Source: Bolinopsis microptera
Taxonomy: Eukaryota > Ctenophora > Tentaculata > Lobata > Bolinopsidae
Length of the DNA: 64,000 bases
Assembly: GCF_026151205.1 (NCBI RefSeq)
Contig: NC_087072.1
Location: 12,004,169 to 12,068,168, forward strand
Reading direction: 5' to 3'
Shown: positions 1 to 64,000 of the stretch, piece after piece
How the letters are laid out: each line of letters begins with the position of its first letter
Position numbering within the stretch: the stretch's first letter is position 1
Program-made: the position numbers and the translations under genes
The notes under the pieces: generated by a model
What the model saw: only the letters and a program-made list of their open reading frames with translations
The model's database searches: none
Told to the model about the DNA's origin: nothing

Positions 1-111
1 ATATTGCAATTACTTAACTTTCATTGAATAATAAACGAGCTTGTGAGCTTGTTGTAACAAGTAAATTGAAATCCCAAATTCCGCAGAGAAATATATGATT
101 TTGAACGTTAC

Positions 112-891
112 CTTTGCCCTTCTCGACGCTGATGGCTACATTGAACTCGTTTTTAGTTGGAACCAGACACTCTCCAAAGTCTCTTCCGAACAGCAGCCCA
201 TTCTCAACATAACCGATCTCCCAGCAGTGATCTTTAGCGTGGGGTCTGCGATATTAATATTACTATTACTACTACTAATACTAATACATAACCTATCTCC
301 CAGCAGTGATTTGAATTGAAGTGAAGACTCTATATTGAAGTGAAGACTCTATATTGAAGTGAAGACTCTATATTGAATGTTCAGAATCAATCATTATAAT
401 CTGGTGTGTTAACTGTAATAAAGCTAAACTAACCTGACGTATGCAATGTCGTAGTTCTTGGTGTCGATCATATTGAATGCCAATCCCAGGAAGCCGTAGC
501 TTTTGGAGTATTTCCCAAGATCTAACATTTTGAGGTCGGCTTTTGCCACGTACGTCTTTGACTTCCCGAAAGTTCCTGGACAATGTACAATTAAAGATTC
601 AGCTTGAGAGGTGCATTTCAGTTACAGAACTGTCCCAATCGTACAATCTCTGGGCTTCGCATAGTCACATCTAGAAATTAACAATATTTATAAGCGAAGA
701 ATATAAAACTGTAAAATAATAATCACCTTGTTTAGCAGCACCGTAGGTAGGGCTAGACACACAGAAGTCCATGTTCTTGATATCGGACACTGCCTCCTGA
801 CTGTAACTCCCATCATCCTCGTCTACCCTCCGCAAACAACCCGCCGTCTCAAACTTCTGGAACTCCGAGAAACAAGACAGTGCATCTCCAC
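112..891 (-). CDS. 3' part of a gene with a concanavalin/LamG-like domain (partial)
   Basis: Three minus-strand exons join in phase: 891-727, 575-434 and 245-112. All have AG acceptors and GT donors (GTGATT, GTTAGT, GTAACG). The first encodes a Cys- and acid-rich stretch (GCLRRVDEDDGSYSQEAV). The second contains YGFLGLAFNMIDTKNYDIAY and runs across the junction into VRPH. The third has a C-x-E-I-G-Y-x-E-N-G-L-L-F-G segment. The G-x-A-F-N-x-x-D-x-x-N-Y-D-x-x-Y-V-R-P-H signature resembles concanavalin-like/LamG folds known to me (family assignment uncertain). The last exon ends in phase 1, so the gene continues left of the window. A short minus-strand stretch near 1270-1310 (SLCEVTVFK) looks like the end of an F5/8C domain and might be an upstream exon, but I could not fit its borders. 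Probably extracellular; function unknown. Confidence 0.55.
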
Positions 892-1982
892 CTGGGTGGG
901 CGTGGTCAGTGTCAAGTTGACGGACGGAGAGCATTATTGGAAATATAACTCAAACTGTGATACACGTCCAGTGTTCACCCTTCATTTCTATACGTTATTT
1001 ACATGGCTCCCTCTCCCAACTCATTCCTGATATGCCTAATGCCTAATGACCTATTGCCTATATAATGCATATATCTATCATGCTCGGTTTTATTGGACAA
1101 CACTGAATACAGGACTTTCGCCAGACTCACCTATTTCATCAGCTGACGCAAATACTTTAAAACTCAGACAAACAAAAATAAACGATCGGGTTAAAAACAT
1201 GGCACCCGTGTTATTCCCAGTAAACAAATTAAAAAAAACAAGTTGAAGTAATGACCAGGTGTACATGAGCAACTTGAAGACCGTCACCTCACAGAGAGAT
1301 GGGCCCACTCCCAGACAACTCACTCCCGGCCCTTCATCTTGATGATGATCGAATTAGTTGAGGTCAGTTTTAAAGTTGAGTAAGACAAAAGAACGTGTTT
1401 GTTTTCAGGCTCGAGCTACAGAGCTCACGTGACTAAGCGAAAAGCTTATTATTGGTAGATATGATAACCTGACACAGAGAATGGTACACTGGGTCTCATG
1501 GAATAGAGTGCCTTAGCTTCACATCTACCTTCACATCCAGCTTCACATCCAGCGTCAGTTATCAATCTTTAAACTTTAAACTTCAAGTTTGGGATTTATA
1601 AATAAAGGTAATTTGTGAAAACTTAGCGTTACATTCAGACTTCATTTATTTTAATAATATAATACGGTTCTAGAATGAAATTTCTATGAAACAGGAAAAC
1701 GTGCATTAATAAAAAATAGGCCGGACCTAGAATCAGAATGGTCTGCAGCTGCCTGCCTCTGGCAACCCTGAAGGAGGTTGTCGGAGTTGTCTATGTGGAG
1801 ATGATGGAGGCTAAGTGGCAAGTGAAATGAGGGGGAATGAGTAGACGCTCAAGTGCCAAGTGGACAATGACCAGAGATGATCACAAACTGCAGTAGGCAG
1901 TGATAAAGGGAGTGCGACAAGTCATCTTTAAACTGCGGACAGCGAGAAAGGGAGTGCGACAAGTCACCTTTAAACTGCAGTA
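892..1982. other. Intergenic, no gene recognised
   Basis: Apart from the possible F5/8C exon remnant near 1270-1310 (-), I see only a tandem duplication at about 1895-1980. There a unit of about 51 bp containing gggagtgcgacaagtca is repeated just left of the hAT-like element. Confidence 0.4.
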
Positions 1983-2982
1983 TAGGGTTGCAATTATCGG
2001 TACAAAATTTTGTATCGTGATAATCGATATTTTTTTCAAAATTATCGTGATAATATCGGTTATCGGCGATAAATTTGGCAATATAATTGAAGTAATATTT
2101 GTATGCACTCTGCATACTTGAATTATGCTCCTATGCTACGTTACATTGTAACAACATCATTATATAGTTACGAAATGACATAACAATGTAGCAATTATCA
2201 TTAATTGAATTTGATTTTCAAAAATGAAACATCGAGTCATGACAAATCTTTAATAACATTAATACTGGTAAAATTCGAACTTCGAAGATAGAAATCAAAA
2301 ACTTTGCAAAAGCATTATCTTGTGCTGATTGCTTTGTTAAAGAATCAATTGCAATATTGCCCTTTTATTTAACATGAACATTGAACAAGCCAATATTTCA
2401 TGAACAAAAATGTTTTTAAAGACTTATTGCTTCTAGCAAACATTTTTTAAAAGAAATCAGCATATATGCACGACGTATTTCTTTGATAGTGTCAGTTTCC
2501 TGCCTGTTAGCTGCGATCAGACCTATCTCCCGAGCAAGGGTATCTGTCCTTGCAACCGCAGTCGAATCGCTACCCTTATGAAGGTTTGATAATTCTTCAG
2601 CGGGATAGAATTGGAATATGGCATCTGAAATTGTGAGAGTCGCCTTTGAGTCCTGAGGGCCAATCGTCGAACTACTTGCGAAGCTCAATCGCTTTTTGTC
2701 TCTTTCTGCTGGTGCAGAGACTTAGAATTTAGTATCAAGGTTGACTTTGTGATCATTCTGTATTCTTGTCCTACATCTTCATCTAGAATACCGGGGTCCG
2801 AGTAGAACTTTACCAGCGATACGAAATGAAGGTTCTTTCTATTGACATATCGTGTACGTAGCATATCAAGAAGAGTTCGAGAAAGTGGCGAGTTAATCTC
2901 AGATCTCTTCTAGCTTGCTGTCAATAAACAAAATAATCACTTTTTGGGGAATTATCGCCGATAATATCGGTTGGCAACCCTA
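1983..2982. mobile_element. hAT-like DNA transposon remnant
   Basis: The left end reads agggttgcaattatcgg and the right end is the inverse (ccgataat...ggttggcaaccct), giving TIRs of the AGGGTTGC type common in hAT elements. Subterminal ATTATCG/CGATAAT motifs are repeated at both ends. I found no matching 8-bp target duplication and no transposase. A 90-codon minus ORF at 2416-2688 inside it is not recognisable. Probably an old non-autonomous copy. Confidence 0.45.
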
Positions 2983-2999
2983 ATCTTGATAGCTTTGAG

Positions 3000-4245
3000 C
3001 AACTAAAGTTCGTGGCTTTCAAGTGTCACCATATTACTACACTAGTGAATTTTATAAATGCATAAGGTAAAACCTACAGGAGGACATGACAATTAGGGTT
3101 AAGTTTGACCCAATTTCTCGAGCTAACTAGGTTCTACCATGTGTCAGGAGCCGTTAAGACGCTTAATGTAAAGAGTCCACCCCGGGTTTGACCAGGTGAC
3201 ATTTAGATCCACCGCTGTAGTATCAGTTGTAATCTATCATACGTTCAATAATAAGTGTTCTACAGTGACCTGTTCTTAGTTGCCTGTTTATCGTTTTATA
3301 AAACTTGTATCGTTTTTATAGTTGACAATTCCATTTTTAATCAATCTTCAGTCAGGACTTTAAACCAGGGGAAGCAATCCATAATTGGCATCTGTACGGC
3401 AAATATAAAGTGGTGTGAAGTACACAGTACACACGTTCATCAAGTTATTCTGTTATACACACTTGTAAGTTTCTTCGTTAACAATAGCATCGCGATGCAA
3501 AGGAGAATATTTCAACTAATGTTAAGGTTTGCTGAGACCTATTGACGGGGCACGTTTTACATTTTCTTATTGTCCTGCTGGTTTATTGACCAGCCTCATA
3601 GAGCTAGCTCCGTGAGCCTGGTCAGCATACCTACAATTTATTGCATATTTTTTACACGCTAACCTAACCAGCTGATGGGCATATTGATTATCATGACATA
3701 AATGTTATTTATAATGAATCTGGTTACTACATTAAAACCCCAATTTACCGTGGAATTTTGACGGGTCACAGTTCAAATTTGAGTGAGCCAGGCTGTCAGT
3801 AGCTGTCTAGGACTAGGAGCTAGTCGGCTCGTAAATGTAAAAACTGCCGGATATTACCGGTGCTGGGGTTTCTCATAATGATCATAGTTCCATACATCTG
3901 TAGCTATTCCCACGATAGAAATCCTATCTTGATTCACGGCCGTGATGAATGGATTTCCAGTAGGATTTCCAGTAGAAGTGGATTTCCAGTAGATTTCATT
4001 CGAAGTCGAATCACTTCGGGCTTATTTTAATAGCTTTGAGCTATTGTAAACCAATTGCTCCTCTTCTCACTAACTATCGGACGATTTACCTACTAAAGTT
4101 CGTGGTTTTCGAGTGTCACTATACTACTATACTAATGAACGTTATAAATCAGAGATCCTGGTGGAACCTACAGGTGGACATGACAAGGATTAAGTTTCAC
4201 CCATTTTCCCGAGCTAACTGTCAATAAACTAAATAATCACTTTTG
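3000..4245. repeat. Diverged direct duplication (about 3003-3140 and 4090-4240)
   Basis: Both segments share actaaagttcgtgg, a following agtgtcac motif, aacctacagg-ggacatgacaa and cgagctaact. The second continues into ctgtcaataaac-aaataatcac, which also appears at about 2920-2945 beside the hAT-like right end. Nothing between them (3140-4090) looks coding. Confidence 0.4.
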
Positions 4246-4719
4246 CTTGAGCGAACATGCTGTCTCTTTTACACAAAAACTCAGTTACATGTTTTTACTT
4301 TTTAGGCTAACTTAGTCTCTCCTGCATCCAGTTTTAGATTGCCTAGCTCCAAGTCATCTAAAATTCCGTGCACTGTATCAGATATCCGGTCATATCTCAC
4401 CAACATTCAACATACTGCACAGCGAGCTCCAACGGGTTTTGTAGTCTCGGTGCAGTCTGAGTTCCTTTCCGTGCTTCAACAAACAACAATAACTACGTCG
4501 TACCATACAACCATGCAGTGAGAAAGGAAGGCAGTGAGAAAGGAAGGCAGTGAGAAAGAGAGGCAGTGAGAAAGGGAGCGCGATGGCAACAGCTATCTCC
4601 GTATTTTCTTCAATTGTGTTGCAACAGAGTTTGAAGCTAAGCACCAACTTGTGGTTTGCCTAACTTGCTTATCTATTGCTCAATTGTCTTAGGGATATGT
4701 AAGAAATAAAGATAGCGCC

Positions 4720-5095
4720 GTGCTAGATAGTTTCAGTCAAAACAGCGAAATTTTAGTCGCGGAAAGCTGAAAATGTCCTATTAGGACATTTTCAAAAATT
4801 TCATTGCATCAAAGGTTTCTCCGGATATACAGCTTCCAGTAACTTGATGGCGACTTGAGTCACTCTCACCGACCTGGTGACCTCATTGATGAGACGGCAG
4901 AAAGGCTTCTTTTCAAAAAGCTTCAAAAATCTCTTCTTCTATTCTGATGATTTTCCGTTTATCAAAGCTTTTTTTGGGAATAAAACTTTCAGTGCCTCAA
5001 TCGTGTCTTGTGCCATGGTCAGCGACCTTGCTAGATGGTCATTAAAAAAAATTTAATCAAAACAGTGAAGTTTGGGTCGTGGAAAGTTTAAATCT
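4720..5095 (-). pseudogene. Decayed coding fragment between short direct repeats
   Basis: On the minus strand, 5016 to about 4800 reads as protein-like sequence starting MAQDTIEALKVLFPKKALI, with one in-frame stop, then LFEKKPFCRLINEVTRSVRV. It is flanked by diverged copies of a ctagat...aaacag-gaa...tcg-ggaaag segment at 4721-4770 and 5028-5085. This looks like a dead transposon gene or retrocopy; the family was not recognised. A near-perfect 25-bp palindrome lies at 4768-4792. Confidence 0.3.
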
Positions 5096-5684
5096 GAAAA
5101 TTTCCACCGGTATATATTACGTAGGTATTAAAAACATGTCTGGCCGTATGCCAGTACGTATAGTACGACCTTAACCTTATCAGTTTATGGATGAACTGGT
5201 TTCCGTGTAGATTAAATATGTTATATATAATATAAATTGAAACTGGAGCTCAAAAAGTGCTAACTTGAATATAAGGGGATTTTTAACCTACATAGGTGAT
5301 GAGTTTGTGCATATTGATGGTAAATTTTGGATTTACATTATAAAATTACCAAATTACCACACTGCGATAAAACATAATTTGATTATTTCTCTAATAAAGC
5401 AGTTATCAAGGAACAGGTCCTTCAGTTTATCTGAAGAACTGTATTTTTATCTAACAGTGGTCCACAGACGTGTTTTTCAAAACTCAGCACTGACAACTGT
5501 GCTGTACTTGTGCTTTGGCCTCGTTGCAAAAAAGTGCAGTGAGTATATTATATTAAGATTCTACAGCGGGTCCCCAATAATAATAACATTATTTTAAATT
5601 TTGTAATCAAACATTATCTTAAATTTCGTAATCAAATTAAAACCTATTATATTTTGCAGGTCAGATAACGGAGTGCTGATAAGG

Positions 5685-5793
5685 ATGAAGGGACATTACT
5701 CACTTCTTTATGACTCATGTTTCAAGATGTTGTTGCTAGTTTTATTAACCGTCGTACTCACGGTAAAGCCCAGCCATGCTGATTCGGACACAG
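5685..5793 (+). CDS. Lectin gene exon 1: signal peptide
   Basis: The ATG at 5685 opens a 36-codon exon with a hydrophobic core ([13 protein letters not shown]) followed by KPSHA, a plausible signal-peptidase site, and then DSDT. It ends in phase 1 at a GTTAGT donor. An acceptor-like AG at 5659, preceded by pyrimidine-rich sequence, suggests an upstream non-coding exon. Decayed copies of this exon lie at about 6510-6627 and 14055-14085. Confidence 0.75.
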
Positions 5794-8700
5794 GTTAGTA
5801 AATGTTTGTATGAAATTGTAGGTGGGCGTGTGTATAACACGTGGGCGTGTGTATTTGACACGTGGGCGTGTGTATAACACGTGGGCGTGTGTATAACACG
5901 TGGGCGTGTGTATTTGACACGGACAGAAATCCTAAAAATCCGATAATATCGAGTTTTCTGGAATTCGTTTTATACTTTTATACAGTAAAAATGTAAATAT
6001 AATCAAGTCCAATGATAGAAATTGCAATTGGACATCGAAAATACTAATAAAACTAGGAATCGGTGTGCCAGGTAATGGAAATATTTACTTCCAGGAACTT
6101 GGAGCAAGAACGCTGGTAAATATCTGAGCGGCTACAGCGCAGGAACCGCCAAATACGACAGTCTTCTGGAGGCTCAGAGCGAATGTCTCAAACGATCCGG
6201 TCAGTTTAAACTTGCAGTTAATTTGATGATAAATTAGAAAATTAATTGGTTATCTTGCAAAATTTAATATACAAAAGATATACAGAATCTCTGGTAAAAT
6301 ATCAATTCACCTTAAATGCCACCTTCTACTAGATTGTGGAGGTATCACATACGAGACCATATCCAAAAAGTTCACTCTTCGAAGAGGAGTCAACCTCAAG
6401 GACAGTCCCTCCAGTGAAATCTCCTGGATGGCTATCTCAAGTGATGATGAAGGTAACCAATTATTTCTAGCGCTAGATAGCTCTATACCAAAAATCAGTC
6501 CTCACTTCTTGAGTTCTTTATACTCACTTCTTTATGACTCATGTTTCAAGATTTTGGTGCTACTTTTATTAACCGAAAACCGTCGAACCCACGGTAAAGC
6601 ACAGCCATACTGATTCCGACACAGGTTGGTTATTTCGTTATGAATTCATGAATTGAAAGATTAAAAATGATGAATTTGAAAGTTATATCTAACGATTAGT
6701 TAATGATCATACTGAAAGTAGCGGTCAAACTCAGTTCAAATTCAACCATTCAGCTCCCTTACGTTTATCAATGAACAATTAAGGTTTTTCTAATATTGAC
6801 CCGGAGCTAGAGACTAGACAGCGATAAGACTGACGTTACCTCAGGTACTCTGACACTGGGACGTCACTACACATCCCGGCAATCAGGAGATGCCACTTTG
6901 GCAATTGCTGGTGCTACAGAGGATCTAGCACAGAGAGGATTCGACAACACTGTATCTCGGTATAAAATCGACGGAAACGAAGTATGGGAGTTCTATGATG
7001 AACCTAACTTTGAGGGTCTTCTGTTTACTGCTAAAGGGCCTATTGATTGGACTTGGGTTGATAGCAGATACAATGATATGGTCTCATCTGTTAGACAAGT
7101 CAGCGGTGAGTGGTGTTTAAACCTTGTTGATGTGTTATGTGGTGTTTAAACCTTGTTGATGTGTTATGTGGTGTTTAAACCTTGTTGATGTGTTATGTGG
7201 TGTTTAAACCTTGTTGATGTGTTATGTGGTGTTTAAACCTTGTTGATGTGTTATGTGGTGTTTAAACATTGTTGATGTGTTATGTGGTGTTTAAACCTTG
7301 TTGATGTGTTATGTGGTGTTTAAACCTTGTTGATGTGTTATGTGGTGTTTAAACCTTGTTGATGTGTTATGTGGTGGTTAAACCTTGTTGATGTGTTATG
7401 TGGTGTTTAAACCTTGTTGATGTGTTATGTGGTGTTTAAACCTTGTTGATGTGTTATGTGGTGTTTAAACCTTGTTGATGTGTTATGTGGTGTTTAAACC
7501 TTGTTGATGTGTTATGTGGTGTTTAAACCTTGTTCATATGTTATGTGTTGTTTAAACTTTGTTCATGTGTTATGTGGTGTTTAAACCTTGTTGATGTGTT
7601 ATGTGGTGTTTAAACCTTGTTGATGTGTTATGTGGTGTTTAAACCTTGTTGATGTGTTATGTGTTGTTTAAACCTTGTTGATGTGTTATGTGGTGTTTAA
7701 ACCTTGTTGATGTGTTATGTGGTGTTTAAACCTTGTTCATGTGTTATGTGGTGTTTAAACCTTGTTGATGTGTTATGTGGTGTTTAAACCTTGTTCATAT
7801 GTTATGTGTTGTTTAAACTTTGTTCATGTGTTATGTGTTGTTTAAACCTTGTTCATGTGTTATGTGGTGTTTAAACCTTGTTGATGTGTTATGTGGTGTT
7901 TAAACCTTGTTGATGCGTTATGTGGTGTTTAAACCTTGTTGATGCGTTATGTGGTGTTTAAACCTTGTTGATGTGTTATGTGGTGTTTAAACCTTGTTGA
8001 TGTGTTATGTGGTGTTTAAACCTTGTTGATGGGTTATGAGGTGTTTAAACCTTGTTGATTTGTTATGTGGTGTTTAAACCTTGTTGATGTGTTATGTGGT
8101 GTTTAAACCTTGTTCATGTGTTATGTGGTGTTTAAACCTTGTTGATGTGTTATGTGGTGTTTAAACCTTGTTGATGTGTTATGTGGTGTTTAAACCTTGT
8201 TGATGTGTTATGTGGTGTTAAACCTTGTTGATGTGGTATGTGTTATGTGGTGTTTAAACCTTGTTGATGTGTTATGTGGTGTTTAAACCTTGTTGATGTG
8301 TTATGTGGTGTTTAAACCTTGTTGATTTGTTATGTGGTGTTTAAACCTTGTTGATGTGTTATGTGGTGTTTAAACCTTGTTGATGTGTTATGTGGTGTTT
8401 AAACCTTGTTGATGTGTTATGTGGTGTTTAAACCTTGTTGATGTGTTATGTGGTGTTTAAACCTTGTTGATGTGTTATGTGGTGTTTAAACCTTGTTGAT
8501 GTGTTATGTGGTGTTTAAACCTTGTTGATGTGTTATGTGGTGTTTAAACCTTGTTGATGTGTTATGTGGTGTTTAAACCTTGTTGATGTGTTATGTGGTG
8601 TTTAAACCTTGTTGATGTGTTATGTGGTGTTTAAACCTTGTTGATGTGTTATGTGGTGTTTAAACCTTGTTGATGTGTTATGTGGTGTTTAAACCTTGTT

Positions 8701-11700
8701 GATGTGTTATGTGGTGTTTAAACCTTGTTGATGTGTTATGTGGTGTTTAAACCTTGTTGATGTGTTATGTGGTGTTTAAACCTTGTTGATGTGTTATGTG
8801 GTGTTTAAACCTTGTTGATGTGTTATGTGGTGTTTAAACCTTGTTGATGTGTTATGTGGTGTTTAAACCTTGTTGATGTGTTATGTGGTGTTTAAACCTT
8901 GTTGATGTGTTATGTGGTGTTTAAACCTTGTTGATGTGTTATGTGGTGTTTAAACCTTGTTGATGTGTTATGTGGTGTTTAAACCTTGTTGATGTGTTAT
9001 GTGGTGTTTAAACCTTGTTGATGTGTTATGTGGTGTTTAAACCTTGTTGATGTGTTATGTGGTGTTTAAACCTTGTTGATGTGTTATGTGGTGTTTAAAC
9101 CTTGTTGATGTGTTATGTGGTGTTTAAACCTTGTTGATGTGTTATGTGGTGTTTAAACCTTGTTGATGTGTTATGTGGTGTTTAAACCTTGTTGATGTGT
9201 TATGTGGTGTTTAAACCTTGTTGATGTGTTATGTGGTGTTTAAACCTTGTTGATGTGTTATGTGGTGTTTAAACCTTGTTGATGTGTTATGTGGTGTTTA
9301 AACCTTGTTGATGTGTTATGTGGTGTTTAAACCTTGTTGATGTGTTATGTGGTGTTTAAACCTTGTTGATGTGTTATGTGGTGTTTAAACCTTGTTGATG
9401 TGTTATGTGGTGTTTAAACCTTGTTGATGTGTTATGTGGTGTTTAAACCTTGTTGATGTGTTATGTGGTGTTTAAACCTTGTTGATGTGTTATGTGGTGT
9501 TTAAACCTTGTTGATGTGTTATGTGGTGTTTAAACCTTGTTGATGTGTTATGTGGTGTTTAAACCTTGTTGATGTGTTATGTGGTGTTTAAACCTTGTTG
9601 ATGTGTTATGTGGTGTTTAAACCTTGTTGATGTGTTATGTGGTGTTTAAACCTTGTTGATGTGTTATGTGGTGTTTAAACCTTGTTGATGTGTTATGTGG
9701 TGTTTAAACCTTGTTGATGTGTTATGTGGTGTTTAAACCTTGTTGATGTGTTATGTGGTGTTTAAACCTTGTTGATGTGTTATGTGGTGTTTAAACCTTG
9801 TTGATGTGTTATGTGGTGTTTAAACCTTGTTGATGTGTTATGTGGTGTTTAAACCTTGTTGATGTGTTATGTGGTGTTTAAACCTTGTTGATGTGTTATG
9901 TGGTGTTTAAACCTTGTTGATGTGTTATGTGGTGTTTAAACCTTGTTGATGTGTTATGTGGTGTTTAAACCTTGTTGATGTGTTATGTGGTGTTTAAACC
10001 TTGTTGATGTGTTATGTGGTGTTTAAACCTTGTTGATGTGTTATGTGGTGTTTAAACCTTGTTGATGTGTTATGTGGTGTTTAAACCTTGTTGATGTGTT
10101 ATGTGGTGTTTAAACCTTGTTGATGTGTTATGTGGTGTTTAAACCTTGTTGATGTGTTATGTGGTGTTTAAACCTTGTTGATGTGTTATGTGGTGTTTAA
10201 ACCTTGTTGATGTGTTATGTGGTGTTTAAACCTTGTTGATGTGTTATGTGGTGTTTAAACCTTGTTGATGTGTTATGTGGTGTTTAAACCTTGTTGATGT
10301 GTTATGTGGTGTTTAAACCTTGTTGATGTGTTATGTGGTGTTTAAACCTTGTTGATGTGTTATGTGGTGTTTAAACCTTGTTGATGTGTTATGTGGTGTT
10401 TAAACCTTGTTGATGTGTTATGTGGTGTTTAAACCTTGTTGATGTGTTATGTGGTGTTTAAACCTTGTTGATGTGTTATGTGGTGTTTAAACCTTGTTGA
10501 TGTGTTATGTGGTGTTTAAACCTTGTTGATGTGTTATGTGGTGTTTAAACCTTGTTGATGTGTTATGTGGTGTTTAAACCTTGTTGATGTGTTATGTGGT
10601 GTTTAAACCTTGTTGATGTGTTATGTGGTGTTTAAACCTTGTTGATGTGTTATGTGGTGTTTAAACCTTGTTGATGTGTTATGTGGTGTTTAAACCTTGT
10701 TGATGTGTTATGTGGTGTTTAAACCTTGTTGATGTGTTATGTGGTGTTTAAACCTTGTTGATGTGTTATGTGGTGTTTAAACCTTGTTGATGTGTTATGT
10801 GGTGTTTAAACCTTGTTGATGTGTTATGTGGTGTTTAAACCTTGTTGATGTGTTATGTGGTGTTTAAACCTTGTTGATGTGTTATGTGGTGTTTAAACCT
10901 TGTTGATGTGTTATGTGGTGTTTAAACCTTGTTGATGTGTTATGTGGTGTTTAAACCTTGTTGATGTGTTATGTGGTGTTTAAACCTTGTTGATGTGTTA
11001 TGTGGTGTTTAAACCTTGTTGATGTGTTATGTGGTGTTTAAACCTTGTTGATGTGTTATGTGGTGTTTAAACCTTGTTGATGTGTTATGTTCCGTCAGTA
11101 CCGCAAAGATTTTAAACGCATAATGAACGAAAAGATGAGACTCAGTGTCGAAGATGATTCTGATTCTGCCCTTATTTCCAAAAAGTTTTGGACACACGTG
11201 AAATCAAAGTCTAAGTCGACTAGGATACCTGAAACGGTCCGATACGGTGATCGTTTTAGGAACACAACAGTTGAACAGGCTAACTTATTCAATGAATACT
11301 TCTATCAACAATTCTCCTCAAGTAGCTCATATGACATTGACATCGACATGAGCTCCAGTAACAATTTTATGGATTTGAGATTTCACGTGTTGGATGTTTT
11401 GTTAATTTTGAAAGGGGTTAAACCGGGTAAAGCCGCAGGTCCAGATGGTATCCATGGCACTGTGTTAAAAATTGTGCGAGCACTCTTGCAAAGCCTCTAA
11501 CCATGATTTTCAACAGCTCTTTTGTGACTGGATGTGTGCCGGAGGAATGGAAGCTTGCTTCTGTTGTCCCGGTACACAAGAAGGGTGAAAAAGGATCTGT
11601 TGAAAATTACAGACCCATCTCACTGACATGCTTAGTTATGAAAGTTTTTGAACGTTGTATTTCGAAAGAGTTGCTCGCAGCTTGTGAAGGGTTAATCGAC

Positions 11701-14700
11701 TGTAGACAACACGGTTTTGTGAATGGGAAGTCTTGCACTACCCAGATGGTCCCATTCACAGAAAACCTTGCACTGGCCCTGAACAATAAGTCAAGATCCG
11801 ACATTGTTTATTTTGATTTCGCTAAGGCATTTGACAGTGTCTCACATGACTTAATCCTTCGCAAGCTAAAAAATTTATATGGTATTGATGGTCTGATGCT
11901 TAGATTTTTAAAGTCGTATCTACAAGACAGACGACAGCAGGTTGTTGTAGGCGGAGCTGTCTCAAGCATGCTTCCCGTGCAATCAGGAGTGCCCCAGGGA
12001 TCTATTCTGGGACCACTTCTGTTTGTTCTATTCATCAACGACATGTTCTCGTGTGTCTCGGAGGATACAAATGAAGCATTGTATGCAGATGACACCAAAA
12101 TTTGGAGGGTCATCGAATGCTTTGAAGACCACTATATTCTTCAAGGAGATATAGACAGGTTGTTTGCCTGGTCAATCGATAACAAAATGACTTTTCACCC
12201 TTCAAAGTGTAAGGTGTTATCTGTAACTCTGCAAAGAAATGTATTAGACAATCTTCCTTTTAATATTTATTGGTATAATCTTAAATAACGGAGTAGTTCG
12301 CTGTTTATTAGTCTCATGATTGAAATACTGATATCTGGATATTATCCGGTTGGAAGAGACAAGGACAAGTGAAACAAGGAAGTTAGGAGTTAGTTTTAAT
12401 ACTTTCAACACTACTATATAACAAATAATTTGAGCCTGAAGATGGCGTTGACGCCGAAAATTTGCCCTTACTCCTAACTTCCTTGTTTCACTTGTCCTTG
12501 TCTCTTCCAACCGGATAATATCCAGATATCAGTGGTATAATCTTAATGAAGTCATAATTGATTATGTGGCATCCCATACAGATCTTGGTGTAATAATGAA
12601 CAACAGGTTTCTGTGGGGTGCACATTGTGATCAATTGATATCTAAAGCAAGCTCGAAGCTTGGGCTCTTAAAGAGAACCTGTCATTTTACCATGAATAAA
12701 CGCCAAAAGAGGGCTTTCTACCTTACCATTGTAAGATCAATCTTTGAACATTGCTCAGTTATATGGTGTCCTCAGCGATCGACACACATGTCGAAGTTTG
12801 AGGCAATCCAGAAAAGAGCGATCAAATGGATCAATGGACAACAGTTTGATCATTATAGTGATATTGTATTTTATGAGAAGCAGAAGGAGCTTAAAATTCT
12901 ACCCATTAGATCTAAGTTCATCCATAATTCAATTACGCTCTTCTATAAAATAGTAAATGATTTGGTAAGTATATCTCTACCTGAATATATTACTGTTGTT
13001 GAAGCTGGAACAATGAGGTACACAAGGAGCACGGCATCAGTCATTGAAGGACTTGACACCAGCACATATACCTGCTCTATTGTACCAAACTGCGATAGTT
13101 TCAGAAACAGCTTCTTTTATAGAACAATGCCTCTGTGGAATGCACTGCCAGCCTATGTTAGACAGACTGAGAAAATTTCTATTTTCAAAACAAAGCTAAC
13201 TGAATTTCTCTGGTCTTCTGACGTATGCTGGCCTGATTAGACGGCCCATCATGGAATATTATTATATATATATTTTACTTTATGAATGTCATACTCTCTA
13301 TAATTTGCCCCTCGCACCTGCAGTAGAACGCGCCGTTTTTTCTCTTATGAAACAACCCGAAACAAGCGCGTCACGCAGTACGTGAGTGGCTAGATTATAG
13401 ATTGTTTTATTATAATATTATTTAATTATGTTATTTTGTTGTTATGTCGTGTAAGTTTGTGGAGTAGTAGCAAGAAGGTATCGTATACATTTAAATTTGT
13501 TCTCTTGATTATTTATTAATGATTTTATGTAGGGTCGGCACCAATGTTATTATGGTCTTACCACCGTGTTTTGGTTCAGCCGAAATAAATTTTACCTTGA
13601 TGTTTTTACATATTGTTTCTCACTCCAGCTGAGTCTGGTAGTGTTGAGTATCATGAATATTTTTCTAGCTCTCTTTTTCCATGTTTTTGCTTCACAGGAG
13701 ATATTGTGGTCTTTTTATTGAATATAACTGTAATACATTGATGTAAAGTTTATTTGAATTTTGAAATAAAAAAAAAAATGTGGTGTTTAAACCTTGTTGA
13801 TGTGTTATGTGGTGTTTAAACCTTGTTGATGTGTTATGTGGTGTTTAAACCTTGTTGATGTGTTATGTGGTGTTTAAACCTTGTTGATGTGTTATGTGGT
13901 GTTTAAACCTTGTTGATGTGTTATGTGGTGTTTAAACCTTGTTGATGTGTTATGTGGTGTTTAAACCTTGTTGATGTGTTATGTGGTGTTTAAACCTTGT
14001 TCATGTGTTATGTGGTGTTTAAACCTTGTTGATGTGTTATGTGGTGTTTAAACCTTGTTAAAGTACAGCCATGCTGATTCTGACACAGGTTGGTTATTTC
14101 GTTATGAATTCATGAATTGAAAGATTAAAGATGATGAATTTGAAAGCTACATCTAACGATTAGTTAATGATCATACTGAAAGTAGCGGTCAAACTCAGTT
14201 CAAATAAACCTTCAGCTCTTGATTTGGAATCAGTTCTAATTGAGACTACTGCGACCTCCCAGACACCAGCACTCCAGACTTTTGACCACACTTCTGACCC
14301 CACTTCTGACCCCACTGAGGTCCCTCTCACAAGTGAGTATACAGTAAATTAGAAAGTTATCATGTTCTAAGTTATCATGTTTGATGTTTCTAAGGACATT
14401 GAAAATACTAATAATCCTAGGAATCGGTGTGTCAGGTAATGGAAATATTTACTTCTAGGAACTTGGAACAAGAACGGGTCATAGCACATACAAGGCCCCC
14501 GACCGACCTCCGTCCTCCGACCTACCTCCGACCGACCTCCGACCGACCTCCGACCGACCTCCGACCGACCTCCGACCGACTTCCGAGTGATTTCCGAGTG
14601 ACCTCCGACCGGCGCCCGACCGGCGCCCGACCGGCGCCCGATCGACCCCCGACCAACCTCCGACCAACCTTCAACCAACCTCCGACCAACCTCCGACCGG

Positions 14701-17700
14701 CGTTCACCTACCGCCGACCGGCGCCCGACTGACCTCCGACCGACCTCCGACCGACCAGCCTTGTCTGTGCTATGACCCTATTTCGTTTCTGATGTTTGAC
14801 AAAAGCTTCCGCACTCAAATTACTACTACTAGATGTGTGTGTAATCCTGTTTATCCTGTTTTTGTGAATTGCAGAGGTTACTTATATACTTTGAACACCA
14901 TTACTTAATATGTAGAAATAATATAATCGTAAAATTCCGTCTTACAGGTGGCCACATATTTAACGCCCAAAAGAATATTGATTACGAACTGAACAAGCCA
15001 TTAGAAGTTGGAGACACTGTTAGAGCTTGGGGCGTCTACAAAGATCACACCACATCCAAATTCAGGTGAAAATAAAGCCACAGTTTGTATAAACAGGTCC
15101 ACTCTAGGAGTTGCAATAATCGAACTTTCCCATAACCAGTTATCTGAAAGTTCTAATCCATGTTTCTGTCTTTTTAGTGTGAACATCATGGGACCAAACT
15201 CAGTGTACCTTCTTCATGTTGACTTTAGACCTTTTAACAATGTGGTAGTTCTGAACAACTATGTGGAGGGATGGAAAACTGAGGTCAGGTGGGTCTATTG
15301 CTAATTCATTGTATTTTATCATTTCAACACTTCAAGATGATAGAGTAAAGACTAAAGATGTGTACAAAATGTTTAAATTGTGTCATGGATATATCAAATA
15401 TAACGCTTCCAGAATATTTCGTTAAGCTTGTTCCCGATGATAACCACTTTGACCAATGAAAGGCAAAGTTTGGAAGTCTAGGAAAAAGTTGTTGTAATGC
15501 ATTTCATGTATCAGGCCGGGGTTTAGCAAGTACAACTTTGCTGCAGAGAAGATGTTTGAAGTAAGGATTGAAGTACACGAGGAAGGGTATAGGATCTTTT
15601 TCAACGGGAATGAGTTGAGCAGTAGGTTCCCTCACCGAGTAGATCCCAGCACTGCCACGCTAGGTGGGTTAAAGTTTTGGTGAATTTAGTGAGAACCAAG
15701 TTGCCTTACAGCTGTGGTGAATTTAGTGAGAACCAAGTTGACTTACAGCTGTGGTAAATTTAGTTTTATATTGACGAGCAACATGTCGATATTTGTTATA
15801 ATAAAATCTAGCACAGAAACTATTATGCAGCTGTTAACATTATTTTACCACTAGTACCACACACAAAAACGGTATTAATGAACCTAATATGGTGCATTTT
15901 TCAACATTTATCTAAAATTTCGATAGTAATTTTGCAATTTCATTAATGATAATCACTTAAACAATAACTTCAGTTACACTACACGGAGGGAGTAACGGAT
16001 TCAAATGGACGGCTCTGAGACTTCCATCTCCACAGCTACCAGGACAAGGTGTTCCTTACGCTACGTTCACTGGAGACAGGAACTATCTTGATACACCCCT
16101 GGTGATAGGAGATACCATTACTGGTCAGTGCGCGGCACCTGGCTAACATGACCCTAAAATAGTATTACTCATTAAGTAATCAATATTATATACTTAAAAG
16201 TCGATAATCCGACTCTTCAAAATTATAACTTAATTTGTATAAACTATTTGACCAAAACCCATAATCATGGGTAGAGTGTACCGCTGCCAGTGTCTCTCTT
16301 TTCCAAAGAAAAGGAAATGATATTAATTTGAATAACCGTCCGCAAATGCAAATTGGTACCGAGAATGAAATCGGTCGCTCGCTTTTTCCATTCGATCACG
16401 GCTTACGAATTGTAATAAAGCTTATTGAATGGAAAAAGCAAGCGACCGATTTCATTCTCGGTACCAATTTGCATTTGCGGACGGTTATTCAAATTAATAT
16501 CATTTCCTTTTCTTTGGAAAAGAGAGACACTGGCAGCGGTACACTCTACCCATGATTATGGGTTTTGGTCAAATATCATCTCTTTTTGATTATAATTATG
16601 TCAGGATAATTTACAAAGCCGAAATGTAAACTCATAACTTCATTATTATTTATATTAATAATTAGGAGGTAATTTCATCGATTTCGAAATTTTACCTGAC
16701 TGGATATGGCACTTTTTACTCATTCAAGTTAGCATTAAATTCATATATAATGCCATTTAAATATCGTGGGAAAGCAGAATTTATTCGAAATCACGAATGA
16801 GCAAAATTCTCACCTTTCACACGTGCAAACTTTGAGCGGACGTTGCGTGCGCATACAATATTGAATCACCGTAAATTTTTGCATAGAAGTATTTAATATA
16901 TAGTTTAATAAGCATGCAAAGTTTCAGAAGATTTGATATAGAACTTGGATCACAACGGGACTCCAAAGTTGATAAAAATGGTGAAAACAGCAATTTTCAG
17001 TAATTTTAGCAATTTTCTATCAATTTGGGCGTGTCCCCTCGTGTGCAACTTTTCGATTTTCAACTTTAAAACTAGCCTATAACACAATTTGGACCTTTAA
17101 AAAGCAAAATTGAGCTCCACAACCCAAGGGATGGCCCAACACCAGAGAATACTAATTCACAACTTTTGTGTTTTTATAAAATTATTCTTCAAAAAAGCAC
17201 TTACTTCAATAGCAAATATCTTTATGAAGGAGCAAAGTAAGAAACTTTTCCGGTAGATTTTCAGAATTCTTAAACAATCATCTAAGGTAAAAATGTCCTC
17301 AGATTTTGAATAAAATTACTCCTTAATGGTTTAAAATCGATTTGAAAAGTTATTACTTTGTCAAAAATCAAGTTTTAAAAACACTTAATTTGATGACGTC
17401 ATCAAGTGATGATGATGAAGATAAATTATTTTTTGATATAATGTAAACTAAAGTATAAACAATTATCTTTAAAACCTGTGGTTCGAAATGACTGTATCTT
17501 TTATACTTTTGAATCTACGGACACTTAAATGTAGGCTATAATTGACTGCAAAAGCGTCTATATATATATATATATATATATCGTGAAGTATATATATATA
17601 CTTCACGACAATCTGTTGTAAAACAGGGGTTCCAGAAAACCCACTTCCCGATACTCCTGAAACGTGAAATTTTTTTTACAGTCGATTTGGACAAGGTCAA

Positions 17701-20700
17701 GACGCCCTGCAAAGTTTCAGATCTCTAACTCAATTTTAACATGGTTTTTAAGGCACCTGAATATGGCGATTTTGGGTTTTTTACCTAATTTCGTATAACA
17801 TGCTGGCGCGTATTTTGCGCAAATTTCTTAAAAACCTCCACATAACTATTTCTTATTCCTGTCATCTTTAACATTGAATTAGAATGTTTTGAACTTAAAT
17901 ATACCTGCTGAACTACTTTCGATGAGTCTTAATGCCTGGAAAACAATAAAGGGGATATACTAATATAGGTAGGCGGTGCACGATAAAAAATAAACTTGCT
18001 CGGATTTTCAAAATTTTTGTACCATCGTTTTCTAGAGACTGTGAGAATTTTCACAGTACCAAATTTATCATACCTTTTTGGAATGATCAGTGAGTTTTGC
18101 CTAGGTGCCATATTTGATGGTGCGCGGCTTTTGGAGCAAAATTAGGTGTAAAAGTTGATTCACGATGTCAATCCTTCGCAGCTCGGTGAGGCACAGTGGT
18201 GCATCTCGCCGATCTACCGAAGGCGGTTGCGAGAAGCATTATTTGATGCGCGCGCGACCCAGTAGTGCATCGCGCTACAAGTGTAAAAGTCGCGTAATTT
18301 GACGAAATTCGTTGATTTTTGTCGTATTATTCTGTCATATCTTCGGTTCCTGAACATGAATCATGCTGAAAATTTGTCAGAACCTTCCAATCATACTTAA
18401 CTACCGAACCTAATTTAGTTGGGAGAGATTGGCCTTGACTAAGAGGTCTAAAAATGACAAAATAGGTATAAATTCGTTGATAACTCAAATTCTGAGCATC
18501 GAAATTGCTCAAACTAAATTAGGTTCAGTAGAACATAAGTGTTTACGCGTAAGCTGACCAAATTTCAACAAAATTGTTATATGGGAAGTATTATAACTTT
18601 TCGATTGTTTCCAAAATAATGTGCTGGCCGAAATAAGAGCTAAAAACCATTCAATGGTCAGCGCGCGCGTCTTATTGTCGATGGCGCACTGCCTAATATA
18701 GGGGGTAAATAGTATTGTGAATATAAGGGCGACGGTAATGCTTGCCAGCATTGTGATAAACGGACAAATGAAAATGAGCATATTATTTTAGAAATACTGA
18801 TCTTTCATCTTTCAGCATGGGGTATTTATGCAACTGGTTCCTCTAAATTCAATGTAAACTTAATGATGGAAAACGGACAGGATTTCATGATTCATGTTGA
18901 TTTCAGACCACCTCCCAGTGAAAACAAAGTACGTATTATCTTTGATTCACGATGTCAATCCTTCGCAGCTCGGTGAGGCACAGTGGTGCATCTCGCCGAT
19001 CTACCGAAGAGAGAAGCATTATTTGATGCGCGCGCGACCCAGTAGTGCATCGCGCTACAAGTATTATCTAAAATAGGATATTTTAATCGGTAACCATGGT
19101 AACGGTGGCGTAACACGAACAGTGGCGTAACACGAACAGTGGCGTAACACGAACCCTCTGATAACTTATCCATATTATGAGTCAGACCAGCAATTTTTAT
19201 TTACAATCCATTCGAATTCATATTCTAGGTCTATTAGTACAGTCAAATCCGTCCTTATTTAAGCCTTTGTCGGACAAAATTCGCAACAAAGCGATTTTAA
19301 CGGGATATGGTCGGGACAGGTCCCAGGAATCATTCCAGAAAATTCCCAAAAAATCTGACTTGAGCAAAATCCACAATTACCACTTTTTTACCACCTTTTT
19401 ACCACTTTGGTTTTCCGCAAATAAGTCACGTTCTGAATATCCTAGAAGATTCTAGTTTAAAGCAGTGTGTTTAGAAAACAAAGGAGAACAACTTTTTCTC
19501 GGACAACTTTTTCAAAAATAAATTATTTAATTAATTAATTAAATAATTAGTAAATTTTCAAATATTTCAAAAATATATTTTGATACAAAATGTTCACAAT
19601 TGCATTACACGTACAATGAACTAATTTTTATAAAACTTTTGAAAATTTTCACTTTCAATATTTTGGACTTGTAAAATTTTCGAAATTTGTAAAGAATAAC
19701 CACTAGTTACCACTTTTTACCACATTGGATCTCCGCTAATAAAACGACTTCTGAATGTCGTAGAAGGTTCTAGATTGAACCGATGTGTTCAAAACATAAG
19801 AGAGAACAACTTTTATCCGCCAACCTTTAGATTAGATAATTAATTAATTAATTAATTAGATAATAAGTAAATTTTTTAAAATTTCAAAAATATAATTTCT
19901 ACCAAAAATCTTTGCCGTGACGTAAAATGAATTTACAGTTACTTGAATGATAGAACAAACACCGTCACATAGATTAGATAACAGATAAAAAGAGATCCAG
20001 ATAAATTGAATAAACGGTCGAATATCCAAATTTGTACGATGCTATAGCTAATAACTATTTACACAATATATCTATCGACTTAGTATTGTGCTTAACTAGA
20101 TTGTTGAACTGGTTTGTTTAAACAAGAGAACTGAATCCTGCGATCTTATCTCTGATTGTCAGTTTATCGTTTGGAAGTGTAAGCTTCAGCTTTTGCTTTA
20201 TGTTGACTTCTATTCGTAAAAAAGTTGAATCTGCCAAGAATCGAGGACTGACATCACTCGAAATAGTTGACATTTTGAAAACAGAAGAACACATCGTGTG
20301 CCTGATACTATACGCGTGCAGATTCTTTGTAAGTAACTGTCAACTAATATACAATAATAGTAATATGTTCTTACCGTTTTACTTTTAAGTTTGATGTCAG
20401 CGGAGAGCGCGACTAGAGGCATTCTTAACCAATACAATGTTTTAATTTACCAGGCAAATGAGGAGTTAATTCCGATGAATAGCTTTAAGAAGGCGAATGA
20501 TCGACAAAGTACATTTGTATGGAATGAAATATGGAAAGGGTTGTTGTCCCCAGGTACTATTTTAACTAATTATCTTTTAGTAAGTGCACTAACTTTTAAA
20601 CTATGCCCAGCAAGTTTGAAACGGATGGTTACAGTCCTATTCATTATCCTGAGGCCTCTCATACTCTGTATAAATAAACAAACCATCGTAACACAGGTTG

Positions 20701-23700
20701 GATCAACAACCCCTGGTGACTAAACGAAATTAAACGGAAGTACAACGGCCTGACCGATTACGCTCAGAGTGACGTCTATTGTGTGTTATTGCAAACAGTG
20801 ACCATAGACCAGTTCCAAAGATTCTTATCGGCCAATGAAGATGAGTCCGTTGTAACTGAGGCAGAACCATCTTTAGTTCACGAACACAGTTTAAACATAT
20901 GTCCATTCTGTAACCTAGAGATCGCACCAAATGATAAATCCTCAAGTCGGGTTACAGGCAGGGTAAGTTATTGTGTGGGGGGAGGGGGGAGGTGGTATAG
21001 TACACATACGTTAGGCATTTTTACCCTACGTCTTGGGGCGATTCGGAATGTCCAAAAATACACTGATTTAGATTAATTTCATACCCAAAGGGCCTTTAGT
21101 AGGAGTGCATACGTTAGGGTATTGTTTCTCCGTAGCTTAGTGCACTGGATTATCACTATAGGGATCGTGCAGACAGCCCAATTACGGTATCGTAGCACCC
21201 TGTCGCATGATTAGCGATTAGGTAATCATTGATTACCCAATCAATTTCGCAAACGAGATAAACAAATTGCTTGATGACTTCGTCATTTTCAGTCTGTTTC
21301 GCGCCATCTTTTCAGAATTCAGATCATATTCCGAATGGAATGGCCTATTGCAATTTGCAATGTGCAGTTTACAGCATGTTCGCAAACACGATTATGTTGA
21401 TTACAAGACTCAACGTATGTGTATTAACTCACGGCACCACCACTCCCCCTAAACTTGGAGGATATTTTGATTTTTAAATGTTATTTAACGACCACGTTGC
21501 TGCTATAATACCGATTTGAAACATTACTTATCCAGGGGATTGCAGCAGTATTGTTGCACTTACCAAGTGACACAGATTTCAAAGTTGGTGACTATCTACA
21601 GTCTACACGCGAAGTGCAGAAAAAATATGACACGTCGATCCCCAACTAAACCTGCATTGGAGCGTGCTGTAGTAACGAGAGAGGTATAGACCGATTTTAA
21701 ATGGCTTCATAAGATACATACTTCTATATTATAATAGTACAAAATATCGCGATGGATTGAAACTTAGTTTCAGGAAATACTTCATGAGCTGAAGTTGGTA
21801 AGGATCGGCTATTCAGAACTATCGCATCTATCGATGAAAGTGTGATAGATGCTTTTTATTCGGCAAATTCTACACCAGCTACCATAAAGCATGTCGGAGA
21901 ACTTTTGATGCTGCAGCTGATTTCATAAAAATCGAGATCACTAGATGAAGCCAGACTTTCAGTTCTTGAACAGAAGTCGCAATCTTCAACAGCAGACATC
22001 AAGTGCAAACAGCTCCCGCCAACATCTGGGGCAGTTGAACAACATTCTTATCGTGTTTACCATCAGCTGTAGGCGTGGGATGAGAATGACCTAGATCCGA
22101 TAAGCTGGGGATGGAAGATGAACAATGGAGCACATGTACCAGTGACCACTCTTATGAGTACAGCTCCGAAAAAGCTCATTCAAAACATCAGTTGCAACTG
22201 TTTAAAGTCAGGTTGTGGCAATGCTTGTTCATGCAGAAAAGCAGGAATAAATTGTGGATCAACCTGCCTCAAATGTCAGGACAATTGCACCAATGTGCCA
22301 GCTGAGGACTCATAAGTATCTAGTATATAATATATATGGTAATATAAAGTGCTGCTTCGATTTCCCAATCAATTTAATGAAAAATTGTTAATTATTCGTG
22401 TTATGCAATTTTAAAATATTGTGATCGAAAATAATTTTTATAATTTTTGAATATTTGTTAAATAATTGATTAACTGATTAATTAATTATCTAATCCAAAG
22501 GTTGGCGAATAAAAGTTGTTCTCTCTTATGTTATAAACACATCGGTTCAATCTAGAACCTTCTACGACATTCAGAAGTCGTTTTATTAGCGGAGATCCAA
22601 TGTGGTAAAAAGTGGTAACTAGTGGTTATTCTTTACAAATTTCGAAAATTTTACAAGTCCAAAATATTGAAAGTGAAAATTTTCAAAAGTTTTATAAAAA
22701 TTAGTTCATTGTACGTGTAATGCAATTGTGAACATTTTGTATCAAAATATATTTTTGAAATATTTGAAAATTTACTTATTATTTAATTAATTAATTAAAT
22801 AATTTATTTTTGAAAAAGTTGTCCGAGAAAAAGTTGTTCTCCTTTGTTTTCTAAACACACTGCTTTAAACTAGAATCTTCTAGGATATTCAGAACGTGAC
22901 TTATTTGCGGAAAACCAAAGTGGTAAAAAGGTGGTAAAAAAGTGGTAATTGTGGATTTTGCTCAAGTCAGATTTTTTGGGAATTTTCTGGAATAATTCCT
23001 GGGACCTGTCCCGACCATATCCCGTTAAAATCGCTTTGTTGCGAATTTTGTCCGACAAAAAGACGGATTTGACTGTAGTACTATATAAGAATCACAGAAT
23101 TATTTATAAGTCTCATTTATACGGCCAATTTCACTGCTGTAACCATAGCATGTGTAAACAATAAATTGTATTAGTTCCCTTTATTTGAATGCCACCGACA
23201 TTTATCACACAACATTATTTTTTCTATTTATCCAAAAGCCTCTGATAAGTGTAAGTTAAGTTTCAAAATTAAGGATATTTAATGAAACACTAATACTAAC
23301 TCCAAAGGTTGTGCTAAACTCAAGGACACAAAGCGGGTGGCAAACTGAGTTAAGGACTTCACTGCCTGCCTTTGAAAACGGGAAAGCATTTAAAGTTGAT
23401 ATCAAATGTTTGGATGGAGAATTTGAGATCTATCATTGTGGCAATGTTAGTATTATCCTTATATGGACATAACGCGTGAGGTCTACACTTAGTAACTAAG
23501 CCTTTCACTAGCTTCAAGCATAGACCTTTAATCAGCTTTGATCTCTTTACTTTCATTTAAAATTATTGCAAAAGTTTCCTCTCAGCGCACCTCTAATATA
23601 AGCCAGAGTTGAAAAGTACGTGAGATAATTTTTTAAATACGCCGTATTTTGCGTATTTTTGCTTATATTATAAGCTCATCTCAGGTACTTGGATCAAGGT

Positions 23701-26700
23701 TCCCTTATCGAGACGGCTTTGCTCTCGAAGAAGTCGAGTTCATCTGGTTACTTGGAGGAAATCAAGGCATGGTTTGGACGGATTTGGCTGTGACTCAACG
23801 TAATATTCCTTTTTAACATAAGATTGCGTTTTGTGGAACAATTGCTTAATCAAATTATGTAGGATACGAGATGGTTAAAATTGTCTCTGATATCTAATTT
23901 CCATTGACGTTTCCCAACAATACACTTACACAGCAAGAATTGCTAAAGATACAGAACTAAAGATGGTGGCTGCAACTCAGAGCAGCATCGGCTGGAATGG
24001 AGTTCCAACAAGAGCCATTGATGGATATACTGATGGAAACTTCTGGGCTCGGTAAGTTGACATCGTCTACTCGTCTAGATTCTAGATTGGTAGGTAATAC
24101 TGATAAATAAATTTTTAGCACTTGAACTGTTAATAAACAATAAAAGTTGACAAAAAACGGATGTATTATATTCTATGCACAGTGGGAACTTGATGATAAA
24201 AATGGCTTGGAGTTTGAGATAACTGCCAATATTTCAGCTCCTGCATGCACTCTGAAGGGTTTAAAAACAACTGGTGGATGGCAACTCTGGCTGAGAATTC
24301 CGCTGTTAGCAAAGTTGTTATCCACAACAGGGTGGATTGTTGTTCCGAGAGGATTAATGGAGCTAAGGTTAGCACGCCTAAAAACATGAATTATCAGGAG
24401 ATATTGTCCAATCAGAGCACAGTGGTTACACCACGTGACACAAACCAACCAATCAGAGCACAGTGGTTACACCACGTGACACAACCTAACCAATCAGAAC
24501 ACAGTATTTACACCACGTGACACAAACTAACCAATCAGAGCACAGTGTTTACACCACGTGACACAAACTAACCAATCAGAGCACAGTGGTTACACCACGT
24601 GACACAAACTAACCAATCAGAGCACAGTATTTACACCATGTGACACAAACTAACCAATCAGAACACAGTATTTACACCACGTGACACAAACTCACCAATC
24701 AGAGCACAGTATTTACACCACGTGACACAAACTAACCGATCAGAGCACAGTGGTTACACCACGTGACACAACCTAACCAATCAGAGCACAGTACCTAAAA
24801 CATGAATTATTCAGAAGTTCAGAGATGTTGTCTATAAAACCTCCGCAAATCTCAACATTTAACTAGTTTATATTATTAAGGTATTATAGTATTATAATAT
24901 TAAGGTATTGTAGTATTATCTCACTCCCATCAAGATTTACGTGGGCGAAGTGTTTTGTGGAGAGGTTCATTACAAAGCCGGTGTGGTTATATACGAGGTG
25001 CAATGTGGTGGAACAGTGGGAGGAAGTGTTAAGATAGTACAGAATGACCAGTATCTGACGTTATGTGAGGTGCAGGTATTTGGAGCACCTTCTCAACACA
25101 TCCCCCTCACTAACATTGCTACAGGTCTGTAACATGAACATTGATAGATAATACATTTGTTAATTGATTGAAATGTTAAATTGTATTAAGTTCATAATTT
25201 TCAGATTTATCATTCTGTAGTTAGAATTATTTCATATTTGATATTTGACGTGAACATTAAGGCGCCACAGTATGAGCATTATTAAAGTCACTATTGTGGC
25301 GGTACATTAGAACTAGACATATGCAGAGAGCTGAACAAATAATTAAGCAGGATCTCCGTCCTGGCAGAGTAGTGAAGGATGGTCTGGTGAAGCTAGCAGA
25401 GGTACAGATGGACGCACCAACGGGGACTACTGGGACGGATCCTGCACCCACAGCGCGTCAACCTCCTCTAACAAGTGGACCGTTACTCTCACTGCCGAGT
25501 ACAGGGTTAACAGGGTCGTTATTCACAACAGGGTGGATTGCTGTGCTGACAGGATTCAGGGTGTACAGGTTGGCATTTTGTTATTTACAACATATCAAAC
25601 TTTTAAAATAAAAAAATAGAAAAGTTGGAGGGCACTAAATAACGGTTAGACTGTGAGTGCTGACTAAAGACCGTTAGGCGGTCGCGCGCTACTGCAAGCG
25701 AGAGGGCTCTGGTGAGTGCTGACTCCGACTATGATATCTTGACGCTTCAAAATCTAGATGACATATTTTATAGGTATTTGTGGACAATCGTCTTTGTGGA
25801 ACAGTTGACTACGTGGCTGGGAAGAACGTGTTTGTGGTGGATTGTGCTGATCTGATAGGCAGTGAGGTCAGGGTAACTCAGGACCAAAACTATTTGACCC
25901 TTTGTGAGGTAGAGGTTTTAGGTGAGTCACAACAGTGAAAAACATTGCGATTTCGGCTCAGTCTACTAGCTTATGTAAAACTACATATGATTAATGATAC
26001 ATATGATAGAAGTCAACTATAATAATTGATACTCAATATATAAACTGGATTGGTCCTATATAAATTAACACATTGGATATGATGATAATCTCACCTCCCC
26101 CTTTGGCTTTATGGGCGATAATTTAGGTGACAGTTTCTAGTAAATTATAATTTCTAGTGAAATTACTTTTGTCTCATAGGCGCTGCCACGAGCCAGGTGA
26201 TAACAAGTGCTAGTTCAGAGCCAGGAGTGGTGACGAGGAGGATAACATCAGGGGAGGGCACACCCACCCAGTCTACTACCTCTCCAACTGAAGAAGTTAC
26301 TGAAGTAATCGAAACTACACTTACAGTAGAAATTACCAGCAAGCCAACCGACGAATTAACTGATAGTTCTACTGAAGAAGTTACTGAAGCAGTTACTGAA
26401 GAAGTTACTGAAGAAGTTACTGAAGAAGTTACTGAAGAAGTTACTGAAGAAGTTACTGAAGAAGTTACTGAAGAAGTTACTGAAGAAGTTACTGAAGAAG
26501 TTACTGAAGAAGTTACTGAAGAAGTTACTGAAGAAGTTACTGATGAAGTTACTAATGAAGTTACTGAAGAAGTAACTAGCGCGAGCATGACAACAGTGCG
26601 TGATATAACAGAAGATTACACAATAGTGGGACCCACTGATTCACTGTTGTGCAAGGAAGACGAGTTTATTTGCCCAGAGAGGTGCATATCTACATCCTGG

Positions 26701-29700
26701 AGATGTGATGGAGATATAGACTGTCTCAATGGAGAAGATGAGGAAAATTGTGGTAAGAATTAGTCATTAACCCAGTCTGGCCAAGGTCAAAAAGAAATCG
26801 TGGCAAGTGCCAAGTACGGAATCACGATTTTTCCCATTCTCCGCGACAAATCGCGATTTCCTCAGATCCTTGCGACAAATCGCTATTTTTTCAGTTCTCC
26901 GCGACAAATTGCGCATTTTTCTTTAAATATGAGGACCAAATTTGCCAATTCTCCTTTCAATCCGAGGGCCAAATATTACGTTCTTTATAATTATATGGAA
27001 CCAATCACATCCACAGCCTTCTGAATGTAGGTACGGACTTGAGAAGACCGAAAAATATTTTTTGCTCATCAGGGTAGCATGAAACATGAACAAAAGTAGT
27101 TTCTGATCCAGAACAACTTTGAAAAAATTTCGACTTATACAATTTTCGGTCCGAGTCATTCTCGATAGGTACTTCGATGGTAGAGCTCCCGCTTCCGAGC
27201 TCGTATTGCAACTAGGGGAGGCCGGGAGGTCTGCCTCCCAAGATCGTATTACATGGGGGAAGCCTCGAGTCCAAAATCGTATATCGAGGAGATCTGAGAT
27301 ACGCGTGTACATTTTGACTGTCCATTGTTAATGGACAAGGAAAGTGCCTCAATATGTAACTGTAAGTTACTCTTCTAGTCCATTTTGCAGAAAATTATTT
27401 CTATATATACATAACTCTTATAATAATTCTTACATAATAATTATAATAATTTTTTATTATCACTAGAATCCGCACAGACTTAATATGTGTACACACAAAC
27501 AAACTAGCAAGTCATTACCCTACGAACCAGTCTACCCCTAATTCAGGAGTGTCCGCTTATACTCGGACGATAAGCCCTCGGTCCCCACAAAAGATAATCT
27601 ATAGACTAGTAGTACAATTTGTGAAAAGGAACTCATGGTCAGTCGATAAAACACACGAAAAGCAGTGTGCTCCTTACCCCTTAGTCTCTAGCTTTGTTAT
27701 CAAAACACGTGATTCCACCACGTGATGTTATCTCATTGTAAACTGGGTTTATTCGTTTAATTACGTGTAGTATGGTAAAGTATTAACACAAGTTAACTAA
27801 TAATATTATGTGTATAGTATGAGTACAGATTCGAAGTGGAACATCGAGTTCCGTTCTGGCAAGCTAGGAGGAACCTTTGAGATCGTCTGGAAGGGCTGAT
27901 CTAAAAGCAAGCTCTGCTCAGTATTTATAACTAATCCAACTAGACTAACGAGCTAGTTAACGAATATATGACATCTAACTTTGCTCTGCAATTACATTAT
28001 CTTTCGCCGCGATTTTCGAGATGTTCGCCGCAATTTTGCCTATTTTGGCATGTCGCGGCGCCGCGATTTTTGACCTAAATAATCGCGATTTTCTTTTGTC
28101 ATTGTCTGGCCAATTACATGCTGATACTCTAAACTACTTTATCATCAGTATTTGTACATTCGACATAATTAGATACATAGAGAACGCCAATACACTAAAC
28201 AAGATTTAAATAAATTCAGTTATTTTGTTTACTGTGATTGCTTTCGTAAACCAGGGAATCAAAAAATTATAGTATCAATAATACCGAACGTTGTTAATAC
28301 AACATTCACGCAGGAAATAGTTGTTAATACAACATTCATGCAGGAAATAGTTGTTAATACAACATTCACGCAGGAAATAGTTGTTAATACAACATTCATG
28401 CAGGAAATAGTTGTTAATACAACATTCATGCAGGAAATAGTTGTTAATACAACATTCACGCAGGAAATAGTTGTTAATACAACATTCATGCAGGAAATAG
28501 TTGTTAATACAACATTCACGCAGGAAATAGTTGTTAATACAACATTCACGCAGGAAATAGTTGTTAATACAACATTCACGCAGGAAATAGTTGTTAATAC
28601 AACATTCACGCAGGAAATAGTTGTTAATACAACATTCACGCAGGAAATAGTTGTTAATACAACATTCACGCAGGAAATAGTTGTTAATACAACATTCACG
28701 CAGGAAATAGTTGTTAATACAACATTCACGCAGGAAATAGTTGTTAATACAACATTCACGCAGGAAATATTTGTTAATACAACATTCACGCAGGAAATAG
28801 TTGTAAAGAAAACCAATGCAGAGTTTCATCAGAAGACCCTTTTTTGGAAATGGGTCAAAAGTTGATAGCAAAGAATAAAGAAACTACTTTGGTTGTGGAG
28901 AAAACTGGAAGATTTGTTCTCTACTGCGAAAACAAAAAATTGATTTGGGAGTCCGGTACCGGAGGAGCATCCGTAGTGTCCGGTCTGATCATCCAGGTGA
29001 GTAGTTTTAAATTAATTAAAAGATGTGACGGAAATCCAAGACCTACATAGTCCAACTGTCTCCATTATCATTCATAACCAACACTGGTCTATTCTTACCT
29101 GGGGACCCCAGGCTATTATATTCATGTTCATTATCAAAATCATAATCCGAATAGAGATTCGGCAGAATGACAGGCTGAGTGCCGCCCAGTAAATCTATTC
29201 AAGCTTTGTTCAGATAGTGGTGTAACCCTTTAATACAGTTATCTTGTATTCAGTTATTTGTTACCGGTGTCACACACTCACAACATTTCCAGCGTCACAC
29301 ACTCACAGAGTCACAGTGTCACACACAGCACACTTACAGTGTCACACACTCACAGAGTCACAGTGTCACACACCCACAGAGTCACAGTGTCACACACAGC
29401 ACACTTACAGTGTCACACACTCACAGAGTCACAGTGTCACACACTCACAGAGTCACACACTCACAGCATTTCCAGTGTCACACACTCACAGAGTCATAAT
29501 GTTTCCGGTATCATATTTGTAATGATCGATTATTAATCATAACCAGGCTAATGGTAATATGGTGCTATATGACGACGATAACGAAGTATTGTGGGAAAGT
29601 GGTTCAGGTTCTGCTAACACACAGTCCAGTTACCACACACTGGTAGTAGAGGATGATAACACTCTCGTCCTCTTCAACTCCTGGGGGGTGTCTATATGGG

Positions 29701-29741
29701 AGACTGATACTGCGGGCCTATGTGGGTATATTATATTGTAA
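5685..29741 (+). CDS. Giant mosaic secreted lectin gene (20 exons, about 1126 aa)
   Basis: Coding exons: 5685-5793, 6095-6199, 6333-6452, 6845-7105, 14216-14332, 14948-15065, 15178-15288, 15515-15663, 15974-16123, 18816-18928, 23308-23445, 23685-23799, 23934-24051, 24238-24367, 24935-25124, 25351-25568, 25774-25921, 26180-26752, 28794-28996, 29547-29741. Every junction is AG/GT, all phases match, and the total is 3381 nt (1127 codons with stop). The predicted protein has a signal peptide (1 to about 32), PAN/apple-like (37-111), beta/gamma-crystallin-like (112-198), Thr linker (199-237), galectin 1 (238-363), galectin 2 (364-535), F5/8C 1 (536-681), F5/8C 2 (682-803), Thr/Glu repeat stalk, LDLa (about 958-994) and B-lectin (995-1126). 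Most domain borders are phase 1, as expected for exon shuffling. It is expected to be secreted and multivalent for glycans (inference). An AG at 5659 upstream of the ATG suggests a spliced 5' UTR. Joining the last two exons is the least certain step, because a competing terminal exon exists at 27829. Confidence 0.8.
5820..5925. repeat. Minisatellite, about 19-20 bp unit, 5 copies
   Basis: Units containing gtgggcgtgtgtataacac alternate with a gtatttgacac variant. The array starts about 27 nt after the exon 1 donor. Confidence 0.8.
6095..6452 (+). CDS. Lectin gene exons 2-3: PAN/apple-like domain
   Basis: Exons 6095-6199 and 6333-6452, both phase 1 to phase 1, give a small module. It starts [19 protein letters not shown] and has [17 protein letters not shown], then FTLRRGVNL and SWMAIS. 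The A-x-x-x-C-x5-C-x-G-I-T pattern and the closing -YTLR/FTLR-G...W are typical of PAN/apple-like folds in invertebrate lectins (family knowledge). Two cysteines are visible. Adhesion or ligand binding is the likely role. Confidence 0.55.
6510..6735 (+). pseudogene. Decayed duplicate of lectin exon 1 inside intron 3
   Basis: The stretch 6515-6627 repeats the exon 1 sequence (actcacttctttatgactca, then ttttattaacc, then gattc-gacacaggtt) with small insertions and a disrupted frame, still ending at a GT. The following segment to about 6735 recurs almost unchanged at 14070-14205. This shows local duplication of the 5' end of the gene. Confidence 0.7.
6845..7105 (+). CDS. Lectin gene exon 4: beta/gamma-crystallin-like domain
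   Basis: An 87-residue module, phase 1 on both sides. The key stretch is [20 protein letters not shown], which fits the Greek-key motif (Y/F-x4-5-F-x-G), followed by the calcium-binding type N/D-D-x-x-S-S motif in [11 protein letters not shown]. The first half ([15 protein letters not shown]) could be the preceding strand pair or a linker. Calcium binding is inferred from the motif only. The donor GTGAGT is followed within 6 nt by the 29-bp minisatellite. Confidence 0.65.
7112..11090. repeat. 29-bp minisatellite, about 137 copies (left part)
   Basis: The unit contains ggtgtttaaaccttgttgat followed by gtgttatgt, period 29. It starts 6 nt after the exon 4 donor and fills intron 4. Copies between about 7500 and 8340 carry variants (gttcat, atgcgtt, gtgttg, gttgatttg). 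From about 8340 to 11080 the copies are essentially identical. The array is interrupted by the LINE and resumes at 13779-14060. Confidence 0.97.
11091..13240 (+). pseudogene. LINE reverse transcriptase remnant (three open pieces)
   Basis: Open pieces are 11091-11500 (palm entry, GKAAGPDG), 11503-12288 (catalytic palm with YADD) and 12566-13240 (thumb/connection). The first junction is a frameshift. The second is caused only by the inserted fold-back element; the reading frame on both sides matches once that insert is ignored. The catalytic aspartates of FDFAKAF and YADD are present. Not expected to make an active protein. Confidence 0.88.
12285..12546. mobile_element. Fold-back insertion with 14-bp target duplication and hammerhead-like core
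   Basis: The sequence tggtataatcttaa occurs at 12271-12284 and again at 12533-12546, framing a 262-bp insert. Inside, a long inverted repeat (ctgatatctggatattatcc ... ggataatatccagatatcag) extends about 65 bp per arm. Near the loop, at 12436-12459, lies CTGAAGA, a GGCG/CGCC stem with loop TTGA, then GAAA, resembling a hammerhead ribozyme core. Variable 12-15 bp target duplications and hammerheads are known from Penelope-like elements, so a non-autonomous relative is possible (inference). I could not pair stems I and III. Confidence 0.6.
13779..14062. repeat. 29-bp minisatellite, right part (about 10 copies)
   Basis: Same unit and phase as the array at 7112-11090, separated from it only by the LINE. 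It ends at about 14062, where a copy of the exon 1/intron segment begins. Confidence 0.95.
14055..14205 (+). pseudogene. Second decayed copy of exon 1 end plus intron
   Basis: From aaagtacagccatgctgattctgacacaggtt onward (about 14062-14205) this matches 6595-6735 with few changes. The duplicated block therefore flanks the whole exon 4 and minisatellite region. Confidence 0.7.
14216..14332 (+). CDS. Lectin gene exon 5: Thr/Ser/Pro linker
   Basis: The acceptor ccttcag and donor GTGAGT bound a phase 1 to phase 1 exon of 39 residues. It is rich in Thr, Ser, Asp and Pro ([12 protein letters not shown], then [16 protein letters not shown]). Probably an extended O-glycosylated spacer between the crystallin-like and galectin parts. 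No other function seen. Confidence 0.55.
14395..14480 (+). pseudogene. Partial copy of lectin exon 2 and its acceptor
   Basis: Matches 6030-6118 (ggaatcggtgtg-caggtaat, then atttactt-taggaacttgga), including the splice acceptor. It then diverges into the GC-rich array, so exon 2 was duplicated here and destroyed. Confidence 0.65.
14500..14760. repeat. GC-rich 10-11 bp tandem array
   Basis: Degenerate repeats of ccgaccgacct and related cccgaccggcg and ccgaccaacct units. All overlapping open frames here are artefacts of the repeat. Confidence 0.9.
14948..15663 (+). CDS. Lectin gene exons 6-8: galectin domain 1
   Basis: Exons 14948-15065 (phase 1 to 2), 15178-15288 (2 to 2) and 15515-15663 (2 to 1). 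The order [38 protein letters not shown], then VVVLNN-GWKTEVR and [20 protein letters not shown], closing FPHRVD, follows the galectin beta-sandwich. Compared with the usual H-x-N-P-R ... V-x-N ... W-G-x-E-x-R sugar-binding residues, this copy has HVDFRP, VVLNN and GW-x-T-E-x-R. The W, E and R positions are kept, while the H/N positions are partly changed. Beta-galactoside binding is therefore plausible but not certain. Confidence 0.75.
15974..16123 (+). CDS. Lectin gene exon 9: start of galectin domain 2
   Basis: Phase 1 to phase 1 exon encoding a linker ([10 protein letters not shown]...[10 protein letters not shown]) and the first galectin strands [20 protein letters not shown], the counterpart of the PLEVGDT strand in galectin 1. 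Donor GTCAGT. Confidence 0.65.
16252..18760. mobile_element. Hairpin-headed repeat element, copy 1
   Basis: It starts with a near-perfect inverted repeat: arms 16252-16393 and 16427-16568, 142 bp each with one mismatch, and a loop of about 33 bp. About 2.2 kb of non-coding sequence follows and is collinear with 47350-48952. Both copies have atgctggc / cagtgctggc near 17800 / 48609 and its inverse gccagca-tgtgat at the right end, so the last part may be a separate hAT-like insertion. A (TA)n tract lies at 17560-17605. No protein recognised. Confidence 0.75.
18155..18280. mobile_element. 126-bp MITE with 9-bp target duplication, copy 1
   Basis: The element begins ttgattcacgatg (element start inferred) and ends gcgctacaa. 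It is flanked by gtgtaaaag on both sides (18146-18154 and 18281-18289). The two ends form imperfect TIRs (TTGnnnCrCGATG). The 9-bp duplication suggests a Mutator- or Merlin-type mover. It is nested inside hairpin-headed copy 1. Confidence 0.75.
18816..18928 (+). CDS. Lectin gene exon 10: galectin domain 2, central strands
   Basis: Phase 1 to 0 exon encoding [20 protein letters not shown], then [15 protein letters not shown]. It aligns with the AWGV...KFSVNI...LLHVDFRPF segment of galectin 1. The donor GTACGT is immediately followed by the target duplication of a MITE. The next galectin strand (VVLNSRT) comes only after an intron of 4.4 kb. Confidence 0.72.
18942..19060. mobile_element. 119-bp MITE with 9-bp target duplication, copy 2
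   Basis: Same family as 18155-18280, flanked by gtattatct at 18933-18941 and 19061-19069. The insertion lies just inside the exon 10 donor and duplicated intron bases starting at intron position +5, leaving GTACGT intact. Confidence 0.78.
19102..19160. repeat. 17-bp tandem repeat, about 3 copies
   Basis: Units of gtggcgtaacacgaaca. Short array in intron 10. Confidence 0.8.
19240..23075. mobile_element. 3.8-kb DNA transposon with about 670-bp TIRs, TA-flanked
   Basis: The ends are CAGTCAAATCCGTC at 19240 and the inverse at 23075, each next to TA (left attagta, right tagtact), so a TA target duplication is likely. The TIRs run inward to about 19910 and 22400 with few differences. The interior holds decayed coding pieces (20200-20720, 20730-21080, 21530-21650, 22010-22315). 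The last encodes a Cys-rich CXC domain. It fills most of intron 10 of the lectin gene. The superfamily is not settled; the TA target and CAGT end recall Tc1/mariner/pogo-like elements. Confidence 0.8.
22010..22315 (+). pseudogene. Transposon protein remnant with CXC (Tesmin/TSO1-like) domain
   Basis: The frame reads [20 protein letters not shown], has a stop shortly after, then [14 protein letters not shown], then [30 protein letters not shown]. The P-P-T...H-S-x-R-V-Y...L-x-P-x-x-W-G-W...C-x-C arrangement is one I know from repetitive transposon-like proteins in many invertebrates, often labelled Tesmin/TSO1-like CXC. One stop interrupts it here. Upstream pieces such as 21536-21647 ([20 protein letters not shown]) belong to the same broken gene. 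Confidence 0.6.
23308..23799 (+). CDS. Lectin gene exons 11-12: end of galectin domain 2
   Basis: Exons 23308-23445 (phase 0 to 0) and 23685-23799 (0 to 1). They give [20 protein letters not shown], then [19 protein letters not shown], then [20 protein letters not shown], matching the V-x-N, W-x-x-E-x-R and closing F-x-H/Y-R strands of galectins. The canonical V-x-N, W, E and R residues are present. The C-terminal strand is longer than in galectin 1 ([11 protein letters not shown]...MVWTDLAV). Confidence 0.72.
23934..25124 (+). CDS. Lectin gene exons 13-15: F5/8 type C domain 1
   Basis: Exons 23934-24051, 24238-24367 and 24935-25124. The sequence has [20 protein letters not shown], then [17 protein letters not shown], then [31 protein letters not shown] and [11 protein letters not shown]. 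This is the fucolectin-like form of the discoidin fold with the C-C pair (DCC) and the closing L-C-E-V motif. Fucose or other glycan binding is likely by family. An AT-rich tract and a 42-bp array lie between exons 14 and 15. Confidence 0.8.
24408..24792. repeat. About 42-bp minisatellite, 9-10 copies
   Basis: Units contain ccaatcagagcacagtggtt and then caccacgtgacacaaac. The array begins 40 nt after the exon 14 donor. Each unit carries CACGTG and CCAAT-like motifs, but no promoter role is implied inside the intron. Confidence 0.93.
25351..25921 (+). CDS. Lectin gene exons 16-17: F5/8 type C domain 2
   Basis: Exons 25351-25568 and 25774-25921. They encode [34 protein letters not shown], then [37 protein letters not shown] and [12 protein letters not shown]. 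It closely parallels F5/8C domain 1, with the same DCC and LCEV motifs. The first two thirds are in one exon here but two in domain 1. The acceptor (aattaagcag) has a weak pyrimidine tract, so the exact start could shift slightly. Confidence 0.78.
26180..26752 (+). CDS. Lectin gene exon 18: Thr/Glu repeat stalk and LDLa domain
   Basis: A 573-nt phase 1 to 1 exon. After a Ser/Thr-rich start ([14 protein letters not shown]) comes a block of about 15 in-frame T-E-E-V repeats built from a 12-bp unit (gttactgaagaa, 26380-26570). An LDL-receptor class A module follows ([12 protein letters not shown], then WRCDGDIDC and GEDEENC) with all six cysteines and the acidic calcium-cage residues. The stalk length probably varies between individuals, since it is a perfect minisatellite in frame. 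Confidence 0.8.
26770..28115. repeat. TCGCG-rich repeat sequence around the alternative exon
   Basis: Repeated cgcgacaaatcgcgattt-like words occur at 26825-26930 and 27990-28090, with tctggcca close to both outer edges. These may be the two ends of a degenerate insertion, but I could not define TIRs or a target duplication. The middle (27000-27330 and 27400-27800) holds nothing recognisable. Confidence 0.3.
27829..27899 (+). CDS. Possible alternative terminal exon of the lectin gene
   Basis: Acceptor gagtacag, phase 1 entry, then [23 protein letters not shown] and TGA. It joins exon 18 in frame and would end the protein 24 residues after the LDLa module, leaving out the B-lectin. It is short and without a recognised domain. 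It could also be chance. Confidence 0.35.
28290..28793. repeat. 30-bp minisatellite, about 17 copies, abutting a splice acceptor
   Basis: The unit is gttgttaatacaacattcac followed by gcaggaaata. The last copy supplies the acceptor of the B-lectin exon (acattcacgcag, then GAAATAG). Because the unit is a multiple of three, long open frames appear on both strands; they are artefacts. The difference atg/acg divides copies into two types, with the right half homogeneous. Confidence 0.95.
28794..29741 (+). CDS. Lectin gene exons 19-20: C-terminal B-lectin domain
   Basis: Exons 28794-28996 (phase 1 to 0) and 29547-29741 (stop TAA). After [16 protein letters not shown] come three bulb-type lectin repeats: [20 protein letters not shown] with [27 protein letters not shown], and [20 protein letters not shown] with WET. 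The L-V-L-Y/F...x-W-E-S/T pattern is that of beta-prism II mannose-binding lectins; the strict Q-x-D-x-N-x-V-x-Y is changed to G-x-x-V-L-Y and N-x-V-L-Y forms. It ends GLCGYIIL. If exon 18 does not splice here, this would be a separate small lectin gene starting at the ATG at 28850. Confidence 0.7.
29262..29500. repeat. Tandem array of gtcacacactcacagagtca-type units
   Basis: Irregular units of about 12-36 bp built from cacactcacagagtcacagtgt, in the last intron of the lectin gene. Confidence 0.88.
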
Positions 29742-30858
29742 TAAGAAGTATTCTCTGTCATTCGAAGAAATTTACTTGTCACAATAAAATAAAGCGATAC
29801 ATTTTTCAATTTATGTTTAAGTAGGTAATGTTCTCATTGAATGAATAGCAATTCAAAATTGGCCGGATTCTGACTTTCCTACTTTAGTGAGACTATTTCT
29901 TAGTGAAGCAAGTTCCCTCCCTGCTACTAGAGTATAGTTCCTAATTAGTAATTATGCTCTTAAGTGTGTTCCAAGATTATATAACTAGTGAAACCATGGA
30001 AACAGAATACCCGACATTGAGCTCTAAAATCCCAGCTAATCAGTAATCAGTAAACACGTACTTACAGGTAAACACATAATATACTTACAGGTAAACACAT
30101 ACTTACAGGTAAACACATACTTACAGGTGACGAGACTAAGTTCATGTGAAGATTTCGGTGATAAATATCAAGAACCTTCCAGAAATACCACCACTTACTA
30201 CCACTACCACTACCATGAGTACTATCAACATTAACGGCTTCCAATCTAAAACCAAATGATTCCGATAAACGATCATAAATATGTCTTTGTAAAAAATATA
30301 TGTGTAATTTTCATTGTCAGTATTTGGTTTTAATAGAAACGATATTTTGTATTGCATTCAAGCTTTTTTCTAGAAAAATCTAAATATTTTAATTTTTTAT
30401 TAATTTGTTATTAACTATTGGTTTTTGTTGCTATATAGTCAATGACTTGGCAAGTTGATTCATCAAGCAAATTGTGTTTGTCATTTGTTGGGGTCACGTG
30501 ATAAGTCGTTTAACTTTAAGATCACAGCAATCATAGTGCTTCTCTCGTCCAATGAAAACACTTGTATTGGTATTAAATGATAATAAATAAGAATTAAATT
30601 GTAAATATGAATAATAATAATAAAAATATCTAAAATATCTGAAATATCTGATTAATATCTGATTAATATCTTATTAATATCTGAACCCAATATCATAATA
30701 AATAGCTACAAACTTTCTACCCTTTTCGACACAAACATCTGCAACTGTTAAGATACAGAAATTGAATGTGTATAATGTCAAGAAAATCATTTCATGGAAA
30801 ACTCTCTCGTCAATATAAATATTCTTAATTTTAACTCTCATTATTCGAGTGAAAGTTT
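29742..30858. other. Intergenic between the lectin gene and a minus-strand gene
   Basis: It holds a putative polyadenylation signal (aataaa near 29783), a stray transposon end (cctgctactagagta at about 29920-29934, same as the ends of the 56652-59518 element), an 18-bp array at 30060-30130 (ttacaggtaaacacata) and AT-rich sequence. No gene seen. Confidence 0.5.
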
Positions 30859-33800
30859 CTATAGTTCAGTTTTTACTTTGCTTATATAAGGGCCCCTGGG
30901 TAGTTTCTTCTTTTCTCGTTTTTTATCAGTCTTCTGTTTGGGTGTAGGGAGCACTTTCCGGTACGGGTTCTGGTAATTCTGAAAACAAAAATAAATAAAT
31001 TCATCGACTCAATCAAGTAAATAAATAAAATAATAAATTAATCAATTATCTAAAAATACTTATTAATGAATAAATTAACATAAACCAATTAAATTAGCCC
31101 CTTAGTTTGACCCTAGGAGGTGGGTACTGACAGTAGACTAAAAGAAGAGCGCAAATTGAACAATATAAGGGTCACGAGGTGAACCACGTGACTCACGAGG
31201 TGAACCACGTGACTCACGAGGTGAACCACGTGACTCACGAGGTGAACCACGTGACTCACGAGGTGAACCACGTGACTCACGAGGTGAACCACGTGACTCA
31301 CGAGGTGAACCACGTGACTCACGAGGTGAACCACGTGGCTATATTATCGTACCGGAGTCTTTGGTATGAGTTGTAGCTCCTGCATTACAAGGTTCAGCAG
31401 CTTTCCGTGTTCGTTTTTACTGTTGAAAACTTCCTGAAGAATACATTCAATGTGAGGCAGTGAGCCTACCGAACAAATCATAAATCTTACAAAACTTAAT
31501 TAATGTATTAACTAAAACTTGGAGCAGCTGATTAAGGTGAAACATATGATTTTATTACCTTACTTTACTATTAGTATTATCTTACCTTACTTTCAGAACA
31601 GAATTGGATACTCTTCTTAATAAGATCGCTGAAATCAGCCCATTTGAATTTTCTGTACAGTGATTCCGTCATATCGGGATACCTGAGATAAAAATGGTTT
31701 AATTTAACAAAAATAACGTTTTTACTCCATGTGACTGTTATCGATTCCTTAATCAGCTCGTATGTGTTAGTTTCTGATCAATCATTCATTCAATGCTTGT
31801 AATCTATCCACAGAAATATGAATCATGAACTAGAATTGTAACAGCTACAGACGTCACTAGACGTGGCATTTTAAGCTAGACTCATTAAAGTTAGGAGTAA
31901 GAATACCGCAATTTGATCAGGCTCAGAGTGTCCTAATCAGTTTAATTGCAGGCAACAGATGTTGTTTAACCATGGGTTATCGCCCAGGACGGTAGACAGG
32001 GTTAAAGCGTATTAATCCGACCATACTACTACTAGACTACAGCTAATTTATTTGAAATTCAAAGAATATAAAGTTTATTTAATATTAGTTCAAGCACGAC
32101 GAACAGTTCTATTGGGAATTGCCATATTTAAAATGCTCACTTTTTGAGAAATTGGTAAAAAGAAGGAAGCAGATATTATGGCTATTTTATCAAACTTTGT
32201 GAACATTTTCTCTGTTTTCCCCTCGGTAACTCAAAAAGTAAGCCGGACCTTAGGATGATGATGAAAATCTAAAATATATGGCTACAATGAGCATTTTAAT
32301 AACAATATTAATTCAATCCTAAAACGTGCCATGTAATAATATTTAAACATTATATAGATGTCCTTAAAAAACTTCTTATCAGCCATGTAACCCGGAAAAT
32401 GTGATGCTGTAGAAGATAAACAGCGAAATCAACCCAGTTATAATAACAAATTTTATTATGGGGGGACCAAATTTAAATTGTCTAACCGTCACAATCTGAT
32501 GAGTCAGTTGTCACTGGTGACACATATCCTGGTGGTGGTCGTCGATTACGCGCTATATGATGCCATAAAAGTTGTCTGGGTGTCGATTACGCCGTAAAAG
32601 TGGTATGGGTGTCGATTTCGCGCTATATGATGCCGTAAAAGTGGTATGGATGTCGATTACGCGCTATTATGATGCCATAAAAGGGGTATGGGTGTCGATT
32701 ACGCGCTATATGATGCCGTAAAAGTGGTATGGGTGTCGATTACGCGCTATATGATGCCATAAAAGTGGTATGGGGGTCGATTACGCGCTATATGATGCCG
32801 TAAATGTGGTATGGTGTCGATTACGCGCTATATGATGCCGTAAAAGTGGTATGGGTGTCGATTGCGCGCTATATGATGCCATAAAAGTGGTATGGGGGTC
32901 GATTACGCGCTATATGATGCCGTAAATGTGGTATGGTGTCGATTACGCGCTATATGATGCCATAAAAGTGGTATGGGTGTCGATTACGCGCTATATGATA
33001 CCGTAAAAGTGGTCTGGGGGTCGATTAGTGATTACTCACTATATTATGCCGTAAAATTGGGCTGGGTGTCGATTACGCGCTATATGATGCCGTAAAAGTG
33101 GTCTAGGGGTCGATTAGTGATTACGCACTATATGATGCCGTAAAAGTGGTCTGGGGGTCGATTACGCACTATATAATGATACCGTAAAAGTGGTATGGGG
33201 GTCGATTACGCGCTATATGATGCCGTAAAATATGTGGTATGGTGTCGATTACGTGCTATATGATGCCATAAAAGTGGTCTGGGTGTCGATTACGCGCTAA
33301 ATGATGCTTAGAGTTAGTCCTCCTGCACTACTGTTTTCGATTGCTGAACTTGTCGAGACAATGTCCTTATTTTCAATTGATTTCGCTTGACTGCAAACTA
33401 CGCCATTCTTGATGAAATACTGTTCGTTCGGTGTTTCTCGAGCTTTCTCTCTCAACTCTGATACCAGTTTCCGATGTTCTACTCTCTGCTCCAGTGTTCG
33501 ATCAGGTGCCAGATAAACATTTTTGAAAAGCGTGTTTTTGAGACTTCCTCAGTAGATCCTTCAATGCGGTTGGACTGTCCAATAGGACCTTAGGAAGCTG
33601 ACATATCTTTGCTCCGAGCATTGTTTTGTATTCCTAACCTTGGGGAAGCTATGTACTTTCAGAACTATAAGTATCAGGGAATGTTGGAGCCGATTATCAA
33701 TGACTGGACTAGTAATTTATCTTGCTTACTTACTTTCCCACGCATTACAACGGATGCGAGACACGGAGACAATTTAATTATCATTTAAGTAAGCGAGACA

Positions 33801-35480
33801 GTCGGAATTCATTGCTTAAACAGTAAAATACTCATCGCTTAGATACAAAACTAGGGATATGAAGCATGTGTCAGGAAACTACTTTAGTGGTTATTAGATT
33901 GCCCGAATATGGATTACATCAGCAAAAGAACCCAGATTATGGGTGCTTTACTTGTAGCTAGTGGTCTTCCGAACTCATATACGAATTTTCATCCAGATTG
34001 GAAAAAATTGCACCCATAGAAAAGAATTAATTTTGGAGGCCTAGATTAAAAATTGCCGACCACAACAAGGCCCAAATCCGATTCTGAATCGATTCTGAAA
34101 ATTTCACGCAAAAACATTGAAAGTTATTTCAATTTTAATGAGATCGCGAACCGAAAAACGGGCAATTCTGTTAATTTTGTGTGGTCTTTTCAGCTTAGTA
34201 TCCACGTCTCAACATTTATAGAGCTATAGCTCACTGAGAATATGTAGCATAGAGTTTATACTTTATACTACATATTCTCACTATAGACTTACCTTTCATA
34301 TAACGTTGGTATTATTCAACAATATTGAGCAGATCATACCTTGTTACCATAGTTACCATTACATACTTAAGTGACAGGAAACTGTTTAATTGTCTGGGAG
34401 CGACCTGATAACAACATTAAAAACCTTAGGTAGATATCAGAGAAAAGGGCGCAGTTCTCGTATATGAGACTGAGGGAGTCTAGAGTGTGGGGCTGGTCGT
34501 GAGGGAAGGGAGAGGTTGAGGTGAAATCAGAGGATTCCAGATTAACAAAGGAGGAATGCAGTACTCCGTACATTGCATCGTAGAGCAGCTTCAGCATTTC
34601 CTCCTGCTTCTCTGAAATCATTTCCCGTGTTAGTTTAAGCGTTGTAAATTAGCGAACAATTTGGGAATGACTTATGTCCGACAAGTAGCAATATTTTAAT
34701 ATGACTGAAACTAGTCCGGTGTCTCTATAACAGTATCTGCTCCACTTTCTAAATTAGGTAAACGGTAGAGTAATGACGACCATTTTGGCTCGACAACTTT
34801 ACCACCAAGAAAGTTAACCGAGACAAGTAATCAAATTAGTGGTATCCGAAATCCTGACTTCAAATTAATCTGGCCTGTCAACAATTCGCTAGATCAATTC
34901 GAAAATTCACAGCAGATTTCAGTTCAGATCTCTAACGGAACCATCTTTAAAGATATTGGCCAAATTTTAGCTATTTAAGACCCCGTTATCAAGCGGGTAA
35001 AAACACTATGTGGGGGAGGGGGGGGGGGGGGGGTGTCCAAACTCCAACCCCAAAAAACCCACAAAAACCCATTCCCAAAATGGAAATTTTAGGTAAAGTT
35101 GGGTTTTTTTGGGTTAAAAAAAAGAAAAAATGTTAGAATTGAGGAGCCAGTATAGGTCAGTGAACTCTTACTTGATTAAAAAACATTGAAAAGAGTGCCT
35201 ATGGGTTTTGTTTTCAATGCAGTCGAATTAGATTACAAGTTACAAAAAAAAGGAAAAGAAAAAAACCCCCAAAAAAAAGCAGAAACTAGAAAAAGGCTCT
35301 TTAGTTATATGAAAAGATCTGGGTCATTTTTGCGAGGAAGACTTCTCAATCCCCAACTCAGACTCCTCCGATATTTTTTGCAACTACAGGAAGTAGTTAA
35401 CTAAACGTTTCTTACTCTACTACTTACTGTGGTGGTTCTGATTGGAAGACAGACTCTTGATTATATCTTGCTGCATGAAT
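30859..35480 (-). CDS. 3' exons of an unrecognised gene
   Basis: Minus-strand exons with good splice sites: 35480-35428 (FMQQDIIKSLSSNQNHH), 34611 to about 34403 (KKQEEMLKLLYDAMYGVLHS, LIYENCALFSDIYLRFLMLL), 31682-31591 (YPDMTESLYRKFKWADFSDL, IKKSIQFCSES), 31465-31353 (LPHIECILQEVFNSKNEHGK, LLNLVMQELQLIPKTP) and 30978-30859 (NYQNPYRKVLPTPKQKTDKK, ending VKTEL and TAG). The last three junctions agree in phase. Between 34403 and 31682 the phase does not match, so an exon is probably missing. The product is helical with a basic Lys-rich tail and no recognised domain. The 5' end was not found. Confidence 0.5.
31173..31338. repeat. 21-bp minisatellite, about 8 copies
   Basis: Unit cacgaggtgaaccacgtgac plus t, each with CACGTG. 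It starts 15 nt after the donor (minus strand, 31353) of the exon above it. Confidence 0.95.
32505..33305. repeat. About 41-bp minisatellite, 18-19 copies
   Basis: Units contain gtcgattacgcgctatatga and then tgccgtaaaagtggtatggg. Several copies have small deletions or gattagtgattac insertions. It lies in an intron of the unrecognised minus gene. Confidence 0.93.
33306..34366. other. Intronic sequence, no feature found
   Basis: This is the place where an exon of the minus-strand gene may be missing. I saw no open frame with convincing borders. An inverted repeat (gagaatatgtag ... ctacatattctc) is at 34236-34280. Confidence 0.35.
35012..35033. repeat. Poly-G tract
   Basis: A run of about 22 bases, all G except one A, followed by C-poor sequence. 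One of six such G/C homopolymer tracts in the window. Confidence 0.9.
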
Positions 35481-36325
35481 CTGAAAAATACTTTAATCAC
35501 TGATCGACGTATAAGTAAAACTCAGGTTACTTAGTAAGCTTGCTATTCTGACAGCTACTTAAGTTAAACATCAGCTCAATTTGTAGCTTTCAGTTGCTTT
35601 GAAGCTTTGATCTTGAAGATCTTACTGCAACGAAAAACTATCATATGAAAAATGGAGTTTTCTTTGTATGAAAGACAAACAATATGTTGAGATCATTTAA
35701 CCTACTTTAAAGAAACGAGAGAATAGATTCTGTTTAAAGGTACTTTGCTATGAAATTAGCAATCATCCGATAAAAGTGTTTTTATTATAGCTGAATTTAT
35801 ATCTTTCAGTAGACATATCTTTAGTCCTGACAGCTATTTGATATGATTGCCTCCCACTTTTACTCTCTCCCTTTAAATCGGTATTTTACAATTTAAATAT
35901 CTAATAATTTCGCCATCTGTTGGTGGGCGGGGTTATCAAGTCGATTTTAAATGGCTGATATCAAGCATTTATATTTTGGAATGTGGAACAGAAAATGGGG
36001 AGGCTTATTTAAGTACTATTTAAAGTAGGAGGTCTGTAGTTTAAGGGCGATATTAGGTGCACCTCAAAAATATCCGTTTTAAGTGTGAGTTTAAGTACCA
36101 ACTTAAGTGTCAGTCGATTTGGTGAATACCAAATTGATCCTTAAAAATTAAGGGTGACACTTTTTTAAAAATTTAAATCTCAACACTTATTTTACTTCGG
36201 ACATTCCAACAGCCACATTGTTACACAAGTGTGTAACCAGCCAATTACAGGAAGCCGAAGGATTCAATTATACATTAGGCCAGTGACGGTTAAGGTAGTG
36301 TGTACCATACTTTCTTCGCCCGAGA
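35481..36325. other. AT-rich sequence, no gene seen
   Basis: No coding pattern. Repeated ttaagtg/cttaagt words at 36010-36160 recur at 36540-36630, around SINE copy A. Confidence 0.4.
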
Positions 36326-36530
36326 CTTTGCTGCAATGGGCAGCTCCTCATTTAACCCTCACACCCGATTTCTCGAGTATTTGGCTGAGTGGACCGGGGG
36401 GCTGCATAGACCACTCAGGATCCTTAGCTGAGCGTCGACGACGCTCACCCCACGGCTAGTGACAGAGTCGGGAATCGAACCTGGTACCTCAAGCAATACC
36501 AGGCGGATTAACCAACTGAGCCACTTAATC
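36325..36530 (-). mobile_element. tRNA-derived SINE, copy A
   Basis: On the minus strand the head has box A tggctcagttgg and box B ggttcgattcc at tRNA spacing, but the acceptor stem does not pair. The body shares ctcctcatttaaccctca and the ggctgagt-gaccg-gg motif with copy B. Confidence 0.65.
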
Positions 36531-36724
36531 GAGAATTTCGTGAATACCATTTTTAAAGTTGCCACTTAAACTGTTAAAGTTGTTACTTAAAACGCTGTTT
36601 AAGTATGACTTAAAGGTTGGTGAATACGGGCCTTAATGAAAAAAAAAACCACATTATATGCTCTTCTTGTTATCTCATGTTTACCCAGTTTATCATAGTT
36701 TCCTGACCCAAGTGTAGATCAGGT

Positions 36725-37312
36725 TGTTATGTATTGTAGGGTGAACATTGAGCCATTGAGGGTGGACATTTTAGAGTGAACATTGTAGGGTGGAAATTGT
36801 AGGGTGAACATTGAGGGTGGACATTGACGGTGGATATTGTAGGGTGGACATTGTAGGGTGGATATTTAAGGGTGGATATTGTAGGGTGGAAATTGTAGGG
36901 TGAACATTGAGGGTGGACATTGCATTGACGGTGGATATTGTAGGGTGGACATTGTAGGGTGGATATTTAAGGGTGGATATTGTAGGGTGACCATTGTAGG
37001 GTGGATATTGTAGGGTGAATATTGTAGGGTGGATATTGTAGGGTGGACATTGTAGGGTGGATATTTAAGGGTGGATATTGTAGGGTGACCATTGTAGGGT
37101 GGATATTGTAGGGTGAATATTGTAGGGTGGATATTGCAGGGTGGCCATTGAGGGTGGACATTATAGGGTGGACAATGAGGGTGGACATTGTAGGGTGGAT
37201 ATTGTAGGGTGAACATTGTAGGTTGGATATTGTAGGGTGGATAATGTAGGGTGGATATTGTAGGGTGGAAATTGTAGGGTGGAAATTGAGGGTGAACATT
37301 GTAGGGTTGCTA
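36725..37312. repeat. Roughly 15-bp minisatellite, about 38 copies
   Basis: Units of tgtagggtggatat with ggtgaacat, ggtggacat and ggaaat variants. The pattern has a higher-order repeat of about 100 bp. Overlapping open frames on the minus strand are artefacts. Confidence 0.92.
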
Positions 37313-37369
37313 AATCATTCAACCCTCCCCAGATGTTTACAGTATGTACTGAAGGGGTATCCTAGGAAG

Positions 37370-37545
37370 TTCCTTAAACTTTTAACAGGTACCCCTCCTC
37401 ATTTAACCCTCAATTAAGTTTCCTATCATTCGGCTGAGTCGACCGAGGAGATCGCATACTCCCTAGGCTAGGTGACACTGGGATTTGAACCCTGAACCTT
37501 CTGCGCAGAAGGCGGATGCTCTAACCACTAGGCCACCTAGTACCT
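37370..37545 (-). mobile_element. tRNA-derived SINE, copy B
   Basis: The minus-strand head (37541-37468) has box A tggcctagtggttagagc and box B ggttcaaatcc. The 7-bp ends ctaggtg/cacctag pair, but the standard cloverleaf does not close, so it is not counted as a tRNA gene. The body shares cctcatttaaccctca and ggctgagtcgaccgagg with copy A. A fragment of the same body is at about 43990-44025. Confidence 0.7.
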
Positions 37546-38520
37546 TATTTCTTATTTCTTATTTCAAATAACTTATCCAATGTCATAACCATAAGTACGT
37601 AAACCGTAATGTTTTAAATTTATCTCAAACAAATATTTGATATCTTTACATTTCGTTAACGAGGGATACTATCCATCCAGCTAATTATCCAAAGGCACGT
37701 TTCTATCATGATTGCGAAAATTAAAAACAGGTTTGATTAGTCAAACATTAAAATGATATCTTTTTTGCACAGATCATAAGATAATATAACACAAACAGCA
37801 AAAAACACAGTACTCTGTGATGAACTATTTAGAATTGGCAGTCCTAATAACTGTATACACATTACACAATGGTGTATGACAAACTTTTTAACCCCAAAAT
37901 AATCAGAGATTGAGATCAGTCTCTATCTAGGCTACTATAACACATTGATACAGTAGCTTTACAGTTTACAGTCATTCTCTTCCGTCCGAACGGCAATGTA
38001 TCTACCCAACATATCAATAAGAATAGAATTGACTTATTTGTATATATACAAATAAGTCAAAATAGTTTATATATAAACTATTTTCACAACTACAATCAAA
38101 TAAATTTATTGAGTATTATGTAACGTGATGGAAATATTTTAAGCGGGTAATATCCTGTTCAAACCCAGGATACATAACATGGAGACTTTGTTGTAACTTT
38201 GTATAAAAAGCATTAATATATTATATCTATTTATTTTTAGCAATATTTACCTAGATTTAAACATATAATATAACGGATATTTTTTATTACAACCACACAT
38301 TTTAAATCGATGCAGTATTTTGTTTGAATTGCCATGAAATGATGCTCTAAAAAGTACAATATTTAAGCTCATTTTAAATCGATTACATATCAAACCAAAA
38401 TACAGGGTGAACACAATTTTGACAGTCAGCATGAACTTCAAATCAATATGGGGTAAAGAACAACTTATCCCAAGTGTTTCTTGTCCTACTGTAATACATT
38501 GCTTTTTTTAAATAAAACAG
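37546..38520. other. Intergenic, no gene seen
   Basis: AT-rich. A palindromic tract (tgacttatttgtatatatac and its inverse) is at 38030-38060, followed by another inverted AT tract at 38065-38092. Nothing coding. Confidence 0.4.
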
Positions 38521-38521
38521 A

Positions 38522-38675
38522 ATGAATATATTTAATGTAGTTGGTGGAGTCCCAATCATCTCTGCGTCCAAGAGTTGGGTTTTTCTTGCCTCAAATATTA
38601 AGAATTACAAATATTTAACATTTACTTTAGTCTCTACTCTAACTCTCCTTTTGTTGGTGCCAGAATCAGATTCAG
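38522..38675 (+). CDS. Possible first coding exon with signal peptide
   Basis: The ATG at 38522 opens 51 codons with a hydrophobic stretch (YLTFTLVSTLTLLLLV) followed by PESDS, ending in phase 1 at a GTTAGT donor. The C-terminal part and the donor resemble exon 1 of the lectin gene (VLTV...ADSDT plus GTTAGT). No following exon could be joined with confidence. It overlaps the downstream side of the GPCR gene on the other strand. Confidence 0.35.
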
Positions 38676-38894
38676 GTTAGTTAATGCAACGAACCTTACG
38701 CAACCTAGTTTTAAGAAGCTTTTTAATAACTTTTAATGTTGAAAAAAGGTGTTCAAGTGTTTTACTGCGGGGTAAGCACAAAACCAACCTACAGTGTTCA
38801 AATTCTTCAATGTCTATTATCATTGTGCCAAGAATGATTATTCAAGATCCGCGGAATTCCACCGAAACATAAAAAATCTCCAAACTATATAACC

Positions 38895-38998
38895 TATAAT
38901 TATAAAATATTAGAGAAATAAATCACGTAATTATGAAATATTAGAGAAATAAATCACGTAATTATGAAATATTAGAGAAATAAATCACGTAATCTTGA
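38895..38998. repeat. 30-bp tandem repeat, 3-4 copies, overlapping the GPCR stop codon
   Basis: Unit ataaatcacgtaattatgaa plus atattagaga. The copy nearest the gene provides the last codons (RDLFL) and TAA of the minus-strand GPCR. Confidence 0.85.
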
Positions 38999-40111
38999 TG
39001 CAGACCGTGCTCGCAAGTTGTCCATTCTTATCCAGTTAGCGCTGAGAGTGAGACTAAATTTAGACTCCTTGGTTCTTACTAGATAGATAATGGGATTGAG
39101 TCCAGCGTTAAGGTAGGGACTGACGTTAGTGCAGAAGACAAACAAGCACCTCACGTACTCGTTCCGATAGTTGATAATCTCAAGTCCTGAGTTCTGTTCA
39201 ATGAAGAAGAGGAGGAGGATGACCCAGTATGGGAAGTTAAGGGTAACAAAGAGGAGGGTAACCAGGGTAATTGTTCTGGTGGCCCGGTACTTTGTGCTCA
39301 GGATGGAGCTCCGACCACTCCGTCCGGAATTAGGAATAATCACATCTCCGTCTGGTCTGACGTCTAAGGAGCAAGCTCGGAGCCGGGATGACATGCGACT
39401 CTTGTCTCCATCGCTGTCTTTCCGGATGAGGGAGGAGGTTGGGAAGTTAGAAGCTGATTTGACGAGGGAGACGATGCAGACACAGCAGCTAGCCAGCACT
39501 ATGATGGAGGGGAAGAAGAAGGGGACGAAGAGGAGAAGGTACTCCGCTACGTCGTACAACATCTTGTTAGTGTCGGGGATCACCTGATCAACCGACCAGA
39601 CACAGTTAGTATAGTGCTGGTTGAACTTGTAGAACTTTCTGTCTCCACCAGAATCTGAAGACATGAAAATGTTGAGAAACGGAATGCTCCCAATAATGAG
39701 CTGTATCATGCTGTATCCTGCTATAGATCCTATGATGAGGTTGCTTCTGATATGCTGCATTGGGCTGATGATAGCAATACACCGGGTGAAGCTCAGGATG
39801 GAAATGAGGAAGACGGAGAGTCGGGAGGTTATGTTGAAAACCAGACCAGAAAAATTGCAGAAGGCTTCGTTTTCAAACAGCACCGGTTCCCTGGCCATCA
39901 ATCTTGATATTCCAAACGGTATCCCGCTCCAAAAGGATGTTGTTATGTCCGTGAGGGCGATCAAGATGAAGATCTTACGAGAGAGGAGCTGCTTTTCAGA
40001 GTAAAACATTTTCAGTATCCAGACGTTCCCTATAATCCCCGGCAGAGCTGATGCTAGAGACATTGAGCCAAATAGCATGTCTAGAGACGACGTAGAACTT
40101 GAGTTAGACAT
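38972..40111 (-). CDS. Class A (rhodopsin-like) G-protein-coupled receptor, intronless
   Basis: A single 379-codon frame. I chose the ATG at 40109-40111 (MSNSSSTSS) because it gives a short N-terminus with N-glycosylation sites; the frame upstream lacks an ATG. Seven hydrophobic segments are visible. Family marks: GNVWIL in TM1 (GN), LTDITT in TM2, Cys before TM3 (AFCNF) and in loop 2 (NCVW) for the disulphide, SFTRCIAI in place of the DRY region, FVTLNFPYWV in TM6 (the P of CWxP kept, C/W lost), and NPIIYL in TM7. Intracellular loop 3 is long, Ser/Arg-rich and probably a phosphorylation site. Ligand unknown. It looks like the large single-exon receptor families of cnidarians and other invertebrates (inference). 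Confidence 0.88.
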   Translation of the reverse strand: MSNSSSTSSLDMLFGSMSLASALPGIIGNVWILKMFYSEKQLLSRKIFILIALTDITTSFWSGIPFGISRLMAREPVLFENEAFCNFSGLVFNITSRLSVFLISILSFTRCIAIISPMQHIRSNLIIGSIAGYSMIQLIIGSIPFLNIFMSSDSGGDRKFYKFNQHYTNCVWSVDQVIPDTNKMLYDVAEYLLLFVPFFFPSIIVLASCCVCIVSLVKSASNFPTSSLIRKDSDGDKSRMSSRLRACSLDVRPDGDVIIPNSGRSGRSSILSTKYRATRTITLVTLLFVTLNFPYWVILLLFFIEQNSGLEIINYRNEYVRCLFVFCTNVSPYLNAGLNPIIYLVRTKESKFSLTLSANWIRMDNLRARSASRLRDLFL

Positions 40112-40488
40112 CTCCACCTTCAGGGTAAGTAATATTATTATCAAATACAGATATAAAATACTATAAATAAAGAATTTTATGAAAACATTTTTTTCATACC
40201 AATCAAATTAAAACCGCGAAAGTTCACAAAGTTCATGAGTTGAAAAAGCAAATGTAGGTTTCGTTTTTTTCCGTTTTGAAAAACACTGAGCTTAGTTCTT
40301 TAAATTGTTTAGTGTACCTCAGGACCTCTAGGTCTAACTAATGGGAAACAGTCACCAGGCACCATAGTCGAGCTGATTACTTATATCCTAACTTATGAAC
40401 GAGATGAAATATACTACGTATTTTAATGGAAAATCTTTAAAAGACCCATTTTGAAAAAGCAATCATATAATGACCTTCCCCAGGTAGA

Positions 40489-40848
40489 CCGTATCAATCA
40501 AGAGTGCGATATGAGCGTCACATACAGTGAACTAAAACACGAGCCAGTGAACACGCCTACCAGCCTCACAGAGCAGAGGCTCACAGAGCAGAGGCTCACA
40601 GAGCAGAGGCTCACAGAGCAGAACCTCACAGAGCAGAGGCTCACAGAGCAGAGGCTCACAGAGCAGAGGCTCACAGAGCAGAGGCTCACAGAGCAGAGGC
40701 TCACAGAGCAGAGGCTCACAGAGCAGAACCTCACAGAGCAGAACCTCACAGAGCAGGACCTATATCAGATGGGATTACTTACAACACTACAAATCTATTA
40801 CATTTATACGGGCTGTAGCGAGACTAACAAATCAGTCGGTCTTTCAGG
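40489..40848 (+). CDS. Possible exon coding a LTEQR pentapeptide repeat
   Basis: An open frame between an acceptor (cttccccag) and a donor (tttcag then GTAAAT) reads VDRINQECDMSVTYSELKHE, then about 13 tandem LTEQR/LTEQN pentapeptides from a 15-bp unit (40565-40755), then QMGLLTTLQIYYIYTGCSET. Hydrophilic and charged. No domain recognised, and no neighbouring exon joined in phase. It could be a minisatellite that happens to be open. Confidence 0.3.
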
Positions 40849-40899
40849 TAAATATTATCTAGATATTATCAGTAAATAATGTAAAGAGGCTAAAATCTT

Positions 40900-40962
40900 A
40901 GTGAGGAGTGAGGAGTGAGGAGTGAGGAGTGAGGAGTGAGGAGTGAGGAGTGAGGAGTGAGT
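40900..40962. repeat. 7-bp tandem repeat (gaggagt)
   Basis: About eight copies of gaggagt, about 50 nt after the possible donor at 40849. Confidence 0.88.
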
Positions 40963-43125
40963 GTTGCGTAACAAGTGTATTAAGGAACAGGTCACGACAT
41001 TAACCGTTCAGCGCTTGAAGTCTTGTGGATACTGGACCACATTCGGCCGTTTATATACAGTTTGAAGGGGCCACTTACTTCTGAACTGAAAGTAGTTCCA
41101 ATAAACCTACCTTATTTAGCCTTAATCTATTCTAAAATTAGGAACCTACCAGGCGAAGAAAGTAAAAAGAACTTCTAAGTAATGTGTATACCATACATCC
41201 ACCTTGAATAGTGCAGAGAGGCAACGCGTTATTAAAACCACCGCGGTATCTGGTTAACAGGTTGTCTTGCCAGTAACGGTTACTGCAGTAAAACGGCTCC
41301 TTTCGTCAGTAATAAAGTTACGAAACAGACTCGGCTCATTTGTTAGTTCTCATGTTCGGCGGTAAAACTACTCAAGAAGTAGTGCGAGTAAGACGCTACC
41401 AATGAAACAGATTAAAGGGTTAGAAACAGTATTACTAATAAGAGAATATTACTGGCGTGTAAAGGTGGTTAGCTTTATAAAGTGAAGGTGACATGTAATG
41501 GAGCCCAGCTTGACAGTGACACAAAATGACGGGTTTCAGACGGTCTCGCACGAATTAATTAAGAAGTACTCAAGTAGTCATGTAACATCGTCCGGAACCC
41601 GATTACTCTGCAGTCTCGGAACCTTTCTGTAAGTAGATCTTGACACGATATCCTGACAGGTCCTACTTTGTAAGTGCAACATTAACTTTACTACAGGAGT
41701 GAGGATCTTTAACAATATTAAATGAGGGAGGATATTTTAGTTGGCGCATCATTTGACACGGCAATATAAAGACTAGGGGTACTTTACAAGCTTTTAAATA
41801 GTAGCGGAGACTAGGGGCGAGTCCGCTTACCGCCCTTACGTCACCTCTAAAACACTATCTTCACGTCACGTCACCTCTAAAACATTATCTTCATGTTGAA
41901 TTATGATTATCAATCCTACCCCAAATCAACAGAGGAACTCCACCCCTTCACCATTTATAAATGGGGGGGGGGGGGGGGGGGCTTTTACCCTCTCCTAGTA
42001 CACTGCTGACAGCGTACTAGGAGGGGGTAAAAAGTGCCAAAAGCTTGCTGACGTAATATGTGGACGCTCCCTAAAAGATAAATTTTCAGCCGATTTCGTC
42101 AAAGAAACAAATCAGTTGCAAACCATTCAAAGCACCAAGACTACTAAAATGAGCTGAAGACGATATACTATTTTTGAAAGCTAATAAAACCTTTCAGGAA
42201 CTTCCCTCCAAGATGGTAAAATGAAATATGAAGATAATATTCTTATGTTTACGGTATCACCGTGAATGATAACGCGTTAGTTATTACCATATTGCTGGTT
42301 AAGATTACTGTACAGACATCACATGTGCAAAACGTAATTGGTAATGAAAATTTGACTGCAAAAGTTTAAGTGGCATATATATATAAATTCTCCGCACTCT
42401 GGCGGCACTCTCGTGGTGAACGAACATGATTGAAAGTTGGCACTGTGCCGCCAGAGTGCCGCCATAGTGCCTCGAGAGTGCCATGAGAGTGCCGCGACAG
42501 TGCCATCGGGATCCGGATGCATGACCACTATTTTTACGAATAACGTCTATTAAACAAAGGAGCAGTTCTGGGGTCGCGTCTGATAATAGCTTATTAAACG
42601 AGTTTATTTTCTGGGGTCGACTTAATTAATAGCACTGTTAATGAATAGCACTGTTAGGAATACAATGAAACCGGAATTATAAAATTAACAGCACATACTC
42701 CATCTGTATCTCAAACCATTTGTTATTGTTGACAGTATTCAAATGTTGAGGAGCTTACCAGGGACTAAGCCATGAAAAGGCACAAATGGCGAGCAATCGT
42801 TGTTATTTTAACGTCTTATTAGTTTAAAAAGCGGGTTTATTTTTTATTTGTTGTCTCCTCAATGTTAGAACAGAGCTGCAAATAGATTTACTAAACTTGA
42901 AACACGGATTTTAATTTTAACTTCGGATTATTTAACCGCTTTAAAATGAGCAACATTGGCCCTACGGCAGAAGAAGAATTGTGGCAATATATGATATAGA
43001 TTATATTAATGTATTAAAAGCTGATTTGTCGCGGTTACCTAACTGGTTTAAGTAAGGTAGCTCTATTTTAGAGTGACACAAGGAACACAAGGAACTATAC
43101 TAGAACTGTTGGCAGATTATAACTC
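40963..43125. other. Intergenic, no gene seen
   Basis: Contains a poly-G tract at 41963-41981 next to a hairpin (ctcctagtac ... gtactaggag, 41993-42025), a degenerate 11-12 bp repeat of gagtgccgc words at 42400-42505 and AT-rich sequence. No coding pattern. Confidence 0.5.
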
Positions 43126-43140
43126 ACGTGTAAAGTGACG

Positions 43141-43494
43141 CTCCTACTAAATCGCTCGCCCAAATTTTAAGAAAATTCTTGTGAAACGGCCCTTTGGTTG
43201 TGAAATTGATCTGAATCGGTGTATTTTTGGACGCTGATTCCGAATCACCCCCATGACGTAGAGTAATAATGCTTTTTATGGGCAAAAAACCGTTTTGGTC
43301 ACGTGACAGGCTAGTAAAACATGGATTCGATTGTTTAGGGCTCGGGTTAGGGTTAGGGTTGTGGTAAGTGTTATGGATAGCTTCGGGGTTATGGTTAGGG
43401 TTGGGATTTGGGTTTTGTAAAACCGTTTTGTACGGCTGCAAAACCATAAAAACCAAAGTCACGTGAAATTTTTGGGCGAGCGAATTAGTAAGAG
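43141..43494. mobile_element. MITE-like insertion with about 20-bp TIRs and telomere-like core
   Basis: The left end tactaaatcgctcgcccaaa matches the inverse of the right end (tttgggcgagcgaattagta) with one change. The flanking sequence itself is a tandem duplication (gcagattataactca-gtgtaaagtgac on both sides). The interior has gggttagggttagggtt at about 43345-43362 and related degenerate copies. Confidence 0.6.
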
Positions 43495-44279
43495 CCGTAA
43501 AGTGGCACAAGGGAACTAGAACTGTTAGCAGATTATAACTCAGGTGTAAAGTGACACTGGTTATAACTTATAAGTGGAAAATGATTTAACTGGTTGCACT
43601 TTGCAGTGATGGGTAGTCATGACTCAAGATGTATGAATAACTCTATGCAGCGAAATTAAAGTGCTTAGAACAAACACAAGGATAGTTTGTTGGTAGTATT
43701 ATGTAACATTGTGAAGCTCATATATATTTAAAGAGGTAAGACACCAGCTCGCAGCAAAGTGCGGCAATGTGTAAAAAGTGGAGGCTCATTGTGAAATGAG
43801 CAGCCATCTAACAGGTGCTAAGAGTTGGTAAGTAAGTATGAAGTCGCATCTTGCACTCCCGGATGAAGAAATGAAATTGTTGGGAACTTGTTTACTAATA
43901 GTAATGACACTGACATGCTGTGTAGTAAGTGCCGAGTAATGCCTCCGGGTAGTGCTCCTCAATCAATCAGTATAGTATTGTAGTAAAAGTACTATCATTC
44001 GGCTTAGTCGACCGAGGAGACTAAATATCGGCAAATAAAAACCTAAGTTTAAAATTATGATACAACTATTCGGAAATGTGCACAATAATAAACTTGTTAG
44101 CCTCATTTACACCTCGGAAATTTATAAAAATAACTTCTAGGAGTGTTTTTAATGATCAGGGTCTTATACTAAGATTGTAATCAGGCATGTGAGTTGTGAC
44201 GAAACTGATATAAGTCTTGCTTTCCATCTCTGTGTACGCAATCAGTTTATTAACATATTAAAGATTATCAGAACATTTA

Positions 44280-44375
44280 TCAGACACAACTTGTCCAAAT
44301 AACCGTGAATTTAGCACAACTTGTCCAAATAACCATGAATTTAGCACAACTTGTCCAAATAACCATGAATTGTCC
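44280..44375. repeat. 30-bp tandem repeat, 3 copies
   Basis: Unit tagcacaacttgtccaaata plus accatgaatt. Confidence 0.85.
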
Positions 44376-44497
44376 ATTATTATGATATGTATAATAAAAC
44401 ATATCATAACGACTTAAAGTTAATGATATAATTAATAAAAAATCACAGTGAAGAGGTGAGACTTAAGATGGGCCAGAAGTGACTAAACACATATTGT

Positions 44498-44520
44498 GGG
44501 GGGGGGGGGGGGGGGGGGGG
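44498..44520. repeat. Poly-G tract of 23 bases
   Basis: Uninterrupted G run between attgt and catgtgtc. Confidence 0.95.
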
Positions 44521-46125
44521 CATGTGTCACAACTTGTACTGAGCTCGGCAATGACGCGTAGGAAACCTGGACTCGAAGGTAGTTGTGGCCCGTCCCCTGG
44601 CCTGATAAAGATCTGAACCGTTAATACCTGTCCGTGGAGATGGTTGAATCATTGGATACCTGTCATAACTGGACTATTAATTATCTTAATGATGGGCGGT
44701 CTGCGAACAGAGACTGGACCTGACTTTTATGATATTATTACCTTAAAAGGTTAACTTTGCGGTGTCCTATAACTCGATACCAGTTTCAAGATGTCAGAAA
44801 AGTTTCCCAAAACGAACAGCTTGATATAAATTTGCGTTGAATTCTTATATTTTGTAATATGATTTCAAACTTTCATCAAATAAATAAGGAATCGTACAAC
44901 TAAGTGACTAAGTTTGAAGATAATTTAAATTTCCTTAAGAAAAGGCTAGCAAATAGAATTTAGTACAACTTGAAAATTAAGATTAAGATTAAGATAAGAC
45001 ATCTCAAACCACGTAAAGTTAATACGAAATAAAGAGGAAGATGTGAAAAGGAAGAGGTGTCCAGTAACCTGTCACGACTGTCGACTGTCACCAGTAACCG
45101 TGATATTTCCATTTTAGGGATGTCAGAGACCAACCTTGCGATGCTAGCGTATAAGGCGTGCTGTTCCCATTTTATACTAATAAGAAAAGGTCTCTTTCAG
45201 GAAACAGCCATAACATACAGACAGCACTCCAAGCCCCAAAACATTAATATCATCAGGATTGTTTGTTTGTCTTTACCTGGCTCGCCAATCCCTGTGCGCG
45301 TGTGCGCGGCACTCTTTTCAAGCTTCATGAACAGGAGAGAAGCGAGCAATAGACTAGCAAGCTAGGTAAGCAGTAAGGTAAGCTAGGTAAGTTTGTCATC
45401 ACATGTAATTAGGCACTGGTTCTTTGACCCTTTAAACTTAGCTCTTACAAAAAAATGATACTGCAGCAAATGAACTGTAGTTATATGGCGTGGCTAGTAG
45501 TAATACAAGATAACACGGTGTTATCTTGTTAACACCAGATCACTTCAGTAGACTTAGCTGCAGATAATCTGACTAGTCTTCAGATAAATTGAGCTACACA
45601 TGAGCAATGTTTAGAAGTCTTAGAACTAGAAGGTTGTCTTAGGATGAATAGAAAGGTATCCTTATTCCGAGTAAATGGAGAAAAGAAATCGTTACCACTA
45701 TCACAAAGAAAGGAGCCTCAAAGGGGCGCCAAATGCATCGTGTGAAATCGTGTATGCAATAAATGCAAATACCCAATACTCCTTTATACAATGCACATAT
45801 TCTTTGTTGATTACAAAGTTCCGTCTCTCAACTTAGTATAGCAATGTGGTCAAAGGACACCTGACAAGATGGTTGCAACTACTTTAGTTATATAGTGTAA
45901 CTATAGTTTTCATACTAATACTACTACTAATATTACTATAACATCAACCCTCTTGTTAACTGACAGGTTTGAGAGCATTTCACGGGTTGTCACCACCAGC
46001 TTAACAAAATGAATATTGATTTTATCGCAGGTTGAATTGAAATGGACTCACGACGGATTCTATGAGACTTTAAGCTGCAGAATGAAAGCGGTAAAGATAG
46101 TACAAAATAACTAATGCAGCCAAAT
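44521..46125. other. Intergenic, no gene seen
   Basis: An open frame at 45057-45365 has no domain and no splice context. A perfect-looking palindrome (acaagataacac ... gtgttatcttgt) is at 45506-45532. Confidence 0.4.
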
Positions 46126-46127
46126 AC

Positions 46128-46390
46128 CATCTCTTCAGGCTGGACCACCCATCTCTCCAGGCTGGACCACCCATCTCTCCAGGCTGGACCACCCATCTCT
46201 ACAGGCTGGACCACCCATCTCTCCAGGCTGGACCACCCATCTCTACAGGCTGGACCGCCCATCTCTCCAGGCTGGACCACCCATCTCTCCAGGCTGGACC
46301 ACCCATCTCTCCAGGCTGGACCACCCATCTCTTCAGGCTGGACCACCCATCTTTCCACGCGACCACCAAGGCTGGACCACCCATATATTA
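46128..46390. repeat. 22-bp minisatellite, about 12 copies
   Basis: Unit tggaccacccatctctccag plus gc. Long open frames on both strands here come from the repeat. Confidence 0.93.
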
Positions 46391-46840
46391 ATTCGTCAAA
46401 CAAGGGGCGAGGCTCGAAACTACGAGGCCAGTAGAATTAAATTCACCGACGTAACTTGTTTGTGTCTGCTAATAAATATGCAGGCTGTGGAATGTGGAGT
46501 ACCAGTGCACGTTGTGGAGAACCATGCTCCCGTTATTATATTTTACTAGCAGGAACCCGTATAACCCTAAAATGGTGTCAAGACTCAAGAGACTAAAATA
46601 ATTATTACCTATTTAATTCGCGTTTTTGACACCACTTGGGGGTCCAAATTTTGGGCCCAAAATTCATATTCCTTGGCCAATTTTTAATTTTTTATGCTGA
46701 TTTGGAGGCCATTAAAGCATTTGACCCAGTCAAAAAAGTTTCAGTTGTATATCTTTTACAGTTTTTGCGGAAAGTCGCGTTAAAGTTGATGCCGTGGTGT
46801 CAGTAAAATAGTACGGATAAACACATATAATTATATATGT

Positions 46841-48952
46841 TATTTTACCAAAACCCATAATCATGGGTAGAGTGGACCGCTGTCAGTGTCTCTCTTTCCC
46901 AAACAAAAGGAATTGATATTACTTTGATTGACCGTTCTCAAATGTAAAATGATACCGAGAATGAAATCGGTCGCTCGCTTTTCCCATTCATTCACGGCTT
47001 ACGAATTGTAATAAGTTTCGATTGATTACATCAATCAGATGCTGTAAAAATCTCTTTGGGTTGCGTTCGGGTCGATACCTAGTATTTCGGAGTAAGGGTG
47101 GTAGTTATTAGTATTACTTATTGAATTAGCTGAAGTTTATTGAATCTTCATTGCCGAGTACAGCTGCCTTTGGGTAGTTCTTCTTAATCTATTACAATTG
47201 TAAATGAATGGGAAAAGCGAGCGACCGATTTCATTCTCGGTATCATTTTACATTTGAGAACGGTCAATCAAAGTAATATCAATTCCTTTTGTTTGGGAAA
47301 GAGAGACACTGACAGCGGTCCACTCTACCCATGATTATGGGTTTTGGTAAAATATCATCTCTTTTTGATTATAATGTCAGGGTACTTTATAAAGTCGAAA
47401 TATAAACTGATATCTTCATTAATAAGGAGGAAGTTTCAACGATTTCGAAATTTTTCCTTTAAAAACATTTCCTTGTGTTTAGGGAAGCATATCGGTCGAT
47501 CACTGACTGAATATGCCATTTAATACTCATTCAAGTTGGCATTAAATTCATATATAATGACATTAAACTGTCGTGGCAAAGCAGAATTTGTTGGAAATCA
47601 CGAATGAGCAAAATTCCCACCTTTCGCACGTGCAAACTTTGAGCAGACGTTGCGTGAGCATCCAATATTGAATCGCCGTAAATTTTTGCATGTAATTGTT
47701 TTATATATAGCTTGATAAGCATGCAAAGTTTCAAAGTATTTCAAGAAGAACTGTTATCACAACGGCACTCTAAAGTTGACAGAAAATGACGAAAACAGCA
47801 ATTTTCAGTGATTTTAGCGATTTTCTATCAATTTGGGCGTGTCCCAACGTGTGCAACTTTTCGATTTTCAACTTTAAAACTAGCCTAATGCACAATTTAT
47901 ACCTATAGGAAGCAGAACTGAGCTCCACAATCCAAGGCATGGCCCAACATCAGAGAATACTAAATCGCAAATTTGACGTTTTTATAAAATAATTCTTCAA
48001 AAAAGCACAAACTTCAATGACGAATATCTTTATGAAGGAGCAAGTTAGAAAAACTTTCCGGTAGATTTTCAGAATGCTTGAACAATTATCTAAGATGAAA
48101 ATTTCCTCAGATTTTGAATAAAATTACTCCTTAATGGTTTAAAATTAATTTTAAAAGTTATTACTTTGTCAAAAATCAAGTTTTAAAAATGGTTAACTTG
48201 ATGACGTCATCAAGGGGTGTTTATGACGGCATATAATTTTTTTATACAATGTAAACTAAAGTATAAACAATTATTTGCAAAACCTGTGGTCGGAAATGGC
48301 TGTATCTTTTATACTTTTGAATTTATGGACAATTAAATACAGGCTACAATTGACTGGCAAAGCGTCTATCCCTGAATATATGTATATATATATATATGTA
48401 TGTATGTATGTATCACGACAATCTATCGTAAAACAGGGGTTCTAGAAAACCCACTTCCCGATGCTCCTGAAACCTGAAACTTTTTTTGCAGTCGATTTGG
48501 TCAACGTCTAGACGCCCTAAAAAATTTCAGATCTCTAACTCAATTTTAACATGGTTTTTAAGGCACCTGAATATGGCGATTTTGGGTTTTTTACCGAATT
48601 TCGTATAACAGTGCTGGCGAGTATTTTATGCAAATTTCTTAAAAATCTCAACATTACTATTTTTTATTCCTGTCATCTTTGACATCAAATTAGAATGTTT
48701 TGAACTAAAAATAAATCTGCTGAACGACTTCCGATGAGTCTTAATGCCTGAAAAACTCGTGCCGGAGGAGGCGGCCTTCGGCCGCCGCCTCCGGCCGGAG
48801 TGCACGCTTCGCGTGCACGAAAGAGGCTTCCGACGAGTACCAAAGGGGTTATAGTAGTAAAGGGGGTATAATAGTAAAGGGGGTACAATAGTAAAGGGGG
48901 TACATAGTATACCCCCAATAAAGACACCGCTCGTGCTTGCCAGCACTGTGAT
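46841..48952. mobile_element. Hairpin-headed repeat element, copy 2
   Basis: Head arms are 46841-46992 and about 47203-47354, perfectly complementary over at least 145 bp, with a loop of about 210 bp (33 bp in copy 1). The downstream 1.6 kb is collinear with copy 1 at 16570-18760. This copy has no 119/126-bp MITE but carries a GC-rich hairpin pair at 48763-48820 and a 17-bp (gggggtacaatagtaaa) array at 48850-48905. Right end gccagcactgtgat. Confidence 0.75.
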
Positions 48953-49665
48953 ATATCGTCTCGCTTTATATATAGTAAGATAGTGGGCTGGAGAACGTTC
49001 GGGTAATATCTAAGTACAGTTCTCCTAGGTGAACTGGGTGATGAATTAATTTTTGTTTTGTCAGGACTTTGGTGATTAATACATTTTTGTTTTGAAAATA
49101 AAGCTAATATTGAATTAGACGTTTTGGATAAAATAATGATAAAGAGAGGATTAGAGTAAGACAAGATATAATCCACCATGGTTTGTGGTTACAATTACCA
49201 TGGTAACACCATTTAATGATCGAAGTCCCCTCAGTAGCAGCGTATGCTCGCACGCAAACAGGTAATGGTAGAAAGCCATGATCATAGTTAGTCGAACCTA
49301 TACTAACCTAACAATGTTTGAGTAATATCAGGATAATATCTAGAATCATATAACCAGCAGTCTCCAGTTCATCGGAAACAAATTTAACGAAATATTTGTC
49401 GAATAAACCATTATTTATGCAGTTGGAGCAGCTTGATTTCTAGGTATTACATTTCTGTAGTATAACAGGTTGGTAACGATATAACACCAGTGATTGTCTT
49501 GGTACGGGGGCTTTAACAACGCTATATTCCCTGCCCGTGGGATAATGAAATCAACACTATTGTTTTCATCAGGAGATCAAACTAGAACACATGTGCGTGA
49601 AAAGGAGGCGGCACCTCTTAGTCTGCAAAAACCAATCTAGAAGATGATAACAGTTAGGTACTAAC

Positions 49666-49775
49666 CTTTTTGCCTTGAACGCCTTCAGATAGGCGGATAC
49701 AGCGTCCAGTCCAATTATTGTGGTTGGAAGGAGAATGATGAGGGCAGCTGAGAGCCATGCAACAAGTCGTGTCAT
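49666..49775 (-). CDS. First coding exon of a secreted or membrane protein (signal peptide)
   Basis: The ATG at 49773-49775 opens MTRLVAWLSAALIILLPTTI, then IGLDAVSAYLKAFKAK, ending in phase 2 at a GTTAGT donor. The basic start, hydrophobic core and small residues after it fit a signal peptide or a signal anchor. The following exons, to the left, were not found. They could lie anywhere in 40.2-49.6 kb. Confidence 0.45.
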
Positions 49776-50708
49776 ATCTAGTGTATATAATAGTGATCAG
49801 TAGCTAGCTCCAGTATGTATATAGGTGGTGTTTATTTGATGCCATTCTATGCCACAAATTTAGGTTATCCAATATCACGTTTGGAATGACTTGACATATG
49901 AGTTGTGATTTAATTGTCAAAAATGGCATAAATTTTGAAACTGGAAAGGCATAGATTTTTATGGCATAGCAACGAAAAATTAAAGATCAGCATACACTAT
50001 ACCTGAAACAATTGAAACTAGTTTGTTAGAATAAGAAATTCATTTAATTAAAAACGTGACTTTTGACAACGTCTATTCACAAAACAACACTTCAAAACCT
50101 ATTTTGGTGTAAATACCAAAATACCTCATATTCATGATCTATCTATTTAGGAAAGTAAGAATAAGAGTCCCGTACAAAAGAGCATTTGATTTTGAAATTT
50201 GAGCTGGCAGACGCTCAATAATTAAATCACGACTGACTGAAAGCTAATTGGGATGATCACCGTACCGCGGGGCTGTAATTGATCATCACCTCACGTGACG
50301 TCACGTGACTAGTGGCGAAAAGTGGCATGCAACGTATGTCAACTAATTTACATGAAAATTGTATTCTATAGTGATTTTCCCAATTACTTTTGCACTCGAA
50401 CAACCCTTTTTTAACTTCACTGCATCAAACAATAAATGCGATAACTTTTAAACAATCAATAGTACCGCCATTAGACTTCAACAATTTTTGCAACAAAGTT
50501 TGAAATTTTCATACAAAAAATCCATTAAGTCAAATATATGTCATTAAATTTCTGAAATCAATAATCTATGAATGAAAATAACGAGACAACAGAGAAAAAT
50601 TGATATTCAGAAAGTGTTTTTGATCTGGAAGAAGTATACAGGGTGTCCAAAAAGGGAACCAAATGACTTTTGTCAATAACTCACATTTAACTTATGGACG
50701 TTAAGCTT

Positions 50709-51133
<425 letters not shown>

Positions 51134-51779
51134 GGATTACTTCAAGGGTTTATGTAGCTTAGCATCACATGATCTTCCATTGGGACCAAGAACAGGCCTA
51201 TAGCATACAAATTAGTGAGGTTTTAGACAATCTATAAAAAAGTTGAAAGGTTACCACACCCTACTCGAATGAACTAGAGCTCTAGTGTGGTAACCTTTTA
51301 AACGGTCTCAGGAGATCATACAGCTACAGTCTACACCCACTGTAAATGATAAATGACGTCCTCGAACCATTCTTCAGATATTAACACTAAACATAATATG
51401 TATATGGTTGGTTTGTTGGGACACCCTGTATATATTGTTATACATATATATATTTATACGCTTTTGTTTGACCGATTAAAACGTACCAGAAAAACAAACT
51501 CACGTCAATAGACAGCATTAGTGCTGAGAGTCTATGATGCAAAATATTCAAATCATTTTAACATTATGTATTTATCCCAAAATTTGGAAGCACCATATTT
51601 GATCAATACTCTATCTTAACTTCACAAAAAAAATCTTGGAAACTGAAATAGAAAGAAGCTTTAAGGTTTAAATCTCTTAAAATCCTGTCTCTTAAGAAGA
51701 GAGCTACCATTAAGAAATCATAAAACAGTCATCATAACAGTCATGATCCGTATAACTTTTGATCACAAAAATCCTAATA

Positions 51780-51954
51780 CAGTAAAACCTCGATTTACCG
51801 CGCCCCGATTAACCGCGGCCATTTCCTTTCCCCCAAATAGGGCTTAACATGCGTATTCCGTAATGTAAACAAACAAAACCCCGATTTACCACAAACCCCG
51901 ATTTACAGCAGCTCTTCCTTTCCACAAACTGCGCGGTAAATCGGGGTATTACTG
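51780..51954. mobile_element. pogo/Tigger-like MITE, 175 bp, TA target
   Basis: It begins CAGTAAAACCTCGATTTACC and ends with the inverse (ggtaaatcggggtattactg), flanked by TA on both sides. Internal accccgatttac words repeat. Fragments of the family occur near 3735-3760 and 55560-55600. Confidence 0.8.
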
Positions 51955-52229
51955 TATAAAATGTTAGATCAAACAAATTAAGTTCCTGTTTTGCTATTCA
52001 ACTTTCCGGACGCATATAATCGGTCTTCTCATTGAATCTCTACCGGCAAACAGTACATAAACTGGATCCTAGTGTCTGATACGTTTACTATTTTCATAAT
52101 TCTCATTTAACAAGGTAGAAAGGAGACACTGAGCAACAATTTGAAAACATATTTAAGCAAAACACACATCTCCTCAATAACAAAGATATAGTCAGTGTGC
52201 ACGTGCGATAACACAGATCAGTGGACCAC

Positions 52230-52332
52230 CTCAGACATATAGTCACGTGATCAGTAACTATGAGGACAATGTCACGTGATCAGTAACTATGACGACAATG
52301 TCACGTGATCAGTAACTATGACGACAATGTCA
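52230..52332. repeat. 29-bp tandem repeat, 3-4 copies, starting at a stop codon
   Basis: Unit gtcacgtgatcagtaactat plus gacgacaat. The last copy runs into the TGA of the LIM-bMERB gene (minus strand). Confidence 0.88.
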
Positions 52333-55300
52333 CACAGTAATGCCAGCAGTGGCCGACATCATCTCTCTGAACTGTTTGTCCATCTCCATGGCGCTGAGAC
52401 GCTGAGTTTCCTCCATGTTCACTAAATGGTCACGTTCCTCCACCAGCTGAAGCAGCTTTGAGACCAGCTCCTGCTCTTTAGACCTGGGCAATTTGTCAGG
52501 TTAGTCTCCACAAATCTGCTACCATATAGTCACCAGTAAAGTATACCTACAGATATAATATAGTAAAGAGTCCTCAATAGTGAATATATTTAGTTCCCAC
52601 GCTCCTTGTAAAAATACCAGATAGTCGCTAGTTCTCATGTTTGATACAGGAGAAACGCCATTTTCGGACGTGAGGACAGTTAGGACTCCTCCAACTACAT
52701 TCAATTAATACCTTCTGTAACGTCCTCAATAAATGTAATAGACTTGTAGTGTTGTAATTAGTTTAAAACTTCTCTTTAAAAAGGGAATAAATGTCCATAT
52801 GAGAATATGATAGGACCCGATATTAATTAGTATGGGACCAACTCCTGCTCTTTTGTCGCTATCTTAGCGATATTCCTCCATCTTTAACCGACCAATTATC
52901 TTATTCAATAAAGAATAAGCAATCATACCCCATAAAGTAACAGCGAATGCAGAAGATTTGTGCAACCGTTTGCCAATTATTCAAAATACTACCGGTTAAG
53001 ATTACAACGAATTTTTATCCTGACGAAAAGATGACAGAGAAAAATGATGACAGATGATGAAAGACACCTAACTTCTTGAAAATTAAATATAGGTTTATAC
53101 AGCTAATTTAAATGCGACCCCACCACGTGTTATGCAGATATTCTGTACAGTTCGTAGGAATAAACATGCCAGAAATCTGGTCAAATTCACATGATTGCTT
53201 AAAATGGAATGAAGATCAGAATTGAGAATTGTGCTACTTGCAAAACAAATTTGTTGTATTTGTTTGTATCAATATTCTGTAACATTGGCGATCTAGTCGA
53301 CTTTAAAGCAAGTAATTTATAGGGAGATGTGGTAATTCTTTAAAATAGATTATGATTATTTGATTAACCTGGTTGGGTGTTTACTGTCGGGACAGAGCTA
53401 TTTCGAAATTTCTGCAAAACTAGTCCTCATTTAGCAAATTTAAATCGATAAATTCAAAGGCAGGCGAATACGAGAACCATATTTGGAATCGTTAAACCAT
53501 GTTAATCATGACGGATATTATTTGACCTACCTGAACTATGAAGCTCGAATATTATTTAATACTCAACCAGGATTCCGGACCTGGTTACTGCCGGGATTGA
53601 CCAATTTTTCACGGCTTGCTAAATGCTTTTCAGGAGTTCCCGACAAGTTGGCACCAATCCAGGCCAGCCACATACTAGAGTTGTAACTAATTCAAGACTT
53701 AATATTAACGTAATATGTAACGTACGTATGTATGTACTGCATAATCGTTATGTACCAAACATGGAAGAACCCAAGTATAAGTTAAATGTGGAACGCAACA
53801 TTCAGTCAGGGTTTGGACTTTATTCTCTAATCTAACCATTAATTTGAAATTACTAAAATAATTCTCTGTCTAATCCGTCTATTATTGAATATAGTCCATT
53901 CTGCGACAGACCAATTGCGTATGCAAATTATGCACATGGGTAATAGCGGTTAGAAGAAGATCGCCATGATTTATTATTAATTGCACAGGATTATTAAGCG
54001 ATTACTTCTGAGCAGATTTCAATAAAGTGTGACGAAAAATCCGCCCCGGCAATTTATTTTCTTCATACTTCTCTCTGCCCCTGGTTTTAAATACAGAGCT
54101 ACAGTTAGCGTAACCGCCGTTTAACAGAAAACTATTGAGTCATGACCCTGTCCCCTACCCCCCCCCCCCCCCCCCCCCCCATTTAACGTTTCTAATTATC
54201 GACAAGCGTCACTAATTTGTCTCCGATTTTAACCAGGAAACAATTCGAGAACCTTTAAAACTTGACGTTATCCCTTTAAACCTTTGACGTTATCGTGCAC
54301 TGTAAAAACCACTTTAAATTCCAATTATTCAGTCGCGACGTTTGGAAAAATCTGGAAGACACAAAAAATAAAATAAATAAAATACAATTACACTCGCTGC
54401 TCCGCAATGGATATTTTTAGCAAGAGAAAACTTTAGGGTACTGCTGATATAGTATACCTTGAAATAAACTCATGAGCCACTTAAATAATATTTTGTAACA
54501 AGAACCGCCTGATTCTAACTCCAAAGTGATAAGCTAATTGCCAATCAGTACTTGCTAAATAGCTTTTTCACTAAACGGATAATATCTGCTCACCAATCAT
54601 GTGCCTTGTATGTTATGTGTAAACGACAAGGTTGTTTTGATTTGTGATGTGTACTCGAAAATGTGTTGTCCAGCCCATGTGGTTACTTCGTATTTGATAA
54701 CCACTTAGAATAGAATCGATAGATATAAATAGAATAAACAGGTAGAAATACAAGGGCCCATAGTTGGTGAGTGAGATCTACAAAGGGAACTTACTTTATA
54801 TATTGTGCTTTGTATTTCTTTCTGACATTTTGCAAATCCCTCAACTGTCTCTCTAACGATTTCTGTTGTAGATTTATGTCTATTTCCTTGATCGATATCA
54901 CCAGAATACTCTCAAGATGGCTAAGTCTGTTTTTTCGGTTCACTAACTCAAACCAGTCGTAGAGGGCCTCGTCATCAAAACCTCGTCCCCGTTCTGGAAG
55001 GAATATTTTGTATTTTATAACAACGACAGATTACGACATTTACCACGGTTACGTAAGCATCGTTTAAAGTAGACGCTTAAACCAGTGCAAGTAACCGGAG
55101 GTTTTATAAATGCGACGGTTTAATATTACAGTTTAATATATTTAATATTACAGAAGTGAGAAACATAATGTCACTGAGACATCATGCCACCGTGAACTAG
55201 TTACACATTAACCACTTGCTAGAGAACCGAGTGATGTTTACACACATTTCAACAGTGTTAATTCCATGTAATGTAAATGTAGAAACTATTCTGCGTGTTT

Positions 55301-58300
55301 TAAAATTCCTATTTATAAATTAGTATTAAATTAAACCCCATTAACCATGCCTCTTCCCTTTCATCAAAATGTTCGAAAATAGCTAAATGGTTAGTTTTAT
55401 ATCATTTGACCTTTTATAAAGCAACTAATAAACTAGCCCCAGATGTCAAGCAATCTTTTCAGACTCGTTACTATCTACCCCTTTAATGGAGAGCTTGCCA
55501 ATTATTACCCTTGAAACCAGTGAGTAACTGTGTATGTCAAACAACTGAGACTCAAAAACCAAAACCCCGATTTACTTCCTTTCCCCAAACTGTAGGGTGA
55601 ATCATAGTTAATAATAATAATAATAATAACAAAGTATTTATATCCCGCTCATATTAGCAACTAGTAACCAAGAATGGTACTAGCTACTAATGTCAGAGCG
55701 GCTGTCCAAACAAAGATAAAACTTTAATAATTTAGAATTCTCCAACAAAAAATTCTCAATTTCCTTTAAACTGCTTATTCGTAACACTAACGTCTAAAAA
55801 CTATATTATACGACAGACATGGTGGTACAATCAGACATCAGATGGAATAAACTATAAGAGAAAAAAATAATAATCTCGACACATAATGGTTACCTTTATT
55901 TATTCAAAAGAATTTAATTAATTGAACTTCATTATACACTCTTCTTTATTTGTAGATCAAAACAACAAACACAAACTGAGGCCTGCATCCCCGTCAATAC
56001 CACACAATCATTTAATGAGTTGCTCAAGGTAGTAGACCAGGCCGACGGATCCCCAGTCCGATTTCCCTGAGTATTGTCGCACCCAATTAAGGGAACTCGC
56101 ACACTACATCACCCTGTACCCAACAGCTTGCAAGCAAGCTGCCGTTCACCCACCGGTTCACTGAGGTACAGGTAGATTGCCGAAGCATGTGCTACCAACT
56201 CTGCAATCATGTGGTACCGGCCAAAGATACAGGTTTATAAAAATAAAAAATAAAAACAAGCCAGGGCATGGCAAATGGCAGTCTAGTCTCTCCGGACTCC
56301 GTGTAAGTGTAACTATACACACAACTCATGACAGTTAAAAATCCCATGGAATGGGACTGTATTTATCTATTTCGCATTCTATGGGGATGATGTTATTGAC
56401 CGTAGGGTCAAACGTATGTTTTATGTGTTATATTTTCATATGCAGACAATACATCTCTGTAACCCCTAATGAGTCTAATATTTTGAAGAGTAAAAGGTTT
56501 AAAATTTCCGGTTTGGTTCTTGGCAGCAAGTCAAGCCGTCTACAATGCACATAGTCTTTAATAAAACGTACCTTTTGTTCTTGGCAGAAACGCAATTAAA
56601 TAGTGTGCTACACCATGCATATTATCAACATGTTCCGACGTTCCGATCTACATACTCTAGTAGCAGGGAATAGTTGAGTGTGCACTTCGATGTGTACTAT
56701 TTCTGACAACACAGGGTTGTTTGTTAGGTCATTCTTAACCAAAATCGTGTGGGTGCACAATTTGTTTCGCTAGAGACACCCCTACAGGGCAAATTTTCTA
56801 AATTACCCTCAGTCGCGTATACGAGATTTTCGTATTTCGGCTCCTGAAGGTCATAGAGACTTCAATTTTAGCTTAAAATTACCGCAATAGCCATATTTAT
56901 ATACAACTTATGAAGCAACATAAGGTCTCCAGTGCTTTGTTTTATAGATATTGACAAAAAACTGTTTTTTGGCTCAGCGAACCAAAAATGGGACTGAATT
57001 TTGGTAACTTGAACTAGGAAAATCGTAGAGACTTGAATTTTAGCTTAAAATGAGCGCAAACATCACATTTATATACAACTTATAGAGCAATATAAGTCCT
57101 TTAATGCTTATTTGTTAAGATATTGACAAAAATCGGTCATTTTGACTACACGCGTGAGGAAAAATACCAAATTGGGCAACAACTTTGGTCTTTTTTTGAC
57201 CAGTTTTGTGCTCAAGTTATTAAAATGTGCTTTGATGTTGTAGATCGGGTGTTTTCTTCCAATATGGGTTTCGGTATAAATCCGGAAGCACCCGGTTCAT
57301 GGGTGATAGGGGTTAAAAACCCTAAAATGTCAGGCGATGGGCGAGACAATTGTCTGAATTTGGTTATAAAAACACTTGCACTCTTTGCTAGGGTTTGCTT
57401 TTTTCTGCTACATCGATCCGATTTCTAACTACTAATCATCCCCCTCTACATCATTCTCTTTTAGATACATGATTTCTATAAGTTCTTGAAGGTACATCCG
57501 GCATGATGTAAAGTCTATATCAAAGCATTTTAATGTGGTCTTAACAAGTTGCAAGATATTCAAGTTCACTAATAAAACAGAGATTGTAGGATATTTTTCT
57601 TTTACATATTGATCATTGAGTAATTTTGGTTACACATGTGAGGAAAGATACCAAATTGGTTTACCAAACGAAGATTTTAGGTTATCTATTATTCTTTACA
57701 TGATTATTGACGCAACTTTATAGTCAAACCTGTATTATTTTAAATATTTAATATTTATCCACACTCTCCATAAGAATATTATTGGGAGTCATTTTGTGGT
57801 TAAAATTCGATTAAATCAGTATTTCCAAGCAAAAAACTTCCCCAAATTTCTCCTCCGAATATGTTCCGCTAGTTCGAAATTTTAGCACTTATAAACGTTA
57901 TTGTTAGACATTACATTAGTGTAATACCACTGAGACCAGATGTAGTGATCTATTCAGATAAAGCGAAGAAGGTGCATCTGAAATAAAGAGAACTTTGCTG
58001 ATCAAGAGAAAAGAATATTAAGAGATATCAGCAGCTGACAGAAGAGATTGCAAGCTCCAGACAGTAGCAGTTCGAGTTCGAGTTCGAGTTCGAGTTCGAG
58101 GCATTTACAACTGCAGCCTCCAAACCTTTATGAACCACCTGAACGTAAACACTAAAGAGAAAAAGGCCTGCATGAAGATCGCGGAATTTAGCATGAGGGC
58201 ATCATACACCATCTATCGGTCCAGAAACACCATTATATGGACAGATGATTGGGAGTTAGTCCAGAGGCTAGTAATTGCATAGTAGGAGCGTATAATGTTT

Positions 58301-61300
58301 GTAGAATGCAATTATTTTTACACACTACCGTTCAAAACTTATAGATCAAGTGATAGCCTACCCACAATTATATTACAACGTCGTGGGGTCAGTCGATATT
58401 GTTGCTAAAAATCAGGAGCAAGCGTCTTGAGACAGGATACCATGAATCTGTATAAGTTTTAAGTAGTTTCATTCTACGTTTAATATTATTATTGGGTCGT
58501 TTACGTTAACGTTATATTTGGCCATTTTATAGCCTCCCCTCAAAAAGCCCACAATTACTCAATATGTAAAAGAAGAATATCCTACAATCTCTGTTTTATT
58601 AGTGAACTTTAATATCTTGCAACTTGTTAAGACCACATTAAAATGCTTTGATATAGACTTTACATCATGCCGGATGTACCTTCAAGAACTTATAGAAATC
58701 ATGTATCTAAAAGAGAATGATGTAGAGGGGGATGATTAGTAGTTAGAAATCGGATCGATGTAGCAGAAAAAAGCAAACCCTAGCAAAGAGTGCAAGTGTT
58801 TTTATAACCAAATTCAGACAATTGTCTCGCCCATCGCCTGACATTTTAGGGTTTTTAACCCCTATCACCCATGAACCGGGTGCTTCCGGATTTATACCGA
58901 AACCCATATTGGAAGAAAACACCCGATCTACAACATCAAAGCACATTTTAATAACTTGAGCACAAAACTGGTCAAAAAAAGACCAAAGTTGTTGCCCAAT
59001 TTGGTATTTTTCCTCACGCGTGTAGTCAAAATGACCGATTTTTGTCAATATCTTAACAAATAAGCATTAAAGGACTTATATTGCTCTATAAGTTGTATAT
59101 AAATGTGATGTTTGCGCTCATTTTAAGCTAAAATTCAAGTCTCTACGATTTTCCTAGTTCAAGTTACCAAAATTCAGTCCCATTTTTGGTTCGCTGAGCC
59201 AAAAAACAGTTTTTTGTCAATATCTATAAAACAAAGCACTGGAGACCTTATGTTGCTTCATAAGTTGTATATAAATATGGCTATTGCGGTAATTTTAAGC
59301 TAAAATTGAAGTCTCTATGACCTTCAGGAGCCGAAATACGAAAATCTCGTATACGCGACTGAGGGTAATTTAGAAAATTTGCCCTGTAGGGGTGTCTCTA
59401 GCGAAACAAATTGTGCACCCACACGATTTTGGTTAAGAATGACCTAACAAACAACCCTGTGTTGTCAGAAATAGTACACATCGAAGTGCACACTCAACTA
59501 TTCCCTGCTACTAGAGTAACAGCGTAGAATTAAACAATAGTTGTTCGTGCGCGCTGACAATTAAACTTTGATGCATTGGCGCGTTCCATAGAGTGAGTGA
59601 TAATTGTGAGCATTATACGCGCAGTCAAGTACAACATTTGAACGCGTAGCTCCTCAAGTCTTCAATACAACGTTATATATATATATTAAACGAATACCTT
59701 GATCACGTAGTCGCATCTCCAAGCCTTGACCGCATATTTCCATCTGCTTTTGAAGGTGTTCGTTTTCGCTCATCTCCTCGAGATATATCTGCCTTTTCTG
59801 GAGTAACATTTCCTCCTCTTCTTTGAGGGCCTAGATAGAATAGAGTTAAAGAATGTTCGCGATTATTATTTTATTTCTAAATATTTACCACAGAAACCAT
59901 AAATTAACGCTTTTCCCATCCCCGTCACCAGGATTTAAATACCAAACGTCATGCCTAAAACAAGCGACCAGCTGTTGTGGAATAAGACGACAAGTAGGAA
60001 CTGAACAAGGTAACCATAACAACTAAACTCACCTGTAACCTGACAACTAAACTCACCTGTAACCATAACAACTAACTCACCTGTAACCTAACAACTAAAC
60101 TCACCTGTAACCATAACAACTAAACTCACCTGTAACCATAACAACTAAACTCACCTGTAACCATAACAACTAAACTCACCTGTAACCATAACAACTAAAC
60201 TCACCTGTAACCATAACAACTAACTCACCTGTAACCTAACAACTAAACTCACCTTATCAATGTCCTCCACTGAACTATAATCGAGTACATTCCGTTTTCC
60301 TGAAGTGAATCGTCGCATTACACACATAAAATATTCAAGGGGAATCCGAGTAAAAACACCTTGCATACCTTAATGTATATCTGCTGTGTGTTATGTAAGT
60401 CTGTAACACAATGTTACGCACTACATCTTGCTTATATATTCAACACTAAATCTTACTATTCACTAAATTAGATACAGATTAGACCAAGGCGAGGTGAGAA
60501 TTAGTGTCTGTAGTTACCACCTAACTCGGCAACAAACGTTATACAAAACGGTGTGTGCTGAAGCAATCTCGGCATTGGATTTAGATACAGATATTTTAAC
60601 ACTATTTGAACTGTAGGAGTTAGATACAGACACTCAAATAGTGAAGAGGATGATGAAACTTAGTAGTGTATATATAATATAGAGAGTTAACTTAACTTAA
60701 CGTTAGTAACTCACCACGCCTCAATATGGGGGAGAAAAGTTTGTTGATAGGATTGATATCCTTCATGGAGATGATGGAGCGACGTTTCCTCTGAGAGTTG
60801 TCCAGTTCCAGGGTTTGGTAGGTGGGGTCACACGCTCCGCAAGACAAGGAACGTGGCCTGGAATCTGAAATATTTGGCGTGAGATATTTGCGGGCAGAGG
60901 AACTCTCTAATTGAGTGTCACTTGGGAGAATTACAAGAATAGCTCAAATACGTCAGTAATTTAGCCGTGTTTTTACTGCAACAACGCCATACCTAGTGCA
61001 GTAGTCAGAACGAAGGGGAGAGTGGGAAACTTTCTTACTTGGTGCACGTGGTCGGATGCCCCCCCCCCCCCCCCACGTGGTCAGATGCCCCCCCCCCCCC
61101 CCCCCCCCAATAAAAGAGCAGCTAACTACTTTTCAAAAACCCCGCTAGATATAGTACAGGTGATGACAATGAAAGAAATGAGGAATATTAGAAAGCCTGA
61201 TGACAAAAGTATATTGAGAGTGTCGACTAACCATCCTCAGATTCGCTGGTTGAGCCGCGCTGAGCACGATCGTGAGTCCCGTGACTGGAATGTCTCTGTG

Positions 61301-62399
61301 GCATGTCCTCGTCTGAGAACTCCTCCACGTCGAACCTAACATGCTGGCCCTCCTCGTTCTCCTCCAGAGGAGACAGTGATCTGCTATCCTCTACATGCTC
61401 CTCAGGAGGATGAACTGCTGGTAGGGACCACAGCTCTTCAGGGTCTGTTACAGGGCAACCTAGTGCTTCTCTGTATTCGTCAGATCTGCAACCTTCTCTC
61501 AGCTTTATCTTCCTGCCAGGGCAAAGTCTTGTTAGCTATGTTTTGAAAGTCGAATACTTTTATATTCTTCATCATTATATGTAATTTATAATTACAAACT
61601 TGAAGTAGGAGGAATTACTGTTAACAATTTAGTTCGCACCTCCCGCTAACTCTGAGATGGAATGAATCACATGAATTTGGAATGAAGACTAACTTGAAGC
61701 AAGACTTGCAGTAGAACATGCTGTCACCATCGTATACCTCATACATTCCGAGAAGAAGCTTTGTTCCGCAGCCGTTACAGACAAAGCACTGACGGTGAAA
61801 GAGGCGTTGCCTAGCAACTGTGCGCTCTAGTAGGTAGACATGACTACCACAGATAAAGCACAAGTTGCCTCTACTGCTGCCTCCCTCTGAGAGAATATTA
61901 TGTTATTCTTCGCACTTTGCTACTTAAATCATTCGCGTTCTCAACCCATTATGATTAATGATGATGGCATTATCAAATGGAGATTTAATTAAAACAGCTT
62001 TACAAAATAATATCCTTACGTAATTTTGTCTCAAGAGATTCACCTAGAAGAGTCTGATAATCCAGAACGTTTCAGATTAAAATGTGTAAAGTATTATGTA
62101 CATATAATTTATACTAACCAACATCATATGCTCGCGTCATTATTTTCCCAACATCTTGTTCACTGTAAATAACATTCCGAGCACTGGGTTTCCTCTTAGG
62201 ACGCTCCGGATCGTAACTATCTCTCCTCGGAGTCGCCCTCTGATCGTCTGAAAACTGTCTTGGCACTGTGCCAATTGGTTTGTGATCGTCAGGGGTGGTC
62301 TGGCGATGGTAGGTGGTAGCTTTAGGTTCGTTCTGACGTGGATTATACGCGGGGGCCTCCGTCTTGTAGCTGGGACTGTATCCAGGGTTGTAGTAACTA
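52330..62399 (-). CDS. MICAL/MICAL-like protein: LIM and C-terminal bMERB domain (5' end outside window)
   Basis: Eight minus-strand exons join in phase: 62399-62119, 61886-61694, 61512-61232, 60864-60715, 60299-60253, 59830-59698, 54993-54795, 52483-52330 (TGA). Together they give 478 residues. The first exon is a disordered basic Pro/Tyr linker. The second is a LIM zinc finger with all eight ligands: C-x2-C-x17-H-x2-C-x2-C-x2-C-x19-C-x2-C (CFIC...HRQC...CNGC...CKSC). Then come an acidic linker (PLEENEEGQHVRFDVEEFSD) and the coiled-coil bMERB domain (EEEMLLQKRQIYLEEM; ALYDWFELVNRKNRLSHLES; SKEQELVSKLLQLVEERDHL; ending MDKQFREMMS). LIM followed by bMERB is the MICAL/MICAL-like order, so a CH domain (and a monooxygenase if MICAL) is expected upstream beyond 64000. 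By family, bMERB binds Rab8-family GTPases on endosomal membranes. Confidence 0.85.
53000..54780. other. Last intron of the LIM-bMERB gene, nothing coding seen
   Basis: AT-rich sequence with a poly-C tract at 54158-54180. Open frames at 53483-53835 have no domain. Confidence 0.45.
55000..56650. other. Intron, low-complexity and an unknown repeat
   Basis: An ATT/AAT microsatellite is at 55607-55630 and a pogo-like fragment is near 55560. The segment 55985-56240 has a different, GC-richer texture (caagcttgcaagcaagctgc, ggtaccggcc) and may be an unidentified repeat. No exon seen. Confidence 0.35.
56654..59516. mobile_element. 2.9-kb DNA transposon with nearly 1-kb TIRs
   Basis: The ends are CTCTAGTAGCAGGGAATAGT and the inverse, next to TA on both sides. 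The left arm runs to about 57612 and the right arm from about 58550, nearly identical. Each arm contains the same 101-codon frame (57123-57428 + and 58743-59048 -), beginning with TTG, not ATG. Each arm also has an internal duplication of about 180 bp (tagagacttgaattttagct). The 0.9-kb middle has no recognisable transposase; a (gagttc)5 run is at 58075-58100. It lies in an intron of the LIM-bMERB gene. Near identity of the arms suggests a recent insertion. Confidence 0.8.
60011..60252. repeat. About 25-bp minisatellite carrying splice-donor copies
   Basis: Units of taaccataacaactaaactc plus acctg, about 10 copies. The minus-strand reading of each unit gives ttacag followed by GTGAGT. The array directly continues the donor of the 60299-60253 exon. 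Confidence 0.93.
61059..61108. repeat. Two poly-C tracts separated by cacgtggtcagatg
   Basis: Runs of about 16 and 21 C, each preceded by the same cacgtggtc-gatg word, so this is a two-copy tandem duplication with unequal C runs. In an intron of the LIM-bMERB gene. Confidence 0.9.
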
Positions 62400-62514
62400 C
62401 TGGGAGGGGAGGGAGGGGTAGACAGCACAATCTTTATAACAACTACTAGAAGTAGAGACAACTAAACGTAACTAGAGGGAGACGCACAGAACAAGTTGGT
62501 CGGCACGGTAACTA

Positions 62515-62572
62515 GTTGTGGTAACTTGTTGTGGTAACTAGTTGTGGTAACTTGTTGTGGTAACTAGGGTTA
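62515..62572. repeat. About 13-bp repeat pair array
   Basis: Alternating ttgtggtaactag and ttgtggtaacttg. Confidence 0.85.
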
Positions 62573-63009
62573 GTGAAATGAGAGTGTGGTATTTGACTGG
62601 TATTGTGGCATGTGGCTAGTGCAGTGTCACACTATTAGTGAAACGTTATTAGCTTCCATTTAGCGGCCCTGTCACTTCTGCCCTGACACTTCAGCTCACA
62701 ATTTTACTCCGTAATTTGACACATTCGCCAATTCTGGCTTTAAATTCACCAATTCTGGCTTTAAATGATCAATAAGGGGTTGTTAATTGGAGACAACACT
62801 TTCGCTCGAAATTACTTTTTATTAGCTACTTTTGACACCAAGAACTTCATCTCTCTCTGATTAAAATGATCCTACATGACTCCCTAATATTATATGCGCA
62901 CCCACAAAAAGGAACGACTTTAAGGTCCCAAATCAGGGACAGTATATTGGCACTGTTAAGCAGGTACCTTCAAACGAACTGGTAACCGTGCATATTGAAT
63001 AAGCGCTGA
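62573..63009. other. Intron or intergenic, nothing seen
   Basis: AT-rich with a short direct repeat (ccaattctggctttaaat, twice at 62730-62768). No exon found. Confidence 0.4.
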
Positions 63010-63014
63010 AGCAT

Positions 63015-63182
63015 CGCCTTGGCACGACGCCAGCCTTGGCACGACGCCAGCCTTGGCACGACGCCAGCCTTGGCACGACGCCAGCCTTGGCACGACGCCA
63101 GCCTTGGCACGACGCCAGCCTTGGCACGACGCCAGCCTTGGCACGACGCCAGCCTTGGCACGACGCAAGCCTTGGCACGACG
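63015..63182. repeat. 17-bp minisatellite, about 10 copies
   Basis: Unit ccttggcacgacgccag. The open frames on both strands are artefacts of this unit. Confidence 0.95.
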
Positions 63183-63276
63183 AGGCTGTAAACATCAAAC
63201 ACCGGATATTTAGTGCAGGTTTGATCATGTGATCATACTTGATGTTGTCCTCAGTTCAAGTGCCACTATGTGGGCA

Positions 63277-63290
63277 GGGGGGGGGGGGGG
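63277..63290. repeat. Poly-G tract
   Basis: Run of 14 G, then aggggc. Confidence 0.9.
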
Positions 63291-63409
63291 AGGGGCATTG
63301 TGCGAGCTGGGAGGGTGCGAAGTGTGTATAACGTTATTAGATCACATTACATGTTAAACGTAATTAATCTTACTAGATTCATACTCTTATCTACTCCGTC
63401 ATTTCAAAC

Positions 63410-63625
63410 AAGGAATGGTTACTATGGTTACCATGGTTACTATACAGACAAGGCATGGTTACTATGGTTACCATGGTTACTACACAAACAAGGCATGGTT
63501 ACTATGGTTACCATGGTTACTATACAGACAAGGCGTGGTTATTATGGTGACTGGCATGGTTACTACACAGACATGGCATGGTTACTATGGTTACCATGGT
63601 TACTACACAGACAAGGCATGGTTAC
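63410..63625. repeat. About 40-bp minisatellite, 5 copies
   Basis: Units of ggttactatggttaccatgg plus ttactatacagacaaggcat. The sequence from 63626 to the end shows no gene. Confidence 0.93.
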
Positions 63626-64000
63626 CGTTATAAATTCTAACTTTGTTCTAAACTTGTTACGCTCTTATTATATGACTGCGCCATTTTCGAACAATAAAGC
63701 TGAGTGAAAGGTGTTAACTGTTAATATGGGCGAAATATGAGTTGTGAAGGGTGGTGCTGCTCACTGTGGTTCCATGTGGTGACTATGATAATGATCAGGT
63801 GATATGCAAGCCTCTTGATTTATAACTCGTATGTGATCTACATTCTACAATTGAGGGACCACATTCTATATTGGTATATCTGCATTTTGATGGTTTTGAG
63901 ATAATTACATTTAAATGTTTCATTCTTTACTAAATGGTATGAGAACCCAAATTTTGCATGCATGACATTTCTGGGAACAAATAACATCTACTCGGAATTC

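Follow-up and report, generated by a model that had tools for sequence, protein, structure and literature searches.

Does the DNA between positions 5685 and 29741 encode a single protein that joins several lectin folds, and what might such a protein do? An earlier note on this DNA had drawn 20 exons with consistent phases and read them as a mosaic lectin built by phase-1 exon shuffling. We examined this in the window, the whole 64,000-nucleotide stretch of the Bolinopsis microptera genome analysed here, which lies on contig C1, and searched the organism's own genome (264,652,675 bases, 232 contigs) for paralogues. Loci outside the window are given as contig and position.

Gene structure

An independent rebuild from the window DNA yielded a single open frame from 20 exons and 19 GT-AG introns (3,381 nt, 1,126 residues) with one terminal stop, in agreement with the exon number and consistent phases claimed before. 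The predicted module order is signal peptide, PAN-like module, beta/gamma-crystallin, linker, two galectins, two F-type lectins, acidic linker, LDLa, and B-lectin. AATAAA occurs at 29783, 42 nt downstream of the B-lectin stop. The exons and the repeats that touch them are as follows.

5685..5793, plus strand: exon 1, start codon and signal peptide (open frame, donor CAG/gttagt; hydrophobic stretch seen by eye)
6095..6199, plus strand: exon 2, PAN-like cysteine module, first half (phase 1-1)
6333..6452, plus strand: exon 3, PAN-like cysteine module, second half (C13:7556826-7556945 is 90% identical)
6595..6756, plus strand: repeated segment (second copy at 14059-14218, 94% identical)
6845..7105, plus strand: exon 4, beta/gamma-crystallin domain as one phase 1-1 exon (profiles, fold model, paralogues)
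7110..14059, plus strand: 29-bp tandem array in intron 4, split by a LINE
14216..14332, plus strand: exon 5, Ser/Thr/Pro-rich linker (phase 1-1)
14948..15065, plus strand: exon 6, galectin 1, part a (Pfam, paralogues)
15178..15288, plus strand: exon 7, galectin 1, part b, with HVDFRP, VLNN, and WKTEVR (paralogues)
15515..15663, plus strand: exon 8, galectin 1, part c (paralogues)
15974..16123, plus strand: exon 9, end of galectin 1 and start of galectin 2 (paralogues)
18816..18928, plus strand: exon 10, galectin 2, part b, with HVDFRP (92% identity with C9)
23308..23445, plus strand: exon 11, galectin 2, part c, with WQTELR (paralogues)
23685..23799, plus strand: exon 12, end of galectin 2 (paralogues)
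23934..24051, plus strand: exon 13, F-type lectin 1, part a (paralogues)
24238..24367, plus strand: exon 14, F-type lectin 1, part b, with HX26RXDX4R (motif)
24935..25124, plus strand: exon 15, F-type lectin 1, part c (paralogues)
25351..25568, plus strand: exon 16, F-type lectin 2, part a, with HX26RXDX4R (motif, paralogues)
25774..25921, plus strand: exon 17, F-type lectin 2, part b (paralogues)
26180..26752, plus strand: exon 18, Thr/Glu-rich repeat linker (VTEE) and LDLa (LDLa by Pfam, 1.6e-8)
28290..28804, plus strand: 30-bp tandem array, crossing the exon 19 acceptor (28793/28794) into the exon
28794..28996, plus strand: exon 19, CX4C and first half of B-lectin (C12 exon 50% identical, same phase)
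29547..29741, plus strand: exon 20, second half of B-lectin and stop codon (Pfam)

Splice scores are rough, because their matrix was trained, with leave-one-out, on the few sites of the window gene itself. The weakest donor in the model is that of exon 12 (score −2.7). An exon 19 start at 28809 was rejected (acceptor 2.2 versus 8.3 at 28794), as was a start of the B-lectin at its internal Met, since the CX4C lies upstream of it.

One gene or two

Fourteen of the 19 exon joins recur in paralogues within the genome. Joins 1-2, 3-4, 4-5, 5-6, and 17-18 draw on frame, phase, and splice sites alone, the last across a 258-bp intron with splice scores of 10.2 and 4.8. Exons 6-17, which encode galectin-galectin-F-type-F-type, are found in the same order at three loci, C4:5.25 Mb, C9:0.99 Mb, and C13:7.56 Mb, with some exons fused at C4 and C9 relative to the window. 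This paralogy excludes a chance gene model.

The earlier note had itself named an opposing case, a gene ending near 27.9 kb followed by a B-lectin gene from 28.8 kb. In its general form, a galectin/F-type/LDLa gene would stop at 27899, or already at 26763, and the B-lectin would belong to another gene that starts at about 28.8 kb. Several features of the locus fit such a split. An in-frame stop lies 9 nt beyond the exon 18 donor (CGKN*), and since read-through of exon 18 thus stops within three codons, a natural end after LDLa is possible. There is also an in-phase terminal exon at 27829-27899, with a weak acceptor (score 1.0) and AATAAA at 28209, and the intron in question is 2 kb long and filled with repeats.

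Copies elsewhere in the genome argue against the split. The minus strand at C12:13.43 Mb carries an LDLa exon, 62% identical and ending in a phase-1 donor, and, beyond a 328-bp intron, B-lectin exons (50% and 33% identical), in the same order and phase as in the window. Two exons at C1:3.51 Mb encode the last part of an F-type domain followed directly by B-lectin. Moreover, the B-lectin exon of the window has an acceptor and the upstream CX4C but no in-frame ATG before the fold, and a scan of 26.7-28.8 kb for phase-1, signal-type first exons gave two candidates with poor donors, which is the chance rate (26 in 34 kb). Neither AATAAA nor ATTAAA occurs at 26500-28208. The C12 order and the scan led us to reject a split at 27.9 kb, and the C12 and C1 copies together with the 14 recurring joins make it unlikely. 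Two genes in any of these forms are improbable, and the locus most likely holds a single gene as drawn, judging from its sequence.

Domain content

A Pfam profile search of the rebuilt protein, a kind of check proposed in the earlier note, placed Gal-bind_lectin, F5_F8_type_C_2, Ldl_recept_a, and B_lectin above their cut-offs; the crystallin and PAN_1 scores fell under the family cut-offs. The domain list claimed there therefore stands for two galectin, two F5/8C, one LDLa, and one B-lectin module, and, by family and fold evidence, for the crystallin; PAN was not confirmed.

Gal-bind_lectin (PF00337) matched two stretches (6.9e-31), and galectin 1 matched galectins of known structure (1.4e-6). 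The canonical galectin residues are HxNxR, VxN, and WxxExR. Both window domains carry HVDFRP, VLN, and W..E.R, so that VxN and WxxExR are kept and the first motif reads HxDxR; with Asp in place of Asn, neither domain has the canonical signature. Lactose binding by the two galectin-fold domains is doubtful because of this replacement.

F5_F8_type_C_2 likewise matched two stretches (5.9e-24). Against the PDB, the first domain matched best to FBP32 (3cqo, 1.2e-30) and eel agglutinin (1k12, 1.5e-15), and the 1k12 alignment is gap-free through the fucose site. HX26RXDX4R is intact in both domains, and eel agglutinin shows the same 26-residue spacing; a passage in a review gives the motif with X24 spacing (PMC5712786). 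Both similarity (by Pfam for domain 2) and the fucose motif H...RXDX4(R/K) were found, and the predicted domains labelled F5/8C are specifically F-type lectins.

At the C-terminal end, Ldl_recept_a matched at 35.1 bits (cut-off 24.1; 1.6e-8), and the six Cys of the LDLa module fall at residues 970-1003 in the numbering of a 1,135-aa version of the model. B_lectin (PF01453) matched at 33.2 bits (cut-off 32.4; 7.7e-8), and the PDB search returned 1dlp (2.1e-11) together with many plant lectins. The mannose motif of B-lectins is QxDxNxVxY. It is exact at none of the three B-lectin sites of the window, and one relative keeps all three. Given this and the altered HxDxR, the galectin and B-lectin modules may bind weakly or bind other ligands. 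The CX4C ahead of the B-lectin fold is common to the window, C12, and two C1 copies; the B-lectin exon on C13 starts downstream of this motif.

The PAN label was not upheld. PAN_1 scored 12.6 bits against a cut-off of 21.4 (E 0.13), no PAN match was found in the PDB at E≤1, and the fold model (pLDDT 46) was too poor for use. The peptide of exons 2 and 3 had 81 exon matches in the genome, and relatives of the module had no PAN match in Pfam.

The crystallin exon

Crystall scored 21.8 bits on the window protein, against a cut-off of 25. Nevertheless, five of the seven aligned members of the crystallin family matched Crystall at E≤0.01, profile matches to the PDB reached 1.1e-4 at best, and the fold model of the exon was good (pLDDT 87.3, pTM 0.79). 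Searched against the PDB, this model gave 344 matches at E≤10, 33 of them at E≤0.001, and the 50 matches listed were crystallins or what we take to be microbial relatives of crystallins. The family matches, PDB profiles, and fold model together uphold the label, and exon 4 is predicted to adopt the beta/gamma-crystallin fold.

The place of this exon in the mature transcript requires separate consideration. It might be skipped or stray, perhaps along with exon 5, in which case the working protein would be PAN-galectin-F-type-LDLa-B-lectin. No crystallin was matched at any other galectin locus in the genome, and the frame survives skipping of phase 1-1 exons. The exon is also flanked by the two copies of the 160-bp segment (6595-6756, repeated at 14059-14218), and beside it, at 6511-6625 in intron 3, lies a degenerate copy of the signal-peptide exon. 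On the other hand, the exon has a good acceptor at 6845 (score 6.5), with a phase-1 cag/G or tag/G at a position shared by the window and all five paralogous single crystallin exons examined; a start at 6818 was rejected (acceptor −8.2). Its frame is open, and dN/dS was 0.29 against C10:5363106 and 0.27 against C10:11750, values obtained with dS near or above 1, while a third comparison was saturated. We consider skipping unlikely and retain exon 4 in the single-gene model.

DNA likeness to the C10 copy is limited to the crystallin exon (80%). Exon 4 has another relative at C8:14923 kb, a crystallin gene with two contiguous repeats and a signal-like start of its own. For the exon 5 linker, no paralogue was found in the paralogous stretches examined.

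Probable assembly from modules found elsewhere

The modules are found elsewhere in the genome alone or in other company. All eight module borders that lie at introns are phase 1, compared with three of the 11 other introns, in what was a post hoc test. The earlier claim of phase-1 exon shuffling is thus supported by both the borders and the separate occurrence of the modules. The exon 12-13 border is phase 1 in the window and looks like phase 0 at C4 and C9.

The core of two galectins and two F-type lectins has close relatives. The window and C9 proteins are 79% identical when compared across 261 codons of their galectin and F-type exons (dN 0.144, dS saturated). The C4 and C9 genes go on to encode a cysteine-rich C-terminus with no Pfam name, and B-lectin is absent from the matches at both. 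At C13:7.556 Mb, the PAN-like halves (exons 2-3) directly precede galectin with the same donor and acceptor phase, and this junction resembles a gene form that lacks crystallin and linker; at C13:14.38 Mb, the PAN-like pair lies about 6 kb upstream of galectin. An F-type match lies within 10 kb at no fewer than five of 14 hand-listed galectin loci, a count based on a partial F-type list and hand-copied positions.

On C12, the 10 kb upstream of the LDLa/B-lectin exons contained no convincing galectin, F-type, or crystallin match, which suggests that the LDLa/B-lectin cassette travels with different partners. Phase-1 exons (crystallin, linker, and the LDLa and B-lectin cassette) may have been added to a galectin-F-type core.

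A large F-type lectin cluster with interspersed B-lectin, parts of it in one frame, was also observed at C1:3474221-3516386 on the minus strand; it includes an unnamed domain of ~160 residues without a Pfam match.

Tandem arrays and other features of the window

The introns of the window gene hold 16 tandem arrays. Seven of them come within 50 bp of a splice junction, where 1.24 would be expected (P 5e-5; the test was post hoc). As the idea arose from the window data themselves, the test was repeated on paralogous genes, taking tblastn block edges as exon edges. There, 16 of 35 intronic arrays were near splice junctions (4.0 expected; 0 of 5,000 as extreme), in a set that includes the close relatives C4 and C9; one further C1 stretch had no intronic arrays. 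Some repeat units themselves contain a junction: the exon 19 acceptor, the end of an exon on C4 and C9 (with gtaagt), and the start of an exon on C13.

A wider interpretation would be that the window gene belongs to a ctenophore repertoire of mosaic lectins reassorted through exchange of phase-1 exons and cassettes, in which arrays seeded at splice junctions aid exon duplication and recombination. At present, this should be regarded as speculative and unlikely.

Other elements were observed in the window. The LINE-like element within the intron 4 array (11431-13237) has a reverse transcriptase match (RVT_1, 2.8e-28, at 11431-12285). An element in intron 10 (19266-23059) has 626-nt inverted ends that are 97% complementary, and two of its open frames have no Pfam match. 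Positions 56653-59518 form a perfect inverted repeat of 960 nt whose arms are 946 nt apart, and one open frame in an arm has no Pfam match. On the minus strand, 38978-40207 encodes a single-exon rhodopsin-family receptor (7tm_1, 9.4e-14), and 61624-61902 is a LIM domain exon (1.6e-8).

Proposed function

The best explanation of the locus, to which we assign a probability of roughly 0.6, is one gene for a secreted, soluble mosaic lectin that would act as a multivalent cross-linker. Fucose is the probable ligand, most likely through the two intact F-type sites. The F-type domains would grip terminal fucose; the other modules could add avidity, further ligands, or calcium-dependent stability (crystallin, LDLa); and the acidic linker might set the spacing between the two ends of the protein. 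Its site of action would be mucus or the surface of microbes or prey, where it would serve as an agglutinin or opsonin.

No N-glycosylation sequon occurs in the 939-aa core, against 8.4 expected, and none of 2,000 shuffles was as low. Related pieces contain 0 in 261, 0 in 201, and 1 in 317 residues, and the receptor gene of the same window has 4 in 410. The absence of sequons suggests a soluble lectin that lacks ligands of its own and is thereby spared self-binding. By eye, no transmembrane stretch was noticed beyond the signal region.

A role in mucus or defence is only tentatively proposed. It is our first guess, and prey capture is the second. Colloblast glue is how ctenophores catch prey, and repeated lectin arrays such as that at C1:3.47-3.52 Mb would suit a gel, so that the protein could instead be a prey-capture adhesive or a structural protein of mucus. 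In Mnemiopsis, the candidate colloblast set shows an enrichment for signal peptides, which is consistent with this idea; however, the same text names C-type lectin-like matches, and the word galectin does not occur in it (PMC6278862). We regard prey capture as rather doubtful and keep the secreted cross-linking lectin, with its possible defence role, as the working interpretation.

Because lectin families that are large and variable can take part in self/non-self recognition, an allorecognition molecule was also considered. No membrane anchor was seen by eye in the model, and a literature search on this point yielded nothing relevant, leaving allorecognition very improbable.

Relation to known lectins

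The F-type pair resembles tandem F-type lectins (striped bass FBP32, 3cqo; eel agglutinin, 1k12) in having two such domains in a row with the fucose motif; it differs in that galectins, crystallin, LDLa, and B-lectin share its chain. Chimeras of F-type with other lectin domains have been described, for example F-type with pentraxin in Xenopus, and the partners given in the review passages are C-type, H-type, pentraxin, and CCP, not galectin (PMC5712786).

The tandem galectin pair is shared with tandem-repeat galectins (galectin-8 and similar; PDB 4hl0, 3vkl), from which the window galectins differ by the predicted signal peptide, the lectin fusions, and HxDxR. By sequence, the B-lectin is of the same fold family and size as bulb-type lectins (1dlp, 3a0c, 4oit), but it lies in an animal mosaic protein, has CX4C ahead of it, and shows degenerate sugar motifs. 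Exon 4 shares its predicted fold with beta/gamma-crystallins (2bv2, 3hz2, 1hdf), and its NDxxSS near the end resembles what we take to be the crystallin calcium motif; it differs in being a single domain encoded by a phase 1-1 exon within a lectin. The paralogues on C4, C9, C13, C12, and C1 share the core, the LDLa/B-lectin cassette, or F-type with B-lectin, and no paralogue seen carries the full module set.

A literature search, in sources available in part, turned up neither this architecture nor a ctenophore chimera of galectin and F-type lectin, which is not proof of their absence from print. Each single domain is already known; what is new is the combination and its partly visible assembly history.

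Galectin, F-type lectin, and B-lectin are usually met apart and are joined here, which provides a natural experiment on whether new recognition arises when a single chain carries mixed specificities. The immune and mucus proteins of ctenophores are little studied, and the tandem arrays that crowd splice junctions bear on intron and exon change. A single genome shows the assembly of a many-domain lectin from a core, crystallin and linker exons, and an LDLa/B-lectin cassette, with paralogues standing in as the intermediates.
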